Assembly: GCF_004563925.1 (NCBI RefSeq)
Contig: NZ_SPNJ01000004.1
Span: forward strand, 62,001 to 126,000
Origin: Herbaspirillum sp. 3R11
Lineage (GTDB): Bacteria; Pseudomonadota; Gammaproteobacteria; Burkholderiales; Burkholderiaceae_D
DNA: 64,000 nucleotides
Direction of reading: 5' to 3'
Below, piece after piece: positions 1-64,000 of the stretch; positions within the stretch are counted from its first letter, which is position 1, and each line of letters opens with the position of its first letter. The notes under the pieces are model-generated. The model worked only from the letters and a program-made list of their open reading frames with translations. It was not told where the DNA came from and searched no databases. The position numbers were made by a program, and so were the translations under genes.

Positions 1-366
1 CTCTTCCGCCGCGTCCCAGTAGTCTCGATGCAACACGACCAGGCCTTCATCATTGAACTTCAGATGCGTGCTGCCGACAACGCTGTAGTGCTTGCCCTTG
101 AGTTCGAACTCGAACACCCAGGTAATGAAGGCCTGATCGCCGTCGATCATGCGGTCGTGGATGATGAAATGCGGATTGTCGGTCGTGTCGAACATGTGTT
201 CGTACACGGCGATCATGGCCGCGATGCCGCGGATGTCGTTGAACGGATCCTTGAAGTGCACGTCGGACGCATAGAACTGGCCGATGTGGCGCACGCTTTG
301 TCGCGTCAGCGTGACATACCATTCGGCCAGCGCATCGAGTCGGTCTTTGAATCTGATCTCAGTCAT
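1..366 (-). CDS. SnoaL-like / NTF2-fold protein, partial (3' end outside window)
   Basis: The first 122 codons read MTEIRFKDRLDALAEWYV and so on, and stay open to the window edge, so the C-terminus is missing. Size and pattern (an N-terminal helix, the phrase FYASDVHFKDPFNDIRG, then beta strands with GDQAFITWVFEFE) fit the SnoaL/nuclear transport factor 2 fold, a small cone-shaped barrel that in enzymes binds a hydrophobic substrate. It is the last visible gene of the minus-strand lipid-modification operon and starts 5 bp after the SDR stop codon. No catalytic assignment is possible from the fragment. A nuclear-transport-factor-2-like gene commonly accompanies the DUF3833/cfa/DUF1365 set, which supports membership in the same pathway. 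Confidence 0.75.
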   Translation of the reverse strand, partial: MTEIRFKDRLDALAEWYVTLTRQSVRHIGQFYASDVHFKDPFNDIRGIAAMIAVYEHMFDTTDNPHFIIHDRMIDGDQAFITWVFEFELKGKHYSVVGSTHLKFNDEGLVVLHRDYWDAAEE

Positions 367-371
367 GTCAG

Positions 372-1157
372 TCAGGTCATGTGCAAGAAACGGTGGAACA
401 AGGCGAAGCGCCAGCGATAGGGAAGCATCTGGACCAGCTTCAGGATACGCGTAAAGCGGCGCGGAAAATGGATTTCAAAACGTCCCTCGGCGATGCCCTT
501 CCAGATTTCGACCGCTGCGGCGGCGGGCGTTTGTATTGCGGGCATGGCGAAATCGTTTTTCTCCGTCAGGCCGGTCTTCACGAAGCCGGGATTGATCAGA
601 TAGACATTGATGCCCTTGCTGCGCAAATCACTGTAGAGAATTTCCGCCAGGTTGATCAGGGCCGCCTTGCCGGGACCGTAGACGCTGGCATTCGGCAAAC
701 CCATGTAGCCGGCCACGCTGGCCACCAGCGCTATGCCGCCGCTGCCGTGCGCCAGCATGTCGGGCAGCACGCTGGACAAGGCCGAATAGACGCTCACCAG
801 ATTGGTCTTGATGGTCTGCTCGGCGACGTCATCGCTGACCTCCCAGCTGCGCTCGGGACGATAATCGGCGGCGCAGAACAGCATCAGGTCGACGCCGCCG
901 AATGCCGCGCAGATCTGGGTGTGACGCGCGCGCCAGGCGGCGTGATCGAGTACGTCGAACGGCAGGATCAGGGCCTTGTCGCTGGTCCCCGCCACGGCCT
1001 GCAAGGCCTCCAGGCGGCGCGCCGAGATCGCCACCTGCGCCCCCATCGCCAACGCCTGCCGCGCCAATGCGGCGCCGATGCCGCTGGAGGCGCCGATCAG
1101 CCAGATGCGCTTGCCGGTCCAGTCGTGCACGGGCTTGTTCATGGGACTAAACATCAT
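372..1157 (-). CDS. SDR family NAD(P)-dependent oxidoreductase
   Basis: A classical short-chain dehydrogenase of about 261 residues. The Rossmann glycine motif IGASSGIGAALA lies near residues 22-33, and the active-site YGPGK motif follows the catalytic serine region (VASVAGYMG). Two adjacent ATG codons (1157 and 1154) follow a GGAG, and 1154 has the better spacing; a third at 1142 is possible but has no Shine-Dalgarno. It sits between the DUF3833 lipoprotein and the SnoaL-like gene in one operon, so it probably oxidises or reduces a lipid-derived carbonyl. The substrate is unknown. SDR function is certain at family level only. Confidence 0.85.
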   Translation of the reverse strand: MMFSPMNKPVHDWTGKRIWLIGASSGIGAALARQALAMGAQVAISARRLEALQAVAGTSDKALILPFDVLDHAAWRARHTQICAAFGGVDLMLFCAADYRPERSWEVSDDVAEQTIKTNLVSVYSALSSVLPDMLAHGSGGIALVASVAGYMGLPNASVYGPGKAALINLAEILYSDLRSKGINVYLINPGFVKTGLTEKNDFAMPAIQTPAAAAVEIWKGIAEGRFEIHFPRRFTRILKLVQMLPYRWRFALFHRFLHMT

Positions 1158-1165
1158 GGTCTCCG

Positions 1166-1699
1166 TCAGTCCTGCTTGCGAAAGAACAGCGTCACCTGTC
1201 CGACTTCCAGTCCGAACTTGCTCATGCTGGTGCGGTTGATCATGGTGCGCTGGTCCATCTGATACATCCAGTCGTCCATGTGCATTTCATACGTCTTGCC
1301 GTCGACCGGCAGCAACAGGGTATAGCGCCAGTTCAACGCGTTGCCGGCGGCATGGCCGACCGCTTCGCCGACAACGTCGCCGGCGGTGCCGCGCCAGCTG
1401 CCGTCGGCTTGTTTGATCAGTGTCCAGACGCGCTGCTGGGTGCTGCCGTCGTCATAGCGGAAGCGCTCGTCCAGCGTCAGCTTGCCGTCCTGCGCGCTGC
1501 CGGTGATGTCGACATGAAAGCGCTTGACGACTTCGCCGCCGCGTTTCTGGAACATGCCCCAGGCCTCCGTTTTCCCGCTGAAAAATTGCACCGGGTCGAA
1601 TACCGGCTCGTTCTTGGCGTAGTGCGAAACGTCGGTGCCGGCGCAGGCGCCCAGCAACGTGAGCAGCGACAAGGCTGCAAACCAGCGGATGATTTTCAT
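1166..1699 (-). CDS. DUF3833 family lipoprotein
   Basis: A 177-residue protein starting MKIIRWFAALSLLTLLGACAG, with a hydrophobic signal segment and a lipobox (LLGAC) placing the lipidated cysteine near residue 19. The remainder is a beta-rich domain matching the DUF3833 pattern, with a conserved-looking DDWMYQMDQ stretch near residues 143-151. Its ATG overlaps the stop of the MFS gene (ATGA), indicating translational coupling. DUF3833 lipoproteins recur with cfa-like methyltransferases and DUF1365 proteins in stress-induced lipid-modification operons; a periplasmic or outer-membrane lipid-binding role is inference. Confidence 0.85.
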   Translation of the reverse strand: MKIIRWFAALSLLTLLGACAGTDVSHYAKNEPVFDPVQFFSGKTEAWGMFQKRGGEVVKRFHVDITGSAQDGKLTLDERFRYDDGSTQQRVWTLIKQADGSWRGTAGDVVGEAVGHAAGNALNWRYTLLLPVDGKTYEMHMDDWMYQMDQRTMINRTSMSKFGLEVGQVTLFFRKQD

Positions 1700-2976
1700 G
1701 AAGTTGTCTCCGGTAAAACAGCAAGAGAATCGGATGCCGGCGTCGTTTTCAACAACAGCAAGGCGATCAGTTTGAATACGCAGGGTACGGCGGCATACAC
1801 CCAGCCCAGCGCCGGGTTGCCGCTCATGCCGGGTTGATAATCGAACAGCGCCAGCAGCGGCAAGGCAAGGCCGGAGATCGCCAGCGCCAGTTTCGCCAGC
1901 AACGTCCAGACGCCGTAATAGGCGGCAGTGCTTTCGTGCCTGCCGATCACGTTGGCCAGCAATACCGGCGGCAAGGCCAGGTCGGCTCCCAGAGCCAGAC
2001 CCGCTGCTACGCACACAGCGCCATAAAGCAGGACATCGCCCGCGCCCAGCAACACCGTACCGCTGAAAGCAAGGATCGCCAGCAACATGCCGGCGCGCCA
2101 GGCCTGCAATACACCGACGCGTTTGGCGGCGATTACCCACAGCGGCAAGCCGATCGCGGTAGAAATGAAATACGTCGCGAGAAAGCCGCCGGCGTAATCC
2201 GACGCTTGCAATCTGTCATTGATGAAAAACAGCGCCAGCGTCGCCGGTATCGCCACCGAGACGGCGTTCAGGAAATACGGCAACAGCAGCCGGCGAAATC
2301 CCGGATTGGATTTCATCGTCGCCACGGCATTGCGCCAGCCGCCCGCCTGCGCCGCGACTTTGTTCCAGCACGGCGCCAGCCACAGCAAAGCCGCCAGCGA
2401 CGCCGCCAATGCCACGGCGAAAGCGGCCGAATACAGCGCGAAACCACTTTGGCTGCGAGCCCCGCTGACCATGATGAAGCCCGGAATCACACTCGCCAGG
2501 ACCGCTCCCAACAAACCCATCAACTCACGCAAGGCGGAAGCGCCGAGCAAGCCGCCGGCGTCTTCCGACAAGCGCGCACCCCACGCCAGATAGGCAATAT
2601 TGAGCATGCTGTGCGCGGTATAGGCAACGATCAGCATGACGCCCAGCCACGCCAGCAGATAGCCGCCTGAAGCGCGCACGCTCTGCGGCGGCAACCAGAT
2701 GCCGAAGAACGCCAGCGCCAGCAACAACGCGGCCAGCGTCATCCATAAAGTCAACCTCGCGCCGTGCAATCGGTCGATGCATTGCCCGAGCCAGGGGTCT
2801 TGCACCGTATCGACGATGCGCGCCAGGAACAAGACCCAGCCGGTGCCCGCCAGCGTGGCGCCGAGATAGGAGGTGTAGTACAGCGGCGCCTGGATATACA
2901 CGGGCAAAGCCGACATCGCCAACGGCAGGCCAAGCAAACCGTAGGCGAGATAGCGAAGCCGACTTTCGCTGTTCAT
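1696..2976 (-). CDS. MFS transporter (GPH/MelB-like, COG2211 type)
   Basis: A 426-residue polytopic protein with about 12 hydrophobic segments. After the first helices it carries ARIVDTVQDPWLGQCIDR, the loop 2-3 signature of the glycoside-pentoside-hexuronide group (R-x-x-D-x-x-x-D-P). The start MNSESRL at 2976 is preferred because an earlier in-frame start would extend into the upstream gene. It overlaps the DUF3833 start by 4 bp. In this operon a sugar substrate is unlikely; homologues in cfa/DUF1365 operons have no established cargo. A lipid precursor or stress metabolite is possible but unproven. Confidence 0.85.
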   Translation of the reverse strand: MNSESRLRYLAYGLLGLPLAMSALPVYIQAPLYYTSYLGATLAGTGWVLFLARIVDTVQDPWLGQCIDRLHGARLTLWMTLAALLLALAFFGIWLPPQSVRASGGYLLAWLGVMLIVAYTAHSMLNIAYLAWGARLSEDAGGLLGASALRELMGLLGAVLASVIPGFIMVSGARSQSGFALYSAAFAVALAASLAALLWLAPCWNKVAAQAGGWRNAVATMKSNPGFRRLLLPYFLNAVSVAIPATLALFFINDRLQASDYAGGFLATYFISTAIGLPLWVIAAKRVGVLQAWRAGMLLAILAFSGTVLLGAGDVLLYGAVCVAAGLALGADLALPPVLLANVIGRHESTAAYYGVWTLLAKLALAISGLALPLLALFDYQPGMSGNPALGWVYAAVPCVFKLIALLLLKTTPASDSLAVLPETTS

Positions 2977-2986
2977 TGGACTGCCT

Positions 2987-3562
2987 TCATTTTTCTGCTC
3001 CCAGCAGGCGATTGCGCAATTGCGTATCTCTGGTGCGAGGATCAAGCCAGATGGCGAAGAAGGCGCGCGCGAATTCCGCATCGCGCACCTCCGCCAGCAA
3101 GCGCGTGCGGCTGTAGAAACGGCAGCCGATGCCCGGCAGATAGACACCGGTGAGCTGATCGCCTTCATTGACGTCGGTGAAGGCGCGCGTCATGTCGGCT
3201 TCCCAGCGCTGCAATTGCTCGTTGCTGTAACGGTCGCCGAACAGGCGGCGGATTTCATCCATGCTGGTCTGCACGATGCGCGCACGGCTGATACTGCGCT
3301 GATAGGTCAACTCCAGCGCAAACGGCTGTTCGGGATCGAACGGCGTCGCGGCGCTCCACAGTGATGCGTCATAAATTTTCAGCCCGAACCAGCGCAGTCC
3401 GGCGCTACCCTGCAGGTGCGCCTGCGGCAGATCGTCACGCCAGCCCGCCGCCTGTGCAGGACCGGCGAACAATGCGACCGCGAGCAAGATGCATGCTGCA
3501 ACACCTCTGCAGAAACACCCGCTTACGCAATCAGCCTTTCCGTAACATAAACTGAATGACAT
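2987..3562 (-). CDS. Chalcone isomerase-like periplasmic protein
   Basis: A protein of 191 residues. The start at 3562 has a strong GAGGAG 8 nt upstream and overlaps the end of the methyltransferase gene by about 30 bp. Residues 1-38 look like a signal peptide with a long n-region, ending FAGPAQA. The mature part contains LRWFGLKIYDASLW and a later ELTYQRSISRARIVQ, the pattern of bacterial chalcone-isomerase-like domains (Chalcone_3). Bacterial members are not flavonoid enzymes; they are thought to bind fatty acids. It probably acts on, or carries, the modified acyl chains made by its operon neighbours. Confidence 0.8.
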   Translation of the reverse strand: MSFSLCYGKADCVSGCFCRGVAACILLAVALFAGPAQAAGWRDDLPQAHLQGSAGLRWFGLKIYDASLWSAATPFDPEQPFALELTYQRSISRARIVQTSMDEIRRLFGDRYSNEQLQRWEADMTRAFTDVNEGDQLTGVYLPGIGCRFYSRTRLLAEVRDAEFARAFFAIWLDPRTRDTQLRNRLLGAEK

Positions 3563-4793
3563 CGGTGCGCTCCTCATCGAAACCCACTTCGCAATAGGCA
3601 TAGTAGAGTTGCCACAGGCGCATGAAGCGCTCGTCGAAGCCCTGCTCCTGAATCGCATCGCGGGCGCGCAGGAAGGAGGCGTGCCAACGGCGCAGCGTCT
3701 CCGCATAGTCGAAACCGAAACGGTATTGATCGAGGGTCTGAAGGCCGGCGTTGCGCGCCTTGGCGCAGAAGCGTTCCGGACTCGGCAGCATGCCGCCCGG
3801 GAAGATGTACTGGCGGATGAAATCGGACGTGCTGCGATAGCGTTTAAAGTATTGCTCGGCAATCGTGATCGACTGGATCATTGCGCGGCCGCCCTTTTTC
3901 AGGCGCGCCGACACGGTATCGAAATACTGCTGCCAGAAGCGCTCGCCGACGGCCTCGAACATTTCGATCGAGACCACGGCGTCGTACTCGCCTTTCAAAT
4001 CGCGGTAGTCGCACAATTCCAGCTTGGCCAGATGACCGAGGCCGCGCACGGCGATACGCTGCTGCGCCACCTGCAACTGCGCCGCCGAGATCGTCACGCC
4101 GTGCACGCGGATACCGCGCACCGCAGCGTGTTCAGCGAAGCCGCCCCAGCCGCAACCGATTTCCAGCACGTGATCGCCGGCCCGCAAACCGAGTTGATCG
4201 ATGATGCGCTGATACTTCTGCGCCTGCGCCGCCTCCAGGCTTTGTCCGTGATCGCCGTTGAAGATCGCACTCGAATAGGTCCAGCTGTTGTCGAGCCACT
4301 GATGGTAGAAGGCATTGCCGATGTCGTAATGCGCATGGATATTCTTGCGGCTGCCGGCGCGCGTATTGGCGCGCATCAGATGCCGCAGGCGATACCACAG
4401 CCCGGCCAGCTTGCCGCCGAACATCATGCGTTCCAGTTCCGCCTGGTTGCGCAGGCACAGACGCAGCAGCGCGCTCAGGTCGGGCGTGTCGATCCAGCCG
4501 GCGGCATAGCTTTCGGCGAAACCGATGTCGCCCGATTGCAGCATGCGGGCGCAGGCGCGCCAGTCGCGAATGATCATCTGCGCGCTGGGCGGTTGATGCA
4601 GGTCGCCGAAGGTCAGCGTATTGCCGTGCGGCGTAACCAGTTGCAGGTGACCGTGCGCAAGGCAATTGAGCAGGCGCAGAAACAGGCGCGTGGCCGGCGG
4701 TGCGGAGACGGAAGCGTCCAGGGGACGCGATGAATTCGATAGCGCAGCTTCGGGCATGGATGCGCTGAAGTGCTTCATCTCGGTCGGGTTCAC
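3531..4793 (-). CDS. Cyclopropane-fatty-acyl-phospholipid synthase-like SAM methyltransferase
   Basis: A 420-residue class I methyltransferase of the CfaS family (COG2230). An N-terminal domain (about 1-130) precedes the SAM-binding motif VLEIGCGWGGFAEHAA near residues 210-225. The typical family phrases SIEMFEAVGERFWQQYF and FIRQYIFPGGMLPSP follow. CfaS enzymes transfer a methylene or methyl group from S-adenosylmethionine to the cis double bond of membrane acyl chains. In the related Rhodobacter furan fatty acid pathway, a CfaS-like enzyme makes a methylated (not cyclopropane) product. The start overlaps the DUF1365 stop (ATGA). Which chemistry this copy performs cannot be read from the sequence. 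Confidence 0.9.
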   Translation of the reverse strand: MNPTEMKHFSASMPEAALSNSSRPLDASVSAPPATRLFLRLLNCLAHGHLQLVTPHGNTLTFGDLHQPPSAQMIIRDWRACARMLQSGDIGFAESYAAGWIDTPDLSALLRLCLRNQAELERMMFGGKLAGLWYRLRHLMRANTRAGSRKNIHAHYDIGNAFYHQWLDNSWTYSSAIFNGDHGQSLEAAQAQKYQRIIDQLGLRAGDHVLEIGCGWGGFAEHAAVRGIRVHGVTISAAQLQVAQQRIAVRGLGHLAKLELCDYRDLKGEYDAVVSIEMFEAVGERFWQQYFDTVSARLKKGGRAMIQSITIAEQYFKRYRSTSDFIRQYIFPGGMLPSPERFCAKARNAGLQTLDQYRFGFDYAETLRRWHASFLRARDAIQEQGFDERFMRLWQLYYAYCEVGFDEERTDVIQFMLRKG

Positions 4794-5608
4794 GGTGACA
4801 TCTCCTTGTTGAAATTGGCGGTCGCAACCGCGCTATCCGTTGGACGGGCCGGCTTGCGGAAAAACGGCACGCGCTTGCGCCAGAGTTTCCAGGCCTGCCA
4901 GTGAATTTTTGCGACGATGCCGAAGGTCAGGAAAGGCTGCGTCAGCAAGGCGCGCAACGCGACCGCCGACGTCATTGCCTGCAAGCGGCCGCCGACGGTG
5001 GTGTGGATCAGTACGCCGGGGCTTTCGCAATTCTCGGCGCCGTCTTCATAGTCGATGCCGATCAGCGTGGTCTTCTCCGTATCGCGAAAGCGAAACCGGT
5101 AGCTGCCGCGTACTTCGCAAAACGGCGACACATGCATGGCTTTGGCGCAGACCAGGCGCGTGTCGGGCGTAATCGCTTTTCGTTCGCCGTCAGCCAGCAG
5201 ATAACGGTGCGTCTCGCCGAAGGTGTTGTTCACTTCGGCCAGTACGGCGCGCAAGGCGCCGCTGCTGTCATGGCACAGCCAGAAGCTGACCGGATTGAAC
5301 ACGAAGCCGAACAGCCGCGGAAAAGTCTGCAGCCAGATTTCACCGTCGCAAGGCAAGCCGGCGTCGGCCAGTTGCGCACGCATCCAGCCGTCCAGATCGC
5401 TGCCGTCGCGCGGACCGTAGTCGCGTGTCCTGAGCGACATCAACCGCGGGCGATTGACGCCGAACCAGGCATTGTTCGCAGCGGACAGCCGCGCCAGATT
5501 CAGGCGCACATAAAACACCGGGTAGACGAAGCGGTGCTGCGCCGGGCGCAGCCGCTCGTGCATGACCTGGCCGCGAACCAGATAGGCCGGTGCGCATGGG
5601 TTCGTCAT
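4790..5608 (-). CDS. DUF1365 family protein
   Basis: A 272-residue protein beginning MTNPCAPAYLVRGQVMHERL, a good match to DUF1365 (COG3496), whose members start with a short strand and an H-x-R-x-x-P-x-x-H-x-F phrase (here HERLRPAQHRFVYPVFYV). A later FNPVSFWLCHD stretch is also typical. An upstream in-frame ATG at 5626 lies inside the preceding gene and is less likely. It lies 2 bp from the amine-oxidase-like gene and overlaps the methyltransferase start. DUF1365 is nearly always found between these two genes; its biochemical role is not settled. Confidence 0.88.
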   Translation of the reverse strand: MTNPCAPAYLVRGQVMHERLRPAQHRFVYPVFYVRLNLARLSAANNAWFGVNRPRLMSLRTRDYGPRDGSDLDGWMRAQLADAGLPCDGEIWLQTFPRLFGFVFNPVSFWLCHDSSGALRAVLAEVNNTFGETHRYLLADGERKAITPDTRLVCAKAMHVSPFCEVRGSYRFRFRDTEKTTLIGIDYEDGAENCESPGVLIHTTVGGRLQAMTSAVALRALLTQPFLTFGIVAKIHWQAWKLWRKRVPFFRKPARPTDSAVATANFNKEMSP

Positions 5609-5610
5609 GG

Positions 5611-6894
5611 TCAGACCTTCGCCCATAACGGCGCCACACCAAAATCCGCGACCACGCGCAGCGCCGATTTCAGGCCGTCTTCGTGAAAACCGTAACCAGT
5701 CCAGGCGCCGGCGAACCAGGTGCGTCGTTTTCCCTGGATGGCAGCCAAGACGTTTTGTGCAGCAATGGCCGCCTGATCGAATACCGGATGATCGTAGTCG
5801 AACTTCGCGATCGTCTTGTCGGCGGCGGGCGGCGAGAATGGATTGAGCGTCACCATCACCGCGCTCTTGCATGGCAACGCCTGCAATTGATTGAGCCAGT
5901 AGCTGACGCACACCGCACGGGCGCCGTCTTGCGCCGCAGAAGCTGCACCGAGGTAATTCCAGGAAGACCAGACTTTGCGCCGCTGCGGCATCAGCGACAG
6001 ATCGGTGTGCAGGTAGGCAGTGTTGGCCTGATAGCGTACTGCCGACAACAGGGCGCGCTCTTCGGCATCGGCGTCAGTGAGCATGTGCAAAGTATCCGGA
6101 GCATGCGTGGCGAACACGACGCTGTCGAATTGTTCGTAACCGCTATGCGTGCGGACGGTCACCGCGTCGTCGCTGCGCAGCACCGTCAGCACCTCGGTGT
6201 TGAGCCGCACCGCCGGCAGGGTGGCCGTGATCTTCCTGACGTATTCGCGCGCGCCGCCTTTGACCGTGCGCCATTGCGGGCGATCATTGACCTGCAGCAA
6301 TCCGTGATTGAGGCAGAAGCGCAGGAAGGTCGCGGCCGGGAATTGCAAGATATCCGCCGGCGCGCTTGACCAGATCGCCGCCGCCATCGGCAGCAGGTAG
6401 GCATCGCGAAACATCGCGCCGTAGCTGCCGGCGGCCAGCAGCTGTTCCAGCGTTACAGGCGCATCGAGGCTGGCGGCGAGATTGCTTTCCGCCGCGCGAT
6501 TGAAGCGCAGGATGTCGCGCAACATGCCGAGGAAAGCCGGCGACAGCAATCGCCGGCGCTGTGCAAACACCGTATCCAGGCTGGTGCCTGCCCATTCGAA
6601 TCCGCCGTCGTCGAGCGACACGCCGAACGACATGTCGGTGGTGTAACTGTCGACACCGAGTTCGTCGAGCAAGGAGATCAGATTCGGATAGGTCGCTTCG
6701 TTGAACACCAGAAATCCTGTATCGACCGGAAAGCTCAGGCCTTCCAGCGTCACGTCCACCGTGTTGGTATGGCCCCCTATATAGCTGCCGGCTTCGTACA
6801 CCACGACGTCATGCTCACGGGCAAGGAAATACGCGCTCGCAAGGCCGGATATGCCGGCCCCGATCACTGCGATTTTTTGCCTTGCTTGCGTCAT
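5611..6894 (-). CDS. FAD-dependent amine oxidase-like NAD(P)-binding protein (COG2907)
   Basis: A 427-residue flavoprotein. The dinucleotide-binding fold is at the N-terminus: IAVIGAGISGLASAYFL at about residues 8-24, followed by VVVYEAGSYIGGHTNT, a typical FAD-site continuation. The C-terminus has the second FAD contact region (TWFAGAWTGYGFHEDGLKSA). COG2907 proteins act in unusual fatty acid modification; related proteins in Rhodobacter are linked to furan fatty acid synthesis, probably by introducing a double bond into the methylated acyl chain. It is the first gene of the operon, with AAGGT in front of its ATG, and faces the TetR gene across 133 bp. Confidence 0.9.
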   Translation of the reverse strand: MTQARQKIAVIGAGISGLASAYFLAREHDVVVYEAGSYIGGHTNTVDVTLEGLSFPVDTGFLVFNEATYPNLISLLDELGVDSYTTDMSFGVSLDDGGFEWAGTSLDTVFAQRRRLLSPAFLGMLRDILRFNRAAESNLAASLDAPVTLEQLLAAGSYGAMFRDAYLLPMAAAIWSSAPADILQFPAATFLRFCLNHGLLQVNDRPQWRTVKGGAREYVRKITATLPAVRLNTEVLTVLRSDDAVTVRTHSGYEQFDSVVFATHAPDTLHMLTDADAEERALLSAVRYQANTAYLHTDLSLMPQRRKVWSSWNYLGAASAAQDGARAVCVSYWLNQLQALPCKSAVMVTLNPFSPPAADKTIAKFDYDHPVFDQAAIAAQNVLAAIQGKRRTWFAGAWTGYGFHEDGLKSALRVVADFGVAPLWAKV

Positions 6895-6981
6895 TGGCGA
6901 CCTTTCGTGTCGTTTTGTCGTGCATGCGCCCGTTTGCGCGTTGTTGGTTTTGCTGCTTTTGCCACTTCGGTGCTAAGATTA

Positions 6982-7029
6982 CTACCAATATAAAATAAAA
7001 TCTACCAATTAGTAACTAAAGCTACCAAT
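6982..7029. promoter_or_regulatory. Three CTACCAAT direct repeats, 20-bp period, in the divergent TetR/lipid operon promoter
   Basis: CTACCAAT occurs at 6982-6989, 7002-7009 and 7022-7029, exactly 20 bp apart (about two helical turns). The third copy overlaps the ATG of the TetR gene. The middle copy is part of an imperfect 12-bp palindrome, TACCAATTAGTA. The surrounding stretch is AT-rich and is the only intergenic space between the divergent genes. This is a likely operator array for the adjacent TetR protein, letting it control both itself and the operon. That it is the TetR target is inference. Confidence 0.6.
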
Positions 7030-7642
7030 GAGTATTTTTGGCAAATTAAGCTTCAAGGATCAAGCCTTCAAGCTGCGTGAGAACGCCATTCTGGATGCGG
7101 CCACGTCCGTATTGGGCACCAAGGGTTACGACCTGATGACCATGGACGACGTCGCCGGCGCGGTGGGGATCTCCAAACCGAGCCTGTACAAGCATTTCAA
7201 ATCGAAGGAAGACCTGGTCGGCGAAGCGCTGATCCGTCTGATCGATGGCGCGGTGGACTATCTGGCGCAACTCGATGCTGCGTTAAGTCCGAAAAACAAG
7301 CTGGCGGCACTGCTGGAATGGGCCTTGCGCGTGCGGCTGGACGGCGGCCTGCCGTTTCTGCCGTCGACCAGCGCACATGTGCGCGACATGCTCATGCGCA
7401 ACCTCAAGTACGTCACGCGCGTACTCAAGCTCAACGGTCAGATCGAAAAACTAGTGCTGGCGGCGCAGAAAAGCGGTGAGCTCGACGCCGCCCTGCCCAG
7501 CGACGTCATCCTGTTCAGCTATTACGCGCGCACCTGCGATCCGGCGGTGGAATACCTGCAGCGCTTCAGCAAGATGAGCAACGAGGATATCGTGCGCCAC
7601 ATGCTGCAAGTGGCGTTCGACGGTTTTCATCCGGCGCGCTGA
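7028..7642 (+). CDS. TetR/AcrR family transcriptional regulator
   Basis: A 204-residue regulator. The N-terminal helix-turn-helix spans about residues 18-62 (AILDAATSVLGTKGYDLMTM, then DDVAGAVGISKPSLYKHFKSKEDL). The remaining alpha-helical part is the ligand and dimer domain, with no close family signature I can name. It is divergent from the eight-gene lipid-modification operon, so it most likely represses that operon and itself until a ligand (perhaps an oxidised or unsaturated acyl species) binds. The ATG lies within the third CTACCAAT repeat and has no good Shine-Dalgarno, suggesting operator occupancy also affects translation or that the leader is very short. Confidence 0.9.
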   Translation: MSIFGKLSFKDQAFKLRENAILDAATSVLGTKGYDLMTMDDVAGAVGISKPSLYKHFKSKEDLVGEALIRLIDGAVDYLAQLDAALSPKNKLAALLEWALRVRLDGGLPFLPSTSAHVRDMLMRNLKYVTRVLKLNGQIEKLVLAAQKSGELDAALPSDVILFSYYARTCDPAVEYLQRFSKMSNEDIVRHMLQVAFDGFHPAR

Positions 7643-7658
7643 CATCCTTGCGGCCATA

Positions 7659-7692
7659 AAAAAACCGGCGCTCTCGCGAGGGCCGGTTTTTT
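7659..7692. terminator. Bidirectional rho-independent terminator between tetR and ssb
   Basis: An A-run, CCGGC stem arm, inner CTC/GAG pairs, GCCGG arm and a run of six T. The A-run on one side and T-run on the other suit termination of both convergent genes (TetR plus, ssb minus). Confidence 0.85.
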
Positions 7693-7710
7693 ATTGTGCC
7701 GAGGTATCGA

Positions 7711-8238
7711 TCAGAACGGGATGTCGTCATCCATATCCGAGAAGTTCGGCGCCGGACGAGCTGCCGCCGGCGCGCGCGCTGCGCCACCTCCGCCGCCATT
7801 GCCACCAGCACCGCCACCCGGGCTCTGACGCGCCGGCGCACCGCCGCCACCGCCGCCATAACTACCGCTGCCGCCGTCATCCGACGCGCCACCGCCCATG
7901 CCCTGGCGGCCGCCCAGCATTTGCATGGTGTCGGCGATGATTTCAGTCGTGTACTTTTCGACGCCGTCCTTGTCGGTCCACTTGCGTGTCTGCAGGCGGC
8001 CTTCGACGTAGACTTGCGAACCCTTTTTCAGGTACTGGCCGGCGATCTCAGCCAGCTTGCGATAGAAGGTGATGCGATGCCATTCGGTGAGTTCTTTCTT
8101 TTCACCGCTGTTCTTGTCTTTCCAGCTTTCGGTCGTGGCGACGGCGACGTTGGTGACGGCTTCGCCATTGGGCATGTAACGCGTTTCCGGGTCACGTCCG
8201 AGATTGCCGACGATGATGACTTTATTGACCGATGCCAT
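7711..8238 (-). CDS. ssb: Single-stranded DNA-binding protein
   Basis: A 175-residue SSB. The OB fold occupies about residues 1-110 ([20 protein letters not shown], then [21 protein letters not shown]). A glycine- and alanine-rich linker follows, and the acidic tip DMDDDIPF recruits partner proteins such as RecO, PriA and exonuclease I. AGGAG precedes the ATG at good spacing. SSB coats single-stranded DNA in replication, recombination and repair. It is close to an MFS gene and uvrA, an arrangement typical of Betaproteobacteria. The long glycine-rich linker (about residues 115-160) is within the normal range for this group. Confidence 0.97.
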
Positions 8239-8281
8239 TGTTTCTCCTGGATTTCACTAAATTTGATAATTGATTCACTGA

Positions 8282-9550
8282 TTAAGCAGCTGCGCTTGCC
8301 GGCTGGACGCCGCGGCGCGGCAGATTTTTCATGTTAGACGCGATTATAAGCCAGGTCAGTGTTGCCACAGCACACATTACAAACACCGAGGGGGCGCCGG
8401 CATATTGTTTAAGCCATCCGCCCAGCGCGCCGCCGCAGAACAGACCGAGCGCCTGCAGCGTATTGTAGACGCCCAGCGCGGTGCCTTTGGCGGCGGCCGG
8501 TGCAATGCGCGACACCAGCGACGGCTGGCAGGCTTCCAGGATGTTGAACGCGATGAAAAATGCAAACAACAGCAACACCAGCACCCACCAATGCGCGGCG
8601 AAATGCGACAAGGTCAGCCACATGCCGATCTGCACCAACAGCAGCAAGGAAATGGCGGCGACGAACACCTGCTTCATGAGTCCACGCTTTTCGCCGATGA
8701 ACACCGGCGGCAGCATGAAGACGAACGAGGCCAGCACCACGGGCAGGTAAATCTTCCAGTGCTCGGCTACCGGCAAACCGGCATATTGCACCAGCGCCGC
8801 CGGCAACACCACGAACATCGCCATCTGCGTCATGTGCAGTGCGAATACACCGAAATTCAGGCGCATCAACTCGCCATGGCGCAGCACCTCGCCCAGCGGC
8901 ACGCGGCGCGCCTTGACCATCGGCGCATCGGGAACCACGAACAGCACTACGCCGATGGCAGCCAGCGCCAATACGCCGGTGAGCCCGAAGATGCCGCCCA
9001 TGCCGATTGCCTTATATAACAACGGCGAGGCTACCAGCGACACCGCGAAGGTCAGGCCGATCGAGCCACCCACCATCGCCATAGCTTTGGTGCGATGTTC
9101 TTCGCGCGTCGAATCGGCGATGAAGGCAGTCACCGCCGCCGAAATCGCCCCCGCACCCTGAATGGCGCGGCCGGCGATGACCCAGCCGATATCCTGCGCG
9201 CCCGCGGCAATGAAAGAACCCAGGGCAAACAACACTAGTCCCACCACGATGACGCGCTTGCGGCCATATTTGTCGGATGCCATGCCGAACGGGATCTGGC
9301 CGAACGATTGCGCCAGACCGTAGATGCCCATGGCGAGTCCGACCATGGCCGCGCTTTCGCCGCCCGACATGCCTTTGGCATGGACCGCGAATACCGGCAG
9401 GATCAGGAACAGGCCGAGCATGCGCAAGGCGAAAATCGATGCCAGCGAGGCGCTGGCACGGATTTCGGCGCCGGACATGCCGGCTTTCTGTGCGGATTCG
9501 GAAGAATTGGCGTTCATGGTGGAAATGGTGGAGACGACGTGGCTGAGCAT
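8282..9550 (-). CDS. MFS transporter
   Basis: A polytopic protein of up to 422 residues with 12 predicted membrane helices. The MFS loop 2-3 motif appears as GMASDKYGRKRVIV near residues 90-103, typical of drug:H+ antiporter family members. Two starts are possible: ATG at 9550 and ATG at 9517 (MNANSSESAQ). Neither has a good Shine-Dalgarno, and the second gives a more usual cytoplasmic N-terminus. It ends 43 bp from the ssb start and is probably its operon neighbour. This MFS gene beside ssb/uvrA is conserved in Burkholderiales, but its substrate has not been assigned from sequence. Confidence 0.88.
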   Translation of the reverse strand: MLSHVVSTISTMNANSSESAQKAGMSGAEIRASASLASIFALRMLGLFLILPVFAVHAKGMSGGESAAMVGLAMGIYGLAQSFGQIPFGMASDKYGRKRVIVVGLVLFALGSFIAAGAQDIGWVIAGRAIQGAGAISAAVTAFIADSTREEHRTKAMAMVGGSIGLTFAVSLVASPLLYKAIGMGGIFGLTGVLALAAIGVVLFVVPDAPMVKARRVPLGEVLRHGELMRLNFGVFALHMTQMAMFVVLPAALVQYAGLPVAEHWKIYLPVVLASFVFMLPPVFIGEKRGLMKQVFVAAISLLLLVQIGMWLTLSHFAAHWWVLVLLLFAFFIAFNILEACQPSLVSRIAPAAAKGTALGVYNTLQALGLFCGGALGGWLKQYAGAPSVFVMCAVATLTWLIIASNMKNLPRRGVQPASAAA

Positions 9551-9810
9551 TCTGCAAGACCGGGTGAAAAATCAACAGACCGCGTTGACGGCTACCCAAA
9601 CCGGCAAACCCGCAAACCCGATATGTTAGCAGCAAACAAATCCGGCACTGCTTTTTCCGAATCGCTTGAGTGGAACACCGTCGAATTCCCAATGCGCGGC
9701 ATTTCTTTACTTAATTTTCATGTTTCGTTTTGTAACGCCATGTTTCCGGTTTGATCATTATGTAACAATAGACGGTTGCCCATTTCAGCCTGTTGCTCGT
9801 ATTCAATTTT

Positions 9811-11565
9811 ATGCTTTCGCCTGTCCGCTCTCCCTACCTGACGCCATTCCAGCAGCACCTTTCGCCGAAGGCGGCATGGTTGATTCTGGCAGCCGTGGCA
9901 TGCGCCTACTTGCTTCCCGGTATCTTCGGACACGGCCCCTGGAAACAGGATGAAGCCTACAGCTTCGGCATGATCCATCACATGCTCACCAGCGGCGACT
10001 ATCTGGTGCCGACCAACGCCGGCGTACCCTTCATGGAAAAGCCGCCGTTGTATTACTGGAGCGCCGCGCTGTTCGCCACCGCGCTGCATCCCTGGCTCAG
10101 CTATGCCGACGGCGCACGCGTGACGTCGGTGTTCTTCATGCTGGTGACGCTGCTGTTCGTGGCGCGGATTGCGCGCGCCGCCTGGAACGAAGATGGTTTC
10201 CTGAACGCGCGCGTGCTTGGCACGCTGGCGCTGTTCGCCGGCACGGTCGGCATGATCAAGCATGCACATGACATGTTCACCGACGTCGCACTGGTGTGCG
10301 GCGGCACGATTGCCATGTACGGCCTGCTGCGGATCGCGCTCAACGAACAACGCAAGACGCCGCGGCTGTCGGCGGCGCTCTGGTTCGGCCTCGGCGTGGG
10401 CATTGCCGAAATGTCCAAGGGCCTGTTCGTTCCCGTCATCTACGCTGCCACCGCCTTGCTGGTCGGCTTGCTGGTGCGCGAGTGCCGCTGCCGCTCCTAC
10501 CTCCGCATGGTCGGTTTGGCCGTGCTGGTGTCGCTGCCGTTCTTCATCATCTGGCCGGCGTTGCTGGCGCAGCATTCGATGCCGCTGTTCATGGAATGGT
10601 TTTGGGACAACAACGTCGGCCGTTTCCTCGGCTTCTCCGTCAAGAAGCTTGGCTCCGATAACGACCACACAGTGATCTTCCGCGCATTGACCGGCTTTGC
10701 GCTGCCGGGAGCGCCGCTGGCCGTGCTGGCGATGGCCGGCGGCGAATGGCGCAGAATCCGTCAGCCGCGCGTGGCCGTTCCGCTGGCGTTCACTTCGGTG
10801 TGCGTCGCCCTGCTGCTGATGTCGGCCACTGCGCGCCAGTTGTACCTGCTGCCGTTGATCCTGCCGCTGTGCCTGCTCGGATCGGCCGCCATCGACCGCC
10901 TGCACGACTGGGTGCACCTGAGCTGGGATTGGTTTGCGCGCTTGTTTTTTGGCGCGATGACCGCACTTGTATGGACGATCTACGTGATTTCCATCGGTCC
11001 GGTTGAACACCATCATTATTTGTCTTACCTCGCCAAATGGCTGCCGCTCGGCTTCATCACGCCGCTGCAGCCGCTGGCGCTGGGTGCGGCGATTCTGATG
11101 ACGCTGGGCTGGCTATGCTGCCTGCCGCGCCTGAAACAATGCGGCAAGTGGCGCGGCGCGCTGAGCTGGTTCGCCGGCCTGACGCTGATGTGGGGCGCGG
11201 CTTACACCCTGCTGTTGCCATGGGGCGATTTCGCCAAGAGCTTTGAATATGTCTACGCCCGCCTGTCGGACCAGCTGAAACCGGAATGGCGCAACGGCGA
11301 TTGCATGGCCAGTATCGGCCTGGGTGAATCGGAAGCGCCGATGCTGTTTTATTACACCGGCATTCTCCACCAGCCCGTCGACCAGACCCTGAGAACCGGC
11401 TGCCGCTGGACCATCGTCCAGACGCCGTTCGGCACCGGTCTGCCGGCGGGCGAATGGACGCCGTTCTGGAAAGGCTCGCGCGACGGCGACGATGAACAGA
11501 CTTTCAAGGTCTATCGGCGCAACACGCCGACGGCAGCCGCGACAAATCACGAAATCACGAAGTAA
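9811..11565 (+). CDS. ArnT/PMT-like glycosyltransferase, GT39/GT83 type
   Basis: A membrane enzyme of 584 residues with about 11-12 hydrophobic segments. Early in the first periplasmic loop it carries [11 protein letters not shown], the D-E pair typical of GT-C glycosyltransferases of the ArnT/Pmt group, followed by [17 protein letters not shown], a family-typical signature. These enzymes transfer a sugar from an undecaprenyl-phosphate carrier to lipid A, protein or another acceptor in the periplasm. An upstream in-frame TTG (9793) would add six residues, but the ATG is preferred. It stands alone, with no arn genes beside it, so the donor sugar and acceptor are unknown. Confidence 0.8.
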
Positions 11566-11645
11566 CGCCAGGATCTTTCCCAGCCCGCCGGCCCAGCCGT
11601 AAATGGTGAGTCCTGATATAGTAATAGGTTGATCCTCCATTCAAT

Positions 11646-11657
11646 GTTCATATGAAC
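11646..11657. repeat. Perfect 12-bp palindrome GTTCATATGAAC in the uvrA leader
   Basis: A perfect palindrome about 32 bp upstream of the uvrA ATG, in the 123-bp space after the glycosyltransferase. It does not fit the proteobacterial LexA consensus (CTG-N10-CAG). It may be a binding site for an unknown regulator or a chance palindrome. Confidence 0.35.
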
Positions 11658-11688
11658 AACGGATGGAAAACTTACGCTGAAGGCATCC

Positions 11689-14544
11689 ATGGAAGAAATT
11701 CGCATTCGCGGCGCACGCACGCACAATCTGAAGAACATCAGCCTCGACTTACCCCGCAACAAACTGATCGTGATCACCGGCCTGTCCGGCTCGGGCAAGT
11801 CGTCGCTGGCATTCGACACGCTGTATGCAGAAGGCCAGCGCCGCTATGTCGAGTCGCTGTCGTCCTACGCGCGCCAATTCCTGCAACTGATGGAAAAGCC
11901 CGACGTCGACCTGATCGAAGGCCTGTCGCCGGCGATCTCCATCGAGCAGAAGGCGACCTCGCACAATCCGCGCTCGACCGTCGGCACCGTTACCGAAATC
12001 CATGACTACCTGCGCCTGCTGTATGCGCGCGTCGGCACGCCCTACTGCCCCGACCATCCGGAAAATCCGTTGGCTGCGCAATCGGTGTCGCAAATGGTCG
12101 ACGCCGTGCTGGCCATGCCGGAAGACACCAAACTGATGATCCTGGCGCCGGTCGTGGCCAACCGCAAGGGCGAGCACGTCGACCTGTTCGAACAGATGCA
12201 GGCGCACGGCTTCGTGCGTTTCCGCATCCAGAGCGGCACCGGCACGGCAAAAGTCTACGAGATCGATGACCTGCCCAAGCTGAAGAAAACCGAAAAGCAC
12301 ACCATCGACGTCGTCATCGACCGCGTCAAGGTCAAGGAAGACATCAAGCAACGCCTGGCGGAGAGTTTTGAAACCGCGCTGCGCATCGCCGATGGTCGCG
12401 CCATTGCGCTGGAGATGGATACCGCCAAGGAACATCTCTACTCCAACAAATTCGCCTGCCCCACTTGCGGCTATTCGCTGCAGGAGTTGGAGCCGCGCCT
12501 GTTCTCGTTCAACAATCCGATGGGCGCCTGCCCGGAATGCGACGGTCTGGGCCACATCGAGTTCTTCGATCCGAAGCGCATCGTCGCCTTCCCGAATCTG
12601 TCGCTGGCCAGCGGCGCCATCAAGGGCTGGGATCGCCGCAACCAGTTCTACTTCCAGATGCTGTCGAACCTGGCGGCGTTCTATGAATTCGACATCGACG
12701 TTCCGTTTGAACAATTGCCGGAAAAATCCCAGCAAGTGATCCTGTACGGCTCCGGCCGCCAGACCGTGCCGTTTACTTACGTGAACGAGCGTGGCCGCAC
12801 CGTGATCAAGGAACACACGTTCGAAGGCGTCGTCACCAACCTGCAACGCCGTTATCGCGAAACCGATTCGATGGCGGTCAAGGAAGAACTGGCCAAGTTC
12901 ATCAACGAAAAGGAATGCCCGTCCTGCGGCGGCGCACGCCTGCGCGTGGAAGCGCGTTTCGTCAAGATCGGCACCGGTCGCCAGCAGCGCGCCATCTATG
13001 AAGTCGCGGCGACGCCGTTGCGCGAAACTTTGGCGTTCTTCGAGAACCTGAAGCTGACCGGCGCCAAGAAAGAAATTGCCGATCGCATCATCAAGGAAAT
13101 CATCTCGCGCCTGAAATTCCTCAACAACGTCGGCCTCGATTACCTCTCCCTTGAGCGCAGCGCCGATACGCTGTCCGGCGGTGAAGCCCAGCGCATCCGC
13201 CTGGCCTCGCAGATCGGCTCGGGCCTGACCGGTGTCATGTACGTGCTGGATGAGCCGTCGATCGGCCTGCATCAGCGCGACAACGATCGCCTGATCGGCA
13301 CGCTCAAGCACCTGCGCGACATCGGCAACAGCGTACTGGTGGTGGAGCATGACGAAGACGCCATCCGCACCGCCGACTACGTGGTCGACATGGGCCTGGG
13401 CGCCGGCGTGCACGGCGGCGACATCATCGCCCAGGGCACGCTGGAAGACATCCTCAAGAGCAAGAAATCGCTGACCGCGAAATACCTCAACGGCTCGCTG
13501 GAAATCAGCGTGCCGAAGAAGCGCGTGCAGCCCGATCCGGAACGCCAGCTGACCATCACCGGCGCCACCGGCAACAACCTCAAGAACGTCAGCTTCGACC
13601 TGCCGGTCGGCCTGCTCACCTGCGTGACCGGCGTGTCCGGTTCGGGCAAGTCGACGCTGGTCAACGACACGCTCTACCTGGCCGCGTCGCGCCACCTGTA
13701 CGGCTCGCAGACCGAACCGGCGGAGCATGAATCGATCAGCGGCCTGGAACATTTCGACAAGGTGATCTCGGTCGACCAGGCGCCGATCGGCCGCACGCCG
13801 CGTTCGAATCCGGCGACTTACACCGGTCTGTTCACGCCGATCCGCGATCTGTTCGCCACCGTGCCTGCCGCCAAGGAACGCGGCTACAGCGCCGGACGCT
13901 TCTCGTTCAACGTCAAGGGCGGCCGCTGCGAAGCCTGCCAGGGCGACGGCGTGATCAAGGTCGAGATGCACTTCCTGCCGGACGTCTACGTGCCGTGCGA
14001 TGTCTGCCACGGCAAGCGCTACAACCGCGAAACCCTGGAAGTGCAATACAAGGGCAAGAACATCACCGAAATCCTCGAGATGACGGTGGAAGACGCGCAT
14101 ACCTTCTTCCTGCCCGTGCCGCTGATCGCGCGCAAGCTGCAAACCCTGCTCGACGTCGGCCTCGGCTACATCAAGCTGGGCCAGAGCGCGACCACGCTGT
14201 CGGGCGGCGAAGCGCAGCGCGTCAAACTGTCGCTGGAGCTGTCCAAACGCGATACCGGGCGTACGCTGTACATCCTGGACGAGCCGACCACCGGCCTGCA
14301 TTTCCACGATATCGACCTGTTGCTGAAGGTGATCCATCGCTTGCGCGACCAGGGCAATACGCTGGCCATCATCGAACACAATCTGGACGTCATCAAGACT
14401 GCCGACTGGGTCATCGACCTCGGTCCCGAAGGTGGCGCAGGCGGCGGCAAGATCATCGCCGTCGGCTCGCCCGAAGACATCGCCAAGAATCCGGAAAGCA
14501 TTACCGGCCATTACCTGGCGCCGCTGTTGAAAAAGAAGAAGTAG
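11689..14544 (+). CDS. uvrA: Excinuclease ABC subunit A
   Basis: A full-length UvrA (951 residues), the damage-recognition ATPase of nucleotide excision repair. The first Walker A is GLSGSGKSS near residues 31-39 and the second is GVSGSGKST near 645. There are two ABC signature regions ([16 protein letters not shown] near 488 and [16 protein letters not shown] near 833). The zinc modules are CPTCG...CPECDG (about 257-285) and CEACQGDG...[10 protein letters not shown] (about 745-775). AAGG precedes the ATG. UvrA dimers load UvrB at lesions in the cytoplasm. I found no clear SOS box in its leader. Confidence 0.99.
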
Positions 14545-14565
14545 CAGAAAGACGCAAGGCCAGCC

Positions 14566-15330
14566 ATGGACGCTCCACTCTCCTCAGCCCAGATCGAGGC
14601 CTTCCGCAGCCAGGGTTACCTGCTGCTCAAGGGCTTCGTTCCGGCGGCCGCCTGCGACGACATGCTGGCGGTGACGCGTACGCATGTCCAACAGGCCGTG
14701 GCGCCGCTGGAATACGAAGCCGAAGTCGGCTACGCCGGCGCGCCGTCATCGCTCGACGCACCGGGCGGCCGCACGGCGCGACGCTTGCGCGCGGCGTGGC
14801 AACGCGACGATCATTTCCGCGCGTGGGCATCCAATCCGACGCTGGTGGCGGCGCTGCATCAGTTGTTCGAGGAGCCGGTCAGCGTCACGCTGGCGCATCA
14901 CAATTGTGTGATGACCAAGCATCCGACCTTTGGCACCGCAACCGGCTGGCATCGCGATATCCGTTACTGGTCGTTCCCGCGCAATGAATTGATTTCAGTC
15001 TGGCTGGCGCTGGGTCCGGAACACGCCGACAACGGCGGACTCAAGTTCATACCGCGTTCGCACCTGTTGCAATTGCAGCCGGACCAGATGGACGAACTCG
15101 ACTTCCTGCGTCCGGAAGTGGCGACTAACCAGGCGCTGTTTGCGCAGGGGATTTCCGTGCCGCTCGAAAAGGGCGACGTGGTGCTGTTCCACAGCGGTCT
15201 GTTCCACGCCGCCGGTCGCAACAGTTCGGACCAGGTCAAGGCCTCGGTGGTGTTCGCCTATCACGGTCGCAGCAATGCGCCGATTACGGGAACACGCTCG
15301 GCGGCAGCGGAAGATATTGCACTGGATTGA
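14566..15330 (+). CDS. Phytanoyl-CoA dioxygenase (PhyH) family protein
   Basis: A 254-residue Fe(II)/2-oxoglutarate-dependent oxygenase. The iron ligands are visible as the H-x-D of TGWHRDIRYW near residues 129-131 and the distal His in LFHSGLFHAAGRN near 211-220. PhyH proteins hydroxylate CoA esters or small metabolites. The start follows AAGG and lies 21 bp after uvrA, so it may be co-transcribed with uvrA, ending at the terminator just downstream. No substrate can be inferred from the context. Confidence 0.88.
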   Translation: MDAPLSSAQIEAFRSQGYLLLKGFVPAAACDDMLAVTRTHVQQAVAPLEYEAEVGYAGAPSSLDAPGGRTARRLRAAWQRDDHFRAWASNPTLVAALHQLFEEPVSVTLAHHNCVMTKHPTFGTATGWHRDIRYWSFPRNELISVWLALGPEHADNGGLKFIPRSHLLQLQPDQMDELDFLRPEVATNQALFAQGISVPLEKGDVVLFHSGLFHAAGRNSSDQVKASVVFAYHGRSNAPITGTRSAAAEDIALD

Positions 15331-15347
15331 GGATGCATTGATTGCTC

Positions 15348-15388
15348 AAAAAAAAAGGGAGTTGCCATTACCGGCAACTCCCTTTTTT
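15348..15388. terminator. Bidirectional rho-independent terminator
   Basis: A perfect 10-bp stem, GGGAGTTGCC / GGCAACTCCC, with a 6-nt loop, flanked by nine A on the left and six T on the right. It lies between the convergent PhyH and chemoreceptor genes and can serve both. Confidence 0.9.
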
Positions 15389-15417
15389 ACGTCCTGAAGT
15401 ATCTCGAAGAACCTGCG

Positions 15418-17154
15418 TCAGAACTGTTCCCAGTCATCATCGTTCGGCTTGACTGCCGCACTCGCAGGCAAGGTCGGCGCAGCGGCAGGCTTCGCCACCC
15501 GGGCTGGGGCAGTCACCGGCTTCTTGGCTGCCGATACCGCCTTGACCGCTGCCGGACGCGGTGTGATGTCGACGGTGCGCACCGGAGCTGAAGCGGCTGC
15601 CAGCCGATGGGTGCCGTCCAGTTTGAACACGCTGACCGACTGCGTCAGGCGCTGCGCCTGGTCCTGCAACGACTGCGCCGCTGCCGCCGCCTGCTCGACC
15701 AGCGCAGCATTCTGTTGCGTAGTCTCGTCCATCTGGGTGATGGCGCGGTTGACTTCCTCGATGCCTGAACTCTGCTCCTGACTCGCCGCCGTGATCTCGC
15801 CCATGACGTCGGTCACGCGTTTGACGCTGGCGACCACTTCATCCATCGTGACGCCGGCCTGCTCAACCAGCTTGCTGCCTTCGCCGACCTTTTGCACCGA
15901 GTCGTCGATCAGGGTCTTGATTTCTTTTGCAGCGGCAGCGGAGCGCTGCGCCAGGCTGCGCACTTCCGACGCCACCACGGCAAAACCGCGGCCTTGTTCA
16001 CCGGCGCGGGCGGCTTCCACTGCGGCATTCAGCGCCAGGATATTGGTCTGGAAGGCGATGCCGTCAATCACGCTGATGATGTCGACAATCTTTTTCGACG
16101 AGTCGTTGATGTTGTTCATCGTGACCACCACCTGGCTGACGACGTTGCCGCCCTCTTGCGCAATCTGCGACGCCGAGGCGGCCAGTTGGTTGGCCTGGCG
16201 CGCGTTGTCGGCATTCTGCTTGACGGTCGAGGTCAGCTCTTCCATCGCCGAGGCGGTTTCTTCCAGCGAGCCGGCCTGGCTTTCAGTGCGCGCCGACAGG
16301 TCGAGGTTGCCGGTGGCGATTTCGCTGGAGGCGGTCGAGATGGTGTCGGTGCTCACGCGCACTTCGCCGACGATTTGCTGCAGGCGGGCGTTCATGGTTT
16401 TCAGGGCTTCCATGAGCTGGCCGGCTTCGTCGCGCGAATGCACCACGATGTCCTGCGTCAGGTCGCCATCGGCCACGCCGCGCGCCACCCGGACGGCTTC
16501 ATTGAGCGGTCCGGAAATCGCCCGCACCAGCCAGATGCCCATGATCAGCGCGACCGACAAACCGATGACGATGGCGGCAATGGTCATGGTCAGGAAGGTG
16601 TCGTAGCGCGCCTGCGATTCGTTGTAGAGCTGCTTGCTGACGTCCTGCTGCAAGGTGTTCAGCTTGGCCATGGTGGCGCTGATCTGTTTGGACATCTGCA
16701 ACAACGGGCCGTTGTACAGATCGGTCGCCCCCTGGAAGTCACGGTTGTGCAGTGCTTCCATGGCCGGCTTGACGCCGTCGGCGATGAATTTCTTCTTCTG
16801 TGCGGTGAATTGCTCGGTCAGTTGCTTCTCTTCCGGCGTCAGGTAAGTCGCCAGGTAAGCTTGCCAGACCTTCTCGCCCTCTTGCAGGGTCTTGTCGAGC
16901 GCGTCCATGTTCTTGTCGATTTCACCGGAGTCTCCGACGATGGCGGTCGAGATGGCGTAACGCCCCATTTCGACCGCGGTCGCCACCTCGCCCAGTTGCC
17001 CAAGCGCAATGACGCGATCTTCGTACAGCGACTTGAGCGCCGAATTGGTTTGTTGCAGGCTGGTCAGGCCGACGGCGCCGAACAACGCCAGCAGAACTGA
17101 GAGAAAACTGACGACAAAAATGAGGCGCGCCTTGATGGAAAAATTCTTGAACAT
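15418..17154 (-). CDS. Methyl-accepting chemotaxis protein
   Basis: A 578-residue chemoreceptor. The first membrane helix is at about residues 10-30, followed by a four-helix-bundle periplasmic sensor (about 34-190), a second helix (about 191-211), HAMP (about 212-264) and the methylation/signalling domain (about 270-510). The hairpin tip EVRSLAQRSAAAAKEIK is close to the universal MCP hairpin sequence. The C-terminal linker is rich in alanine and proline and ends DDWEQF, resembling the NWETF-type tether for CheR and CheB. AAGGA precedes the ATG. No che genes are nearby, so it is an orphan receptor; the ligand is unknown. Confidence 0.95.
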   Translation of the reverse strand: MFKNFSIKARLIFVVSFLSVLLALFGAVGLTSLQQTNSALKSLYEDRVIALGQLGEVATAVEMGRYAISTAIVGDSGEIDKNMDALDKTLQEGEKVWQAYLATYLTPEEKQLTEQFTAQKKKFIADGVKPAMEALHNRDFQGATDLYNGPLLQMSKQISATMAKLNTLQQDVSKQLYNESQARYDTFLTMTIAAIVIGLSVALIMGIWLVRAISGPLNEAVRVARGVADGDLTQDIVVHSRDEAGQLMEALKTMNARLQQIVGEVRVSTDTISTASSEIATGNLDLSARTESQAGSLEETASAMEELTSTVKQNADNARQANQLAASASQIAQEGGNVVSQVVVTMNNINDSSKKIVDIISVIDGIAFQTNILALNAAVEAARAGEQGRGFAVVASEVRSLAQRSAAAAKEIKTLIDDSVQKVGEGSKLVEQAGVTMDEVVASVKRVTDVMGEITAASQEQSSGIEEVNRAITQMDETTQQNAALVEQAAAAAQSLQDQAQRLTQSVSVFKLDGTHRLAAASAPVRTVDITPRPAAVKAVSAAKKPVTAPARVAKPAAAPTLPASAAVKPNDDDWEQF

Positions 17155-17266
17155 GACAACTTCCTTACAGTCGGATTGAGCACTGGATCAAGCACCCAGA
17201 GTGTCCTATTCTGTAAGCATTTCCCGTACCAAGATACGCGAAATAAAGCCGTGCGCACCACGCATT

Positions 17267-18193
17267 TCAACGGATTGACGGTTGTAATCCCAACCACAAA
17301 CCCAGCGGCACGAAAATCAAGGCAGCCAGGTTTCCCATGAGCACGATCGATGCCACTTTGTCCGGCTCCTGGCGGTATTGCTCCGCCACCATGAAACACA
17401 GCACCGCCGGCGGCAAGGCGCCGAACAGATACATCTGGCCGCGCTGGCCTGCCGTCAACGGCAATACCTGATCGAGCGCAAAGGCGACGATCAATCCGAC
17501 CAGCGGACACGTCACCGCGCCGACCAGGCCGATGTGCCAGCTCTTGAAGCTGATGTCCATCATGCGCACGCCGAGCGCGAACAGCATGATCGGGATGCTG
17601 GCTTCACCGAGCAGCTTCATCGCCGAGAACACCGGCTGCGGCAGCGGCACGTGCAGGACTGCGAACAATACCCCCAGCACCATGGCGACCATGATCGGGC
17701 TCTTGAACAGCTTGAGGAAGGAGCCGGGGCGGGTGCTGGTCGTACGCCCATGCTGCAGCATCTTGATGCCCAGCGAGAAGTACACGAAGGTGGCCGCCGT
17801 GAACAAGGCCACCGCCGCCGACAGACTCTCCGGGCCGAAGGCCAGCAGCATCAGCGGCACGCCCATGTTGCCGCCGTTGTTGTACATCATCGGCGGCAGG
17901 AAGGTGCGTTTGTCGTAGCCCAGCATTGTTGCCACCGGCCAGGCCAGCAGGGCAGAGCCGAGCGAGATGAGCACGCTGGCCAGGATCAGCCAGCCGTTGT
18001 GCGCCAGGTCGAAATCCTTGGCCGACAAGGCGCTGAACACCATCAGCGGCGCCAGCACCTCCATCGACACACGATTGACCGAGGCCATGTCGGAACGCAC
18101 CACTTCGCCGCGCCAGCGCGCATAGCCGTAGCCGATGGCGATGATGGCGAAGACGGGAAGAATGATCCCGGTGATGCGTTCAAGGATTTCCAT
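17267..18193 (-). CDS. AEC family transporter (auxin efflux carrier-like)
   Basis: A 308-residue membrane protein with about 10 hydrophobic segments in the AEC arrangement. Asn/Gly-rich breaks occur in the core helices (YNNGGNMGVPLMLLAFGPES near residues 104-123, and EASIPIMLFALGVRM near 197-211). Bacterial members export or import small carboxylates such as malate or malonate. It begins 13 bp after the CPA2 antiporter stop, so both can share a transcript. Substrate not determinable here. Confidence 0.88.
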   Translation of the reverse strand: MEILERITGIILPVFAIIAIGYGYARWRGEVVRSDMASVNRVSMEVLAPLMVFSALSAKDFDLAHNGWLILASVLISLGSALLAWPVATMLGYDKRTFLPPMMYNNGGNMGVPLMLLAFGPESLSAAVALFTAATFVYFSLGIKMLQHGRTTSTRPGSFLKLFKSPIMVAMVLGVLFAVLHVPLPQPVFSAMKLLGEASIPIMLFALGVRMMDISFKSWHIGLVGAVTCPLVGLIVAFALDQVLPLTAGQRGQMYLFGALPPAVLCFMVAEQYRQEPDKVASIVLMGNLAALIFVPLGLWLGLQPSIR

Positions 18194-18206
18194 TCAGGTC
18201 CACGGT

Positions 18207-20195
18207 TTACTTTTTGAGGAGGCGTTTTTCGGCGCGCAGGATGTTTTCGCCGGTGCCGCGCAACACCACGATGTCGCCGGTCTGCAAGACGGTGTCCGGC
18301 GTGAACTCGACGCGCAGCTTACCGCGTCGGAGCATGGTGACTTCGGTGTCGAATTGTTCCAGCGCGACCTGATAGAGCGTCTTGCCGATCGAAACGGCGC
18401 CCTCGTTAAGAGCGACCGATTGCAGCCGCACGTTGAGGTTGTCATTGTCTTCGGGCACGTCCGAGGCGCCGTGGAAATAGCCGCGCAGGGAGGTATAGCG
18501 CTCGTCGCGCGCGCTTTGTACACGGTGCACCACGCGGCGCAGCGGCACGCCCAGCATCACCAGCGCATGCGAGGCCAGCATCAGGCTGCCTTCCAGCGCT
18601 TCGGGGACGACTTCGGTGGCGCCGGCCTCGAGCAGCTTGTCGAGATCGGCGTCGTCGTGACTGCGCACGATGACCGGCAAGGTCGGCGCCAGTTCATTGG
18701 CGTGATGCAAGACCTTCAGGGCCGACGGCGTGCTGGCGTAGGTCACCACCAGCGCGGCGGCGCGGTGGATGCCGGCGGCGACCAGACTTTCACGGCGGGC
18801 GGCGTCGCCGTAGGACACGTTGGCACCGGCTTCGCGGGTGTCGTGCACCAGGTCCGGGTCCATTTCCAGCGCGTGATAGGGAATGCCTTCTTCTTCGAGC
18901 AGCTTGGCCAGGCTCTGGCCGCTGCGGCCGAAGCCGGCAATGATGACGTGCTTCTGGCTCGACATGGTGCGCGTGGCCAGTTGCGTCAGCGCCAGCGATT
19001 GCAGCATCCATTCGTTGGCCGACAGCTTCATCACGATGGCGTCGGATTTGGCCAGCAGGAACGGCGCCGCCAGCATCGACAACACCATCGAAGCCAGAAT
19101 CACCTGGATCAGCAGCGGATCCATCAGTTGCAGACCGCCCGCCTGGTTCAGCAGCACGAAGCCGAATTCGCCGGCTTGCGCCAGCGCCAGGCCGGTGCGC
19201 AACGCCACGCCGGTCGTTGAGCCGAACAGTTTGGCGAGACCGGCGATCAGCACGAATTTGAGCAGCACCGGGCCGACCAGCAGCAACAGCACCAGCCACC
19301 AGTGCTCCAGCACCAGGTGCACGTTGAGCAGCATGCCGATGGTGATGAAGAACAACCCGAGCAGCACGTCGCGGAAGGACTTGATGTCTTCTTCCACCTG
19401 GTGCTTGTATTCGGTTTCGGAAATCAGCATGCCGGCGATGAAGGCGCCCAGCGCCAGCGACAGGCCTGCCTTTTCGGTGATCCAGGCGGCGCCCAGCGTG
19501 ATCATGAGCAGGTTCAGCATGAACAGTTCCTGCGAGCGCCGCTTGACGACGATCTGGAACCAGCTGCGCATGAGCTTCTGGCCGAAGAACAGCAGCAGCG
19601 CCAGCACCACCAGCGCCTTGATCGAGGCCCAGGCCAGTGTGACGACCAGGTTGCCGGAATTCTTGGCCAGCGCCGGCACGATGATCAGCAGCGGCACCAG
19701 CGCCAGATCCTGGAACAGCAGGATGCCGAGGATACGGCGGCCGTGTTCGGTTTCCAGCTCGAGCCGCTCGGTCAGCAGCTTGGAAACGATGGCGGTGGAC
19801 GACATCGCCAGCGCGCCGCCCAGCGCAAATGCCGCCGGCCAACTGATTTCATGGAGTTGCGGCAGGACGTAGGCGGTGCTCCAGCCGAACACCATCGCGA
19901 CGGCAATGGTCGCCAATACCTGCGCCACACCGAGGCCGAAGACAATGTGCCGCATGGCCGACAACTTGGGCAGCGAGAATTCCAGGCCGATCGAGAACAT
20001 CAGGAACACCACGCCGAACTCCGCCAACGCGTGCGTGGTTTCATTGTCGTCGGCGAAACCGAGCCCGTGCGGGCCGATGACAATGCCGACGACGAGGTAA
20101 CCCAGCATCGGTGGCAGATGCATCATTCGAAAAGCAACGACACCAAGCACCGCGGCGCCGAGCAGAAGAAGTGTGAGCTCTAGTCCTGAAAACAT
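18207..20195 (-). CDS. Monovalent cation:proton antiporter-2 (KefB/YbaL-like)
   Basis: A CPA2 family protein of 662 residues. The start MFSGLELTLLLLGAA at 20195 begins directly with the first membrane helix. About 12-13 helices fill residues 1-385. A TrkA-N/RCK nucleotide-binding domain starts near 412 (HVIIAGFGRSGQSLAKLL, with the G-x-G-x-x-G fold). A TrkA-C domain follows (about 575-655, ending VVLRGTGENILRAEKRLL). It exchanges K+ or Na+ for protons in the inner membrane and is gated by nucleotide or glutathione-type ligands bound to RCK. It is divergent from kdsD, a conserved Betaproteobacterial order. Confidence 0.93.
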   Translation of the reverse strand: MFSGLELTLLLLGAAVLGVVAFRMMHLPPMLGYLVVGIVIGPHGLGFADDNETTHALAEFGVVFLMFSIGLEFSLPKLSAMRHIVFGLGVAQVLATIAVAMVFGWSTAYVLPQLHEISWPAAFALGGALAMSSTAIVSKLLTERLELETEHGRRILGILLFQDLALVPLLIIVPALAKNSGNLVVTLAWASIKALVVLALLLFFGQKLMRSWFQIVVKRRSQELFMLNLLMITLGAAWITEKAGLSLALGAFIAGMLISETEYKHQVEEDIKSFRDVLLGLFFITIGMLLNVHLVLEHWWLVLLLLVGPVLLKFVLIAGLAKLFGSTTGVALRTGLALAQAGEFGFVLLNQAGGLQLMDPLLIQVILASMVLSMLAAPFLLAKSDAIVMKLSANEWMLQSLALTQLATRTMSSQKHVIIAGFGRSGQSLAKLLEEEGIPYHALEMDPDLVHDTREAGANVSYGDAARRESLVAAGIHRAAALVVTYASTPSALKVLHHANELAPTLPVIVRSHDDADLDKLLEAGATEVVPEALEGSLMLASHALVMLGVPLRRVVHRVQSARDERYTSLRGYFHGASDVPEDNDNLNVRLQSVALNEGAVSIGKTLYQVALEQFDTEVTMLRRGKLRVEFTPDTVLQTGDIVVLRGTGENILRAEKRLLKK

Positions 20196-20450
20196 GTAGT
20201 GGAAAACGAAGCAAGTTTTATAAGTGGAGGCCGCAAGGCCTGTTAAGCCAGAATCATGCCCGCCTTGCCGCCATGGATTCCGATCGGTGTCGCACCGCAG
20301 CAAGCCCGCTGTGAGCAGCCTTGTTCCCAGGCTTTTCATGTTTTTGCGTCGCAAATGGCCGCGCCGGATCCGGCGGCATGACATCCCTGACACTACACGA
20401 CGTTACATCTGGCAAGTTTTTTGCTTTCGTAATTCGTTTATACTTCGGTT
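20196..20450. promoter_or_regulatory. Divergent promoter region between CPA2 antiporter and kdsD
   Basis: A 255-bp intergenic region. A TATACT -10-like hexamer at 20439-20444 ends 6 nt before the kdsD ATG and no Shine-Dalgarno is visible, so a leaderless kdsD transcript is possible. The -35 is weak. I see no hairpin terminator or repeat. Confidence 0.35.
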
Positions 20451-21479
20451 ATGAGTGTAACCGAAGCCAAAATCTTGCCAAAATCTTTTTCTACCGAACG
20501 CGCCCAGCGCGCGCTTGAGCTCGCCCGTCAAACTCTCCAGATTGAAGCCGACGCCATCCTGGCGCTGAAATCCCGCATGTCGGACGCCGACGCAGAGCCG
20601 CTGGCCCGCGCCGTCGGCGTCTTGCTGGAGTCCAAGGGCCGCGTCGTGGTGTCGGGCATCGGCAAATCCGGTCATATCGGCCGCAAGATCGCCGCCACTT
20701 TCGCCTCCACCGGTACACCGGCCTTGTTCATGCATCCGGCCGAAGCCGCACATGGCGATCTCGGCATGGTCACCGCTGGCGATGTTTTCATTGCCATCTC
20801 GAATTCCGGCGAGACCGCCGAGCTCATGGCCATCGTCCCCATCATCAAGCGCATGGGCGCCTACCTGATCGCCATGACCGGCAACGACGAATCCAGCCTG
20901 GCGCGCCTGTCGGCGATCCACCTGAACGTCGGCGTCGCCAAGGAAGCCTGCACCCTCAACCTGGCCCCCACCGCCAGCACCACCGCCACGCTGGCGATGG
21001 GCGACGCGCTGGCGGTGTCGTTGCTGGACGCGCGCGGCTTCCTCGAAGAAGACTTTGCCCGTTCGCATCCGGGCGGTGCGCTGGGCCGACGCCTGCTGAC
21101 CCACGTGCGCGACGTGATGCGCACCGGCGACGCCATTCCGGCGGTCAAGCCGGATGTATCGCTGTCGGCGGCGCTGATGGAAATCACCCGCAAGGGCATG
21201 GCGATGACCGCCGTCGTTGACGACGACAACCATCCGATCGGGGTATTCACCGACGGCGACCTGCGCCGCCTGCTGGAGCGCGGTGAGGATTTCACCAAAT
21301 CGTCGATTGCCGACGTCATGCACCGCGGTCCGCGCACCATCAACCCCGATCAGTTGGCGGTCGACGCCGTCCAGCTGATGGAAGAGTTCCGCATCAACCA
21401 GGTGCTGGTGGCCGATGCCCAGGGCAAGCTGGTGGGCGCGCTGCATATCCACGACCTGACCCGCGCCAAGGTGATCTGA
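20451..21479 (+). CDS. kdsD: D-arabinose 5-phosphate isomerase (KpsF/GutQ family)
   Basis: A 342-residue enzyme interconverting ribulose 5-phosphate and arabinose 5-phosphate, the first committed step to Kdo, an essential sugar of the LPS inner core. The SIS sugar-isomerase domain covers about residues 40-190 (GRVVVSGIGKSGHIGRKIAA, then AISNSGETAEL). A pair of CBS domains covers about 215-340. The stop overlaps the kdsC start (TGATG). It heads the kdsD-kdsC-lptC-lptA-lptB-rpoN block. No Shine-Dalgarno precedes this ATG. Confidence 0.96.
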   Translation: MSVTEAKILPKSFSTERAQRALELARQTLQIEADAILALKSRMSDADAEPLARAVGVLLESKGRVVVSGIGKSGHIGRKIAATFASTGTPALFMHPAEAAHGDLGMVTAGDVFIAISNSGETAELMAIVPIIKRMGAYLIAMTGNDESSLARLSAIHLNVGVAKEACTLNLAPTASTTATLAMGDALAVSLLDARGFLEEDFARSHPGGALGRRLLTHVRDVMRTGDAIPAVKPDVSLSAALMEITRKGMAMTAVVDDDNHPIGVFTDGDLRRLLERGEDFTKSSIADVMHRGPRTINPDQLAVDAVQLMEEFRINQVLVADAQGKLVGALHIHDLTRAKVI

Positions 21480-22030
21480 TGACAGATCGGTTCAGCCAGG
21501 CCAGCGCGGCCGCCCTCGCCAATGCCAAGCAAGTCCGGTTGATGATTTTCGACGTCGACGGCGTGCTGACCGACGGCGGCTTGTATTACGGCCCGGAAGG
21601 CGAACCGGTCAAGCGCTTCCACGCGCTCGACGGCCACGGCATCAAGATGCTGCAGCAATTCGGCGGCATCGCTACGGCCATCATCACCGCGCGCCAGTCG
21701 CCAATCGTCCTGCGTCGCGCCAAGGACCTGGGCATTGCCCACGTGTTCCAGGGCGTGCACGACAAGCGCATCGCCTTCGCGCAATTGCTTGAACAAACCG
21801 GCGTCGCCGCCTCCGCCTGCGGCTACCTCGGCGACGACGTGATCGATTTGCCGGTGCTGACCAAGGTCGGCTTCACTGCTTGCGTGGCCAACGGCCATCA
21901 TGACGTCAAGCAGCGTGCCGACTACATCACCGACAGCTCCGGCGGCAACGGTGCAGCGCGCGAAGTCTGCGACTTCATCCTGACCGCGCAAGGCTATTAC
22001 GAAGCAGCGCTGGCTGCTTACCTGGCATGA
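21479..22030 (+). CDS. kdsC: 3-deoxy-D-manno-octulosonate 8-phosphate phosphatase
   Basis: A 183-residue HAD-superfamily phosphatase (C0 subclass, tetrameric) that releases phosphate from Kdo-8-phosphate. The catalytic DxD motif is MIFDVDGVLTDGGLYY near residues 22-37. Motif II falls in the TARQS region, and motif III in GYLGDDVIDLPVL near 117-129. Overlaps with both neighbours (TGATG upstream, ATGA downstream) show tight coupling with kdsD and lptC. Confidence 0.97.
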   Translation: MTDRFSQASAAALANAKQVRLMIFDVDGVLTDGGLYYGPEGEPVKRFHALDGHGIKMLQQFGGIATAIITARQSPIVLRRAKDLGIAHVFQGVHDKRIAFAQLLEQTGVAASACGYLGDDVIDLPVLTKVGFTACVANGHHDVKQRADYITDSSGGNGAAREVCDFILTAQGYYEAALAAYLA

Positions 22031-22638
22031 GCAACCGCAGCGGCGAACGCGCAGCGCAGCGCATCCGGCTGATCGTCATCCTGGTGGTGCTGACGGCGCT
22101 GGCGCTGGGCAGCTTCTGGGTGCTGCAGGTCATGCGCCGCAATACCGACGATACGCTTGCCGCACGTCCGCGCAGCAAGCCGGATTATTACGTTGAAGAT
22201 TTCAGCTACGTGAAGATGTCCGAGACAGGCCAGCCGCGCTACGACATCACCGGCAAGAAGATGGTGCATTTCCCGACCGATGATTCGTTCGAAGTGACCT
22301 TGCCCGTCATCACCAGCCTGACCAAGGAAAAAGCGCCGATGACCCTCCGCTCGCAGCGCGCCAGGATTGAAGACGACAACAGCAAGATCCACATGTATGA
22401 CAACGTCAACGCCGACCGCTCTGCGTTCGGCACCGCCGAAGACATGCACCTGAAAACCGAATACCTGTTGCTGTTGCCCGACGAAGATATCGCGCGCACC
22501 GACAAGCCGGTTGAAATCCGGATGGGGCAATCCATCATGAACGGCACCGGCATGATCGCCAACAACGCGACGCAGGAATTCCAGTTGCTCCACAATGTGC
22601 GCGGCACGTATCAGCCGCGCTCACGTCCGTCCCGTTAG
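22027..22638 (+). CDS. lptC: LPS export system protein LptC
   Basis: A bitopic inner-membrane protein of 203 residues. An N-terminal membrane helix (about 12-33: LIVILVVLTALALGSFWVL) precedes a periplasmic beta-jellyroll of the LptA/LptC type (YVEDFSYVKMSETGQPRYDI...). LptC receives LPS from LptB2FG and hands it to LptA. The ATG overlaps the kdsC stop. Identification rests on the fold pattern, size and position in the lpt block. Confidence 0.93.
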   Translation: MSNRSGERAAQRIRLIVILVVLTALALGSFWVLQVMRRNTDDTLAARPRSKPDYYVEDFSYVKMSETGQPRYDITGKKMVHFPTDDSFEVTLPVITSLTKEKAPMTLRSQRARIEDDNSKIHMYDNVNADRSAFGTAEDMHLKTEYLLLLPDEDIARTDKPVEIRMGQSIMNGTGMIANNATQEFQLLHNVRGTYQPRSRPSR

Positions 22639-22714
22639 CGTTTCGCCTTCATTCTTCAGCCGTCAGCCCAACGCCAATTGGCATAATCAAAACGAGATAC
22701 TTGCGCAGGATCCT

Positions 22715-23272
22715 ATGAAAACGACATCCCTACTGCCGCTGCTTACCGTGCTCCTGATGAGCGTTGCCGGCATCGCCCGCGCCGAACGCGCCGACACTGA
22801 AAAGCCGACCCGCATCGAAGCCGAGCAAATGGTGTACGACGACGTCAAGCAGGTGAAGACCTTCACCGGCAATGTCGTGCTCACGCGCGGCACGCTGCTG
22901 ATCAAGGCCGGCAAAGTGGTGCTGACCACCGATCCGTCCGGTTATGAACTGGCCATCCTGTACGCCGCGCCCGGCCAGCTGGCCAGCTTCCGCCAGAAGC
23001 GCGACGGCGGTCCCAACCTGTGGATCGAAGGCCAGGCCGAACGCATCGAGTACAGCGAAAAGACTGAAATCTCGAAACTGTTTACACGCGCCCACATGCA
23101 ACGCATGGACGGCCCGCGCGTGACCGATGAAGTCAACGGCGAATTCATCTCCTACGACAGCCGCGCCGAGTTCTATTCGGTCAACAACACCAACACCGGC
23201 GAAAGCAAGCCGGGCGGCGGTCGCATCACCGCGATCATCCAGCCGCGCGTCGATTCTTCGAAGGGCCAATAA
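22715..23272 (+). CDS. lptA: LPS transport periplasmic protein LptA
   Basis: A 185-residue periplasmic bridge protein. The start at 22715 follows AGGA and gives a signal peptide MKTTSLLPLLTVLLMSVAG ending IARA. The mature jellyroll begins with KPTRIEAEQMVYDDVKQVKT, typical of the OstA/LptA fold. LptA filaments carry LPS across the periplasm to LptD/E. It sits 76 bp after lptC and directly before lptB. Confidence 0.95.
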   Translation: MKTTSLLPLLTVLLMSVAGIARAERADTEKPTRIEAEQMVYDDVKQVKTFTGNVVLTRGTLLIKAGKVVLTTDPSGYELAILYAAPGQLASFRQKRDGGPNLWIEGQAERIEYSEKTEISKLFTRAHMQRMDGPRVTDEVNGEFISYDSRAEFYSVNNTNTGESKPGGGRITAIIQPRVDSSKGQ

Positions 23273-23273
23273 G

Positions 23274-24017
23274 ATGGCGACCAGTTCTCTCGTTGTACGC
23301 GGATTGAAAAAGAGCTACGGTGCACGCCAGGTCGTCAGCGACGTCTCGCTTGAAGTCGCCAGCGGCGAAGTGGTGGGTCTGCTGGGGCCCAACGGCGCCG
23401 GCAAGACCACCTCGTTCTACATGATCGTCGGCCTGGTGCCGTCCGACGGCGGCGAGATCGACCTCGACGGTTCGGCGATTTCGCGCCTGCCGATCCACGA
23501 GCGCGCCCAGCTCGGCTTGTCCTATCTGCCGCAGGAAGCCTCGGTGTTCCGCAAGCTCAACGTGGAAGACAACATCCGCGCCGTGCTGGAACTGCGCAAG
23601 GAAAACGGCAAGTCGCTCAGCCGCGATGAAATCGAAGGCCGCCTCAACAGCCTGCTGCACGAATTGCAGATCGAGAAACTGCGCGAAAGCCCTGCCTTGT
23701 CGCTATCCGGCGGTGAACGCCGACGCGTCGAAATCGCCCGCGCGCTGGCGACCGATCCGCGCTTCGTGCTGCTGGACGAACCGTTCGCCGGTATCGACCC
23801 GATCGCCGTGATCGAGATCCAGCGCATCGTGCGCTTCCTCAAGGAACGCGGCATCGGCGTGCTCATCACCGATCACAACGTGCGCGAAACGCTGGGCATC
23901 TGCGACCGCGCCTACATCATCAACCAGGGCACCGTGCTGGCCAGCGGCAGCCCTGACGACATCATCGCCGATGAGTCAGTCCGCCGCGTGTATCTGGGCG
24001 AACACTTCCGCATGTAA
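23274..24017 (+). CDS. lptB: LPS export ABC transporter ATP-binding protein LptB
   Basis: The 247-residue ATPase of the LptB2FGC complex that drives LPS extraction from the inner membrane. Walker A GPNGAGKTTS is near residue 38. The Q-loop is in YLPQEASVFRKL, the signature is LSLSGGERRRVEIARAL near 145, and Walker B is FVLLDEPFAGIDP. The start at 23274 has AAGGG at good spacing and follows the lptA stop by 1 bp. Confidence 0.97.
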   Translation: MATSSLVVRGLKKSYGARQVVSDVSLEVASGEVVGLLGPNGAGKTTSFYMIVGLVPSDGGEIDLDGSAISRLPIHERAQLGLSYLPQEASVFRKLNVEDNIRAVLELRKENGKSLSRDEIEGRLNSLLHELQIEKLRESPALSLSGGERRRVEIARALATDPRFVLLDEPFAGIDPIAVIEIQRIVRFLKERGIGVLITDHNVRETLGICDRAYIINQGTVLASGSPDDIIADESVRRVYLGEHFRM

Positions 24018-24053
24018 TCTGCACGCAATTTTTTGCGGCCAACTGAAAACTGA

Positions 24054-25535
24054 ATGAAACAATCCCTCCAGCTTCGCACCTCCCAGCATCTCGCATTGAC
24101 GCCGCAATTGCAGCAGTCGATCCGTTTGCTGCAGCTGTCGACGCTGGAGCTGCACCAGGAACTGGAACAGATCCTGTCGGATAATCCGCTGCTGGAACGC
24201 CTCGACGACGCGCTCGACAATTCCGTGCGACTGCTTGCCGACGGCGCCCTCAGCAGCCCGTCATCGGCGCAGGCCGAGCCGGTCGAAAACAGCGCCGCCA
24301 GCGCCGCACCTGCGGAAGGCGAAGCCGGCGATCCGCAGGACAGCGCAAGCGGCGACGAGCATGCGAGCGGCGATACCGACTGGAGCTTCGACGACGTCGC
24401 ACGCACCGGCAAGACGCCCGACGACGAAGACTCGCGTCCGCAACTCGAAGCGCATGACGTCACGCTGCGCGAACACCTGCAGGAGCAGACCCGCCTCACC
24501 GTGCGCAGCCTGCGTGACCGCGCACTGATCGAACTGATCATCGATGCGATTGATGACCATGGCTACCTGGAAGAGTCGCTGGAAGAAATCCATGCGCGCC
24601 TGCCCGAAGAACTGGAAATCGAACTTGACGAACTGACCATTGCGCTGAAGCTGCTGCAGAGTTTCGAGCCGGCCGGCGTCGGTGCGCGCGGCGCTTCCGA
24701 ATGCCTGGCGCTGCAAGTCCGGCGCTTGCCGAAAGTGGCCTTCGTCACCCGTCGGCTCGCGCTCACCATCGTCGAAGATTATCTGACGCTGTTCGCCCAG
24801 CGCGATTTCAACAAGATCAAGAAGGCGCTCGGCTGCGACGACGAAGACCTGCGCGAAGCGCAGGCCGTGATTCGCCAGTGCCATCCGCATCCCGGCGCCG
24901 CGTTTGCATCGGGCCGATCCGACTACGTTGTGCCCGACGTGATTGTCAAAGCGGCAAAGGACGGCTGGCAGGTTTTGCTCAACCATGACGTGATGCCGCG
25001 ACTGCGCGTCAACGCCATGTACGCCAATGCGCTCAAGCAGGCCAAGGGTGACGGATCGCTCGGTTCGCAGCTGCAGGAAGCCAAGTGGCTGATCAAGAAT
25101 ATGCGTCAGCGCTTCGACACAATTTTGCGTGTCGCTCAGGCAATTGTTGAAAGGCAACGCAACTTTTTTTCACATGGCGCCGTTGCCATGCGCCCCCTTG
25201 TGTTGCGCGAAATAGCTGATACACTGGGTCTACACGAGAGCACTATTTCTCGTGTAACGACTCAGAAGTACATGCTGACCCCGCATGGCATGTTTGAGTT
25301 GAAATACTTCTTCGGCAGCCACGTCGCGACGGAAACAGGAGGAGAAGCTTCCTCCACTGCGATACGGGCTCTCATCAAACAACTGATAGGAGCAGAAGAC
25401 CCCAAGAACCCACTCTCTGATAGCAAGATTGCAGATATGTTGGCGGAACAGGGCATGGTGGTGGCGCGACGGACCGTCGCGAAATACCGCGAAGTGCTCA
25501 AAATTCCGCCGGTGAATCTCCGCAAATCTCTGTAA
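24054..25535 (+). CDS. rpoN: RNA polymerase sigma-54 factor
   Basis: A full-length sigma-54 of 493 residues. The glutamine/leucine-rich activator-interacting region I is at 1-50 ([20 protein letters not shown]). An acidic, low-complexity region II spans about 60-135. The core-binding domain follows, then the helix-turn-helix near 385-410 ([17 protein letters not shown]) and the RpoN box [15 protein letters not shown] near 472-486. It directs promoters of the GG-N10-GC type and needs an AAA+ activator. The position after lptB and before hpf is conserved. No Shine-Dalgarno is evident at its ATG. Confidence 0.97.
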
Positions 25536-25658
25536 GTTTTTCTGTAGCAAAGCATCGTTGCTGTGTTCTGTTGAGTTCGGGTGTTTTGTTCTGGTGCTGC
25601 CTGCAAGCAACCGGACAATGCGTAAGAACCTCCAGCAATCTCACGATAGGAGTGCTGT

Positions 25659-26012
25659 ATGAATCTGACCATTAGTGGCCATCACCTCGATTTGACCCCC
25701 GCCATCCGCGCGTACGTGCAAAACAAGCTGACGCGCATCAAGCGTCACTTTGACCACGTGATAGACATCAGTGTCATTCTCAGCGTAGACAAGCTGACCG
25801 AAAAAGAAAAACGCCAGAAAGCAGAAATAAACGTTCATATCAAGGGGAAAGACCTGCATGCCGAGAGCATTGCACACGACCTGTACGCCGCCATCGACAT
25901 GCTGATCGACAAGCTGGATCGTCAAGTCATCAAGCACAAGGACCGCGTGCAAAACCATCACTCGATGGCAAAACGCCTGCCGGAAGAACCGCTTTCCGCA
26001 GCTGCCTCGTGA
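25659..26012 (+). CDS. hpf: Ribosome hibernation-promoting factor (HPF/YfiA family)
   Basis: A 117-residue protein beginning [20 protein letters not shown], the signature of short HPF/RaiA proteins, with the K-rich helix [15 protein letters not shown]. It binds the 30S decoding centre and promotes 100S dimers or silencing in stationary phase. AGGAG precedes the ATG, 123 bp downstream of rpoN. In this gene order it is often called the sigma-54 modulation protein. It is followed by a strong terminator. Confidence 0.95.
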
Positions 26013-26334
26013 TAGCCAACTAGCCGCCGGACTGGACCGGCAACAGAAAAAGGGCGCGCAAGCGCCCTTTCTTGTTTCTGCAATGACAACGTCACCGCAT
26101 ATTTCGAAATCATTTCCATCTTTTTTAAATTTTTTCTTAAAATCTTTTACAGAATTTCTTCCTGCTGCAGAGCGCCGGTCTTGCAATCCTGCAAATCATT
26201 TACATCTTGTTCGCAGCAGCCCTGTACGCGCCGTGTTGCCTGAAAGACATTTCCCTGTGCAACGGCACTCTCCCAACGCGCACGCCCGCTTTTTCATATA
26301 ATGGCGGCATTGCGAACTTTTTGAAGGTGTAGTC
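26013..26334. promoter_or_regulatory. Intergenic region hpf-grxD with terminator and grxD promoter
   Basis: A 322-bp gap. A rho-independent terminator (26049-26074) closes the hpf unit. An AT-rich stretch with T/A runs follows (26100-26160). A perfect -10 hexamer TATAAT at 26297-26302 lies 32 bp before the grxD ATG, without a convincing -35. I see no ORF in it. Confidence 0.6.
26049..26074. terminator. Rho-independent terminator downstream of hpf
   Basis: A perfect 9-bp stem AAAGGGCGC / GCGCCCTTT with a 4-nt GCAA loop, then CTTG. It lies 37 bp after the hpf stop. Confidence 0.85.
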
Positions 26335-26646
26335 ATGAGCGAAGTCCAATCCTGGATCAAGGAAACCGTTACCCAAAACCCTGTCGTGCTGTTCATGAAG
26401 GGCACGGCGCAATTCCCGCAGTGCGGCTTCTCCGGCAAGGCGATCCAATTGCTCAAGGCCAGCGGCGCGGAAAACATCGTGACCGTCAACGTGCTGGAAA
26501 GCGCCGACGTGCGCCAGGGCATCAAGGAATACTCGAACTGGCCGACCATTCCCCAGTTGTACGTCAAGGGTGAATTCATCGGCGGCTCCGACATCCTGAG
26601 CGAAATGTACGAATCGGGCGAATTGCAAACCCTGTTCAAGGGCTGA
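26335..26646 (+). CDS. grxD: Monothiol glutaredoxin, Grx4 family
   Basis: A 103-residue monothiol glutaredoxin with the CGFS active site (FPQCGFSGKAIQLLK, cysteine near residue 31) and the WPTIPQLYVKGEFIGGSDI glutathione-binding part near 65-85. Grx4 proteins bridge [2Fe-2S] clusters with glutathione and deliver them to apo-proteins. AAGG precedes the ATG and a TATAAT is upstream. ubiX follows almost immediately, so the two are probably one transcript. Confidence 0.97.
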   Translation: MSEVQSWIKETVTQNPVVLFMKGTAQFPQCGFSGKAIQLLKASGAENIVTVNVLESADVRQGIKEYSNWPTIPQLYVKGEFIGGSDILSEMYESGELQTLFKG

Positions 26647-26650
26647 TCTC

Positions 26651-27253
26651 CTGTCCATCGCGACAAATTCCGCGCCGCGCCGGCGCCTGATCGTCGCCAT
26701 CACCGGCGCGACCGGCGTGGCGTACGGCGTGCGACTGTTGGATGTGCTGCGCGAGGCGGATGTGGAAACCCATCTGCTGGTGTCCGAAGCCGGGGTGCTT
26801 AATTTGCATCAGGAACTCGACATGAGCCGCAAGGACGTCGAGGCGCTGGCCGATGTGGTGCATCCGGTGCGCGACGTCGGCGCCTCGATTGCCAGCGGCT
26901 CGTTCACTTCGTCGGGGATGATCGTCGCGCCCTGTTCGATGAAGACGCTCGCCGCCATCGCCAACGGCCTGTCCGACAATCTCATCTCGCGCGCCGCCGA
27001 CGTGGTTCTGAAAGAACGCCGCCGCCTGGTGCTGATGGTGCGTGAAACGCCGTTCAATCTGGCCCACCTGCGCAACATGACCAGCGTCACCGAAATGGGC
27101 GGCATCATCTTCCCACCCCTGCCCGGCTTCTACCACCGCCCGCAATCGATCGCCGACATGATCGATCACACGCTGGGCCGCGTGCTTGACCTCTACGACA
27201 TCCCGCATGCGCTGACGCCGCGCTGGGCCGGTCTGAAAAACCAGTCGACATAA
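26651..27253 (+). CDS. ubiX: Flavin prenyltransferase UbiX (non-canonical start)
   Basis: UbiX makes prenylated FMN, the cofactor of the UbiD decarboxylase in ubiquinone synthesis. The frame encodes RRLIVAITGATGVAYGVRLL, the N-terminal strand and flavin-binding loop, then SSGMIVAPCSMKTLAAIANG and LVLMVRETPFNLAHLRNM, the classic UbiX motifs. Between the in-frame stop at 26597-26599 and the GTG at 26717 there is no ATG, GTG or TTG. The GTG would delete the flavin loop. CTG at 26651 has AAGGG 8 nt upstream and is the best start, giving 200 residues (E. coli UbiX has 189). A sequencing error is an alternative. The gene lies 4 bp after grxD. Confidence 0.88.
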   Translation: MSIATNSAPRRRLIVAITGATGVAYGVRLLDVLREADVETHLLVSEAGVLNLHQELDMSRKDVEALADVVHPVRDVGASIASGSFTSSGMIVAPCSMKTLAAIANGLSDNLISRAADVVLKERRRLVLMVRETPFNLAHLRNMTSVTEMGGIIFPPLPGFYHRPQSIADMIDHTLGRVLDLYDIPHALTPRWAGLKNQST

Positions 27254-27284
27254 AAAAACGCTGCCTTGAAAGCAGCGTTTTTTA
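27253..27284. terminator. Bidirectional rho-independent terminator
   Basis: CGCTGC / GCAGCG stem extended by six A-T pairs, with a 7-nt loop and a T-run. It lies between the convergent ubiX (plus) and SDR (minus) genes. Confidence 0.88.
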
Positions 27285-27300
27285 TTTGCGGAAGCGTATT

Positions 27301-28059
27301 TCAGCCGCGGCCGATAAAAGGCATTTTTGTTGCCATGACAGTCATGAACTGCACGTTGGCATCCAGCGGCAGGCTGTCCATGTAGAGGATCGCCTTCGCC
27401 ACGTGGCCCGCATCCATGGTCGGCTCAACCTGGGTCGAACCATCAGCCTGCAAGGTGCCCTTCTTCATCAGCTCGGTCATGTCGGTCGAGGCATTGCCGA
27501 TGTCGATCTGGCCGCAGGCGATGTCGTAGCGGCGACCGTCGAGCGAAGTCGACTTGGTGAGGCCGGTGATCGCATGCTTGGTCGCGGTGTACGACACCGA
27601 AAACGGCCGCGGCGCATGGGCCGAAATCGAACCGTTGTTGATGATGCGGCCGCCGCGCGGCGATTGTTCCTTCATGAGACGGAACGCTTCCTGGGTGCAC
27701 AGGAAGACGCCGGTGAGGTTGATGTCGACTGCCGACTTCCACTGCTCGTAGCTGAGTTCTTCCAGAGACATCGGCGGCGCGAAGATGCCGGCGTTATTGA
27801 ACAGCAGATCGAGGCGACCGAATTTCTCTTTTGTCTTCGCAAACAGGTTCTTCACCGAAGCTGGATCGCTGACGTCGGCCGGCACCACCAGTGCATGGGC
27901 GCCGAATTCGCCGGCCGCCTTGACGGTTTCTTCCAGCGGCTCCTGGCGACGACCGGCCAGCACGACGGCATAGCCGTCACGCAGCAAGGCCAGCGAAATC
28001 TGTTTGCCGATGCCGGAACCGGCGCCGGTGACCAATGCGATTTTCTTCGGTGCTGCCAT
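27301..28059 (-). CDS. SDR family oxidoreductase
   Basis: A 252-residue short-chain dehydrogenase with [12 protein letters not shown] at residues 11-22, NNAG near 88-91 and catalytic YTATK near 156-160. GAGGAG lies 8 nt before the ATG. It is a single gene between terminators, divergent from the ArsC-like gene. The C-terminus ([17 protein letters not shown]) looks typical of SDR proteins of unknown substrate in Burkholderiales. Confidence 0.87.
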
Positions 28060-28254
28060 CTTCTGTGCTCCTCTGTTTTCTTGGAAAGGGGGATGTCTGC
28101 CGTGCGCGTCAGTAGGTGCGGCACGTTCTCGTCGAGCGTTTTACTATAGCAGCTGTCGCCGCGCGGGGAGATGAAGTATTTTCAGCTGAGCCGGAACCCG
28201 AAGATCTCTGATCGGCTATGCTTGCGCACATCGTTTTTGAATCAGGGGAACACC

Positions 28255-28620
28255 ATGTCCGACGTCACCATTTATCACAACCCGAAATGCAGCACTTCGC
28301 GCAACGTGCTTGAAATGATCCGCGCCGCCGGCATCGAGCCGGAGGTCGTCGAATACCTGAAGACGCCGCCAGACCGCGCCACACTCAAGAAGATCATCGC
28401 GGCCACCGGCGAGCCGGTGCGCAATATCATGCGCCGGCGCGGCACATCCTACGACGAGAAGGATCTGGACAACGCCAAATGGAGCGACGCGCAGTTGATC
28501 GACCTGATGCTGGAAGATCCGGTCCTGATCAACCGCCCCATCGTCGTCACTGCGCGCGGTGCTCGCCTGTGCCGGCCGGTAGAGAAACTGCAGGAAATAC
28601 TGCCGCCGGCCTCGGCCTGA
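28255..28620 (+). CDS. arsC: Arsenate reductase (glutaredoxin type, ArsC family)
   Basis: A 121-residue thioredoxin-fold protein. IYHNPKCSTSRNVLEMI places the catalytic cysteine at residue 12, and INRPIVVTARGARLCRP near 93-108 carries the arginines used by ArsC enzymes. ArsC reduces arsenate to arsenite with glutathione and glutaredoxin. No arsB or arsR is nearby, so housekeeping or YfgD-like roles are possible. AGGGGA precedes the ATG. The 3' end overlaps the convergent TauD-like gene by 74 bp. Confidence 0.87.
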   Translation: MSDVTIYHNPKCSTSRNVLEMIRAAGIEPEVVEYLKTPPDRATLKKIIAATGEPVRNIMRRRGTSYDEKDLDNAKWSDAQLIDLMLEDPVLINRPIVVTARGARLCRPVEKLQEILPPASA

Positions 28621-29500
28621 CTGCGGCATCTTCCAACGGGAGATCGGCATCCGCAATACGCCCGCTCGGCTGTCCGAGCAGCGTGGTGCGGTACATGATG
28701 CGACGCTGGCTGTGGTCGTAATCGGCCAGCGCAATATGCATGGCGCTGCGGTTGTCCCACATCATGGTGTCGCCGAGCTGCCAGCGATGACGGTAGACGT
28801 TTTCCGGCACGACGCTATGGTCGTACAGGTATTGCAGCAGCGGCCGACTCTCTTCTTCCGTCATGCCCTCGATCGCCACCGACGTCATCTCGCTCACATA
28901 CAGGGCCTTGCGCCCGCTGCCGTCGTGCACCCGCGCAATCGGCTGGTAGACCGGGGGATTGCGGCGGCGGATGTCGGCCAGCTCGTCGCTGGTGCGCACC
29001 TGCCGCGTCTCGCGCGCCGCCGTCATGTCGTGCAGCGCGTTGCGGCCGTCGAGGATGGACTGCAAGGTCGGAGACAAACTGTCCCAGGCCTTGTACATGT
29101 TGCAGAACATGGTGTCGCCGCCGACCTCGGGCAGCTCCACGCAATGCAGCAGGGAGCCTTTCGCCGGCCGCGTCGTGGTCGACAGATCGGAATGCCATTG
29201 GCGTCCCACCGCGAGGCGCTTGCCGCCTGCTTCATAGTTGGTGACCAGTAAAATTTCCGGATGCTCCGGGTGGCGAAATTTGGGAACCGCAGCATGATCA
29301 TCGAGCGCGCCGAAGTGACGGCTGAACGCGATGTGCTCCTCGAACGTCAGCGGCTGGTTGCGGAACAGCAGGATGATGTGGCGATGCCAGGCATCGATCA
29401 GCGCCTGCACCGTCTCGGCATCCAGCGGACTGCGCATGTCGATGCCGATCACTTCGGCGCCCAGCGCCGACGACAATGGTTTCAAGGAAAAGCTACTCAT
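28547..29500 (-). CDS. TauD/TfdA family Fe(II)/2-oxoglutarate dioxygenase
   Basis: A 317-residue enzyme of the TauD/TfdA family. The iron-binding H-x-D is in WHSDLSTT near residues 107-109. The distal histidine and 2-oxoglutarate arginine lie in MMWDNRSAMHIALADYDHSQRR near 252-273. These enzymes hydroxylate a carbon next to sulfonate, ether or amine groups and so release sulfite, an alcohol or an aldehyde. It follows an SsuBC/TauBC-type importer and is the distal gene of the operon that begins at 33996. The last 30 or so residues run antisense over arsC and look like a non-conserved extension. GGAGG precedes the ATG. Substrate unknown. Confidence 0.87.
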   Translation of the reverse strand: MSSFSLKPLSSALGAEVIGIDMRSPLDAETVQALIDAWHRHIILLFRNQPLTFEEHIAFSRHFGALDDHAAVPKFRHPEHPEILLVTNYEAGGKRLAVGRQWHSDLSTTTRPAKGSLLHCVELPEVGGDTMFCNMYKAWDSLSPTLQSILDGRNALHDMTAARETRQVRTSDELADIRRRNPPVYQPIARVHDGSGRKALYVSEMTSVAIEGMTEEESRPLLQYLYDHSVVPENVYRHRWQLGDTMMWDNRSAMHIALADYDHSQRRIMYRTTLLGQPSGRIADADLPLEDAAVRPRPAAVFPAVSLPAGTGEHRAQ

Positions 29501-29564
29501 GCTGCCTCCCGTGGATGGGGGCTACATCAGTTCGTCTCCGTCATTTTTATTTTTATCGCTGCAT

Positions 29565-30404
29565 TCAAACGGTGGGTATGCGCGAACTGTCAGCCCAGAA
29601 CAAAGCCTTGCGTTGCAGAAAACTCATCAGCACATGCAGGCATACGCCGATCGCCGACAGCACGAACAGCGTAGCGAACACGCCCGCCGTGTCGAGGTTG
29701 ACGTTCATCTGCATGATGGCGTTGCCGAGTCCCTTGCGCGAGCCGAGGAACTCGCCGACGATGGCGCCGAGAATGCTGAAGATGATCGCGATATTCAGTC
29801 CCGCAAAGATCATCGGCAGCGCGCCCGGCAGGCGCACCATCGTGAAAATCTGCCAGCGCGTCGCGCGCAGCGAGCGCATCAGTTCCAGCCGCGCCGGATC
29901 GGTCGAGCGCAAGCCGCTGATGACGTTGACCAGGATAGGGAAGAAGGCGATGGTCGCAGCGATGATGACCTTCGACGTCATGCCGAAGCCGAACCACATG
30001 ATGAACAGCGGCGCCACCGCCACCTTGGGCGTGGTCTGGATTGCAATCAAATAGGGGTACATCGTCTTTTCCGCCAGCGGGAACTGCGCGATCAGGCCGC
30101 CCAGCACGATGCCGAACAGCGCTGCCAATAGGAAGCCCAGCATGGCCTCGCCGAGCGTGTAAAGCGCATTGTCGAGATAGGCGGTATTGACCAGCGCCAA
30201 CGCGATGTTGGACGGTGCCGGCATGATGTAGATCGGAATTTCGAAGAAGCGGATGATCGCTTCCCATACCACCACCACGGCGACGAATACTGCCGGGATC
30301 AGCAGCAGTTCGGGCCGCGCCTTGAGCGTGCGGCGCAGGCTGAAAGAGGCAGGCGCCGCAGTGACGCCGGCGTTGGTTGCGGCGCTTGTGTGCACGCTTT
30401 CCAT
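29565..30404 (-). CDS. ABC transporter permease (SsuC/TauC type)
   Basis: A 279-residue inner-membrane permease with about six helices. The cytoplasmic EAA loop is visible as MRSLRATRWQIFTMVRLPGALPMIF near residues 176-200. The family-typical PLFIMWFGFGMTSKV precedes it. It belongs to the nitrate/sulfonate/taurine (NitT/TauT) importer group. The start overlaps the ATPase stop by 1 bp. The matching periplasmic binding protein is probably the one at 42819-43895, at the other end of the gene cluster. Confidence 0.92.
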   Translation of the reverse strand: MESVHTSAATNAGVTAAPASFSLRRTLKARPELLLIPAVFVAVVVVWEAIIRFFEIPIYIMPAPSNIALALVNTAYLDNALYTLGEAMLGFLLAALFGIVLGGLIAQFPLAEKTMYPYLIAIQTTPKVAVAPLFIMWFGFGMTSKVIIAATIAFFPILVNVISGLRSTDPARLELMRSLRATRWQIFTMVRLPGALPMIFAGLNIAIIFSILGAIVGEFLGSRKGLGNAIMQMNVNLDTAGVFATLFVLSAIGVCLHVLMSFLQRKALFWADSSRIPTV

Positions 30405-31234
30405 CAGATGAACCCCTGTGTATTGAATTGGCTGCGGATGCGCTTGCTGTACACGCCGAAAGCATCGGTCGACATGATGTCGAGGCCGCGTTCGGCCGGC
30501 AGGTCGACCGTCACCAGGTCGGCGATGCGACCCGGGCGATTGGACAACACCATCACGTGGGTGCCGAGGAAAATCGCTTCCGGAATCGAGTGCGTCACGA
30601 AGATCACGGTCTTGCCGGCCTTGCGCCAGATGCGCAGCAGCTCCAGGTTCATCACCTCGCGCGTCATGGCGTCGAGCGCACCGAACGGCTCGTCCATCAT
30701 CAGGATGGAAGGATCGTGGATCAAGGAACGCGCGATGGCGACGCGTTGCTGCATGCCGCCCGACAATTCATTCGGATAACGGTTGGCAAAATCGGCCAGG
30801 CCGACCATATCCAATAACTCTTGCGCGCGCACGCGGCTGGATGCCATGTCGAGGCCGAGCACCCGCGCCGGCAGCAGGACGTTGTCGATGGCGGTTTTCC
30901 ACGGCAGCAGCACCGGGCTCTGGAACACCATGCCGATGTCGCGATGCGGTTCATGCACTTCTTCGCCGTTGACCTTGATCGAACCGGCCGAACGCGGAAT
31001 CAGGCCCGACAGCAATTTGAGCAGGGTCGACTTGCCGCAGCCCGAGGGGCCGACGATGGTCATGAAACCGCCTTGCGGCACCGTCACCGAAATCGGACCG
31101 AGCGCCTGCACCTTGCCGCCGTCGTGGGTGGCATAGGTCTTTTCCAAGGCCTCGACAACAATGGCCGCAGGACTGTTCACAGCGTTTGCTTCTTGGCTGA
31201 ATGACGTGTCTCGCACGATCGACATAACTGACAT
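30404..31234 (-). CDS. ABC transporter ATP-binding protein (SsuB/TauB type)
   Basis: A 276-residue ATPase with Walker A GPSGCGKST, Q-loop VFQSPVLLPWKTAI, signature LSGGMQQRVAIARSL and Walker B ILMMDEPFGALD, all matching the NitT/TauT importer ATPases. The start at 31234 has AGGAG 8 nt upstream, so I reject the longer reading frame. The N-terminal 30 residues precede the conserved ABC core. It powers uptake with the next permease and probably the SsuA-like protein at 42819. Confidence 0.92.
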   Translation of the reverse strand: MSVMSIVRDTSFSQEANAVNSPAAIVVEALEKTYATHDGGKVQALGPISVTVPQGGFMTIVGPSGCGKSTLLKLLSGLIPRSAGSIKVNGEEVHEPHRDIGMVFQSPVLLPWKTAIDNVLLPARVLGLDMASSRVRAQELLDMVGLADFANRYPNELSGGMQQRVAIARSLIHDPSILMMDEPFGALDAMTREVMNLELLRIWRKAGKTVIFVTHSIPEAIFLGTHVMVLSNRPGRIADLVTVDLPAERGLDIMSTDAFGVYSKRIRSQFNTQGFI

Positions 31235-31313
31235 CCGGTTGACTCCTGAATGGCAAGCATCATAAAGCAAATGATTACAGCGCAAATGAATACTGCATCG
31301 GGCAAATCTGAAG

Positions 31314-31823
31314 CTAAGTGGTCAACTGCGACTTCACGAATTCAAGGCCGCCGCCGGCATTGACAATGTCCTGCAGGAAAGGCGCCAACGGCTCCACCTG
31401 CATCTGCTCGCCGCTGGTCGCATTGAAGATCGCACCGCGGGCGAAATCGATGTCGAGCTGATCACCGTCGTCAATGGCGTCGAGCACGTCGCTGCCCGCC
31501 ATCAACACCGGCACGCCCATGAAGATCGCCAGGCGGAACGGCCCACGCGACAACGACCGCACCAGCAAGCCGACGCCGAGCGCCTTCATCGCCAGGAAGG
31601 GATGGCTGTGGTTGCTGCCGTGGGCGAAGTTGCGACCGGCCACGATGACGTCGCCGGGCTGCGCCTGCTGCGCGAACTCGGGCCGCACTTCGGTCAGAAG
31701 ATGATGGCGCAGCATGCGCGGATCGAACTCGAATACGTGACGCGCCGAGATCAGCTGGTCGCTGGAGATGTCGCTGGAAAACTTCCATGCGCGCCCGCTC
31801 GTGGTTTTCCCGACCGCAATCAT
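31314..31823 (-). CDS. Aconitase-superfamily small subunit (LeuD-like)
   Basis: A 169-residue swivel-domain protein of the 3-isopropylmalate dehydratase small subunit / homoaconitase type. It carries PGDVIVAGRNFAHGSNHSHP near residues 56-75, the substrate-recognition loop region. The start overlaps the large-subunit stop by 4 bp (ATGA), so the two form a heterodimer. It is unlikely to serve leucine synthesis because the context is acyl-CoA catabolism beside a PEP-mutase-family lyase. Relatives include citraconate/2-methylmalate and 2,3-dimethylmalate dehydratases; which applies is open. Confidence 0.88.
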   Translation of the reverse strand: MIAVGKTTSGRAWKFSSDISSDQLISARHVFEFDPRMLRHHLLTEVRPEFAQQAQPGDVIVAGRNFAHGSNHSHPFLAMKALGVGLLVRSLSRGPFRLAIFMGVPVLMAGSDVLDAIDDGDQLDIDFARGAIFNATSGEQMQVEPLAPFLQDIVNAGGGLEFVKSQLTT

Positions 31824-33112
31824 GCTGCGCCCCCTTCGGCAAGCGCGGCAAAAGCACGCGGATCGGTGATGTGGCCCGTAATCGCCGACGCCGCCACGGT
31901 CATGGCGCTGGCGAGGAAAATCTCCGCCTCGTTGCTGCCCATGCGACCCGGATCGTTGCGCGTGCTGGTGCTGATGCGGCGTTCACCCGCGGTCAGTCGT
32001 GCGATGCCGCCAAAGCAGGGACCGCAGGTCGATGGTGAAATGGTTGCGCCGGCGGCGGTGAGTTCGGTCAGCAGGCCTTCCTGCAAAGCCTGCTGGAACA
32101 CTTGCTGCGTGGCGGGAATCACCAGCAGGTTTACATCGGCGTGCACCTTGCGGCCGCGCAGGATGGCGGCGGCGGAGCGGATGTCTTCAATCGAGCCGGA
32201 CACGCACGAGCCGATGTAGGCATGCTGGATGACGATGTCGGACATCGCCTGCGCTTCGCGTACATGGTTGGGCGATGGCGGGATCGACACGCGCGGCGTC
32301 AGCGTCGCCAGGTCGATATCGATGGTCATGGCGTACTCGGCGTCGGCGTCGCTGTTGATTGACGCCGGCGCTTGCAGCTCAGCCGAATCGGCCACGCCAT
32401 GCGCGCGCAGGTAATCGATGCAACGCTGGTCGACGGCGGCGATGCCCGACTTGGCGCCGGCGTCGACGCACAGGCCGCAGATCGTCATGCGCTCCGGCAC
32501 CGACAGCGTCGACAAACCTTCACCCTGGTATTCGATGACGCGATAGCTGGTGGCTTCGTCGTCGAGTTGCTGCATGGTCGCCAGCACAATGTCGCGCGCC
32601 GCCACACCGGGGCGACAAGCGCCGTGCAGGCGCACGCGGATGGTCTCGGGCACCTTCATCCAGATCTGTCCGGTGGCCAGCACCATCGACACTTCAAACC
32701 CGAACGGCACCGACAAGGCGCCGACCGCACCCAGACCAGGCGCATGGCTGTCGGCGCCGGCGGCGAACATGCCTGGCGCAACCAGGCCCTGCTCCACCAT
32801 GAGGGGATGCGTGATGCCGACACCGTCGAAGAAATGGCCGACCGACCATTCCTGCGCCAGCTGGCGCGTGAGCTTGTTGCGCTCGGCGCCGGCGACACTG
32901 TGCACTGGCACTTCGTGGTCGATGATGACGGCGACGCGTTCGGGATGCGCCAGTTTCGTGACGCCGATTTCGCGGATGCGTTTGATATAAGCGGAGAACG
33001 ACACCTCCGGCGCCGTCACCAGGTCCGGACTGGCCCAGATGATGTCGCCGTGCTGCACACGGTCCTTGCCGCTGGTGCGCGCAAGGATTTTCTGCGTCAT
33101 GGTTGCGCCCAT
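31820..33112 (-). CDS. Aconitase-superfamily large subunit (LeuC/DmdA-like dehydratase)
   Basis: A 430-residue [4Fe-4S] hydro-lyase subunit. Cluster ligands are Cys303 (GSCVSGSIED) and Cys363 with Cys366 (STCGPCFGG). The aconitase-type ADSHAPGLGAVG lies near residues 120-131. With the LeuD-like partner it should dehydrate or hydrate a 2-hydroxy-dicarboxylic acid such as citramalate, isopropylmalate or 2,3-dimethylmalate. GGAG precedes the ATG at 33112; a second ATG at 33100 is possible. The gene follows the lyase by only 5 bp, supporting consecutive steps. No leuB or leuA is present. Confidence 0.9.
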   Translation of the reverse strand: MGATMTQKILARTSGKDRVQHGDIIWASPDLVTAPEVSFSAYIKRIREIGVTKLAHPERVAVIIDHEVPVHSVAGAERNKLTRQLAQEWSVGHFFDGVGITHPLMVEQGLVAPGMFAAGADSHAPGLGAVGALSVPFGFEVSMVLATGQIWMKVPETIRVRLHGACRPGVAARDIVLATMQQLDDEATSYRVIEYQGEGLSTLSVPERMTICGLCVDAGAKSGIAAVDQRCIDYLRAHGVADSAELQAPASINSDADAEYAMTIDIDLATLTPRVSIPPSPNHVREAQAMSDIVIQHAYIGSCVSGSIEDIRSAAAILRGRKVHADVNLLVIPATQQVFQQALQEGLLTELTAAGATISPSTCGPCFGGIARLTAGERRISTSTRNDPGRMGSNEAEIFLASAMTVAASAITGHITDPRAFAALAEGGAA

Positions 33113-33117
33113 AGCAG

Positions 33118-33996
33118 TCAGCTCCCTTCGTTCACTTGCGTCGCCAGTTCTGCATCGAAGGCGGCGGCGCGTTCCACGCCGACCAGCCGGCCGACGTCGG
33201 CGAACTGCGCCATACCGTCGACCAGTTGCACGGTGTCGCCGCTGGCGAACATGCTGCGCAACATGTCCTGCTGCGCCTTGAAGGTGGTCTGGATCAGCGA
33301 CAGCGGATACAGCGACATGGCGAAGCCGGCGGCGGCCAGTTGCTGGCGTGTGTAATTGGGACGGACGGTTTCGGCGGCGACGTAGATCACCGGGATCTTC
33401 ACGCTCGACGCCACCGCCTCCAGCTCGGCCGGGGTGCTCAGCGAGGGCGCCATGACGGCATCGGCACCGGCGCGTTCCATGGCCTTGGCGCGCACGATGA
33501 CTTCTTCCAGACCATCAATGGTCATGGCGTCGGTGCGGCCGATGATGACGAACTCGCTGCTCTTGCGGCCTGCCCGTGCAGCCTTCAGGCGCAGCGACAT
33601 TTCTTCGATCGGCACCAGTTTCTTGCCGGCCATGGCGCCGCATTTCTTGGGCATGATCTGGTCTTCGAGATGCAGCCCGGCGATGCCGGCTTTCTCGAAG
33701 GCGCGTACGGTTTCGACGATGTTGGCCGCGCCGCCGTAGCCGGTATCGGCGTCGACCAGTACGGGAAGCGAAACCGCTTCGGCGATGCGCGTCGCCTGCT
33801 GCACCATGTCGGTCATGGTGAGCAGGCCGATGTCGGGCTTGCCGTAGCTTGAGGCGAGCGAAAATCCTGTCATGTAGGCGGCTTCAAAGCCGGCCTGTTC
33901 GATCAGCAGGGCGCCGAGCGCGTCGTAGCAGCCGGGCACCGGCACGGCGCCGCCACGCGCCAGCATTTCGCGGATCAAGGTCCCTGGATGTTGCAT
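33118..33996 (-). CDS. PEP mutase/isocitrate lyase family C-C lyase (PrpB/dimethylmalate lyase-like)
   Basis: A 292-residue (beta/alpha)8 enzyme of the ICL/PEPM superfamily. The metal-site aspartates D82 and D84 (VLVDADTGYGG) and the active-site loop EDQIMPKKCG with catalytic Cys119 are visible. The cysteine marks true carbon-carbon lyases (isocitrate, methylisocitrate, 2,3-dimethylmalate) as opposed to decarboxylases and hydrolases. The usual H after CG is replaced by A. Products would include pyruvate or glyoxylate plus an acid. The start at 33996 has GGAGA upstream. It is the first gene of the minus-strand operon driven from the bidirectional promoter at 34138-34178. Confidence 0.88.
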   Translation of the reverse strand: MQHPGTLIREMLARGGAVPVPGCYDALGALLIEQAGFEAAYMTGFSLASSYGKPDIGLLTMTDMVQQATRIAEAVSLPVLVDADTGYGGAANIVETVRAFEKAGIAGLHLEDQIMPKKCGAMAGKKLVPIEEMSLRLKAARAGRKSSEFVIIGRTDAMTIDGLEEVIVRAKAMERAGADAVMAPSLSTPAELEAVASSVKIPVIYVAAETVRPNYTRQQLAAAGFAMSLYPLSLIQTTFKAQQDMLRSMFASGDTVQLVDGMAQFADVGRLVGVERAAAFDAELATQVNEGS

Positions 33997-34024
33997 CTGG
34001 TCTCCGTTGGTAGCGTGTCGGTCA

Positions 34025-34060
34025 GGTATTGACTCAGGTATCGACTCAGGTATTGCGTCA
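34025..34060. repeat. Three 12-bp tandem repeats in the lyase operon leader
   Basis: GGTATTGACTCA, GGTATCGACTCA and GGTATTGCGTCA follow each other without gaps, with partial copies on both sides (GTCA before, GGTCTG after). They lie in the untranslated leader of the minus-strand lyase operon, about 30-65 bp before its start. Confidence 0.75.
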
Positions 34061-34137
34061 GGTCTGTACTTTACCTGCAACACGCCCGGCTCGCACATGT
34101 TGCCGTGCTACGCCCGCCACTCATTTTTCACTTCTGG

Positions 34138-34178
34138 TTGACTTCAATTAAATATACTTAGTAGTATGCGAATGTCAA
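34138..34178. promoter_or_regulatory. Bidirectional promoter with operator TATACTTAGTAGTATG (site 1)
   Basis: Plus strand: -35 TTGACT (34138-34143), 18-bp spacer, -10 TAGTAT (34162-34167). Minus strand: -35 TTGACA (34173-34178), 16-bp spacer, -10 TATATT (34151-34156). The 16-bp operator at 34153-34168 lies across both -10 regions. The 31 bp from 34138 to 34168 match the reverse strand of 38613-38643 at 27 of 31 positions. The core ACT-W-AGT is palindromic, as expected for a dimeric repressor. The TetR protein at 39872 is the most likely ligand. Confidence 0.75.
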
Positions 34179-34335
34179 GGACGATTCGTCAATTCCTTAG
34201 CCGCATTGCGGCACCCTTCCGACGTGGAAGACGTTGTCACGGTCATCAGCATCGACAACTTCCATCGCCCTGCAGCAGCATTATCAGGTTCAGATCCAGA
34301 TTCATGTCCACAAGCGCCACCTTCGACGAGGCCAC

Positions 34336-35274
34336 ATGACGATCGACTATCGCAAGCTGATGCACTGGAAGATTCCCATCGCGCGCCAGCACGTGCGCCC
34401 GCAGGATTGCATCCTGTACGCGCTTGGCGTCGGTCTCGGCGCCGATCCGCTCGACCGCGACCAACTTCATTACGTGTACGAAGAAGGCCTGCGCGTGCTG
34501 CCCACCATGGCGACGGTGCTGGCCTATCCCGGCTTCTGGATGAAGATGCCCGATACCGGCATCGACTGGACGCGCGTGGTGCACGCCGAACAGCAGGTCA
34601 TCCTGCACAAGCCGCTGCCGATATGCAAACAGCTGATCGGCGACACCCGCATCGTCGATATCGTCGACAAGGGGCCGGACAAGGGAGCGCTGATTTACCA
34701 GGAACGCGTGGTCACCGAGGAAGACAGCGGCGAACCGGTCTGCACCCTGCGCATGACCACCATGTGCCGCGGCGATGGCGGCGTGCAGAACATGCCGACG
34801 GCAGCATCTGGCCACCTTCATCCTGCGCCGGCGCCGTTGCCGGAACGTCCGGCGGACTTCTGCATCGACCTGCCCATCCTGTCGCAGGCCGCGCTGATCT
34901 ACCGGCTGTCGGGCGACGGCAATCCGCTGCACGCTGATCCGGAAGTCGCCTTGCGCGCGGGATTTCCGCGACCGATCCTGCACGGTCTGTGCACCTTCGG
35001 CGTGGCCGGCCACGCCTTGCTCAAGGCCTTGTGCTGGTCGCCAGAGCCGGGACGCCGCATGGACATCCGCTCGATCGGCGCACGCTTCTCGGCGCCGGTC
35101 TATCCCGGCGAAATGCTGCGTACCGAAATCTGGCGTGAGGGCAACGACGGCAACCACATCGCGTTCCGCTGCAGCGTACCGCAGCGTGGCGTGGTGGTGC
35201 TCAACCATGGCGCAGCCCTCATCGCCGCGCACGCCGACACAAAAAACCGCAAGGAAGTCCTCCATGGCGCTTGA
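34336..35274 (+). CDS. MaoC family (R)-specific enoyl-CoA hydratase 2
   Basis: A 312-residue protein with two hot-dog domains. The C-terminal one carries the hydratase 2 motif YRLSGDGNPLHADPEVALRAG (about residues 198-218), with catalytic Asp and His, followed by PRPILHGLCTFGVAG. The N-terminal half is a degenerate hot dog with EEGLRVLPTMATVLAYPGFW, as in multifunctional enzyme 2 and steroid-degrading hydratases. It hydrates a 2-enoyl-CoA to (R)-3-hydroxyacyl-CoA. GAGG precedes the ATG. It overlaps the acyl-CoA dehydrogenase gene by 11 bp. Confidence 0.92.
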   Translation: MTIDYRKLMHWKIPIARQHVRPQDCILYALGVGLGADPLDRDQLHYVYEEGLRVLPTMATVLAYPGFWMKMPDTGIDWTRVVHAEQQVILHKPLPICKQLIGDTRIVDIVDKGPDKGALIYQERVVTEEDSGEPVCTLRMTTMCRGDGGVQNMPTAASGHLHPAPAPLPERPADFCIDLPILSQAALIYRLSGDGNPLHADPEVALRAGFPRPILHGLCTFGVAGHALLKALCWSPEPGRRMDIRSIGARFSAPVYPGEMLRTEIWREGNDGNHIAFRCSVPQRGVVVLNHGAALIAAHADTKNRKEVLHGA

Positions 35275-36421
35275 CCAACAAACCCGCAAACAATTTGTCA
35301 CGGCGGTGGAACGCTTCGTCGCCGAACGCCTGCTGCCGAACGAGGCGCTGGTGGAAGAACAACGGCGCGTACCCGACGACATCCTCGGCGAGATGGCCGC
35401 GCTCGGTCTATTCGGCCTCAGCATTCCGGAACGGTGGGGCGGACTCGGGCTCGGCATGGAAGATGAAGTCGCGGTGCTGATTGCACTGTGCCGAGCCAAC
35501 CTGTCGTTCCGCTCCGCCATTGGCATCAACAACGGCGTCGGCTCGCACGGCCTACTGACGTACGGCAGCGACGCCCAGCGCGAGCGCTACCTGGCGCGCA
35601 TGGCGGCGGGAGAAATGATCGCGGCGTTCTGCCTGACCGAGCCGGACTGCGGCTCCGATGCGGCAGCGCTGCGCACCAGCGCGCGCCTGGATGGCGACGA
35701 GTGGGTGCTCAACGGCGTCAAGCGCTACATCACCAATGCCCCCTCGGCCGACGTCTTCACCGTGATCGCGCGCACCGATGCCGACCGCCGCGACTATCGC
35801 GGCCTGTCCGCCTTCATCGTGGAACGCAGCGCACCCGGCCTGAGCATCGGCAACACCGACCGAAAGATGGGATTGCACGGTTCGCACACGGCTGACGTGA
35901 TCTTCAGCGATTGCCGCATTCCCGCCGACGCCATCATCGGCGAGCCGGGACTCGGCTTTGCGCTGGCGATGTCCTCGCTCAATCGCGGCCGCCTCGGCAT
36001 CGCCGCCGCCGCCATCGGCGCCGGCCGTCGTCTGATCGAAGAAGCGCTGGACTACGCCACCGAACGCCGCGCCTTCGGCGAACCGATCGCGCAACATCAA
36101 CTGGTGCAGGCGATGCTGGCCGATTCGGAAACCGAACTGCTGGCCGCGCAATGCATGGTCGAACATACGGCGCGCCGTTTCGACCAGGACCTGCCGGTGA
36201 TCAAGGAAGCCTCGTGCTGCAAGTTGTTCGCCACCGAAACGGTAGGCAAGGTCGCCGACCGCGTGCTGCAGATTTTCGGCGGCGCCGGCTTCATGGGCGA
36301 TTACCCGATCGAACGTATTTACCGCGACGTGCGCGTGATGCGCATCTACGAAGGCACCTCGCAGATCCAGCAGCTGCTGATTGCGAAGCAGATGCTGAAA
36401 GAGCATGCGAAGAAACGCTAA
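35264..36421 (+). CDS. Acyl-CoA dehydrogenase (cluster copy 1)
   Basis: A 385-residue flavoenzyme with the usual three-domain order. CLTEPDCGSDAAALRTSA near residues 125-142 contacts FAD. The catalytic glutamate is in IYEGTSQIQQLLIAKQML near 363-380, and GGAGFMGDYPIERIYRD is typical of medium/short-chain members. It introduces the 2,3-double bond into an acyl-CoA and passes electrons to ETF. AAGGA precedes the ATG within the end of the MaoC gene, so the two are coupled. The product is the natural substrate of the MaoC hydratase. Confidence 0.94.
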   Translation: MALDQQTRKQFVTAVERFVAERLLPNEALVEEQRRVPDDILGEMAALGLFGLSIPERWGGLGLGMEDEVAVLIALCRANLSFRSAIGINNGVGSHGLLTYGSDAQRERYLARMAAGEMIAAFCLTEPDCGSDAAALRTSARLDGDEWVLNGVKRYITNAPSADVFTVIARTDADRRDYRGLSAFIVERSAPGLSIGNTDRKMGLHGSHTADVIFSDCRIPADAIIGEPGLGFALAMSSLNRGRLGIAAAAIGAGRRLIEEALDYATERRAFGEPIAQHQLVQAMLADSETELLAAQCMVEHTARRFDQDLPVIKEASCCKLFATETVGKVADRVLQIFGGAGFMGDYPIERIYRDVRVMRIYEGTSQIQQLLIAKQMLKEHAKKR

Positions 36422-37245
36422 GGACGACCGCCGCCGCAAATGACGATCTGCCCGCTGATGTAGTTCGACTCCGGAATGCAGAACAGATACACCGCGCCCG
36501 CCGCTTCCGCCGGCGTGCCGGCGCGGCCCATCGGGATCAGGGTTTCCAGGTTCTGCATCAGTTGCTGGTTGACGCCAACCTTGATCTCGTTGCCTGAAAT
36601 ATTGATGGTGGCGTCGTCGCCTGCCGTCGCTTCGGTCAGGCGCGTCTTGATCAGGCCGAAGGCGACGCTGTTGACGTTGACCTTGTAGCGTCCCCACTCC
36701 TTGGCCAGCGCCTTGGTGAGGCCGTTGATGGCCGACTTGGCGGCGGAATAATTGGCCTGGCCCGCGTTGCCCATGACGCCCGACACCGACGAAATGTTGA
36801 CCACCTTGCGGAATACTTCGAGGCCTTGCGCAGTTTCTTCCTTGGCGGCGCGGCGGAAATATTCCGACGCCGCGCGCAGGATGCGGAACGGCGCCGTCAC
36901 GTGCACCGCCATGATGGCGTCCCATTGTTCATCGGTCATTTTCTGGATCACGTTGTCCCAGGTGTAGCCGGCATTGTTGACGATGATGTCGAGCCGGCCG
37001 AAGCTATTCAATGCGGTGTCGATGAAACGCGTGGCGAATTCGGGGGCTGTGACGTCGCCGCAGCACACCGTGGCGCGACCGCCGGCAGCAATGATTTCCT
37101 GCACGACGCTCTCGGCCATTTTTTCATCGAGATCGTTGATGACCAGCGCTGCGCCATCGGCAGCCAGCTTCAACGCGATCTCGCGTCCGATGCCGCGGCC
37201 TGAACCGCTGACGATGGCGACTTTACCTTCGAGCTTCTTGTGCAT
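36418..37245 (-). CDS. SDR family 3-hydroxyacyl-CoA dehydrogenase-like protein
   Basis: A 275-residue SDR with SGSGRGIGREIALKLAADG at residues 13-31, NNAG near 92-95, catalytic YSAAK near 169-173 and the C-terminal ISGQIVICGGG. Two insertions near 135-150 and 210-230 make it longer than FabG, resembling SDRs in acyl-CoA catabolic clusters that oxidise 3-hydroxyacyl-CoA. AAGGAG precedes the ATG. It is downstream of the thiolase on the minus strand and overlaps the convergent acyl-CoA dehydrogenase by 4 bp. Confidence 0.9.
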   Translation of the reverse strand: MHKKLEGKVAIVSGSGRGIGREIALKLAADGAALVINDLDEKMAESVVQEIIAAGGRATVCCGDVTAPEFATRFIDTALNSFGRLDIIVNNAGYTWDNVIQKMTDEQWDAIMAVHVTAPFRILRAASEYFRRAAKEETAQGLEVFRKVVNISSVSGVMGNAGQANYSAAKSAINGLTKALAKEWGRYKVNVNSVAFGLIKTRLTEATAGDDATINISGNEIKVGVNQQLMQNLETLIPMGRAGTPAEAAGAVYLFCIPESNYISGQIVICGGGRP

Positions 37246-37308
37246 ATGGTCTCCTTGACGACACGATCTACGCCGCGCTTCATGGGTTGATGACGGACAA
37301 GCTTCAGT

Positions 37309-38496
37309 TCAGTTGGTTTTTTCGTAGATGGTGACGACGCAGGCGCCGCCCAGGCCGAGGTTGTGCTGCAGGCCCCAACGCGCGCCGTTGACCTGACGCC
37401 GCTCGGCCTGGCCGCGCAATTGCCAGGTCAGCTCCGCGCATTGTGCGAGGCCGGTGGCGCCGAGCGGATGGCCTTTCGACAGCAGGCCGCCGGACGGGTT
37501 GGTGACGATCTTGCCGCCGTAGGTGTTGTCGCCGTCGAGGATGAATTTCTCGGCGGTGCCGGGCGGTGTCAGTTGCAGCGCTTCGTAGCTGATCAGTTCA
37601 TTGGCGGTGAAGCAGTCGTGCAGCTCGACCACCTGGATGTCTTCGGGTCCGACGCCGGCTTCGGCGTATGCGCGCTCCGCTGCGATGGCTGCCATGCCGT
37701 AGCCGACCAGCTTGCGCATGTCGCCGCTGTCGAAAGAATCGGGCCGGTCAGTGGTCATCGCCTGCGCCGCGATGGCGACGCTGGTGTCGAGATTGAACCA
37801 GCGCGCGAAACGCTTGGAGCACAGCACCGCCGCCGCCGCGCCGCAGGTCGGCGGACAGCATTGCAGGCGCGTCAGCAGGCCGAACACGGTCGGCGACGCC
37901 ATGACTTCTTCCAGCGTGACGGGCGTGCGGAATACGGCGTAAGGATTGTTGGCCGCGTGTCGGCGCGCCTTCACCGAAATTTGTCCGAAGGTCTCCGGTG
38001 CGATGCCGTATTGATCGAGATAGTCCTGGCCCGCGCCGCCAAAAAATTGCGGCGCGCGCGGCAGCTCCGGGTCATAGCCGCGATTGCTTGCCATGGTGTC
38101 GAGGAAGCGCTGCAGCGGCGCCGGCCGGTCGGTGTAAATGGTGCGCAGCGGGCCCGGCATCATCTGCTCCACGCCGATCACCAGCGCGCAATCGATGGCG
38201 CCGCTGGCGATCGCCTGGCGCGCAAGAAACAACGCGGTGGAACCGGTCGCACAATTGTTGTTGACGTTGATGATGGGCAGACCCGAGAGGCCGACTTCGT
38301 AGAGCATCGCCTGGCCGACGGTGGAGTCGCCGTAGACATATCCTGCGTAGGCTTGTTCGATCGCCTCGTAACGGATGCCGGCATCGGCGAGCGCGGCGCG
38401 CGCAGCGGCGGCGCCCATTTCCACATACGACGCACTGGTACTTGGCTTCGCAAACGGCACCATGCCGACACCGGTGACATAGACTTTCTCGCTCAC
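37309..38496 (-). CDS. Thiolase (SCPx/acetyl-CoA acetyltransferase-like)
   Basis: A 395-residue thiolase-fold protein with the nucleophilic Cys82 in NNNCATGSTAL, the histidine of VVELHDCFTANELISYEAL near 290 and the KGHPLGATGLAQ motif near 343-354, as in the SCP2/SCPx thiolases. It cleaves a 3-ketoacyl-CoA, including branched ones. It starts with GTG at 38496, preceded by a perfect AGGAGG. It is the first gene of the minus-strand thiolase-SDR unit driven by the bidirectional promoter at 38602-38643. Confidence 0.92.
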   Translation of the reverse strand: MSEKVYVTGVGMVPFAKPSTSASYVEMGAAAARAALADAGIRYEAIEQAYAGYVYGDSTVGQAMLYEVGLSGLPIINVNNNCATGSTALFLARQAIASGAIDCALVIGVEQMMPGPLRTIYTDRPAPLQRFLDTMASNRGYDPELPRAPQFFGGAGQDYLDQYGIAPETFGQISVKARRHAANNPYAVFRTPVTLEEVMASPTVFGLLTRLQCCPPTCGAAAAVLCSKRFARWFNLDTSVAIAAQAMTTDRPDSFDSGDMRKLVGYGMAAIAAERAYAEAGVGPEDIQVVELHDCFTANELISYEALQLTPPGTAEKFILDGDNTYGGKIVTNPSGGLLSKGHPLGATGLAQCAELTWQLRGQAERRQVNGARWGLQHNLGLGGACVVTIYEKTN

Positions 38497-38601
38497 TGCC
38501 GCCTCCTGGCCCGATCGGGCATGTTGAGCTGCGTCAAAACAGAATTTTTGTTCGCGTGTACAGTATGCGAACGCGTGTTCGAAAATAATGCGGAATGATA
38601 T

Positions 38602-38643
38602 TTGACTCTATTCATACTACTTAGTATATTAAGATGAAGTCAA
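38602..38643. promoter_or_regulatory. Bidirectional promoter with operator CATACTACTTAGTATA (site 2)
   Basis: Plus strand: -35 TTGACT (38602-38607), 17-bp spacer, -10 TATATT (38625-38630). Minus strand: -35 TTGACT (38638-38643), 18-bp spacer, -10 TAGTAT (38614-38619). The operator at 38613-38628 is the reverse complement of site 1 with one difference in 16. It drives the thiolase-SDR unit one way and the acyl-CoA dehydrogenase-TetR-ligase-crotonase-binding protein unit the other way. Confidence 0.78.
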
Positions 38644-38702
38644 TATAAGAAAGCCGCTCTACAACAGACTGACCGCCGGGCCTTCGGCGCAATGGAGAGA
38701 CG

Positions 38703-39872
38703 ATGGCGATTATTTGGGATCCTTCCCTCGACCCTGACGCAAGCAAGTGGCGCGACATTGCGCGCCGCCTCGCCCACGATCAGCTGGCGCCGCGTGCCGC
38801 CGGCATCGACCGCGATCAGCGCTATCCCCACGAAAATGTCGAAGCCCTCCATGAGAGCGGCATCGCCTCGATGTTCATCCCCAAAGATTACGGCGGCGGC
38901 GGCGCTTCCCTGACTGCGTTCTGCGCCGTGATCGAAGAACTGGCGCAAGCATGCGCGTCCACCAGTGGTATTGTCGCAACCCTGCAGCTGGGTGCCATGC
39001 CCCTGCTGCGCGCCGGCACCAATGGACAAAAAGACACCTATATCCGCGCCATGGTAGCCGGACGCAAATCGATTTCGTTTGCGCTCAGCGAGCGTGAAGC
39101 CGGCTCCGATCCCTCCAACATGCAAACTCTCGCCACACCGGAGAACGATGGCTGGCGGCTGCGCGGCGAGAAGCGCTGGATCGGCGGCGGCGGCGAGTGC
39201 GCGTACTACGTGGTATTTGCGCAAACAGAACCGGGCGCAGGCCGGCGCGGCATCGCCGCCTTCATGGTGGCGGCCGACGCCGAGGGCGTGCGCGACGATG
39301 CGCGCGAAGACAAGATGGGCATGCGCGGCACCGTCAACAGCACCGTCGTGCTCGACACCTGGGTCGCGGCCGATTGCATGATTGCGGCGCCGGGCAAAGC
39401 ACTGCGCCTGGCGCTTGAAGCGCTCAACGTCGGACGCGTTGTTGTAGCAGCACAATCGAACGGTATTGCACGCGCCGCATATGATGCAGCAGCACGCCGG
39501 GCGGCGGTTCGCACCACCTTCGGCCAGCGTCTGCTCGACCATCAGGGCATAGGTTTCAAACTTGCAGATGTCGCAACTCGGTTATCCGCAGGTAGAATGC
39601 TTGCATACGAAACCGCCCGCAGTTTTGATACTGGTCAGGATGTCGCGCTTATCGGCGCTCAAGCGAAGTTATTCTGTAGCGAGGCTGCTCACGATGCAGT
39701 CGATATCGGTGTACAGGTATTTGGCGGAGAGGGTTTCGTGAAACCTTCGCTCGTGGAGCGTCTTTATCGTGATCAGCGCGCCACCGAAATTTATGAAGGT
39801 ACTTCGGAGATCCAGAGACTGGTGCTCGCACGGGCGATTCATGCCGAGTTCAATAATGAGGAGCAAGCATAA
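38703..39872 (+). CDS. Acyl-CoA dehydrogenase (cluster copy 2)
   Basis: A 389-residue flavoenzyme: FALSEREAGSDPSNMQTLA near residues 120-138 at the FAD site, catalytic glutamate in IYEGTSEIQRLVLARAI near 365-381, and VFGGEGFVKPSLVERLYRD before it. It is only distantly similar to copy 1, suggesting a second acyl substrate or chain position. GGAGA precedes the ATG. It is the first gene of a five-gene plus-strand unit and shares one base of its stop with the TetR start (TAATG). Confidence 0.93.
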   Translation: MAIIWDPSLDPDASKWRDIARRLAHDQLAPRAAGIDRDQRYPHENVEALHESGIASMFIPKDYGGGGASLTAFCAVIEELAQACASTSGIVATLQLGAMPLLRAGTNGQKDTYIRAMVAGRKSISFALSEREAGSDPSNMQTLATPENDGWRLRGEKRWIGGGGECAYYVVFAQTEPGAGRRGIAAFMVAADAEGVRDDAREDKMGMRGTVNSTVVLDTWVAADCMIAAPGKALRLALEALNVGRVVVAAQSNGIARAAYDAAARRAAVRTTFGQRLLDHQGIGFKLADVATRLSAGRMLAYETARSFDTGQDVALIGAQAKLFCSEAAHDAVDIGVQVFGGEGFVKPSLVERLYRDQRATEIYEGTSEIQRLVLARAIHAEFNNEEQA

Positions 39873-40534
39873 TGAAGGTCGACACAGCACGTCACACATC
39901 GACAAACAATGAATTCGCCGGAGATGATTCGGACCCGCGCAGCGAGATCCTCGACGCTGCCGCGCTGGCATTCATGACAAAAGGTTATGCCGCCACCAGC
40001 ATCGACGATGTCGCCGATATCCTCAGCGCCACCAAGGGCAAGATCTACCATCACTACCGCAAGAAAGCCGACCTGTTCTTCGACGTGCACAAGCGCGGCA
40101 TGGAAATGGACCTGGCCGCGGTGCAGGAAGCCGCGTCGAAATCCCACGCACGGGCCATCGACAAGCTGCGCGCAATGACACTGGCGCACATCACCGTGAT
40201 CATGGACCACCTGCCCTACCAGCGCGTCGCCGTGCAAGGCCTGGAGATGCATCTGGCCGGCGAGACCACCGCCGCCCAGCGCGAAGTGCTGTCGGAAATC
40301 CTGGTGCTGCGCGATCAGTACGAGAACCTGTTCCGCGACACCATCCGCCAGGTCATGGCCGAAGGCCACGCGCCCGACCAGGACCTGCAGATCGTCGTCA
40401 AGGCCTTCTTCGGCGCATTGAACTGGACCACCATCTGGTTCCGCCCGCGCGTCGACCAGACCGAAGACGAAAAGCTGGCGGTCGCCAACTCCATCTCCAC
40501 CTTTGCGATTCGCGGTCTCGGCGCGGAGCAATAA
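39872..40534 (+). CDS. TetR/AcrR family regulator of the acyl-CoA cluster
   Basis: A 220-residue regulator. The helix-turn-helix (about residues 24-68) reads ILDAAALAFMTKGYAATSID, then DVADILSATKGKIYHHYRKK, similar to KstR2/FadR-type TetR proteins that sense CoA esters. It is embedded in the catabolic operon and overlaps the acyl-CoA dehydrogenase by one base. Two near-identical operators precede the four transcription units of the cluster, including its own, so it probably represses all of them until an acyl-CoA intermediate binds. The protein-operator match is inference. Confidence 0.9.
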   Translation: MKVDTARHTSTNNEFAGDDSDPRSEILDAAALAFMTKGYAATSIDDVADILSATKGKIYHHYRKKADLFFDVHKRGMEMDLAAVQEAASKSHARAIDKLRAMTLAHITVIMDHLPYQRVAVQGLEMHLAGETTAAQREVLSEILVLRDQYENLFRDTIRQVMAEGHAPDQDLQIVVKAFFGALNWTTIWFRPRVDQTEDEKLAVANSISTFAIRGLGAEQ

Positions 40535-40536
40535 TC

Positions 40537-41874
40537 ATGCGCTCCGGTGCGCTGATCGCCGCCGCGCCCGTGCATCTCGATCCCGCCGAAAGCTGGGATC
40601 GCGCCACGCTGGAGGCATTCCAGCTGGCGCAACTGCGCGTGCAACTGGCGCGGCTTGCCAGGGACAGCGCGTACTATGCGCCGCTGTTCCGACAGCTGGA
40701 CTGGAACGTCGGCGAGCTGCGCTCGCTGGCCGACCTGAGCAAACTTCCGTTTACCACCAAGCCTGATTACATCAACACGATCGGCGCGCAGACGCCGTTC
40801 GGCAGATTCATGACCGTGCCGCAGGACGAGGTGCGGCGCATGCACTTTTCCTCCGGCACGACGTCGGCGCCCTCACCGCAGTTCTGGAGCGAGCACGACC
40901 TCGACCGCTGGGCCGGCCTGTACGCGCGTCACGCGCGTGCGCAGGGCATCGGTCCCGGCGACATCGTGCAATGCATGTTCAGCTACACCTGGTTCGTCGG
41001 CGGCCTCGGCGCCACGGCCGGTTACCAACGTGCCGGCGCCATGGTGATCCCGGCCGGCAGCCAGGATACCGAACGCCAGATCAATACTTTATTCACCTAC
41101 GGCAGCACGGTGCTGTGCGGCACACCGTCCTTCATCACCCATCTCGCCGAAGAAGTGCGCAAGCGTGGCCGCGACCCTGCCGCCTCGACCGTGCGCAGCA
41201 TCATGATGGGCGGCGAACCCGGCGCCAGCATCCCAGCCACGCGCCGGCGCATCGAGGCATTGTGGGGCGCACGCGCCTACGACGCTTACGGCTGCCTTGA
41301 ATTCCAACCCATCGCCGGCGACTGCACCGCGCAGGCCGGACCGCACCTGGCGGAAGATTTCGCCTACGCCGAAATCGTCGATGCCGAAACCGGCGCCGCC
41401 GTTGCCGACGGCACGCCCGGCGTGCTGGTGCTGACCCATCTCGACAAACAAGCCGGCCCGCTGGTGCGCTGGTGGACCGGCGACATCGTGGTGCGCGACT
41501 CCAGCCCGTGCAGCTGCGGTCGCACGCATGCACGCCTGGTCGGCGGTGTACGCGGCCGCGCCGACGACATGCTGGTGGTGCGGGGCGTCAACGTGTTCCC
41601 TTCTGCAGTCGAGGAACTGGTGCGCGCCACACCCGGCCTCGGCGACGAATACCAGCTCGTCATCAACGGCTCGGTGCATGACGCCGCCGGCTTCATGAAA
41701 TCGATTCACGTGCGCGTGGAGCAGACCGATACCGCCGCCGATACATCACGACTGGCGGCGCAACTGACACAGGAAATCAAACAGCGCCTGCAAGTCGGCG
41801 CGCACGTGGAAGTGCTGCCGCAAGGCACTCTCGAACGCAGTACGCACAAGGCAAAACGCGTCGTCAGGGAATAA
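40537..41874 (+). CDS. Phenylacetate-CoA ligase-type AMP-forming acyl-CoA ligase
   Basis: A 445-residue adenylate-forming enzyme of the PaaK group. The P-loop-like MHFSSGTTSAPSPQFWS is near residues 104-120, the A5-type YDAYGCLEFQPIAGDC near 248-263 and RWWTGDIVVRD near 311-321. RADDMLVVRGVNVFPSAVEE near 342-361 is the hinge to the C-terminal lid. It would activate the imported carboxylic acid to its CoA ester with ATP. It follows the TetR gene by 2 bp. PaaK relatives act on aromatic and also alicyclic or aliphatic acids; the substrate cannot be read out. Confidence 0.9.
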   Translation: MRSGALIAAAPVHLDPAESWDRATLEAFQLAQLRVQLARLARDSAYYAPLFRQLDWNVGELRSLADLSKLPFTTKPDYINTIGAQTPFGRFMTVPQDEVRRMHFSSGTTSAPSPQFWSEHDLDRWAGLYARHARAQGIGPGDIVQCMFSYTWFVGGLGATAGYQRAGAMVIPAGSQDTERQINTLFTYGSTVLCGTPSFITHLAEEVRKRGRDPAASTVRSIMMGGEPGASIPATRRRIEALWGARAYDAYGCLEFQPIAGDCTAQAGPHLAEDFAYAEIVDAETGAAVADGTPGVLVLTHLDKQAGPLVRWWTGDIVVRDSSPCSCGRTHARLVGGVRGRADDMLVVRGVNVFPSAVEELVRATPGLGDEYQLVINGSVHDAAGFMKSIHVRVEQTDTAADTSRLAAQLTQEIKQRLQVGAHVEVLPQGTLERSTHKAKRVVRE

Positions 41875-41964
41875 AAAAACAAAGAGATCCACTGACACGG
41901 TAACAAAACAGCAGCAAAAAAACACCATCGGCGCAGGCCATCCTGACGCCAGGGAGGAGCGGAC

Positions 41965-42738
41965 ATGCAAAGCATCGTCACCGTGGAACGCAGCGACGCC
42001 GTCGCCTGCGTCACCATGAACCAGCCCGAGCGCCGCAACGCGCTGGCGCCGGAAATGCGCGAGGCCCTCACCGAAACCCTGGAGCGCCTGGCCGGCGATG
42101 TCGATTGCCGCGCCATCATCCTGGCCGGCAGCGACCGCAGCTTCTGCGCAGGCGGCGATCTGTCCACCCTGCCCGCCGGCGACACGCTCGCCAGTCGCAA
42201 GCGCATGACGCTGGCGCACCGCCTGCTGCGCACCATCACCGACATGCCCAAACCGCTGATCGCCGCCGTCGACGGTACTGCCTTTGGCGCCGGCATGGGC
42301 CTGGCGCTGGCCTGCGACTACGTAATGTGCAGCGAACGCGCACGCTTCTGCACCGCCTACTCCAACGTCGGATTGATGGCCGACATGGGCCTGCTGTGGT
42401 CGCTGCCGCAACGCGTCAGCGCCGGGCAAGTGCGCCGGCTGCTGTACACCAGCGTCGTAGTCGACGGCGAAGAAGCGCTGCGCCTCGGCCTCGCCGACCA
42501 GTTGGTGCGCAGCGACGAATTGCAGCAGGCCGCACTCGACCTCGCTACGCAGTTCGCCGCCGCCCCGCCGCTCGCGGTCGGTCTCACCAAGGCCGCGCTG
42601 GCGCGCCTGCCGGGCTCGCTCGACACGGTCATGGGGCTGGAACTGGACGGCCAGTTGCAATTGTTTTCGAGTGCAGATTTCACGGAAGGGCGGCATGCCT
42701 TCCTGGAGAAAAGACGGCCGCATTTTCAGGGTCGCTGA
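41965..42738 (+). CDS. Enoyl-CoA hydratase/isomerase (crotonase) family protein
   Basis: A crotonase-fold protein of 257 residues. The oxyanion-hole segments are FCAGGDLSTL near residues 55-64 and GTAFGAGMGLALACDYVM near 99-116. At the position of the first catalytic glutamate of hydratases the sequence reads AYSNVGLMADMGLLWSLP, with no glutamate and an aspartate instead. That resembles PaaG-type double-bond isomerases more than true hydratases. A role in moving a double bond or opening a ring is therefore more likely than simple hydration, which MaoC can do. GGGAGGAG precedes the ATG. Confidence 0.88.
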   Translation: MQSIVTVERSDAVACVTMNQPERRNALAPEMREALTETLERLAGDVDCRAIILAGSDRSFCAGGDLSTLPAGDTLASRKRMTLAHRLLRTITDMPKPLIAAVDGTAFGAGMGLALACDYVMCSERARFCTAYSNVGLMADMGLLWSLPQRVSAGQVRRLLYTSVVVDGEEALRLGLADQLVRSDELQQAALDLATQFAAAPPLAVGLTKAALARLPGSLDTVMGLELDGQLQLFSSADFTEGRHAFLEKRRPHFQGR

Positions 42739-42759
42739 AGTGAAATGATCAAATTGACA

Positions 42760-42785
42760 CGTACCTGCGAGTATCTGCAGGTACG
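42760..42785. repeat. Inverted repeat CGTACCTGC-N8-GCAGGTACG before the binding protein gene
   Basis: Perfect 9-bp arms at 42760-42768 and 42777-42785, 34 bp before the binding-protein ATG. It could be a leader hairpin that adjusts expression of this last gene (binding proteins are often made in excess) or a regulator site. Confidence 0.6.
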
Positions 42786-42818
42786 GATAGGATGCTGGAC
42801 TTCACCTACGAGGAAATC

Positions 42819-43895
42819 ATGAAAAGATCAGTTGCCGCCCTTACCTGTGCCGGTGCCGCCGCCGGTGCGCTGATGCTTGCCCCCGCAGCGGTCAATGCGC
42901 AGGCCCGTGAAAAAGTCACCATCGCCATCGGCACTGACGTGCTCGACGCCTCGCAGGTCAACAACACCTCGCTGCCGATCTACACCAAGTGCTGGGAAAA
43001 CGCCGGCCTCGACGTCACGCTGCAGCCGACCAATTCCACCACCGCCATGCAGGCGGTGCTGACCGGCCAGGCCGACATGGTCAACATGGGTCCTGCAGCA
43101 GCCATCATCGCGCGCACCAAGGGCGCGCCGTTGAAGGCGGTGTACCTCAACATGCGCCACAACTTCCAGTTCCCGGTGGTGCTCGACTCGTCACCGGTCA
43201 AGACCATCAACGACTTCAAGGGTAAAACCATCGGCGTGCTGTCGTACGGCTCCCAGATGGTGCAGATCTTCAAGGGCATGCTGACCGAAGCCGGCATCAA
43301 TCCGGACAAGGACGTGACGTTTGTGGAAACCGGCTCCGGCGCGCAAGCCGTGACCGCGCTGTCGAAAGGCCGCGTCGACATCTGGGGTACCTGGGATTCG
43401 CAGATCGCCACGGCGGAAAACATGGGCCTGAAGCTGCGCCGCTTCTCCTCGCCGTTCGCAGAGAAACTCAACTTCGGCGGCTCCTACTTCGTGCGCGACG
43501 ACATGATCACCAAGCGTCCGCAGACCATCGAAAAAGTCTTGCGCTGCGTGGCTATGGGTTCGGTGACGGCGCTGGCCAATCCGCAGGGATCGCTGAAGGT
43601 GCACTGGAAAGTATTCCCGCTGACCAAGCCATCCAGCCTCGACGATGCTACAGCCATCAAGCAGGGCCTGCACATCATCCAGACACGTGGGGAATTCCTG
43701 AAACTGGAACCGGGCGTCAAGTGGGGGGAAATCCCGATCAGCGCGGTCGCCAACATGGTGGCGTTCATGAAGGCCAACAACGTCATCCAGACCAGCCCGA
43801 AACTGGAAGACCTCTACACCAACCAGTTCATCCCGGCGATCAACAACTTCGACACCGCCAAGGTGGTTGCGGCGGCCAAGGCGCTGCCGCAATAA
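42819..43895 (+). CDS. ABC transporter substrate-binding protein (SsuA/TauA, NMT1/THI5-like)
   Basis: A 358-residue periplasmic binding protein. The start at 42819 follows GAGGA and gives a signal peptide MKRSVAALTCAGAAAGALML ending AVNAQA. The mature part has the NitT/TauT pattern TSLPIYTKCWENAGLDVTLQ (early helix), ADMVNMGPAAAI and FKGKTIGV. It likely delivers substrate to the permease and ATPase at 29565-31234, which lack a binding protein of their own; both units share the same regulatory element. Confidence 0.9.
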   Translation: MKRSVAALTCAGAAAGALMLAPAAVNAQAREKVTIAIGTDVLDASQVNNTSLPIYTKCWENAGLDVTLQPTNSTTAMQAVLTGQADMVNMGPAAAIIARTKGAPLKAVYLNMRHNFQFPVVLDSSPVKTINDFKGKTIGVLSYGSQMVQIFKGMLTEAGINPDKDVTFVETGSGAQAVTALSKGRVDIWGTWDSQIATAENMGLKLRRFSSPFAEKLNFGGSYFVRDDMITKRPQTIEKVLRCVAMGSVTALANPQGSLKVHWKVFPLTKPSSLDDATAIKQGLHIIQTRGEFLKLEPGVKWGEIPISAVANMVAFMKANNVIQTSPKLEDLYTNQFIPAINNFDTAKVVAAAKALPQ

Positions 43896-43914
43896 ATACG
43901 GACAGCGATGCGCG

Positions 43915-44190
43915 TCAGGCCGGAACCGTGTTCCGGTCGGGCGCGGTCAGCCGCTCCAGCGTCCCCAGCCACTGCATCGCCATCTCGCGGCCATCGCCGC
44001 ACATCTCCGCCGACGCCTGCAATCCCGAGCAACACGCGGGCCGTTCCGGCTGACCGAAAATCGCACAACGCAAGTCATCCATCAATTGCACGCAAGGCAC
44101 GCCCGCCGGCTTGCCGTTCGGCATGCCGGGTATCGGACTGGAGATGGAAGGCGCAGTACAGCACGCGCCGCAGTTGGGGCGGCAGTTCAT
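43915..44190 (-). CDS. YkgJ family cysteine cluster protein
   Basis: A 91-residue protein starting [20 protein letters not shown]. The C-x3-C-x2-CC pattern plus later cysteines ([20 protein letters not shown], then PACCSG) is that of the YkgJ/UPF0153 zinc- or iron-binding family. An earlier ATG at 44229 would add 13 residues, but family members begin near MxC. Function is unknown. It is downstream of the TonB receptor on the same strand and may be co-transcribed. Confidence 0.85.
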
Positions 44191-44275
44191 TGCGATATGG
44201 TGAAACCAGAAACGAGAGAAGGTCGGCATTGTACCGCCGATTGAAAATGCTTCTCCCCTCCCACGCTTCCTCCGC

Positions 44276-46393
44276 TTAAAAGCGATAGCGCATCGATAGA
44301 TTCACCTGCGTCTTGGCGACCGGATCGATCAGCAGCCCTGCCGTGCTACCCACCGCAACTTCGCTGCTGTACTGATGCGGCTGCAGGACCAGACTGGCGG
44401 TCCAGTCGACCTTGCCGACCGAATACGTGCTGCGCAGGTCGTAGCGCGAGTACGGCCGCGAATAGCTCTTCACCAGCGGCGTCCCCGAGAAATACGGTAC
44501 GCCCGAGATGAAGTAGGCGTCGGCGTTGAACAGCAGTTTGCCCGCAGCAAATGGCGTCGCGTACGCCGCACCGGCCTTGTAGGTATCGCGCGGCACCGAC
44601 AAGTCGCTGGTGGTGCCCGGCGCCGCACTGTTGATGTGGGCGCGGATGATGCGGCCGAAGCTGCCGTAGATGCTGAAGTCGGGCGTGAAGTCGTAGCTGC
44701 TCTCCACCTCCCAGCCGTCGCGCGTGGTGTTGCCGACCGGGCCGAACACGTTCGGAGCGATCTGCGCGATTTCATTGTCGTTGACGGTGTGATAGCTGGC
44801 CGCGGACATGTGCCATTTCGACGTCGCGCGCAAGTTGAAACCGAAGTCGTAGGACGTGACCTTGGACGGTTTGAGATCCGGGAACGACGATCCGCCATTC
44901 GCCCCCAACGGCCCCAACGCACCGCTCGGACTCAGCTCGCTCTGCGCCGGTGAACGGAAGCCGCTGCCGCGATTGGCAAACAGATCGATGCTGCTGACCG
45001 GCGTCCACACCACACCGAATTTGGGCGTCGCCACGGATTGCTGGTAGCTCAAGGACGCGGCCGGCAACTTGCGGTTACTGATGTCGTAGTCGAAGGAATC
45101 CAGTCGCAGGCCGGCCAGCAGTTTGAGACTCTCGAACGGCTTGTACTGGCCTTGAGCGAACACGCCATACGTCACCAGATCGAGATCCTGGTCCAGGCTG
45201 TAGTTGGCGCCGGGCAGGCTGTTCGGCCAGTTCTGATTGAGCGCGGTGCCGACGTCGCGACGCACATCCGCGCCGAACGCCAGCGCCGCCTTGTCGCCGA
45301 ACAGCATGTCGTAGACGCCGCGCGCACCCATGATGCGGCGATCGTCCGCAGCCACGTTCAGGGCCGTGGCGCTGGCGCCGGTGGCGCGGCGGCGCTCGTA
45401 GTCTTCCACATAGGCCGAGACGCGCAAGCCTTCAGCGCCGCTGGCCGGCGCGCGCGACAGCACCAGGCTGCCGCGCCGGGCGTCTCCCCACAGCGGCGGC
45501 GAGCTTGGATCGCGTTGTGTATCGCTGACCTTGCCGCTGCGCAGGTCATTGACGTTGAGGAAGCCGGCGGCGTTCCAGTCGGACTTCTGATACGCGGCGC
45601 GCACTGCCCACAGGCTGTCGCCCTGGATCATCGACTCCTTGATGAACAGGCTGCCGCGCTCGCCGTCGCTGTTGGCGCGGAAGCCGCCGATCTTGTACAG
45701 GTCGGCCACGACCAGCGACTGGATCGGTCCCGATTTGCCCGATATCACAGCGTTGAGCCGTTTCGATCCCTGGCTGCCGACGCTGATGGCTATGCTGTTT
45801 TCGGCGACGTTGCGCGTGGTGATGCTGACGGCGCCGGAGCGGTTCTGATCACCGTAGAGCGCCGAGAATGGTCCCTTGATGACATCGATGCTGTCTATCA
45901 TTTCCGGGGTGAGCCAGGACATGTCGTTCATGCCGTGGTTGATCGCCGAGGACGGCAGGTTCTGCGGTACGCCATCAATGTAGACGGCCGTGTCGGCGCC
46001 GTGTGACGAGCTGAAGAATCCGCGCATCTTGATCGAGTTGCCGATGTCGCCCTGGTCCAGCGTGTGCGCCATAACGCCGGGTACGTGCCGCAGCAGGTCG
46101 GAGATATCGCGGCCGACATTGGTGCGATCGATCTCGGCGCGATCGATTACGGTGACGCTGGTCGGCAATCCACTGGTCTCGTTGCTGACGGCGGATTTGA
46201 CGACATTTCTGCTGTCGCTCTTGCCGGCGCTCACGGAGATTTCCGGCAGGCTGGATTCGTTGGTTTGCTGGGCAGAGACGGCGATACTGAAGCTTGCTGC
46301 AAGCAAACCCAGTGAATAGCGTGACGTATATTTTTTCGATGGCAGCGTCTTGCCGCGCAGGCGACCTGCGGCCTGCCGGATTTTATTGTTCAT
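44276..46393 (-). CDS. TonB-dependent outer membrane receptor
   Basis: A 705-residue receptor. An N-terminal signal region (about residues 1-42) is followed by a candidate TonB box (LPEISVSAG), the plug domain (about 70-180, with [25 protein letters not shown]) and a 22-strand barrel ending LSMRYRF, the aromatic terminus needed for outer-membrane insertion. It lies 21 bp after the DUF4198 gene. This pair is common in metal (Ni, Co, Zn) uptake loci. No siderophore genes are near. The ligand is inferred, not shown. Confidence 0.93.
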
Positions 46394-46414
46394 GGTCCTT
46401 CCCCTGGCTTGTTT

Positions 46415-47152
46415 TTAGTGGTCGTGATCGTGTGCGGCGTAGTCGGGCGTGAAGGTCTTCGGACCTTTTGGCTGCACCACGGTCAGGCCGAGGCGATGGC
46501 GGATGCGCTCGAAGTGTTTGCCCTCGAAGTCGCCGCTGACGTCTTCGAAGCAGGTCGCCTCGATCACGTAGTTGCCGCGCCATGGCGTCGCGATGGTTGC
46601 CAGACCTGCGGCGTCGGTGCGCAGATCGGTAATCCAGCCGTTCGGGGCGATCAGCTTGGCCTTGAACTTTGCCAGCGGCGCACCTTTGAAGCTGAATTTC
46701 AGTTGATTGGCGACGCCGGTAGGAACCGCATCCAGATCCAGCGCGGCCGGAAAGACGCGATCGATCTGTACGTGACGGACATAGAAATTGAGTTTGAGAA
46801 TGCCGAGCTTGTAGGCGCTCAGGTCCTTGACCGGCACCGAGACGTCCTGTCCGATCAGGCTTTCGTTGGCGGAGAGCGCCGGCGCGGTGGCGAAACCGTC
46901 GTGCGTCTTCCTTGCCGTGCGGGACGTCGTGACGACGTCGTCTTTCTTGTGCTGCTGCACGCTGAGGGTCAGGTTGGCGAATTCGTCGAGCCGACCCGGC
47001 GAAGCTTCACGCACGTTTTCGTCGACGCCGCCGAAGTAGATCAGATTGCCTTTGGATGTGTTTTCGGACCAGAGATAGTGCGCTTGCGCAGGCAGCGAGG
47101 CGAGCAGGGACAAGGCCGCGCAGATCAGTGCGGCCGAAGTGATTTTTTTCAT
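46415..47152 (-). CDS. DUF4198 domain-containing periplasmic protein
   Basis: A 245-residue secreted protein with signal peptide MKKITSAALICAALSLLASL ending PAQA. The mature protein begins HYLWSEN, the amino-terminal histidine typical of DUF4198 (CbiK/NikM-like) metal-binding proteins. It ends AAHDHDH, a histidine-rich tail able to bind Ni, Co or Zn. It is first in an operon with the TonB receptor. Two dyad operators bracket the promoter. The metal is not identified. Confidence 0.88.
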   Translation of the reverse strand: MKKITSAALICAALSLLASLPAQAHYLWSENTSKGNLIYFGGVDENVREASPGRLDEFANLTLSVQQHKKDDVVTTSRTARKTHDGFATAPALSANESLIGQDVSVPVKDLSAYKLGILKLNFYVRHVQIDRVFPAALDLDAVPTGVANQLKFSFKGAPLAKFKAKLIAPNGWITDLRTDAAGLATIATPWRGNYVIEATCFEDVSGDFEGKHFERIRHRLGLTVVQPKGPKTFTPDYAAHDHDH

Positions 47153-47235
47153 ATTGTCGTGAAGAAGGAAGCGGATGGAAGGTCGTGCGTAGCTCGCTCC
47201 GGCGTCTGGCTGGCGAAATCAATACGCACTCATTT

Positions 47236-47291
47236 TGCAACAGTGTTGCATTATGCCCGCATTACAATCCATTTGCAACATAGTTGCAAAT
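47236..47291. promoter_or_regulatory. Two TGCAAC-N3-GTTGCA operators around the DUF4198-TonB promoter
   Basis: Operator 1 (47236-47250) is TGCAAC-AGT-GTTGCA. Operator 2 (47271-47291) has 9-bp arms ATTTGCAAC and GTTGCAAAT around ATA. On the minus strand -35 TTGCAA (47273-47278) lies inside operator 2. The -10 CATAAT (47250-47255) abuts operator 1 after a 17-bp spacer, so operator 1 sits on the start point. This is a classic repressor layout. A Fur-superfamily metal sensor such as Zur is a plausible ligand; the divergent LysR protein is another. Confidence 0.7.
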
Positions 47292-47398
47292 TACGATTGA
47301 ATCACCCCGATGCCACACTCCATACGCCGCGCGCGCCGCTGCGGCATAATCCCTCAGACAACATCAAAGATCGCATCACGATCAACAAGGGAAGGCGC

Positions 47399-48307
47399 AT
47401 GACGCAAGATCTGAACGACCTCTATTACTTCGCGCAGGTGGTGGACCATCGCGGCTTCGCCGCCGCCGGTCGCGCGCTGGGCATTCCCAAATCGAAACTG
47501 AGCCGGCGCATCGCGCAACTGGAAGAACGCCTCGGTGCACGCCTGATCCAGCGTTCCACGCGCAGCCTGTCGGTGACCGAAATCGGGCAGAGTTATTACG
47601 AGCACTGCAAGGCGATGCTGGTGGAAGCCGAGGCTGCGCAAGAGGCCGTCGAACGCAATCGCGCCGAACCGCAAGGCACGGTGCGGCTGACCTGTCCGGT
47701 GGCGTTGCTGCATGGTCGCGTAGGCGTGATGCTGGCTGATTTCCTGATCGAACATCCGCGCGTGACCTTGCAGGTGGAGTCGACCAACCGGCGCGTCGAC
47801 GTCGTCAACGAAGGCATTGACGTCGCACTGCGCGTGTTGTTGCCGCCGCTGCAGGACAGCGATCTGGTGCTGAAGATTTTTGGCGTGCGCCACTGGTGCT
47901 TGACCGCCAGTCCGACCCTGCTGGAAAAATGCCGCGTCCCGGAAGTGCCGGCCGACTTGCACCGTTTTCCCAGCATGAGCCTGGCGATCCCGGTGGAACA
48001 GCATGTCTGGCATCTGGAAAACGCCGACGGCGAATCTGCATCGATCCGTCACACGCCGCGCCTGATGACCGACGATGCCACGGCGCTCAAGCGCGCAGCA
48101 ATCGCCGGCGCCGGCATCGTCTATCTGCCGACCATGGTGGTGATTGATGAATTGCGCAGCGGTGCGCTGGTGAAGGTCTTGCCCGAATGGTCGCCGAAAT
48201 CCGGCATCATCCACGCCGTGTATTCGTCACGGCGCTTCCTGTTGCCGTCGGTGCGCCAGCTGATCGACTTCCTCGCCAAACGCTTCGACGAGCTCGAAGA
48301 CTACTGA
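47399..48307 (+). CDS. LysR family transcriptional regulator
   Basis: A 302-residue LysR protein. The winged helix-turn-helix is at about residues 1-62 (DLYYFAQVVDHRGFAAAGRA, then LGIPKSKLSRRIAQLEERLG). A two-lobed effector domain follows, starting with GTVRLTCPVALLHGRVGVML near 94. It is the aerobic-type subgroup with DLNDLYYFAQV. The 3' end overlaps the convergent pirin gene by 7 bp. It is divergent from the DUF4198-TonB operon. In many Proteobacteria a LysR gene of this subgroup neighbours a pirin gene and controls it. Confidence 0.93.
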   Translation: MTQDLNDLYYFAQVVDHRGFAAAGRALGIPKSKLSRRIAQLEERLGARLIQRSTRSLSVTEIGQSYYEHCKAMLVEAEAAQEAVERNRAEPQGTVRLTCPVALLHGRVGVMLADFLIEHPRVTLQVESTNRRVDVVNEGIDVALRVLLPPLQDSDLVLKIFGVRHWCLTASPTLLEKCRVPEVPADLHRFPSMSLAIPVEQHVWHLENADGESASIRHTPRLMTDDATALKRAAIAGAGIVYLPTMVVIDELRSGALVKVLPEWSPKSGIIHAVYSSRRFLLPSVRQLIDFLAKRFDELEDY

Positions 48308-49080
48308 AGCACCGCGCTGCCGACGTCCAGAGGGTCGCCGCTCAACAGCAGCGCCGTGGTATCCGCGCGGGTTTCCAGGAACAAGCCGCTGCCGGGACGA
48401 TCCAGCATGACGACTTCGCCGCCCAGCGCTGCATGGTCGCCGTTGATCAGCACCGATCCGCTCAGGATCGCCAGCAACAGCGTGCGACCTTCGACGGTCT
48501 TGAATTCACTCGTGCAGCGTGCATTCAACTGCAATTCCCATACATCGAAGGCCGACGTGGTCGGCATCGCGCCACGCCGGTTCAGGCAATCGCCTGCGAT
48601 CACGCGGATGCTGCCGGCGCCGTCGGGCAAAGCGATGGAGGGGATTTTGTCGGCGGCGACAGTCTTGCCGGTGCACGACAAGGACGCCTGCGTCGGCGCA
48701 TCTATCCACAACTGCAGCACTTGCGGCGACGCTTCACGCTTGCCGCTGCGATTTGCGGCCGCACGAAAAATTCCAGCATCCTGTTCGGCGGTCACGCTGC
48801 GGTATTGCACGTCGCCGGCATTGAGGACCTGCTTCTTGCCATCGGCGTCGACATATTCCAGGCGACCTTGCTGCACCATGGTCAACACTTTGCAGCCGCG
48901 ATACAGCTGGCGCGCGCAGACATCCGGTGCGGTGCTGTCCGCCGATCCGACATGATCGAGCAGCAGGAAGGGGCTGACGTGCTGCCCCAGCATGCGCTTT
49001 GAAAACAGCGTATGCGCGAGCAAGCCGTCGCCGATGCGATGCTGCCTGGAACTGCTGTAGATACCGAGGATTTTTTTCAT
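48301..49080 (-). CDS. Pirin-like cupin protein with lost metal ligands
   Basis: A 259-residue bicupin resembling pirin: HRIGDGLLAHTLFSKRMLGQ and HVSPFLLLDHVGSADS match the N-terminal pirin pattern. At the metal site, where pirins read H-P-H-R-G-x-E, this protein has ARQLYRGCKV, and where they have H-S-E it has AEQDAGIF. The usual His and Glu ligands are therefore missing. It is probably a non-metal, non-quercetinase relative. Function unknown. Confidence 0.8.
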   Translation of the reverse strand: MKKILGIYSSSRQHRIGDGLLAHTLFSKRMLGQHVSPFLLLDHVGSADSTAPDVCARQLYRGCKVLTMVQQGRLEYVDADGKKQVLNAGDVQYRSVTAEQDAGIFRAAANRSGKREASPQVLQLWIDAPTQASLSCTGKTVAADKIPSIALPDGAGSIRVIAGDCLNRRGAMPTTSAFDVWELQLNARCTSEFKTVEGRTLLLAILSGSVLINGDHAALGGEVVMLDRPGSGLFLETRADTTALLLSGDPLDVGSAVLQ

Positions 49081-49086
49081 GATAAG

Positions 49087-49164
49087 CGCCGGTTCCGAAC
49101 TGCGAACCGGCGTTTCCGATGATCCGCCGACAAGACCGGAAGGCGGGGTTCGACCGGTCTTGTC
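49087..49164. repeat. Two strong hairpins upstream of the pirin-like gene
   Basis: Hairpin 1: CGCCGGTTC / GAACCGGCG (49087-49095, 49104-49112), 8-nt loop. Hairpin 2: GACAAGACCGG / CCGGTCTTGTC (49129-49139, 49154-49164), 14-nt loop. The 12-mer TCAACGATTGTT repeats at 49181-49192 and 49199-49210. They occupy the 136-bp gap between the DUF4148 stop and the pirin-like start. Neither hairpin has a good T-run, so they may be leader structures. Confidence 0.6.
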
Positions 49165-49216
49165 AGCGTTGGGAAATTGCTCAACGATTGTTGATTGTTC
49201 AACGATTGTTCAGCGA

Positions 49217-49495
49217 TCAGGCGCCGTTGAAATCTGTACCGCCATGTTGACGGGCTTGCTTCAGTTCCTCAACAACAGCCTGACGCGAGACGGTCGACTT
49301 GTGCTGCACTTCAACCGGATACACGTCGTTGTTGATGATCTCGCCGTTGGCACGCGCTTGCTTCAATTCTTCGATGACCTCGGCACGGGTCTTGTGCGAG
49401 ACGAATTGCGTTTCAGGTGGATAAACTTCTTCAGCCATGGCGCTGCCGACGATGGAGAGGAAAAGCAGGCCGCTGGCGATTTTCTTGATATTCAT
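49217..49495 (-). CDS. Small secreted DUF4148-type protein
   Basis: A 92-residue protein with signal peptide MNIKKIASGLLFLSIVGSAM ending AMA. The mature part has two similar units: SHKTRAEVIEELKQARANGE and STVSRQAVVEELKQARQHGG, each a short helix of the DUF4148 (RAEV-x-EL) type. AAGGA precedes the ATG. DUF4148 proteins are abundant small exported proteins in Burkholderiales and have no assigned function. Confidence 0.82.
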   Translation of the reverse strand: MNIKKIASGLLFLSIVGSAMAEEVYPPETQFVSHKTRAEVIEELKQARANGEIINNDVYPVEVQHKSTVSRQAVVEELKQARQHGGTDFNGA

Positions 49496-49586
49496 GATGG
49501 TTCCTTGGTGAGGTGGTTTGCTTGCTGCCGGGCTTCTCATGAAAGCCGGCAACGGAAATATTGGTGTTGCCTGGTAGCGCCGGGGA

Positions 49587-49847
49587 TTAACGCAGATACA
49601 GCGTTTCGGTGTAAGTCAGCGGCTCGTGGCGTGCCAGCTTTTGCTGGATTTCCTGACGCTTGATCGAGGACTTGGTAGGCGTCTTTGCGGTTTGCTGGAT
49701 GCTGACCGGCTGCGCTTGCGCAGTGTCGGACGGTTCGTTGGCGGCCAGGGCGCTGCCGGCGGCGAAGGTGCCGGCGACGGCGACCAGCAGGACGGCGGCG
49801 GTGAGTTGCAGGACGCTGCGGTCCAGACGTGCGGTAGTGGTGTTCAT
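49587..49847 (-). CDS. Small secreted hypothetical protein
   Basis: An 86-residue protein. A signal segment (DRSVLQLTAAVLLVAVAG, cleaved near ALAAN) precedes a short Gln/Thr-rich linker and an alpha-helical C-terminus, SIKRQEIQQKLARHEPLTY. That helix resembles one unit of the neighbouring DUF4148-type protein, so the two may be diverged relatives. The start MNTTTAR at 49847 is chosen because the downstream signal peptide has a normal n-region. Function unknown. Confidence 0.7.
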   Translation of the reverse strand: MNTTTARLDRSVLQLTAAVLLVAVAGTFAAGSALAANEPSDTAQAQPVSIQQTAKTPTKSSIKRQEIQQKLARHEPLTYTETLYLR

Positions 49848-50018
49848 GGTGATGCTCCTTCTTTGCATTGTGTGCGTTGTTAGCGTTGTGCTTGTGGCAA
49901 CGAAGCGTTCGAAGCCTTCCGGTAAAGCGCAGCGGCGTTTGCTGTAGTGAGGTGCAAGTGCGACTGCTTGGACTCAAGTGTAGGTTTTGCATTGAAAGTG
50001 CACTAGGAGGCAAAATCC

Positions 50019-50052
50019 GGATTCATCGTTCTATCAGTAGAACGATGAATCC
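50019..50052. repeat. Perfect 14-bp hairpin GGATTCATCGTTCT / AGAACGATGAATCC
   Basis: Arms at 50019-50032 and 50039-50052 with a 6-nt loop ATCAGT. No T-run follows on the plus strand. As DNA it is a long perfect dyad suitable for a dimeric regulator; as RNA it is a strong hairpin. Confidence 0.75.
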
Positions 50053-50133
50053 CCTTGAATTCCCGCCTTCCGTCCGCGAACGGGGAACGCCCTCGCGCCG
50101 CGCGGTAGCGCCCGGCCTTCTGCAGGAGGGCAT

Positions 50134-50193
50134 ATGGATATCTGTTTATCTTCGTTATCAAGCGAGTTTTGCTGCCAGATAATCGGCGCTTGA
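50134..50193 (+). CDS. Cysteine-containing leader peptide (uORF), 19 aa
   Basis: ATG at 50134, preceded by AGGAGG (50124-50129), opens a 19-codon frame, MDICLSSLSSEFCCQIIGA, ending in TGA at 50193, immediately followed by an ATG at 50194. It has three cysteines, two adjacent (residues 13-14), and five serines. It lies 72 bp before the probable start of the sulfur-type operon. A Shine-Dalgarno much better than that of the main gene and the Cys codons suggest a leader peptide sensing cysteine or charged tRNA-Cys. Expression is not proven. Confidence 0.5.
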   Translation: MDICLSSLSSEFCCQIIGA

Positions 50194-50265
50194 ATGTACC
50201 GACTTGCTTCGTCGCAAGTCCGTGCGCATTCCGATCATCGCGAAGCAGATAACCCGAGGCAACCC

Positions 50266-51483
50266 ATGACCCAAGCATCACATCCGCCGTCGTTCGACGC
50301 CTTGCTGGCGCGTTTCGAACCCATCTTCGCGCGCATCGCGGAAGGCAGCATAGCCCGCGAGAACGACCGCGACCTGCCGTATGAAGCCGTGCAATGGCTC
50401 AAGGACGCCGGCTTCACATCGCTGCGTGTGCCGGTCGAACATGGCGGCAGCGGCGTCACGCTGCCGCAGTTCTTCAGCCTGCTGACCCGCCTGGCGGAAG
50501 CCGAATCGAATCTGCCGCAGATCCTGCGCGTGAATGCCGGCTTTACCGAACTGCTGCTCGAGCGCAAGGACGACGACGACACGCGCCACTGGCTCGGCGT
50601 GATCGGCAAGGGCGAGACCTTCGGCGCGGCCGCCTCGGAGCGCACCGGCACCACCGGCAATTCGGTCACGGTTACGCCCGATCCGGACAAGCGCGCCGAT
50701 CACTTCCTGCTGAACGGCGAAAAATATTATTCGACCGGCACGCTGTACGCCGACTGGATCCTGGTGCGTGCGCACGACGATGAGTCTGATCTCAACGTGC
50801 TGATCAAGAGCAACACGCCCGGCGTGACGCGCGTGGACGACTGGGACGGCTTCGGCCAGCGCCTGACCGGCAGCGGCACCACGCGCTTCGACAAAGTCCT
50901 CGTGACGCAGCAGCAGATCCTCGATCGGTATCACGTCTCGCAACCGCGCCGCAACACCATCATCACCGCGTTCTACCAGACCGTGCACCTGGCCACGCTG
51001 GCCGGCATCGCGCGGGCGGTACAACGCGACGCGGTGGCGTTCACCCAGGCGCGCACGCGCACTTTCGGCGTGCCGGGAGTCTCCAGCCCGCGTGAAAATC
51101 CACTGGTGCATCGCGTGGTCGGTCGCCTTGCCAGCCTGGCGTGGTCGGCGGAACAACTGGTCAACGCCGTCGCCAGCGCCATCGACAATGTCCATCAGGC
51201 GCGCCTGGCCGGCACCGCCAAGCCCGAGGATTACATCGCGCTCGACGTGCAGACCTTCCAGGCCCAGCAGGTCGTGATCGGCCAGGTGCTGGAAGCCGCC
51301 ACGCTGCTGTTCGAAGTCGGCGGCGCTTCCGCCACCAGCGACAAACGCCGGCTTGATCGCCATTGGCGCAATGCGCGCACGCTGGCCTCGCACAATCCGG
51401 CGACGCAGCGCGAAGCCGCCATCGGCGACTACCACCTCAACGACAATCCGCCCAACGAACGCTTCGGGGTGTCTTATGCGTAA
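50266..51483 (+). CDS. Acyl-CoA dehydrogenase-like FMN/FAD monooxygenase (SfnC/DszC group)
   Basis: A 405-residue protein of the acyl-CoA dehydrogenase fold. AAASERTGTTGNSVTVTPDP near residues 125-144 and LNGEKYYSTGTLYADWILVR near 151-170 follow the pattern of flavin-dependent DszC/SfnB/SfnC oxidoreductases. The catalytic glutamate of real dehydrogenases is missing from the C-terminal part (ATREAAIG-like end instead of YEGT). These enzymes oxygenate organosulfur compounds during sulfur limitation. The following MetQ-like and MetNI genes and the LLM monooxygenase fit. GAGG lies before the ATG; a longer start at 50194 is coupled to the leader ORF. Confidence 0.85.
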   Translation: MTQASHPPSFDALLARFEPIFARIAEGSIARENDRDLPYEAVQWLKDAGFTSLRVPVEHGGSGVTLPQFFSLLTRLAEAESNLPQILRVNAGFTELLLERKDDDDTRHWLGVIGKGETFGAAASERTGTTGNSVTVTPDPDKRADHFLLNGEKYYSTGTLYADWILVRAHDDESDLNVLIKSNTPGVTRVDDWDGFGQRLTGSGTTRFDKVLVTQQQILDRYHVSQPRRNTIITAFYQTVHLATLAGIARAVQRDAVAFTQARTRTFGVPGVSSPRENPLVHRVVGRLASLAWSAEQLVNAVASAIDNVHQARLAGTAKPEDYIALDVQTFQAQQVVIGQVLEAATLLFEVGGASATSDKRRLDRHWRNARTLASHNPATQREAAIGDYHLNDNPPNERFGVSYA

Positions 51484-52306
51484 GCACACATTGCGTGGTC
51501 TGTTGGGCGCGCTCGTAGTGAGCAGCGTTGCGTTGTTCGCCGCACAAGCATCGGCCGCCCCACAAAAGCCGGAGCTGCGTGTGGGCTTCGTGCCCGGCCC
51601 TTACATCGACGAGTTCAAGGTCGGCGTGCAACCGGAGCTGGAAAAGAAAGGCTACAAGATCAAGTACTACGAATTCAGCACCGGTCTTGAGGCCAACAGC
51701 GCGGTCTTCAAGGGCGACATTGATGCCAACGTGATGCAGCACTCGGTGTTCCTGAAGTCGTACAACGAGCGCAACAAGACCGACCTGGTCGGCATCGTGC
51801 AAGTGCCGACGCCGCCGATGGGCCTGTATTCGAAGAAGCACCGCAGTCTCGACGGCATCAAGAAGGGCTTCACCGTCGCCGTGCCGAACGACCCGGTCAA
51901 TCTGCAACGCGCGCTGTGGATCTTGCAACGCCTGGGCTGGATCAGGATCAAGGAAAACGCCAATCCGGTCGACGTCACCGAACTCGACGTGGTCGAGAAC
52001 AAGGTCGGCCTGAAACTGGTGCTGCTGGAAAACGCCCAGGGTCCGCGCGCGCTGGACGATGCCGACTTCGCCGCAATCCAGGGCAACTTCGCCATCTTCG
52101 CCAAGCTCAAGCTATCGGAGGCATTCATCCTGGAAGACATGACGCCGGCCTACATCAACGTGCTGGCGGTCAAGAAGACCAGGCAGACCGACCAATATGC
52201 GCGCGACATCGTCGAGGCCTATCGCTCCGACACATTCCAGAACGCGATCCGCGCCGATCGCTTCTATGACGGCTTCCGCCTGCCCGATTATTTCAAGACC
52301 AGATAA
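51476..52306 (+). CDS. MetQ/NlpA family substrate-binding protein, copy 1
   Basis: A 276-residue protein with signal peptide MRKHTLRGLLGALVVSSVAL ending ASAA, without a lipobox. The mature part carries the MetQ/NlpA pattern DIDANVMQHSVFLKSYNERN near residues 79-98 and VAVPNDPVNLQRALWILQRL near 134-153. It overlaps the previous stop codon by 8 bp. It should bind methionine or another organosulfur or amino acid ligand in the periplasm for MetNI-type transport. Confidence 0.9.
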   Translation: MRKHTLRGLLGALVVSSVALFAAQASAAPQKPELRVGFVPGPYIDEFKVGVQPELEKKGYKIKYYEFSTGLEANSAVFKGDIDANVMQHSVFLKSYNERNKTDLVGIVQVPTPPMGLYSKKHRSLDGIKKGFTVAVPNDPVNLQRALWILQRLGWIRIKENANPVDVTELDVVENKVGLKLVLLENAQGPRALDDADFAAIQGNFAIFAKLKLSEAFILEDMTPAYINVLAVKKTRQTDQYARDIVEAYRSDTFQNAIRADRFYDGFRLPDYFKTR

Positions 52307-52368
52307 GCCCTGCCTGCATCACTGCTCCGCATCACCACCCTACCCATAAAAACATCAGAGGAACCAGC

Positions 52369-53187
52369 ATGAACCTGTCCTATCGATTCCGCGTGCACGC
52401 CATCGTCGTCGCCGCACTGATCTCCGTCATGGGCCTCGCCCAAGTCCAGGCGGCCGACAAGACCCTGCGCGTCGGCGTGCGCGGCGGCACCGACGAACAG
52501 ATCTGGGAAGTCGTCACCAAGGTCGCCAAGAAGAACGGCCTGAACGTCGAAGCGGTCGTCATCTCGGGCGCAGCCAGCCCGAACGAAGCGCTCAACAACG
52601 GCGACCTCGACGCCAACTCGTTCCAGCACATCCCTTTCCTGCGCGACCAGATCAAGCAACGCGGCTACAAGCTGAGCGTGGTCGGCAACACCTACATTTC
52701 GCCGATCGCGTTCTATTCGAAGAAGTACAAATCGATCAAGGATCTGCCTGACGGCGCCAAGGTCGCCATCCCCAACGATCCGAGCAACCAGACGCGCGCA
52801 CTGGTGGTGCTGCGCGACGCCGGCCTGATCACACTGCGCGACGGCTTCGATCCGTTCACCGGCACGGTGTCGCTGAACGACATCACGGCCTACAAGAAGA
52901 AGATCTCGCTGACCGAAGCCGCCTCGGTGGTGCTGGCGCGCTCGCTGGAAGACGTCGACACGGCCGCCATCGTCAACACCTTCGCCTACCAGGCCGGCCT
53001 GATCGCCACGCGTGACGGCATCGCCGTCGAGAAGCGCGAGAACAATCCCTACGTCAACATCATCGTGGTGCGCGAGCAGGACAAGAACGCCGCGTGGGTC
53101 GCGCCGCTGGTGAAGGCCTACCAATCGGAAGAAGTGCGTCAGTTCATCCAGAAGCAGTACGGCGGCTCGGTGGTGCCGGTATTTTGA
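52369..53187 (+). CDS. MetQ/NlpA family substrate-binding protein, copy 2
   Basis: A 272-residue protein with signal segment YRFRVHAIVVAALISVMGLA and cleavage at VQAAD. GDLDANSFQHIPFLRDQIKQ near residues 81-100 and VAIPNDPSNQTRALVVLRDA near 132-151 match NlpA proteins. It is clearly diverged from copy 1, so the operon encodes two binding proteins for one transporter, perhaps widening substrate range. AGGA precedes the ATG. The MetN-type ATPase begins at its stop. Confidence 0.92.
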   Translation: MNLSYRFRVHAIVVAALISVMGLAQVQAADKTLRVGVRGGTDEQIWEVVTKVAKKNGLNVEAVVISGAASPNEALNNGDLDANSFQHIPFLRDQIKQRGYKLSVVGNTYISPIAFYSKKYKSIKDLPDGAKVAIPNDPSNQTRALVVLRDAGLITLRDGFDPFTGTVSLNDITAYKKKISLTEAASVVLARSLEDVDTAAIVNTFAYQAGLIATRDGIAVEKRENNPYVNIIVVREQDKNAAWVAPLVKAYQSEEVRQFIQKQYGGSVVPVF

Positions 53188-54356
53188 GTATCGCAGCATT
53201 GACCGACGTTGGCGCTGAGGCGGGACAGCCGGCGCCGGCGACGGTGGCGTCAGCAGTACCGCTGCCGTCGCCTGCTGCGACAGTAGCCGGCGACGTGCAT
53301 CTGAGTTTTTCCAAGGTTTCCAAACAATATCCGGCACCGAGCGGCATCGTGCACGCGCTGCGCGAGGTCTCGTTCACGGTCGCGCGCGGAGAGATCTTCG
53401 GCATCATCGGCCGCAGCGGCGCCGGCAAGTCGACCTTGCTGCGCACCATCAATGCGCTGGAGCTGCCCGACGCGGGCGGCATCGCCATCGACGGCTTGCA
53501 GGTCGGCGGACTCGATGAAGACGGGCTGGTGCACCTGCGTCGCCGCGTCGGCATGATCTTCCAGCATTTCAACCTGTTGTCGGCCAAGACCGTACGCGAC
53601 AACGTCGGCCTGCCGCTACGCGTGGCGGGCGTCAAACCGGATGTGGTTCGCAAGCGCGTCGATGCTCTGCTTGAACTGGTCGGCCTGAGCGACAAGGCCG
53701 AGGTGTATCCGGCCAAACTCTCGGGCGGGCAGAAACAACGCGTCGGCATTGCCCGCGCACTGGTGCACGATCCGGAAATCCTATTGTGCGATGAAGCGAC
53801 GTCGGCGCTCGACCCCGAGTCGACACAGTCCATCCTGGCCTTGCTGCGCGACGTCAGCAGCAAGATGGATCTGACGGTGGTGCTGATCACGCACGACATG
53901 GCGGTGATCCGCGAAATCTGCGACCGCGTGCTGGTGCTCGACCATGGCCAGGCGGTTGAACAAGGTGAAGTGTGGCGCGTGTTCGGCGATCCGCAGGCGC
54001 CTGCCACGCGCGCGCTGTTGCGTCCGCTGCAGCATGGCTTGCCGGCCGACCTGGCGGCGCAACTGGTGGATGATCTCGACGGCAGGCCCGGCAATGCGCT
54101 GCTCAGCCTGCGCTTCAACGGCGCCGCGCAACCGCACGGCGTCAGCCTGCAACAACTGGCTCTGCTCGGTCCCGACGCCACGCTGATCCATGGCGGTCTC
54201 GACCGCATCCGCGGCCATGCGCAGGGCAGCCTGCTGGTGTCGTTACCGGCGTCGTCGTGGCAATCAATAAAAGCAAGCGGCGCATTCGGAGGATCCAACC
54301 ACGGCCACGGCGCTGATTTCATCGAGGTTCTAGGTTATGTCCCTGCCACCGCTTAA
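53184..54356 (+). CDS. metN: Methionine-type ABC transporter ATP-binding protein (MetN-like)
   Basis: A MetN-like ATPase of up to 390 residues. Walker A GIIGRSGAGKSTLLR is near 72-86, the signature LSGGQKQRVGIARAL near 178 and Walker B ILLCDEATSALDPEST near 199-214. A C-terminal NIL regulatory domain (about 285-385) should sense cytoplasmic substrate. The first 35 residues, rich in Ala, Pro and Val, are an extension not found in usual MetN (about 343 residues). The TTG at 53184 overlaps the binding-protein stop; no ATG exists nearby. The start is uncertain. Confidence 0.9.
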   Translation: MSIAALTDVGAEAGQPAPATVASAVPLPSPAATVAGDVHLSFSKVSKQYPAPSGIVHALREVSFTVARGEIFGIIGRSGAGKSTLLRTINALELPDAGGIAIDGLQVGGLDEDGLVHLRRRVGMIFQHFNLLSAKTVRDNVGLPLRVAGVKPDVVRKRVDALLELVGLSDKAEVYPAKLSGGQKQRVGIARALVHDPEILLCDEATSALDPESTQSILALLRDVSSKMDLTVVLITHDMAVIREICDRVLVLDHGQAVEQGEVWRVFGDPQAPATRALLRPLQHGLPADLAAQLVDDLDGRPGNALLSLRFNGAAQPHGVSLQQLALLGPDATLIHGGLDRIRGHAQGSLLVSLPASSWQSIKASGAFGGSNHGHGADFIEVLGYVPATA

Positions 54357-54993
54357 CAAATACTTTCAGGCTTTCTTTGAAACCTTGCTGATGGTGAGCG
54401 CCTCGGCGCTGATCGCCATCGGCCTGGGCCTGCTGCTGGCGATCGTGCTGACGGTGACCGCCAAAAGCAGTCTGTATCCGAAGCCGCGCCTGCATCGCGG
54501 GTTGTCCGTGACGGTCAACATCTTCCGCGCGGTGCCGTTCATCATCATGCTGGTGGCGTTGTTGCCGGTGACCCGCTTCCTGGTGGGCACCACGCTCGGC
54601 ACCTGGGCGGCGGTGGTGCCGCTGACGGTCAACCTGATTCCGTTCTATGCGCGCATTGCGCAGGTCAGCCTCAACGACGTCGATCCCGGTCTGGTGGAGG
54701 CGGCGCGCGCGATGGGTTGCCGGCGCCGCCACATCATTCGCCACGTGCTGCTGCCGGAAGCCTTGCCCGGCATCGTCGGCGGCATGACGGTCAGCGTGAT
54801 CGCCATGATCAACGCCTCCGCCATGGCCGGCGCAGTCGGCGCCGGCGGCCTGGGCGACCTGGCGATTCGTTACGGTTATGAGCGCTATGAAACGCGGGTG
54901 ATGTTTGAAGTCATCGTGATCCTGATCGCACTGGTGTCCGTCATCCAGCTGGTGGGCGAGCGCGTGTCACGCCGCTTCGACCACCGCCATTGA
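54337..54993 (+). CDS. metI: Methionine-type ABC transporter permease (MetI-like)
   Basis: A 218-residue permease with about five helices. The coupling loop reads VEAARAMGCRRRHIIRHVLL near residues 118-137, followed by PEALPGIVGGMTVSVIAMIN, typical of MetI. It overlaps the MetN 3' end by 20 bp, and MetN and MetI form the importer core. It completes the plus-strand unit that starts at 50266. The next gene faces it with a 12-bp gap. Confidence 0.94.
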   Translation: MSLPPLNKYFQAFFETLLMVSASALIAIGLGLLLAIVLTVTAKSSLYPKPRLHRGLSVTVNIFRAVPFIIMLVALLPVTRFLVGTTLGTWAAVVPLTVNLIPFYARIAQVSLNDVDPGLVEAARAMGCRRRHIIRHVLLPEALPGIVGGMTVSVIAMINASAMAGAVGAGGLGDLAIRYGYERYETRVMFEVIVILIALVSVIQLVGERVSRRFDHRH

Positions 54994-55005
54994 TTAAGCA
55001 GCTGG

Positions 55006-56355
55006 TCAGGCAGCGTCGGCGATGCTCTTGCGTCCGCCCGGACGCGCCAGCCCCAGATGTTCACGCAGGGTTGTTCCCTCATAGTCGCGGCGGAAGATGC
55101 CGCGTTTTTGCAGGATAGGTACGACGCCGTCGGTGAAGTCCTGCAAGCCGCTCGGCAGCGCATCCGGCATCAGGTTGAAGCCGTCGGCCGCGCCGCCCTT
55201 GAACCAGTGCTCGATGTCGTCGGCGATCTGTTCCGGCGTGCCGACCACCACGCGGTGACCGCCGCCGCCCGCCAATGCATACACCAGCTGGCGCGCGGTG
55301 TAGCCGTGCTGCCGCGCCTGCGCCAGCGTGGCGTTGAAGAAGGTGTGATTGCCGTTGCCGTTATTGGGCAGGGCGATGTCGTCGGGCAGGCGCTCATCAA
55401 GCTTGATGCGTTCCGGCGCCACGCCGAGGATGCCGGCCAGGCGATTGATGTTGTAGCTCCACGGGATCATGTCGATCAGCTCGTCGCGCCGGCGGATCGC
55501 GTCGGCCTCGGTGGCGCCGATGATGGTGGTCAGTCCGGCCAGGACCTTGACCGCATGCGGACCGCGTCCATAGGCCGCTGCGCGTGCATTGAGCTCGCGT
55601 CCGTAAGCCAGCGATTCCTCGAACGACTGCGACGCCGAGAACACTGCCTCGGCATGGCGCGCCGCGAGATCGCGGCCGTCGGCGGAACCGCCCGCCTGCA
55701 CCAGCACCGGATGGCCTTGCGGCGTGCGCGGCAGGTTGAGCGGACCGTGTACGGAAAAATGCGTGCCGCGATGCGCGATCGGCTGCACCTTGGCGGTGTC
55801 GATGAAACGGCCGCCGACCTTGTCGCCGATCACCGCGTCGTCTTCCCAGCTGTCCCACAAGGCCTTGACCACGTCGGTGAACTCGGCCGCGCGCGCATAG
55901 CGCTCAGCGTGGTTCGGCACGGCGTCGCGGCCGAAGTTGCGCGCCGAGCCGAGATCGGCGGTGGTGACCACGTTCCATCCCGCACGGCCCTTGCTGACAT
56001 GGTCCAGCGTGGCGAAGCGGCGCGCGATGTTGTACGGCTCGTTGTAGCTGGTCGAGGCCGTGCCGATCACGCCGATGTGAGTGGTCGCCGCAGCCACGCT
56101 GGCCAGCAGCACGGTCGGCTCCAGCGCAGTGATAGGACGGAAATCGATCTGCTCGATGATGGCGGCGTTGTCGGCCAGGAAGACCGCATCGAACTTTGCA
56201 GCTTCGGCGATCTGCGCCACGCGGATGTAATGGCCGACGTCGACGAAGGCATGCGGATCGGCGTCGGGCAGGCGCCAGGCCGAGGGCACGAAACCGGAAT
56301 GCAGGACGTTGATGTTGAGATGCAGCTGGCGCGGGCGCACGGATGTGTCGCTCAT
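55006..56355 (-). CDS. LLM class flavin-dependent monooxygenase (NtaA/SnaA/DszA family)
   Basis: A 449-residue bacterial luciferase-like TIM-barrel monooxygenase. Typical phrases are HLNINVLHSGFVPSAWRLPD at the N-terminus, VSKGRAGWNVVTTADLGSAR near residues 120-139 and QAGGSADGRDLAARHAEAVF near 220-239. It uses reduced FMN from a separate reductase to cleave C-S or C-N bonds in organosulfur compounds or chelators. It converges on the MetNI operon with 12 bp between stops; DUF3088 lies upstream on the same strand. The context supports an organosulfur substrate. Confidence 0.92.
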   Translation of the reverse strand: MSDTSVRPRQLHLNINVLHSGFVPSAWRLPDADPHAFVDVGHYIRVAQIAEAAKFDAVFLADNAAIIEQIDFRPITALEPTVLLASVAAATTHIGVIGTASTSYNEPYNIARRFATLDHVSKGRAGWNVVTTADLGSARNFGRDAVPNHAERYARAAEFTDVVKALWDSWEDDAVIGDKVGGRFIDTAKVQPIAHRGTHFSVHGPLNLPRTPQGHPVLVQAGGSADGRDLAARHAEAVFSASQSFEESLAYGRELNARAAAYGRGPHAVKVLAGLTTIIGATEADAIRRRDELIDMIPWSYNINRLAGILGVAPERIKLDERLPDDIALPNNGNGNHTFFNATLAQARQHGYTARQLVYALAGGGGHRVVVGTPEQIADDIEHWFKGGAADGFNLMPDALPSGLQDFTDGVVPILQKRGIFRRDYEGTTLREHLGLARPGGRKSIADAA

Positions 56356-56433
56356 GGAAGACTCCGGTCGGGAAGGGAGAGGCGGATCAGGTCGGAAGCG
56401 CCCGCGCCTTCATCGGCGCGGACCGATGGTGCA

Positions 56434-56787
56434 TCAATGCACCTTGAAGAAGCCGTGGCGCTCGGCCAGCAAGTCGAGGATGCGGCGCGTGTCGGTGACG
56501 AAGCGCTTGTCGCCGAGCTGCTGTACGTGCGCGCTATCGGCCGGCAGCGCGTGCTCGTCGCCGAGGATCAGCACCGGCAGGCTCTGATGGTCGGCGTCGA
56601 GCGCCGCGACCACCTTCTGGCGCGGCCTGGCGAACGGCAGGCGCTCGATGTCGAGGCGTCCGGCGTGTTCCGGATCGCCGGCCAGCAGGCCTTCGATAGC
56701 CGCGCCGTCGGGGCAGATGAAACGTTCACCGGGATGGTTCGGGTCGGTGAATCCGGCTTCCAGCAACAACAGCAAATCGCGGCTCAT
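56434..56787 (-). CDS. DUF3088 domain-containing protein
   Basis: A 117-residue protein reading MSRDLLLLLEAGFTDPNHPG followed by ERFICPDGAAIEGLLAGDPE, a good match to DUF3088, a thioredoxin-like family with R-x-x-C-P early and a D-T-R-x-I-L-x-x-L-A-x-x-H-G end (here DTRRILDLLAERHGF). The family is uncharacterised. It precedes the LLM monooxygenase on the same strand and may be co-transcribed (gap 78 bp). The start at 56787 is the only one giving the family N-terminus. Confidence 0.85.
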   Translation of the reverse strand: MSRDLLLLLEAGFTDPNHPGERFICPDGAAIEGLLAGDPEHAGRLDIERLPFARPRQKVVAALDADHQSLPVLILGDEHALPADSAHVQQLGDKRFVTDTRRILDLLAERHGFFKVH

Positions 56788-56940
56788 GGCGCACTCCACA
56801 AAGAGAAAATCAATCGTTGATTCTCTTGCGCGCGCCACGCCGCCGCCACGAATATATCCGCATATTCATATACCGCGTGCAGTCTTGGATGGCCCTGGCG
56901 TCAGCGGGTCCGAAGATGAATTTGAAAGCAAGAACTCGTA

Positions 56941-56986
56941 TTGCGCCGAGGGACAATTTTGGAATATACTGGATTTATGTACAGTA
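56941..56986 (+). promoter_or_regulatory. LexA-type SOS box over promoter and start codon
   Basis: TACTGGATTTATGTACAGTA (56967-56986) matches the SOS consensus TACTGTATATATATACAGTA at 17 of 20 positions, including the CTG-N10-CAG core. A promoter fits: -35 TTGCGC (56941-56946), 18-bp spacer, -10 TATACT (56965-56970). The start point would fall at about 56977, which is the ATG of the next gene, so the mRNA may be leaderless. Confidence 0.75.
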
Positions 56987-57381
56987 TAATTCGACAATTA
57001 AGACATGAAGGAATCCGCCGCACCGAGGCGGAAGTGGCTGCCGACGCCGGTTTCGCCGGCATCGTGACGATGAGCATGGCCGGCACCACGCGCCAGATGA
57101 CGCTGAGCGCGCCCGAAGGTGCGGACAATGCGGAAGGAGCGACGGTATTGTTGCTGTCGCCGCTGTATGAACCGCAATTGCTGAGCATGCATGCCGACGG
57201 CATGATCGTGCGCGGCTGGCAGCGCGTTCTGAGGGTATCCAATGAGCGCACCGGCAACAACACGCCGGGTGCGACCTATCTGCAGGAGTGGGTGCTGACG
57301 CTGGTGGCCCAGCGGCCGGCCAACATGCGCGAACTGAACACCGTGATGGCGACGCCCTTGCAACTGGTGCAGGGCAATTGA
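56977..57381 (+). CDS. Hypothetical protein, predicted SOS-regulated
   Basis: A 134-residue protein reading MYSIIRQLRHEGIRRTEAEV, then a beta-rich middle (TRQMTLSAPEG, ATVLLLSPLYEPQLLSMHAD) and a basic tail. There is no signal peptide or membrane helix. I recognise no domain. The ATG lies inside a strong SOS box, and no Shine-Dalgarno is present. It is convergent with the amidohydrolase gene with a 19-bp gap. Its job may be in DNA damage response, but only the operator points to that. Confidence 0.7.
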   Translation: MYSIIRQLRHEGIRRTEAEVAADAGFAGIVTMSMAGTTRQMTLSAPEGADNAEGATVLLLSPLYEPQLLSMHADGMIVRGWQRVLRVSNERTGNNTPGATYLQEWVLTLVAQRPANMRELNTVMATPLQLVQGN

Positions 57382-57400
57382 AAAATATTCGTCCGAGCTG

Positions 57401-58285
57401 TCAGACCTTGATGCCGTAACAACGCGCCGCCGTTCCACCCCACAAGGCGTCCTGCTCGTCTTTGCTCAAGTTGCTCGTCGCCCAGTCGGCAACCAGATCC
57501 GCTACCTTGTCATAAGAGTCCGCCAGCAAACACACCGGCCAGTCCGAACCGAACATCAGGCGCTGCGGACCGAAGGCTTCCAGCGCGGTATCGAGACAGA
57601 TGCGGATGTGCTGGTAGTCGGCCGGCTGCAGGCCGTTGTTCCAGTCGGCTTCGGTGACCAGCCCCGACAGCTTGCAGACCACGTGCGGCAATTCACCCAG
57701 CGCCAGCAATTCCTTTTCCCAGCGCCACAGGGCGTCGTCGCTTTTGCCGCCGTTTTTGCCAAACTCGCGCAGCGCCGGCTTGCCAAGATGATCCAGCACC
57801 AGCCAGTGCTTGTCATGGCGCGCGCAGAATGCCTGCGTGTCGGCCAGTTGGCGCTCAAACACCAACACGTCGTAGACGTAGTCGCGCTCCTGCAGCAGCG
57901 CCACGCCGCGATTGAAATCGGCATGCTCCAGGAAGGCGCGCGCGTCGGCTTCGTCCTGCACCTGATGACGGAAACCCAGCAGCTTGTCGCCGCCATGCCA
58001 TTCATCGAGGCGCTCGCCGAGATCGGGTACGGCGAGGTTTTCCCAGCCGACCACGCCGGCGATGAAATCATTCTCCTGCGCCAGTCCCAGTAGGAAGCGC
58101 GTCTCGTCGCGTCCCGAACGCGCCTGCACGGCAATCGAGGCATCCAGCTGGTGTACGCGCAACAGCGGCAACAAATCGGTCGGCAGCTTGTCCTGCGCCA
58201 GCACGTCCATGCCGGCGCCTATCCATGGGTAATCTTCAGCGCGATAGCGCCAGAAATGTTGATGTGCATCGATGCGCATGGTCAT
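57401..58285 (-). CDS. Amidohydrolase family, probable L-fuconolactonase
   Basis: A 294-residue amidohydrolase (COG3618) with the metal-binding H-x-H in IDAHQHFWRYRAEDYPW near residues 5-21, a mid-barrel HLGKPALREFG near 174-184 and the catalytic aspartate in LMFGSDWPVCLL near 244-255. COG3618 includes L-fucono-1,5-lactonase and L-rhamnono-lactonase. It is the last gene of a sugar operon containing a sugar importer, a mutarotase, an SDR and an L-fuconate-dehydratase-like enzyme, so hydrolysis of L-fuconolactone to L-fuconate is the likely step. Confidence 0.87.
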   Translation of the reverse strand: MTMRIDAHQHFWRYRAEDYPWIGAGMDVLAQDKLPTDLLPLLRVHQLDASIAVQARSGRDETRFLLGLAQENDFIAGVVGWENLAVPDLGERLDEWHGGDKLLGFRHQVQDEADARAFLEHADFNRGVALLQERDYVYDVLVFERQLADTQAFCARHDKHWLVLDHLGKPALREFGKNGGKSDDALWRWEKELLALGELPHVVCKLSGLVTEADWNNGLQPADYQHIRICLDTALEAFGPQRLMFGSDWPVCLLADSYDKVADLVADWATSNLSKDEQDALWGGTAARCYGIKV

Positions 58286-58389
58286 GGTCTGATCAAATTA
58301 AAAATTGAAAATATCAAATGAGAATGCCGGCGCATCCGCTTGGTGCGAATGCCGCCGGCATCGGATCCTCAGATCAAATGATCAGGCGA

Positions 58390-59331
58390 TCAGTCGTACA
58401 GCACTGCCGCGATCTTCGGATCGGCGATGTTGCTCTTGTCGTACCAGTAGAAACCGGTGTCGATGATCTTCGGCAGCTTCTCGCCCTTGAGCGCCTTGAC
58501 TGCCGCTTCGACAGTCTTGTAGCCGATGCCGACCGGATTTTGTGTGATCGCGCCTGCCATCTGGCCGTCGCGGATCGCATCCTTCTGCTGCTTGCCGGAG
58601 TCGAAACCGATGATGACGACCTTGCGCTTCATTTCCTTGGCGCCGTTCAGCACGCCGATGGCCGAACCCTCATTGGTGCCGAAGGCGCCCTTGAGTTTAG
58701 GATAGGCCTGCAGGATGGACTTGGTGACTTCGGTCGACTTCAGCTGATCGCCGGCGCCGTACTGGATGCTGACGATCTTGATCTTCGGATAGGCCGACTT
58801 GATGCGATCGACGAAGCCATCGCGGCGGTCGATGCCGGTGCGGCTGGTCTGGTCATGCGCGACCACGGCGACTTCGCCTTCCTTGCCGATCAGTTCGGCC
58901 ATCTTGTCGGCGGCCATTGCAGCGGCGGCCTTGTTGTCGGTGGTGGCAGTGGTGACCGGAATGTCGCTGTCGACGCCCGAGTCAAATGCGACCACCGGAA
59001 TCTTTGCGGCTTGCGCCTTCTTCAGCAACGGCAGCGCGGCCTTGCTGTCGAGCGCGGCGAAGCCGATCGCCTGCGGCTTCTTGGCCAGTGCGGCGGACAG
59101 CATGTCGATCTGCTTGTCGACCATGGCTTCGGTTTCCGGACCTTCGAAGGTCACCTTGACCTTGTAGTCGGTCGCTGCCTGGTTGGCGCCGGCCTTCACG
59201 GCTTGCCAGAACTGATGCTGGAAGCCTTTCGAGATCAGTGGAATATAAACTTCCTGTGCTTGTGCAATACCGCTTGCGCCGAACGCGAAGCTGAGGCCGA
59301 GGGCAATGTTGAGGGCTCTTCTCTTTATCAT
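58390..59331 (-). CDS. Sugar ABC transporter substrate-binding protein (RbsB-like)
   Basis: A 313-residue periplasmic binding protein. The signal peptide is RRALNIALGLSFAFGASGIA, cleaved after AQA. The mature part starts VYIPLISKGFQHQFWQAVKA and carries DSGVDSDIPVTTATTDNKAA near 118-137, a Peripla_BP_4 (ribose/galactose-binding) pattern. AAGGAG lies 8 nt before the ATG. It delivers a sugar, probably L-fucose, to the permease and ATPase just upstream in the operon. Confidence 0.93.
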   Translation of the reverse strand: MIKRRALNIALGLSFAFGASGIAQAQEVYIPLISKGFQHQFWQAVKAGANQAATDYKVKVTFEGPETEAMVDKQIDMLSAALAKKPQAIGFAALDSKAALPLLKKAQAAKIPVVAFDSGVDSDIPVTTATTDNKAAAAMAADKMAELIGKEGEVAVVAHDQTSRTGIDRRDGFVDRIKSAYPKIKIVSIQYGAGDQLKSTEVTKSILQAYPKLKGAFGTNEGSAIGVLNGAKEMKRKVVIIGFDSGKQQKDAIRDGQMAGAITQNPVGIGYKTVEAAVKALKGEKLPKIIDTGFYWYDKSNIADPKIAAVLYD

Positions 59332-59391
59332 TTTTAAGTCTCCTTGATGAATGTAAAACAGCGGGGGTGCAGCGATTTCCTTGCTTGATTT

Positions 59392-60444
59392 TTACTGACG
59401 GCGACGGCGCAGGATATCCATATAGACGGCGAGAATGATGATCACGCCGGTGACCACGGTTTGCCATTCCTGCGCTACCGACATGATGCGCAGGCCGTTG
59501 ATCAGCACGCTCATGATGAAGGCGCCGATGATGGTGCCGAGGATGGTGCCGGTGCCGCCCGACAGCGAGGTGCCGCCGATCACCACGGCGGCGATGGCGT
59601 CGAGCTCGTAGCCCTGCCCCAGCGCCGGTTGCGCGGAGTTCAGGCGCGAAGCGATCAGCAGGCCGGCGATGCCGCAGATGGCGCCGCTGACGGTGTAGAC
59701 GGTGACCTTCCAGAAATCCACCTTGACGCCGGACAGGCGCAGCGCTTCTTCGTTGCTGCCCAGCGCGAAGGTGTAGCGGCCGAACACGGTCTTGTTGAGG
59801 ATGACGCCGGCGGCGATCGCCACCAGGAACAGGATCAGCACGGCGTTGGGAATCGGCAGCGCCGGAATCAGGTCGCCGATCAGCGACTCCTGCGAAATCT
59901 GCGGGAACGACGGCGTGTCGTTGAAATAGATCGGCTTGGTGCCGGAGATCACCAGCGACAGGCCCTTGAGCAACATCATCATGCCCAGCGTGGCGATGAA
60001 CGGCGGCACCTTGAGCTTGGCGATCAGCATGCCGGAGGTCCAGCCGCACAGCGCGCCGAAGAAGATCGCCGCGAAGATGCCGAAGCCGATCGGCAAACCC
60101 CAGTAGGTCAGGAACACGCCGGCCATGACCGAGCAGAACGTCATCATGGTGCCGACCGACAGGTCGATGCCGGCGGTGATGATGACGAAGGTGCAGGCGA
60201 TCGCCAGCACGCCGTTGACGGCAGTCGATTGCAGGATGCTGACGAGGTTGTCGACCTGCAGGAAGTTGTCGTTGGCGACGCTGAAGAACACCATCAGCGC
60301 CAGCAGGCTGGCAAAGGCCAGCAGCTTTTGCCGCGTCGACGGGTGGAACAGGCGTTCGCGCAGGCTGCCGGCGCCGGCTTCGGAATCGTTTACAGGTGTC
60401 ATGGTCAGGTTCGTTTGCGACAGTGGATTGGGAGTAGTTGCCAT
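59392..60444 (-). CDS. Sugar ABC transporter permease (RbsC-like)
   Basis: A 350-residue permease of the CUT2 group with eight to ten helices. FVIITAGIDLSVGTMMTFCS near residues 87-106 and AIAAVVIGGTSLSGGTGTIL near 271-290 are the typical RbsC phrases. The start at 60444 gives a polar N-terminal tail before the first helix. It pairs with the two-domain ATPase upstream (12-bp gap) and the binding protein downstream. Confidence 0.94.
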   Translation of the reverse strand: MATTPNPLSQTNLTMTPVNDSEAGAGSLRERLFHPSTRQKLLAFASLLALMVFFSVANDNFLQVDNLVSILQSTAVNGVLAIACTFVIITAGIDLSVGTMMTFCSVMAGVFLTYWGLPIGFGIFAAIFFGALCGWTSGMLIAKLKVPPFIATLGMMMLLKGLSLVISGTKPIYFNDTPSFPQISQESLIGDLIPALPIPNAVLILFLVAIAAGVILNKTVFGRYTFALGSNEEALRLSGVKVDFWKVTVYTVSGAICGIAGLLIASRLNSAQPALGQGYELDAIAAVVIGGTSLSGGTGTILGTIIGAFIMSVLINGLRIMSVAQEWQTVVTGVIIILAVYMDILRRRRQ

Positions 60445-60455
60445 GGTCGTCTTCT

Positions 60456-62042
60456 TCAATGTGTGGTGGTAGCGGCGGTGACGGCAGTAGTTGCGGTAGC
60501 GGCAGCGACGGCGGAGGGGCGCTGCGTGGCCAGTTGCATGATCTTTTCCTGCGAAGCTTCGGCGGCGCTGAGTTCGCCGGTAATGCGGCCTTCGCACATG
60601 ACCAGCACGCGGTGGCTCATGCGCAGCACTTCCGGCAACTCGGAGGAAATCATCACGATGGCCTTGCCTTGTTCGGCCAAGGCGTTGAGCAGTTTGTAGA
60701 TTTCGCTCTTGGCGCCGATGTCGATGCCGCGCGTGGGTTCGTCGAAGAACAGGATGTCGCAGTCGCGCAGCAGCCACTTGGCGATCACGATCTTTTGCTG
60801 GTTGCCGCCGGACAGCAGGCGCGCCGGCTGATCGATCGACGGCGTCTTGATCGAGAGCTGGCGCACATAGCTTTGCGCCGTGCTGCGGATCGCGGCCTGG
60901 TCGAGGAACAGACCCTTTTTCAGGAAACGGTTCATGCTCGACATGACCACGTTGGCCTTGACGTCGAGACCGGTGGCCAGGCCGAAGTGCTTGCGGTCTT
61001 CCGACAGATAGCCGATGCCGTGGGCGACGGCGTCGGACGGCGACTTGATCACGGCCTTGCCGCCATGGATGAAGATTTCGCCGGCGTCGAGCGGATCGGC
61101 GCCGAAGATGGCGCGTGCAACCTCAGTGCGGCCAGCCCCCATCAGGCCGGCGAAGCCGAGAATCTCACCCTTGCGCAACTGGAAGCTGACGTCGCGGATC
61201 GCATGGCCGCGCGACAGTCCCTTGACCTCCAGGACGATCTTGTTGTCGCCGGCATTGGCGATAACCGGACGCGCACCGTCGAGCTGACGGCCGACCATCA
61301 TGCTGATGATGGTGTCGATCGGGGTTTCTTCGGTGGGCACCGTGGCGATGTATTTGCCGTCGCGCATGACGGTGACGCGATTGGAGATGCGGCGTAGCTC
61401 GTCCATCTTGTGCGAGATGTAGACGATGCCCACGCCCTGCGTTTGCAGGTCGCGGATGATGCGGAACAGTTCGTCGATCTCGGCGTTGTTGAGCGCAGCG
61501 GTCGGCTCGTCCATGATCAGGACGCGCGAGTTGAAGGACAGCGCCTTGGCGATTTCCACCATCTGCTGTTTGGCCACGGTCAGCTCGCCGACCTGGGTGC
61601 GCGGGTCGAGCTTCAGGCGCATGCGCGCGAAGATCTCGGCGGTCTGGCGATTGAGCGTCTCCTCGTCAAGGAACATGCCGAAACGTCCGCGCGGCTCGCG
61701 ACCGATGAAGATGTTTTGCGCAGCGCTCAGGTGATTCATCAGGTTGAGCTCCTGATGGATAATGCCGATGCCGAGCTCCTGCGCCGCGCGCGGACCGTCG
61801 ATATCGACTTCCTTGCCGTCGACGAAGATGCTGCCCTCGTCCTTCTGATAGACGCCGGACAGGATCTTCATCAGCGTCGATTTTCCGGCGCCGTTTTCAC
61901 CCATGAGCGCGTGCACTTCGCCCGGCAACAGGTCGAGCTGACAATTGTCCAGCGCGAGCACGCCCGGGAAGCGTTTGGTAACGTTACGCAACGAAATCAG
62001 GTATCCCGATTCGTTTGCGGTCTCTGTTTGTTCTGATTGCAT
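60456..62042 (-). CDS. Sugar ABC transporter ATP-binding protein (RbsA-like, two ABC domains)
   Basis: A 528-residue CUT2 ATPase with two ABC domains. The first has Walker [11 protein letters not shown] near residue 49, an unusual signature [17 protein letters not shown] and Walker [14 protein letters not shown]. The second has a degenerate Walker [10 protein letters not shown], a good signature [16 protein letters not shown] and Walker [15 protein letters not shown], the normal RbsA asymmetry. ATG at 62042 follows AGAGG. The C-terminus is Ala/Thr-rich low complexity. Confidence 0.95.
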
Positions 62043-62088
62043 GCCTGCCTCTTGATGCAAGTCGGTTATCCGTCTTTGCGGGTTGCCC

Positions 62089-62427
62089 TCACTGCGCCGT
62101 CAGGTCGAATATCTTCGCCATCGGCACCCATTTCTCTCCTTGCGGCGTCCACGGCGTCGGCGCCTGGAATTGCCACATCAGCGTTTCCCATTCCTGCACT
62201 TTGGGGTCGCGCTGCATCGCTTGCGCCATTGCCGCCGCGTCGTAGACGGCATCGTCGGTGTCCATGATCATCGTCATGCGCGTGCCGAGCCGGTAGATTT
62301 CCATGCCGGTCACGCCGTGCGCGCGCAGATGTGCGGCAATCTCCGGCCAGATGCGGCGATGATGTTCTTCGTAGCGCGCAATCAGTGCCGCGTCGTCTTT
62401 CAGGTCGAGGGCGAGGCAGTAACGCAT
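62089..62427 (-). CDS. L-rhamnose mutarotase family protein (probable L-fucose mutarotase)
   Basis: A 112-residue dimeric alpha/beta-barrel protein of the RhaM/YiiL family: [20 protein letters not shown] at the start, [20 protein letters not shown] near residues 23-42 (catalytic histidine) and [16 protein letters not shown] near 80-95. It interconverts alpha and beta anomers of a 6-deoxyhexose. The context of L-fucose catabolic enzymes suggests L-fucose as substrate. GAGG precedes the ATG; the SDR stop is 10 bp upstream. Confidence 0.9.
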
Positions 62428-62437
62428 GGCTCGCTCC

Positions 62438-64000
<1,563 letters not shown>

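Follow-up and report, generated by a model that had tools for sequence, protein, structure and literature searches.

Positions 28547–43895 of the 64,000-nucleotide stretch analysed (the window) carry 15 genes that seem to form a self-contained Herbaspirillum gene set, one that imports an organic acid, rearranges and splits it by means of two atypical enzymes akin to those of the citric acid cycle, and burns one of the pieces. In our main reading, to which we give a probability of about 0.45, a single TetR-controlled regulon handles an imported organic acid by isomerization and cleavage, followed by CoA activation and β-oxidation. The unit conserved in related Herbaspirillum comprises nine genes, which encode the importer, a LeuCD-like hydro-lyase, an ICL/PEPM-superfamily lyase, a PaaK-type ligase, one acyl-CoA dehydrogenase (ACAD2) and a TetR regulator. 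This core is apparently the ancestral state. A β-oxidation block (MaoC, ACAD1, SDR, SCPx and crotonase) and a TauD-family dioxygenase seem to have been added later and, in some strains, to have disappeared again.

Profile searches recovered every gene family named in the preliminary description of this DNA, each where it had been placed. The reverse strand carries the TauD/TfdA-family 2-oxoglutarate dioxygenase (28547–29500; PF02668, 219.7 bits), the importer permease (29565–30404; PF00528, 106 bits) and ATPase (30404–31285; PF00005, 121.7 bits), the LeuD-like small subunit (31314–31823; TIGR02087, 123.1 bits against a cut-off of 108.95, with no Pfam match), the LeuC-like large subunit (31820–33112; PF00330, 294.4 bits, cut-off 28.7) and the lyase (33118–34098; PF13714, 171.7 bits, cut-off 31.5). 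The LeuC and LeuD genes overlap by 4 bp, and the lyase and LeuC genes are indeed 5 bp apart, the lyase stop lying at 33118 and the LeuC start at 33112. An MFE-2-type double-MaoC enoyl-CoA hydratase (34336–35274; PF01575 and PF22622) and ACAD1 (about 35264–36421; PF00441, 169.2 bits) follow on the forward strand. The SDR, which resembles 3-hydroxyacyl-CoA dehydrogenases (36418–37245; PF13561, 170 bits), and the SCPx-type thiolase (37309–38496; NF006102, 652.7 bits, above the subfamily cut-off of 436) are again on the reverse strand. The remaining genes are on the forward strand: ACAD2 (38703–39872; PF00441, 139.5 bits), the TetR-family regulator (39872–40534; PF00440 and PF17932), the AMP-forming PaaK-type CoA ligase (40537–41874; PF14535, 67.6 bits), a crotonase-fold isomerase/hydratase or hydrolase (41965–42738; PF00378, 193.1 bits, and PF16113, ECH_2, 124.2 bits) and an NMT1/THI5-family ABC substrate-binding protein (42792–43895; PF09084, 99.7 bits). 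Rfam and tRNA scans of the whole window each returned no matches.

The cluster looks like a single TetR regulon with a predicted operator. Only two exact copies of the palindrome ATACTACT[A/T]AGTAT occur in the 5.2 Mb genome, and both lie inside the cluster: ATACTACTAAGTAT at 34154–34167 on the reverse strand, between the lyase and MaoC genes, and ATACTACTTAGTAT at 38614–38627 on the forward strand, between the SCPx and ACAD2 genes. A reversed version of the pattern, searched as a control with at most one mismatch allowed, matched the genome once as well. There are four predicted transcription units, each starting beside one of the two copies. Because all four start at the only exact copies in the genome, we read the genes as one TetR regulon, in agreement with the earlier proposal of one compact catabolic cluster. 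One site is also present in each of the loci that carry the core only.

The division into core and block and the integrity of the cluster are well supported by the congeners. Genome contigs were scanned with two peptide patterns, and the best 80 of 389 loci were kept. A first search took in 33 congeners and the later gene-presence searches 22 of them, with at most four candidates per genome in one scoring step; G023, G030 and G031 were judged from fetched loci only. Three core-only loci (L029/L044, L030/L047 and L031/L048) have the SsuA–PaaK–TetR–ACAD2 genes back to back with lyase–LeuC–LeuD–ATPase–permease, whereas TauD and all five block genes (MaoC, ACAD1, SDR, SCPx and crotonase) are missing from these loci in intact form. 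The permease and ATPase genes are conserved wherever the congener loci cover them. In a LeuC plus LeuD tree of ten rows, two of the three core-only loci are basal with a support of 0.998, although this state could also have arisen by two independent losses. Strain CF444 retains fragments of SCPx and crotonase, the broken remnants of the block. TauD is retained in four of nine cluster-bearing genomes; it is missing genome-wide from three LeuC-positive congeners (G004, G006 and G009) and, as judged at the locus only, from G030 and G031. In three between-species comparisons, the dN/dS ratios are 0.05–0.16 for the nine core genes and 0.06–0.21 for the block genes and TauD, wherever the gene is present. 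Conservation of the cluster is thus more than chance. Co-conservation, which the preliminary description had proposed as a check, holds for LeuCD, lyase, ligase, ACAD2 and importer and fails for the block and TauD, which some congeners lack. The core-only loci also rule out the full β-oxidation set as the backbone of the core pathway, and the earlier view that this set defines the pathway or feeds the LeuCD and lyase steps is not supported.

By sequence, the LeuCD pair falls into a clade of its own within the aconitase superfamily, in which the Fe–S cysteines are retained and otherwise near-invariant active-site residues are replaced. The three Fe–S columns hold Cys in all 17 clade rows and in 79 of 79 others, which places the pair in the superfamily. 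The small subunit does not have the Ser-Ser-Arg of the aconitase swivel domain; it reads GSNHSHP in place of GSSREHAP. The Arg column holds His in 15 and Lys in 2 of the 17 clade rows (hence "His-type") and Arg in 65 of 66 others. The eight Herbaspirillum-type rows retain the first Ser of this motif, presumably the general base, whereas the other nine all lack it. Residue numbers were mapped by motif, except for Ser642, Cys358, Cys421 and Cys424 of aconitase and Asp58, Glu115 and Cys123 of the lyase, the last three being numbered through their ICL counterparts. The large subunit misses the LeuC equivalog cut-offs (TIGR00170, 192.6 vs. 560.25; TIGR02083, 374.8 vs. 610.65), and the small subunit misses that of LeuD (TIGR02084, 111.9 vs. 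245.85). Together with the separate clade and two other genomic LeuC genes that exceed the LeuC cut-off, this rejects leucine biosynthesis, a placement that had been named, along with a decarboxylase-type lyase, as refuting the proposal.

The lyase keeps the Mg-binding Asp pair, the Lys-x-Cys and the Arg of the ICL/PEPM superfamily in seven of seven genus rows. Its catalytic motif is KKCGAM, and it is a C–C lyase type with the catalytic Cys, as had been proposed; 27 of 28 comparison sequences have this Cys too. The usual His and Glu are absent in the active-site column comparison. An AF2 model (pLDDT 85.3) matched methylisocitrate lyase in Foldseek with a TM score of 0.87 at 35% identity, and the protein scores closer to methylisocitrate lyase (1.9e-49) than to a solved oxaloacetate decarboxylase (2e-30). 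It misses the PrpB equivalog TIGR02317 (246.3 vs. 354.4), and elsewhere the genome has a separate PrpB-like gene, followed by a gene read as citrate-synthase-family; the methylcitrate cycle is rejected on these grounds. Translation may instead start at an internal ATG at 33996 (MQHPGTL), the point from which three of nine congener copies show similarity. Among plasmids, the lyase matched 262 records, each below 60% identity; of five records examined, one carried no feature annotation.

The importer has the expected ABC permease, ATPase and binding protein, but the label SsuABC-type was overstated. The binding protein belongs to the NMT1/THI5 family and falls below the SsuA subfamily cut-off (97.5 vs. 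163.5), and the other two components miss the SsuB and SsuC equivalogs (188.1 vs. 395; 76.9 vs. 347). A model of the binding protein, of only moderate confidence (pLDDT 74.9), matches a thiamin-binding and a pyrimidine-binding protein ahead of SsuA and points to no particular ligand. The dioxygenase misses the taurine dioxygenase equivalog NF007104 (210.4 vs. 313), and its best solved relative is (R)-phenoxypropionate dioxygenase. The sulfonate hint given by the names SsuABC and TauD is therefore weak, as is plain sulfonate use. The best solved relative of the ligase is PaaK (2y27), although the PaaK equivalog TIGR02155 is missed (288.2 vs. 646.3).

In the main reading, the importer (29565–31285 and 42792–43895) would take up an organic acid, which the LeuCD-like [4Fe–4S] hydro-lyase would isomerize in the manner of isopropylmalate isomerase, removing water and adding it back. 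The lyase would cut the resulting 2-hydroxy acid into a 2-oxoacid (glyoxylate or pyruvate) and a carboxylic acid R-CH2-COOH. The ligase would form the CoA ester of the latter, and ACAD2 would oxidize it to the enoyl-CoA. Strains like 3R11 would later have gained the dedicated block and usually the dioxygenase too, with block-free strains relying on housekeeping β-oxidation. We infer the reaction order, the product type and the substrate class (2-substituted malate or similar); speculative candidates for the natural substrate, on chemical grounds, would be 2-isopropylmalate, benzylmalate and eucomic or piscidic acid. Given the altered active-site residues of LeuD, LeuC and the lyase, it is uncertain whether the substrate is of a plain malate type. 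It is tentatively possible, at well under even odds, that the His-type LeuCD is an undescribed aconitase-superfamily branch whose substrate site has been rebuilt and which, with the divergent lyase, splits 2-hydroxy acids of a new class for entry into CoA-dependent β-oxidation. The route would then resemble the leucine pathway run backwards: isomerize, split off glyoxylate or pyruvate, and oxidize the remainder.

Gene content does not fix the order of the reactions. The preliminary description had import, activation, β-oxidation and CoA release as a branched di- or tricarboxylate preceding LeuCD and the lyase, with pyruvate- or propionate-type products. All the enzyme types are present and have the predicted operator in common, and CoA steps could come first, given the CoA-transferases in L081 and L119, the two MaoC genes of L119 and an acyl-CoA synthetase in L036; the Verticiella locus L119 unites a CaiB-type CoA-transferase, two MaoC, TauD, lyase and His-type LeuCD genes. 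Through its ECH_2 match, to a family that includes CoA hydrolases, the crotonase might also release the free acid in block strains. Nevertheless, we find this order doubtful and think that it should be reversed, with cleavage before the CoA steps, because the core has no recognizable CoA-releasing enzyme: no thioesterase or CoA-transferase family was matched among the 15 genes, and the core has no candidate CoA hydrolase. Characterized LeuCD and ICL/PEPM enzymes act on free acids. In the three block-free congeners the genes for LeuCD, lyase, ligase and ACAD2 remain adjacent, the core is under purifying selection in the one core-only congener tested, and the block occurs without LeuCD or lyase in four of nine other Burkholderiales neighbourhoods fetched.

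An Azospirillum operon that joins lyase, LeuC and LeuD to an NMT1-type ABC importer without any CoA enzyme, and the ligase–SCPx–MaoC–SDR–ACAD set of L145 without LeuCD, would fit two pathways under a common regulator: importer, LeuCD and lyase for one acid, and ligase, ACADs and block for another from the same source. We regard this as unlikely, as the importer genes lie partly on the lyase arm and partly on the ligase arm of a single divergent promoter region, and ACAD2 accompanies this LeuC in every congener covered by both searches (five of five LeuC-positive, none of 17 LeuC-negative, 22 searched). Very unlikely, in our estimate, is a sulfonated or ether substrate whose sulfonate or aryl-ether group is stripped off by the importer and TauD, with breakdown of the carbon skeleton to follow. 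The best solved TauD relatives do cleave aryloxypropionates and taurine, and Verticiella has a TauD of 52% identity, but the importer and dioxygenase scores and the congeners without TauD described above argue against it. In favour of the main reading, uptake genes (TRAP, SSF twice, MFS, ABC and TctC) elsewhere accompany lyase–LeuC–LeuD sets in six of seven loci read, as the NMT1-type importer does in the Azospirillum operon; two of the seven (L081 and L119) have the CoA-transferases. In other bacteria the His-type clade adjoins transporter, hydantoinase-like and CoA-transferase genes.

No described pathway with this gene set was found in the literature searched, in which some queries were strict, in keeping with the original claim of novelty. 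If the main reading is true, a plant- and soil-associated genus devotes a route of its own to an acid for which that literature describes no breakdown. Annotation pipelines would then give its key enzymes the wrong labels, namely leucine biosynthesis, methylisocitrate lyase and sulfonate uptake. Solving the His-type LeuCD here would aid annotation of its loci in other bacteria, and strains with the core alone offer a direct test of which step precedes which.

Among known systems, the 2,3-dimethylmalate dehydratase (DmdAB)/lyase pair of nicotinate fermentation likewise combines neighbouring genes for a LeuCD-type hydro-lyase and an ICL/PEPM lyase, and the cluster LeuD matches the LeuD/DmdB family model TIGR02087. 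The cluster differs in its aerobic Herbaspirillum host, ligase, ACADs and ABC importer, and in its His-type LeuD and a lyase without the usual His and Glu. None of the neighbour genes known from nicotinate fermentation in Eubacterium occurs among the 15 families at 28547–43895. With the 2-methylcitrate cycle (PrpB, AcnD/AcnB) the cluster has the fold and catalytic core of methylisocitrate lyase in common; the score under the PrpB cut-off and the separate PrpB-like gene set it apart. The domain architecture and Fe–S cysteines are those of isopropylmalate isomerase (282.5 bits for the large subunit against the archaeal structure 4nqy), whereas clade and active site differ from the SSRE-type sequences compared. 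The block resembles Burkholderiales SCPx–MaoC–SDR–ACAD modules, in which SCPx and SDR relatives (63–72% and 67–77% identity) lie side by side in L145, L146, L147 and L151; these, unlike the cluster, have no LeuCD or lyase match. Although the match to AcnX is weak (21.6 bits vs. a cut-off of 31.5), Aconitase X offers a precedent for the cluster LeuCD: in the cis-3-hydroxyproline and mevalonate 5-phosphate dehydratases, as described in PMC8184944, an aconitase-superfamily active site has been rebuilt for other substrates.

The window covers bases 62001-126000 of contig 7 in a 5.22 Mb Herbaspirillum assembly, and the named organisms whose LeuC is most similar are likewise Herbaspirillum. The 15 genes at window 28547-43895 belong to the families named for them in the preliminary description. 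They fall into four predicted transcription units: lyase-LeuC-LeuD-ATPase-permease-TauD on the minus strand, MaoC-ACAD1 on the plus strand, SCPx-SDR on the minus strand, and ACAD2-TetR-PaaK-crotonase-binding protein on the plus strand. The importer genes are split, some lying in the lyase arm and some in the ligase arm. We refer to the importer, LeuCD, lyase, ligase, ACAD2 and TetR genes as the nine-gene core, and to MaoC, ACAD1, SDR, SCPx and crotonase as the block. A TonB-dependent receptor (window 44276-46393) adjoins the cluster, and a neighbouring protein (46415-47152) has no Pfam or NCBIfam match. Other genes lie past the binding protein in strain CF444 (locus L044) and in a Duganella-labelled MAG (L047), including a LysR gene resembling window 47390-48307. 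A UbiX-type flavoprotein (PF02441; 26717-27253) and an SDR (27301-28059) are neighbours of the cluster also in two congeners, G001 and G030.

The intergenic regions of the cluster share the palindrome ATACTACT[A/T]AGTAT, which we infer to be the TetR operator. Two exact copies occur in the genome, one at window 34154-34167 and one at 38614-38627, and the start of every predicted unit, four in all, lies next to one of the two. One copy with a single mismatch lies elsewhere in the genome, and a reversed control pattern gave one genome match at the same tolerance; 0.01 matches are expected in the window at two mismatches. The four block-bearing loci checked (L023, L026, L045 and L046) each have two sites at corresponding places, L023 having a third with two mismatches. 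Three core-only loci have one site each, with one mismatch in two of the three.

The LeuCD pair is distinct from leucine-biosynthetic enzymes: both subunits score far under the leucine-pathway equivalogs, they fall in a separate clade, and two other LeuC genes of the genome exceed the curated cut-off (784.2 and 611.3 bits vs 560.25). The second of these, besides the main one, lies at G000:C7:542623-543999 in the same assembly. The Ser-Ser-Arg motif is missing in 17 of the 83 LeuD relatives from fetched loci. In a 96-row LeuC tree, a single branch separates the LeuC partners of these 17 from all other rows (SH-aLRT 97). This tree is an independent check, because the class label came from LeuD, and none of 500 shuffles was equally clustered. 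Eight of the 17 rows form one close group and are therefore not independent. Locus L038 adjoins the clade, and its LeuD has a gap at the Arg position. The small-subunit Arg is His in 15 and Lys in two clade members (His-type LeuCD), whereas it is Arg in 65 of the 66 others. In place of the Asn that precedes the Arg of NRNF (Asn in 76/79 others), all 17 have Thr, Ala or Ser, and the NRNF Phe is found in none of them vs 77/79 elsewhere. All 17 retain the Fe-S cysteines, together with the first Asp-His pair and the last of the Arg residues compared. All eight Herbaspirillum-type rows have the first Ser of the motif, the general base in mitochondrial aconitase (Ser642; PMC8184944), and the other nine all lack it. 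Further His-type LeuCD genes occur at L032, L035, L037, L050, L053, L058, L088, L107 and L119. Where flanks are available, these lie near TctC, HyuA/HyuB-like, MmgE/PrpD-like, TauD or CoA-transferase genes, as named by sequence reading, with Pfam used for L119 and one L058 gene.

The modelled fold of the lyase resembles that of methylisocitrate lyase (pLDDT 85.3, TM 0.87, 35% identity). Counterparts of the C-C cleavage residues Asp58, Glu115 and Cys123 are retained (numbering from PMC7609661), as are the Mg-binding Asp pair, one Lys and one Arg. The usual His after the Cys is replaced by Ala in all seven genus rows (His in 20 and Ala in two of the 28 others), and at a second column a Glu is replaced by Pro in 7/7 (Glu in 21/28 and Asp in 4/28 elsewhere). 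A Verticiella lyase, whose locus also holds a His-type LeuCD and a TauD at 52% identity, has similar changes at both columns, Ala and Met. Because active-site columns differ in both enzymes, LeuCD and the lyase are read from sequence as having changed substrate sites while under purifying selection; dN/dS of the core genes is 0.05-0.16 in three comparisons, one of them with the core-only locus L031. A second lyase paralogue in the window's genome (L002, G000:C3:608092-611811; 44% identity to the window lyase) reads KKCGAM, keeps the Glu and adjoins a gene reading as an MFS transporter.

The cluster is close to genus-restricted, because LeuC and ligase searches gave few matches outside Herbaspirillum. 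LeuC was found in eight of the 33 congeners searched (83-96% identity, the window's genome not counted). An order-level sample of 399 genomes, with at most four candidates scored per genome, gave one further match past E 1e-88 (44%), and a scan of 84,980 species genomes with two peptide patterns gave seven LeuC loci at 75-94%, the next best being 43%. The PaaK-type ligase had no relative at E 1e-100 outside the window's own genome among 300 genomes of the order. Within the 22 congeners searched for it, ACAD2 is present in 5/5 LeuC-positive and 0/17 LeuC-negative genomes. In one congener, G030, LeuC-LeuD-ATPase is duplicated: the additional copy, accompanied by a lyase that is shortened (L024, G030:C1:4575000-4594000), lies on the same contig as the full cluster but distant from it.

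The loci fetched around LeuC take two forms. MaoC-ACAD1-SDR-SCPx lies between lyase and ACAD2 in the window, G001 (RV1423), G005, G023 (H. rhizosphaerae) and G030; lyase and ACAD2 are directly back to back, with no intact crotonase at the locus, in G031 (CF444), G004 and G009 (Sphag64). H. lusitanum (G006) has LeuC and ACAD2, but its genome is fragmented and the lyase/ACAD2 junction unassembled; SCPx is absent genome-wide. The window, G001, G005 and G023 carry TauD; G004, G006 and G009 lack it genome-wide, and G030 and G031 lack it at the locus fetched. CF444 has lost the block, as shown by incomplete remnants of SCPx (L044 8645-8905) and the crotonase C-terminus (L044 5055-5201, 80% over 49 residues); no block remnants were seen at L047 and L048. 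Rooted on a 75% relative, a ten-row LeuC+LeuD tree has G009 and G004 as its earliest branches and unites the remaining seven rows in one clade (support 0.998). The most parsimonious scenario starts from an ancestral core of nine genes, followed by gain of the block and later losses, though two independent block losses at the base of the tree may account for the same pattern.

Characterised LeuCD-type and ICL/PEPM enzymes act on free acids. An organic acid would be imported, isomerised by LeuCD and cleaved by the lyase; the released acid would be activated to its CoA ester, dehydrogenated and passed to beta-oxidation, aided by the block where it is present. This order is the most economical because the two enzymes are of free-acid types, no thioesterase or CoA-transferase can be recognised in the core, and the importer is split across both arms; we give it a probability of roughly 0.45. 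The preliminary description had placed CoA activation and beta-oxidation before LeuCD and the lyase, an order we regard as less likely. The crotonase of block-bearing strains could be a CoA hydrolase, and CoA genes do occur near some related lyase-LeuCD pairs; both count against cleavage before activation, as does the uncertainty in substrate class that the altered active sites bring.

Related pairs elsewhere bear on both orders. Among the best 80 of 389 loci scanned, a lyase adjoins LeuCD in nine of the 73 non-genus loci. An uptake gene lies near the pair in six of the seven loci read (TRAP, SSF twice, one by similarity only, MFS, ABC and TctC), and a CoA-transferase in two of the seven. On an Azospirillum plasmid, one run of genes comprises GntR, lyase, LeuC, LeuD, an ABC importer of the NMT1 type and a further lyase; it includes no CoA gene. 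The block's SCPx-SDR part accompanies ACAD genes, without LeuCD or lyase matches, in four of the nine Burkholderiales neighbourhoods fetched.

The statement that no described pathway has this exact gene set agrees with the open-access literature searched, mostly at listing level, where we found no description of it, nor of the combination as one regulon, nor of the His-type LeuCD. Pairs of hydro-lyase and lyase are already known, and so are ligase-driven beta-oxidation sets.
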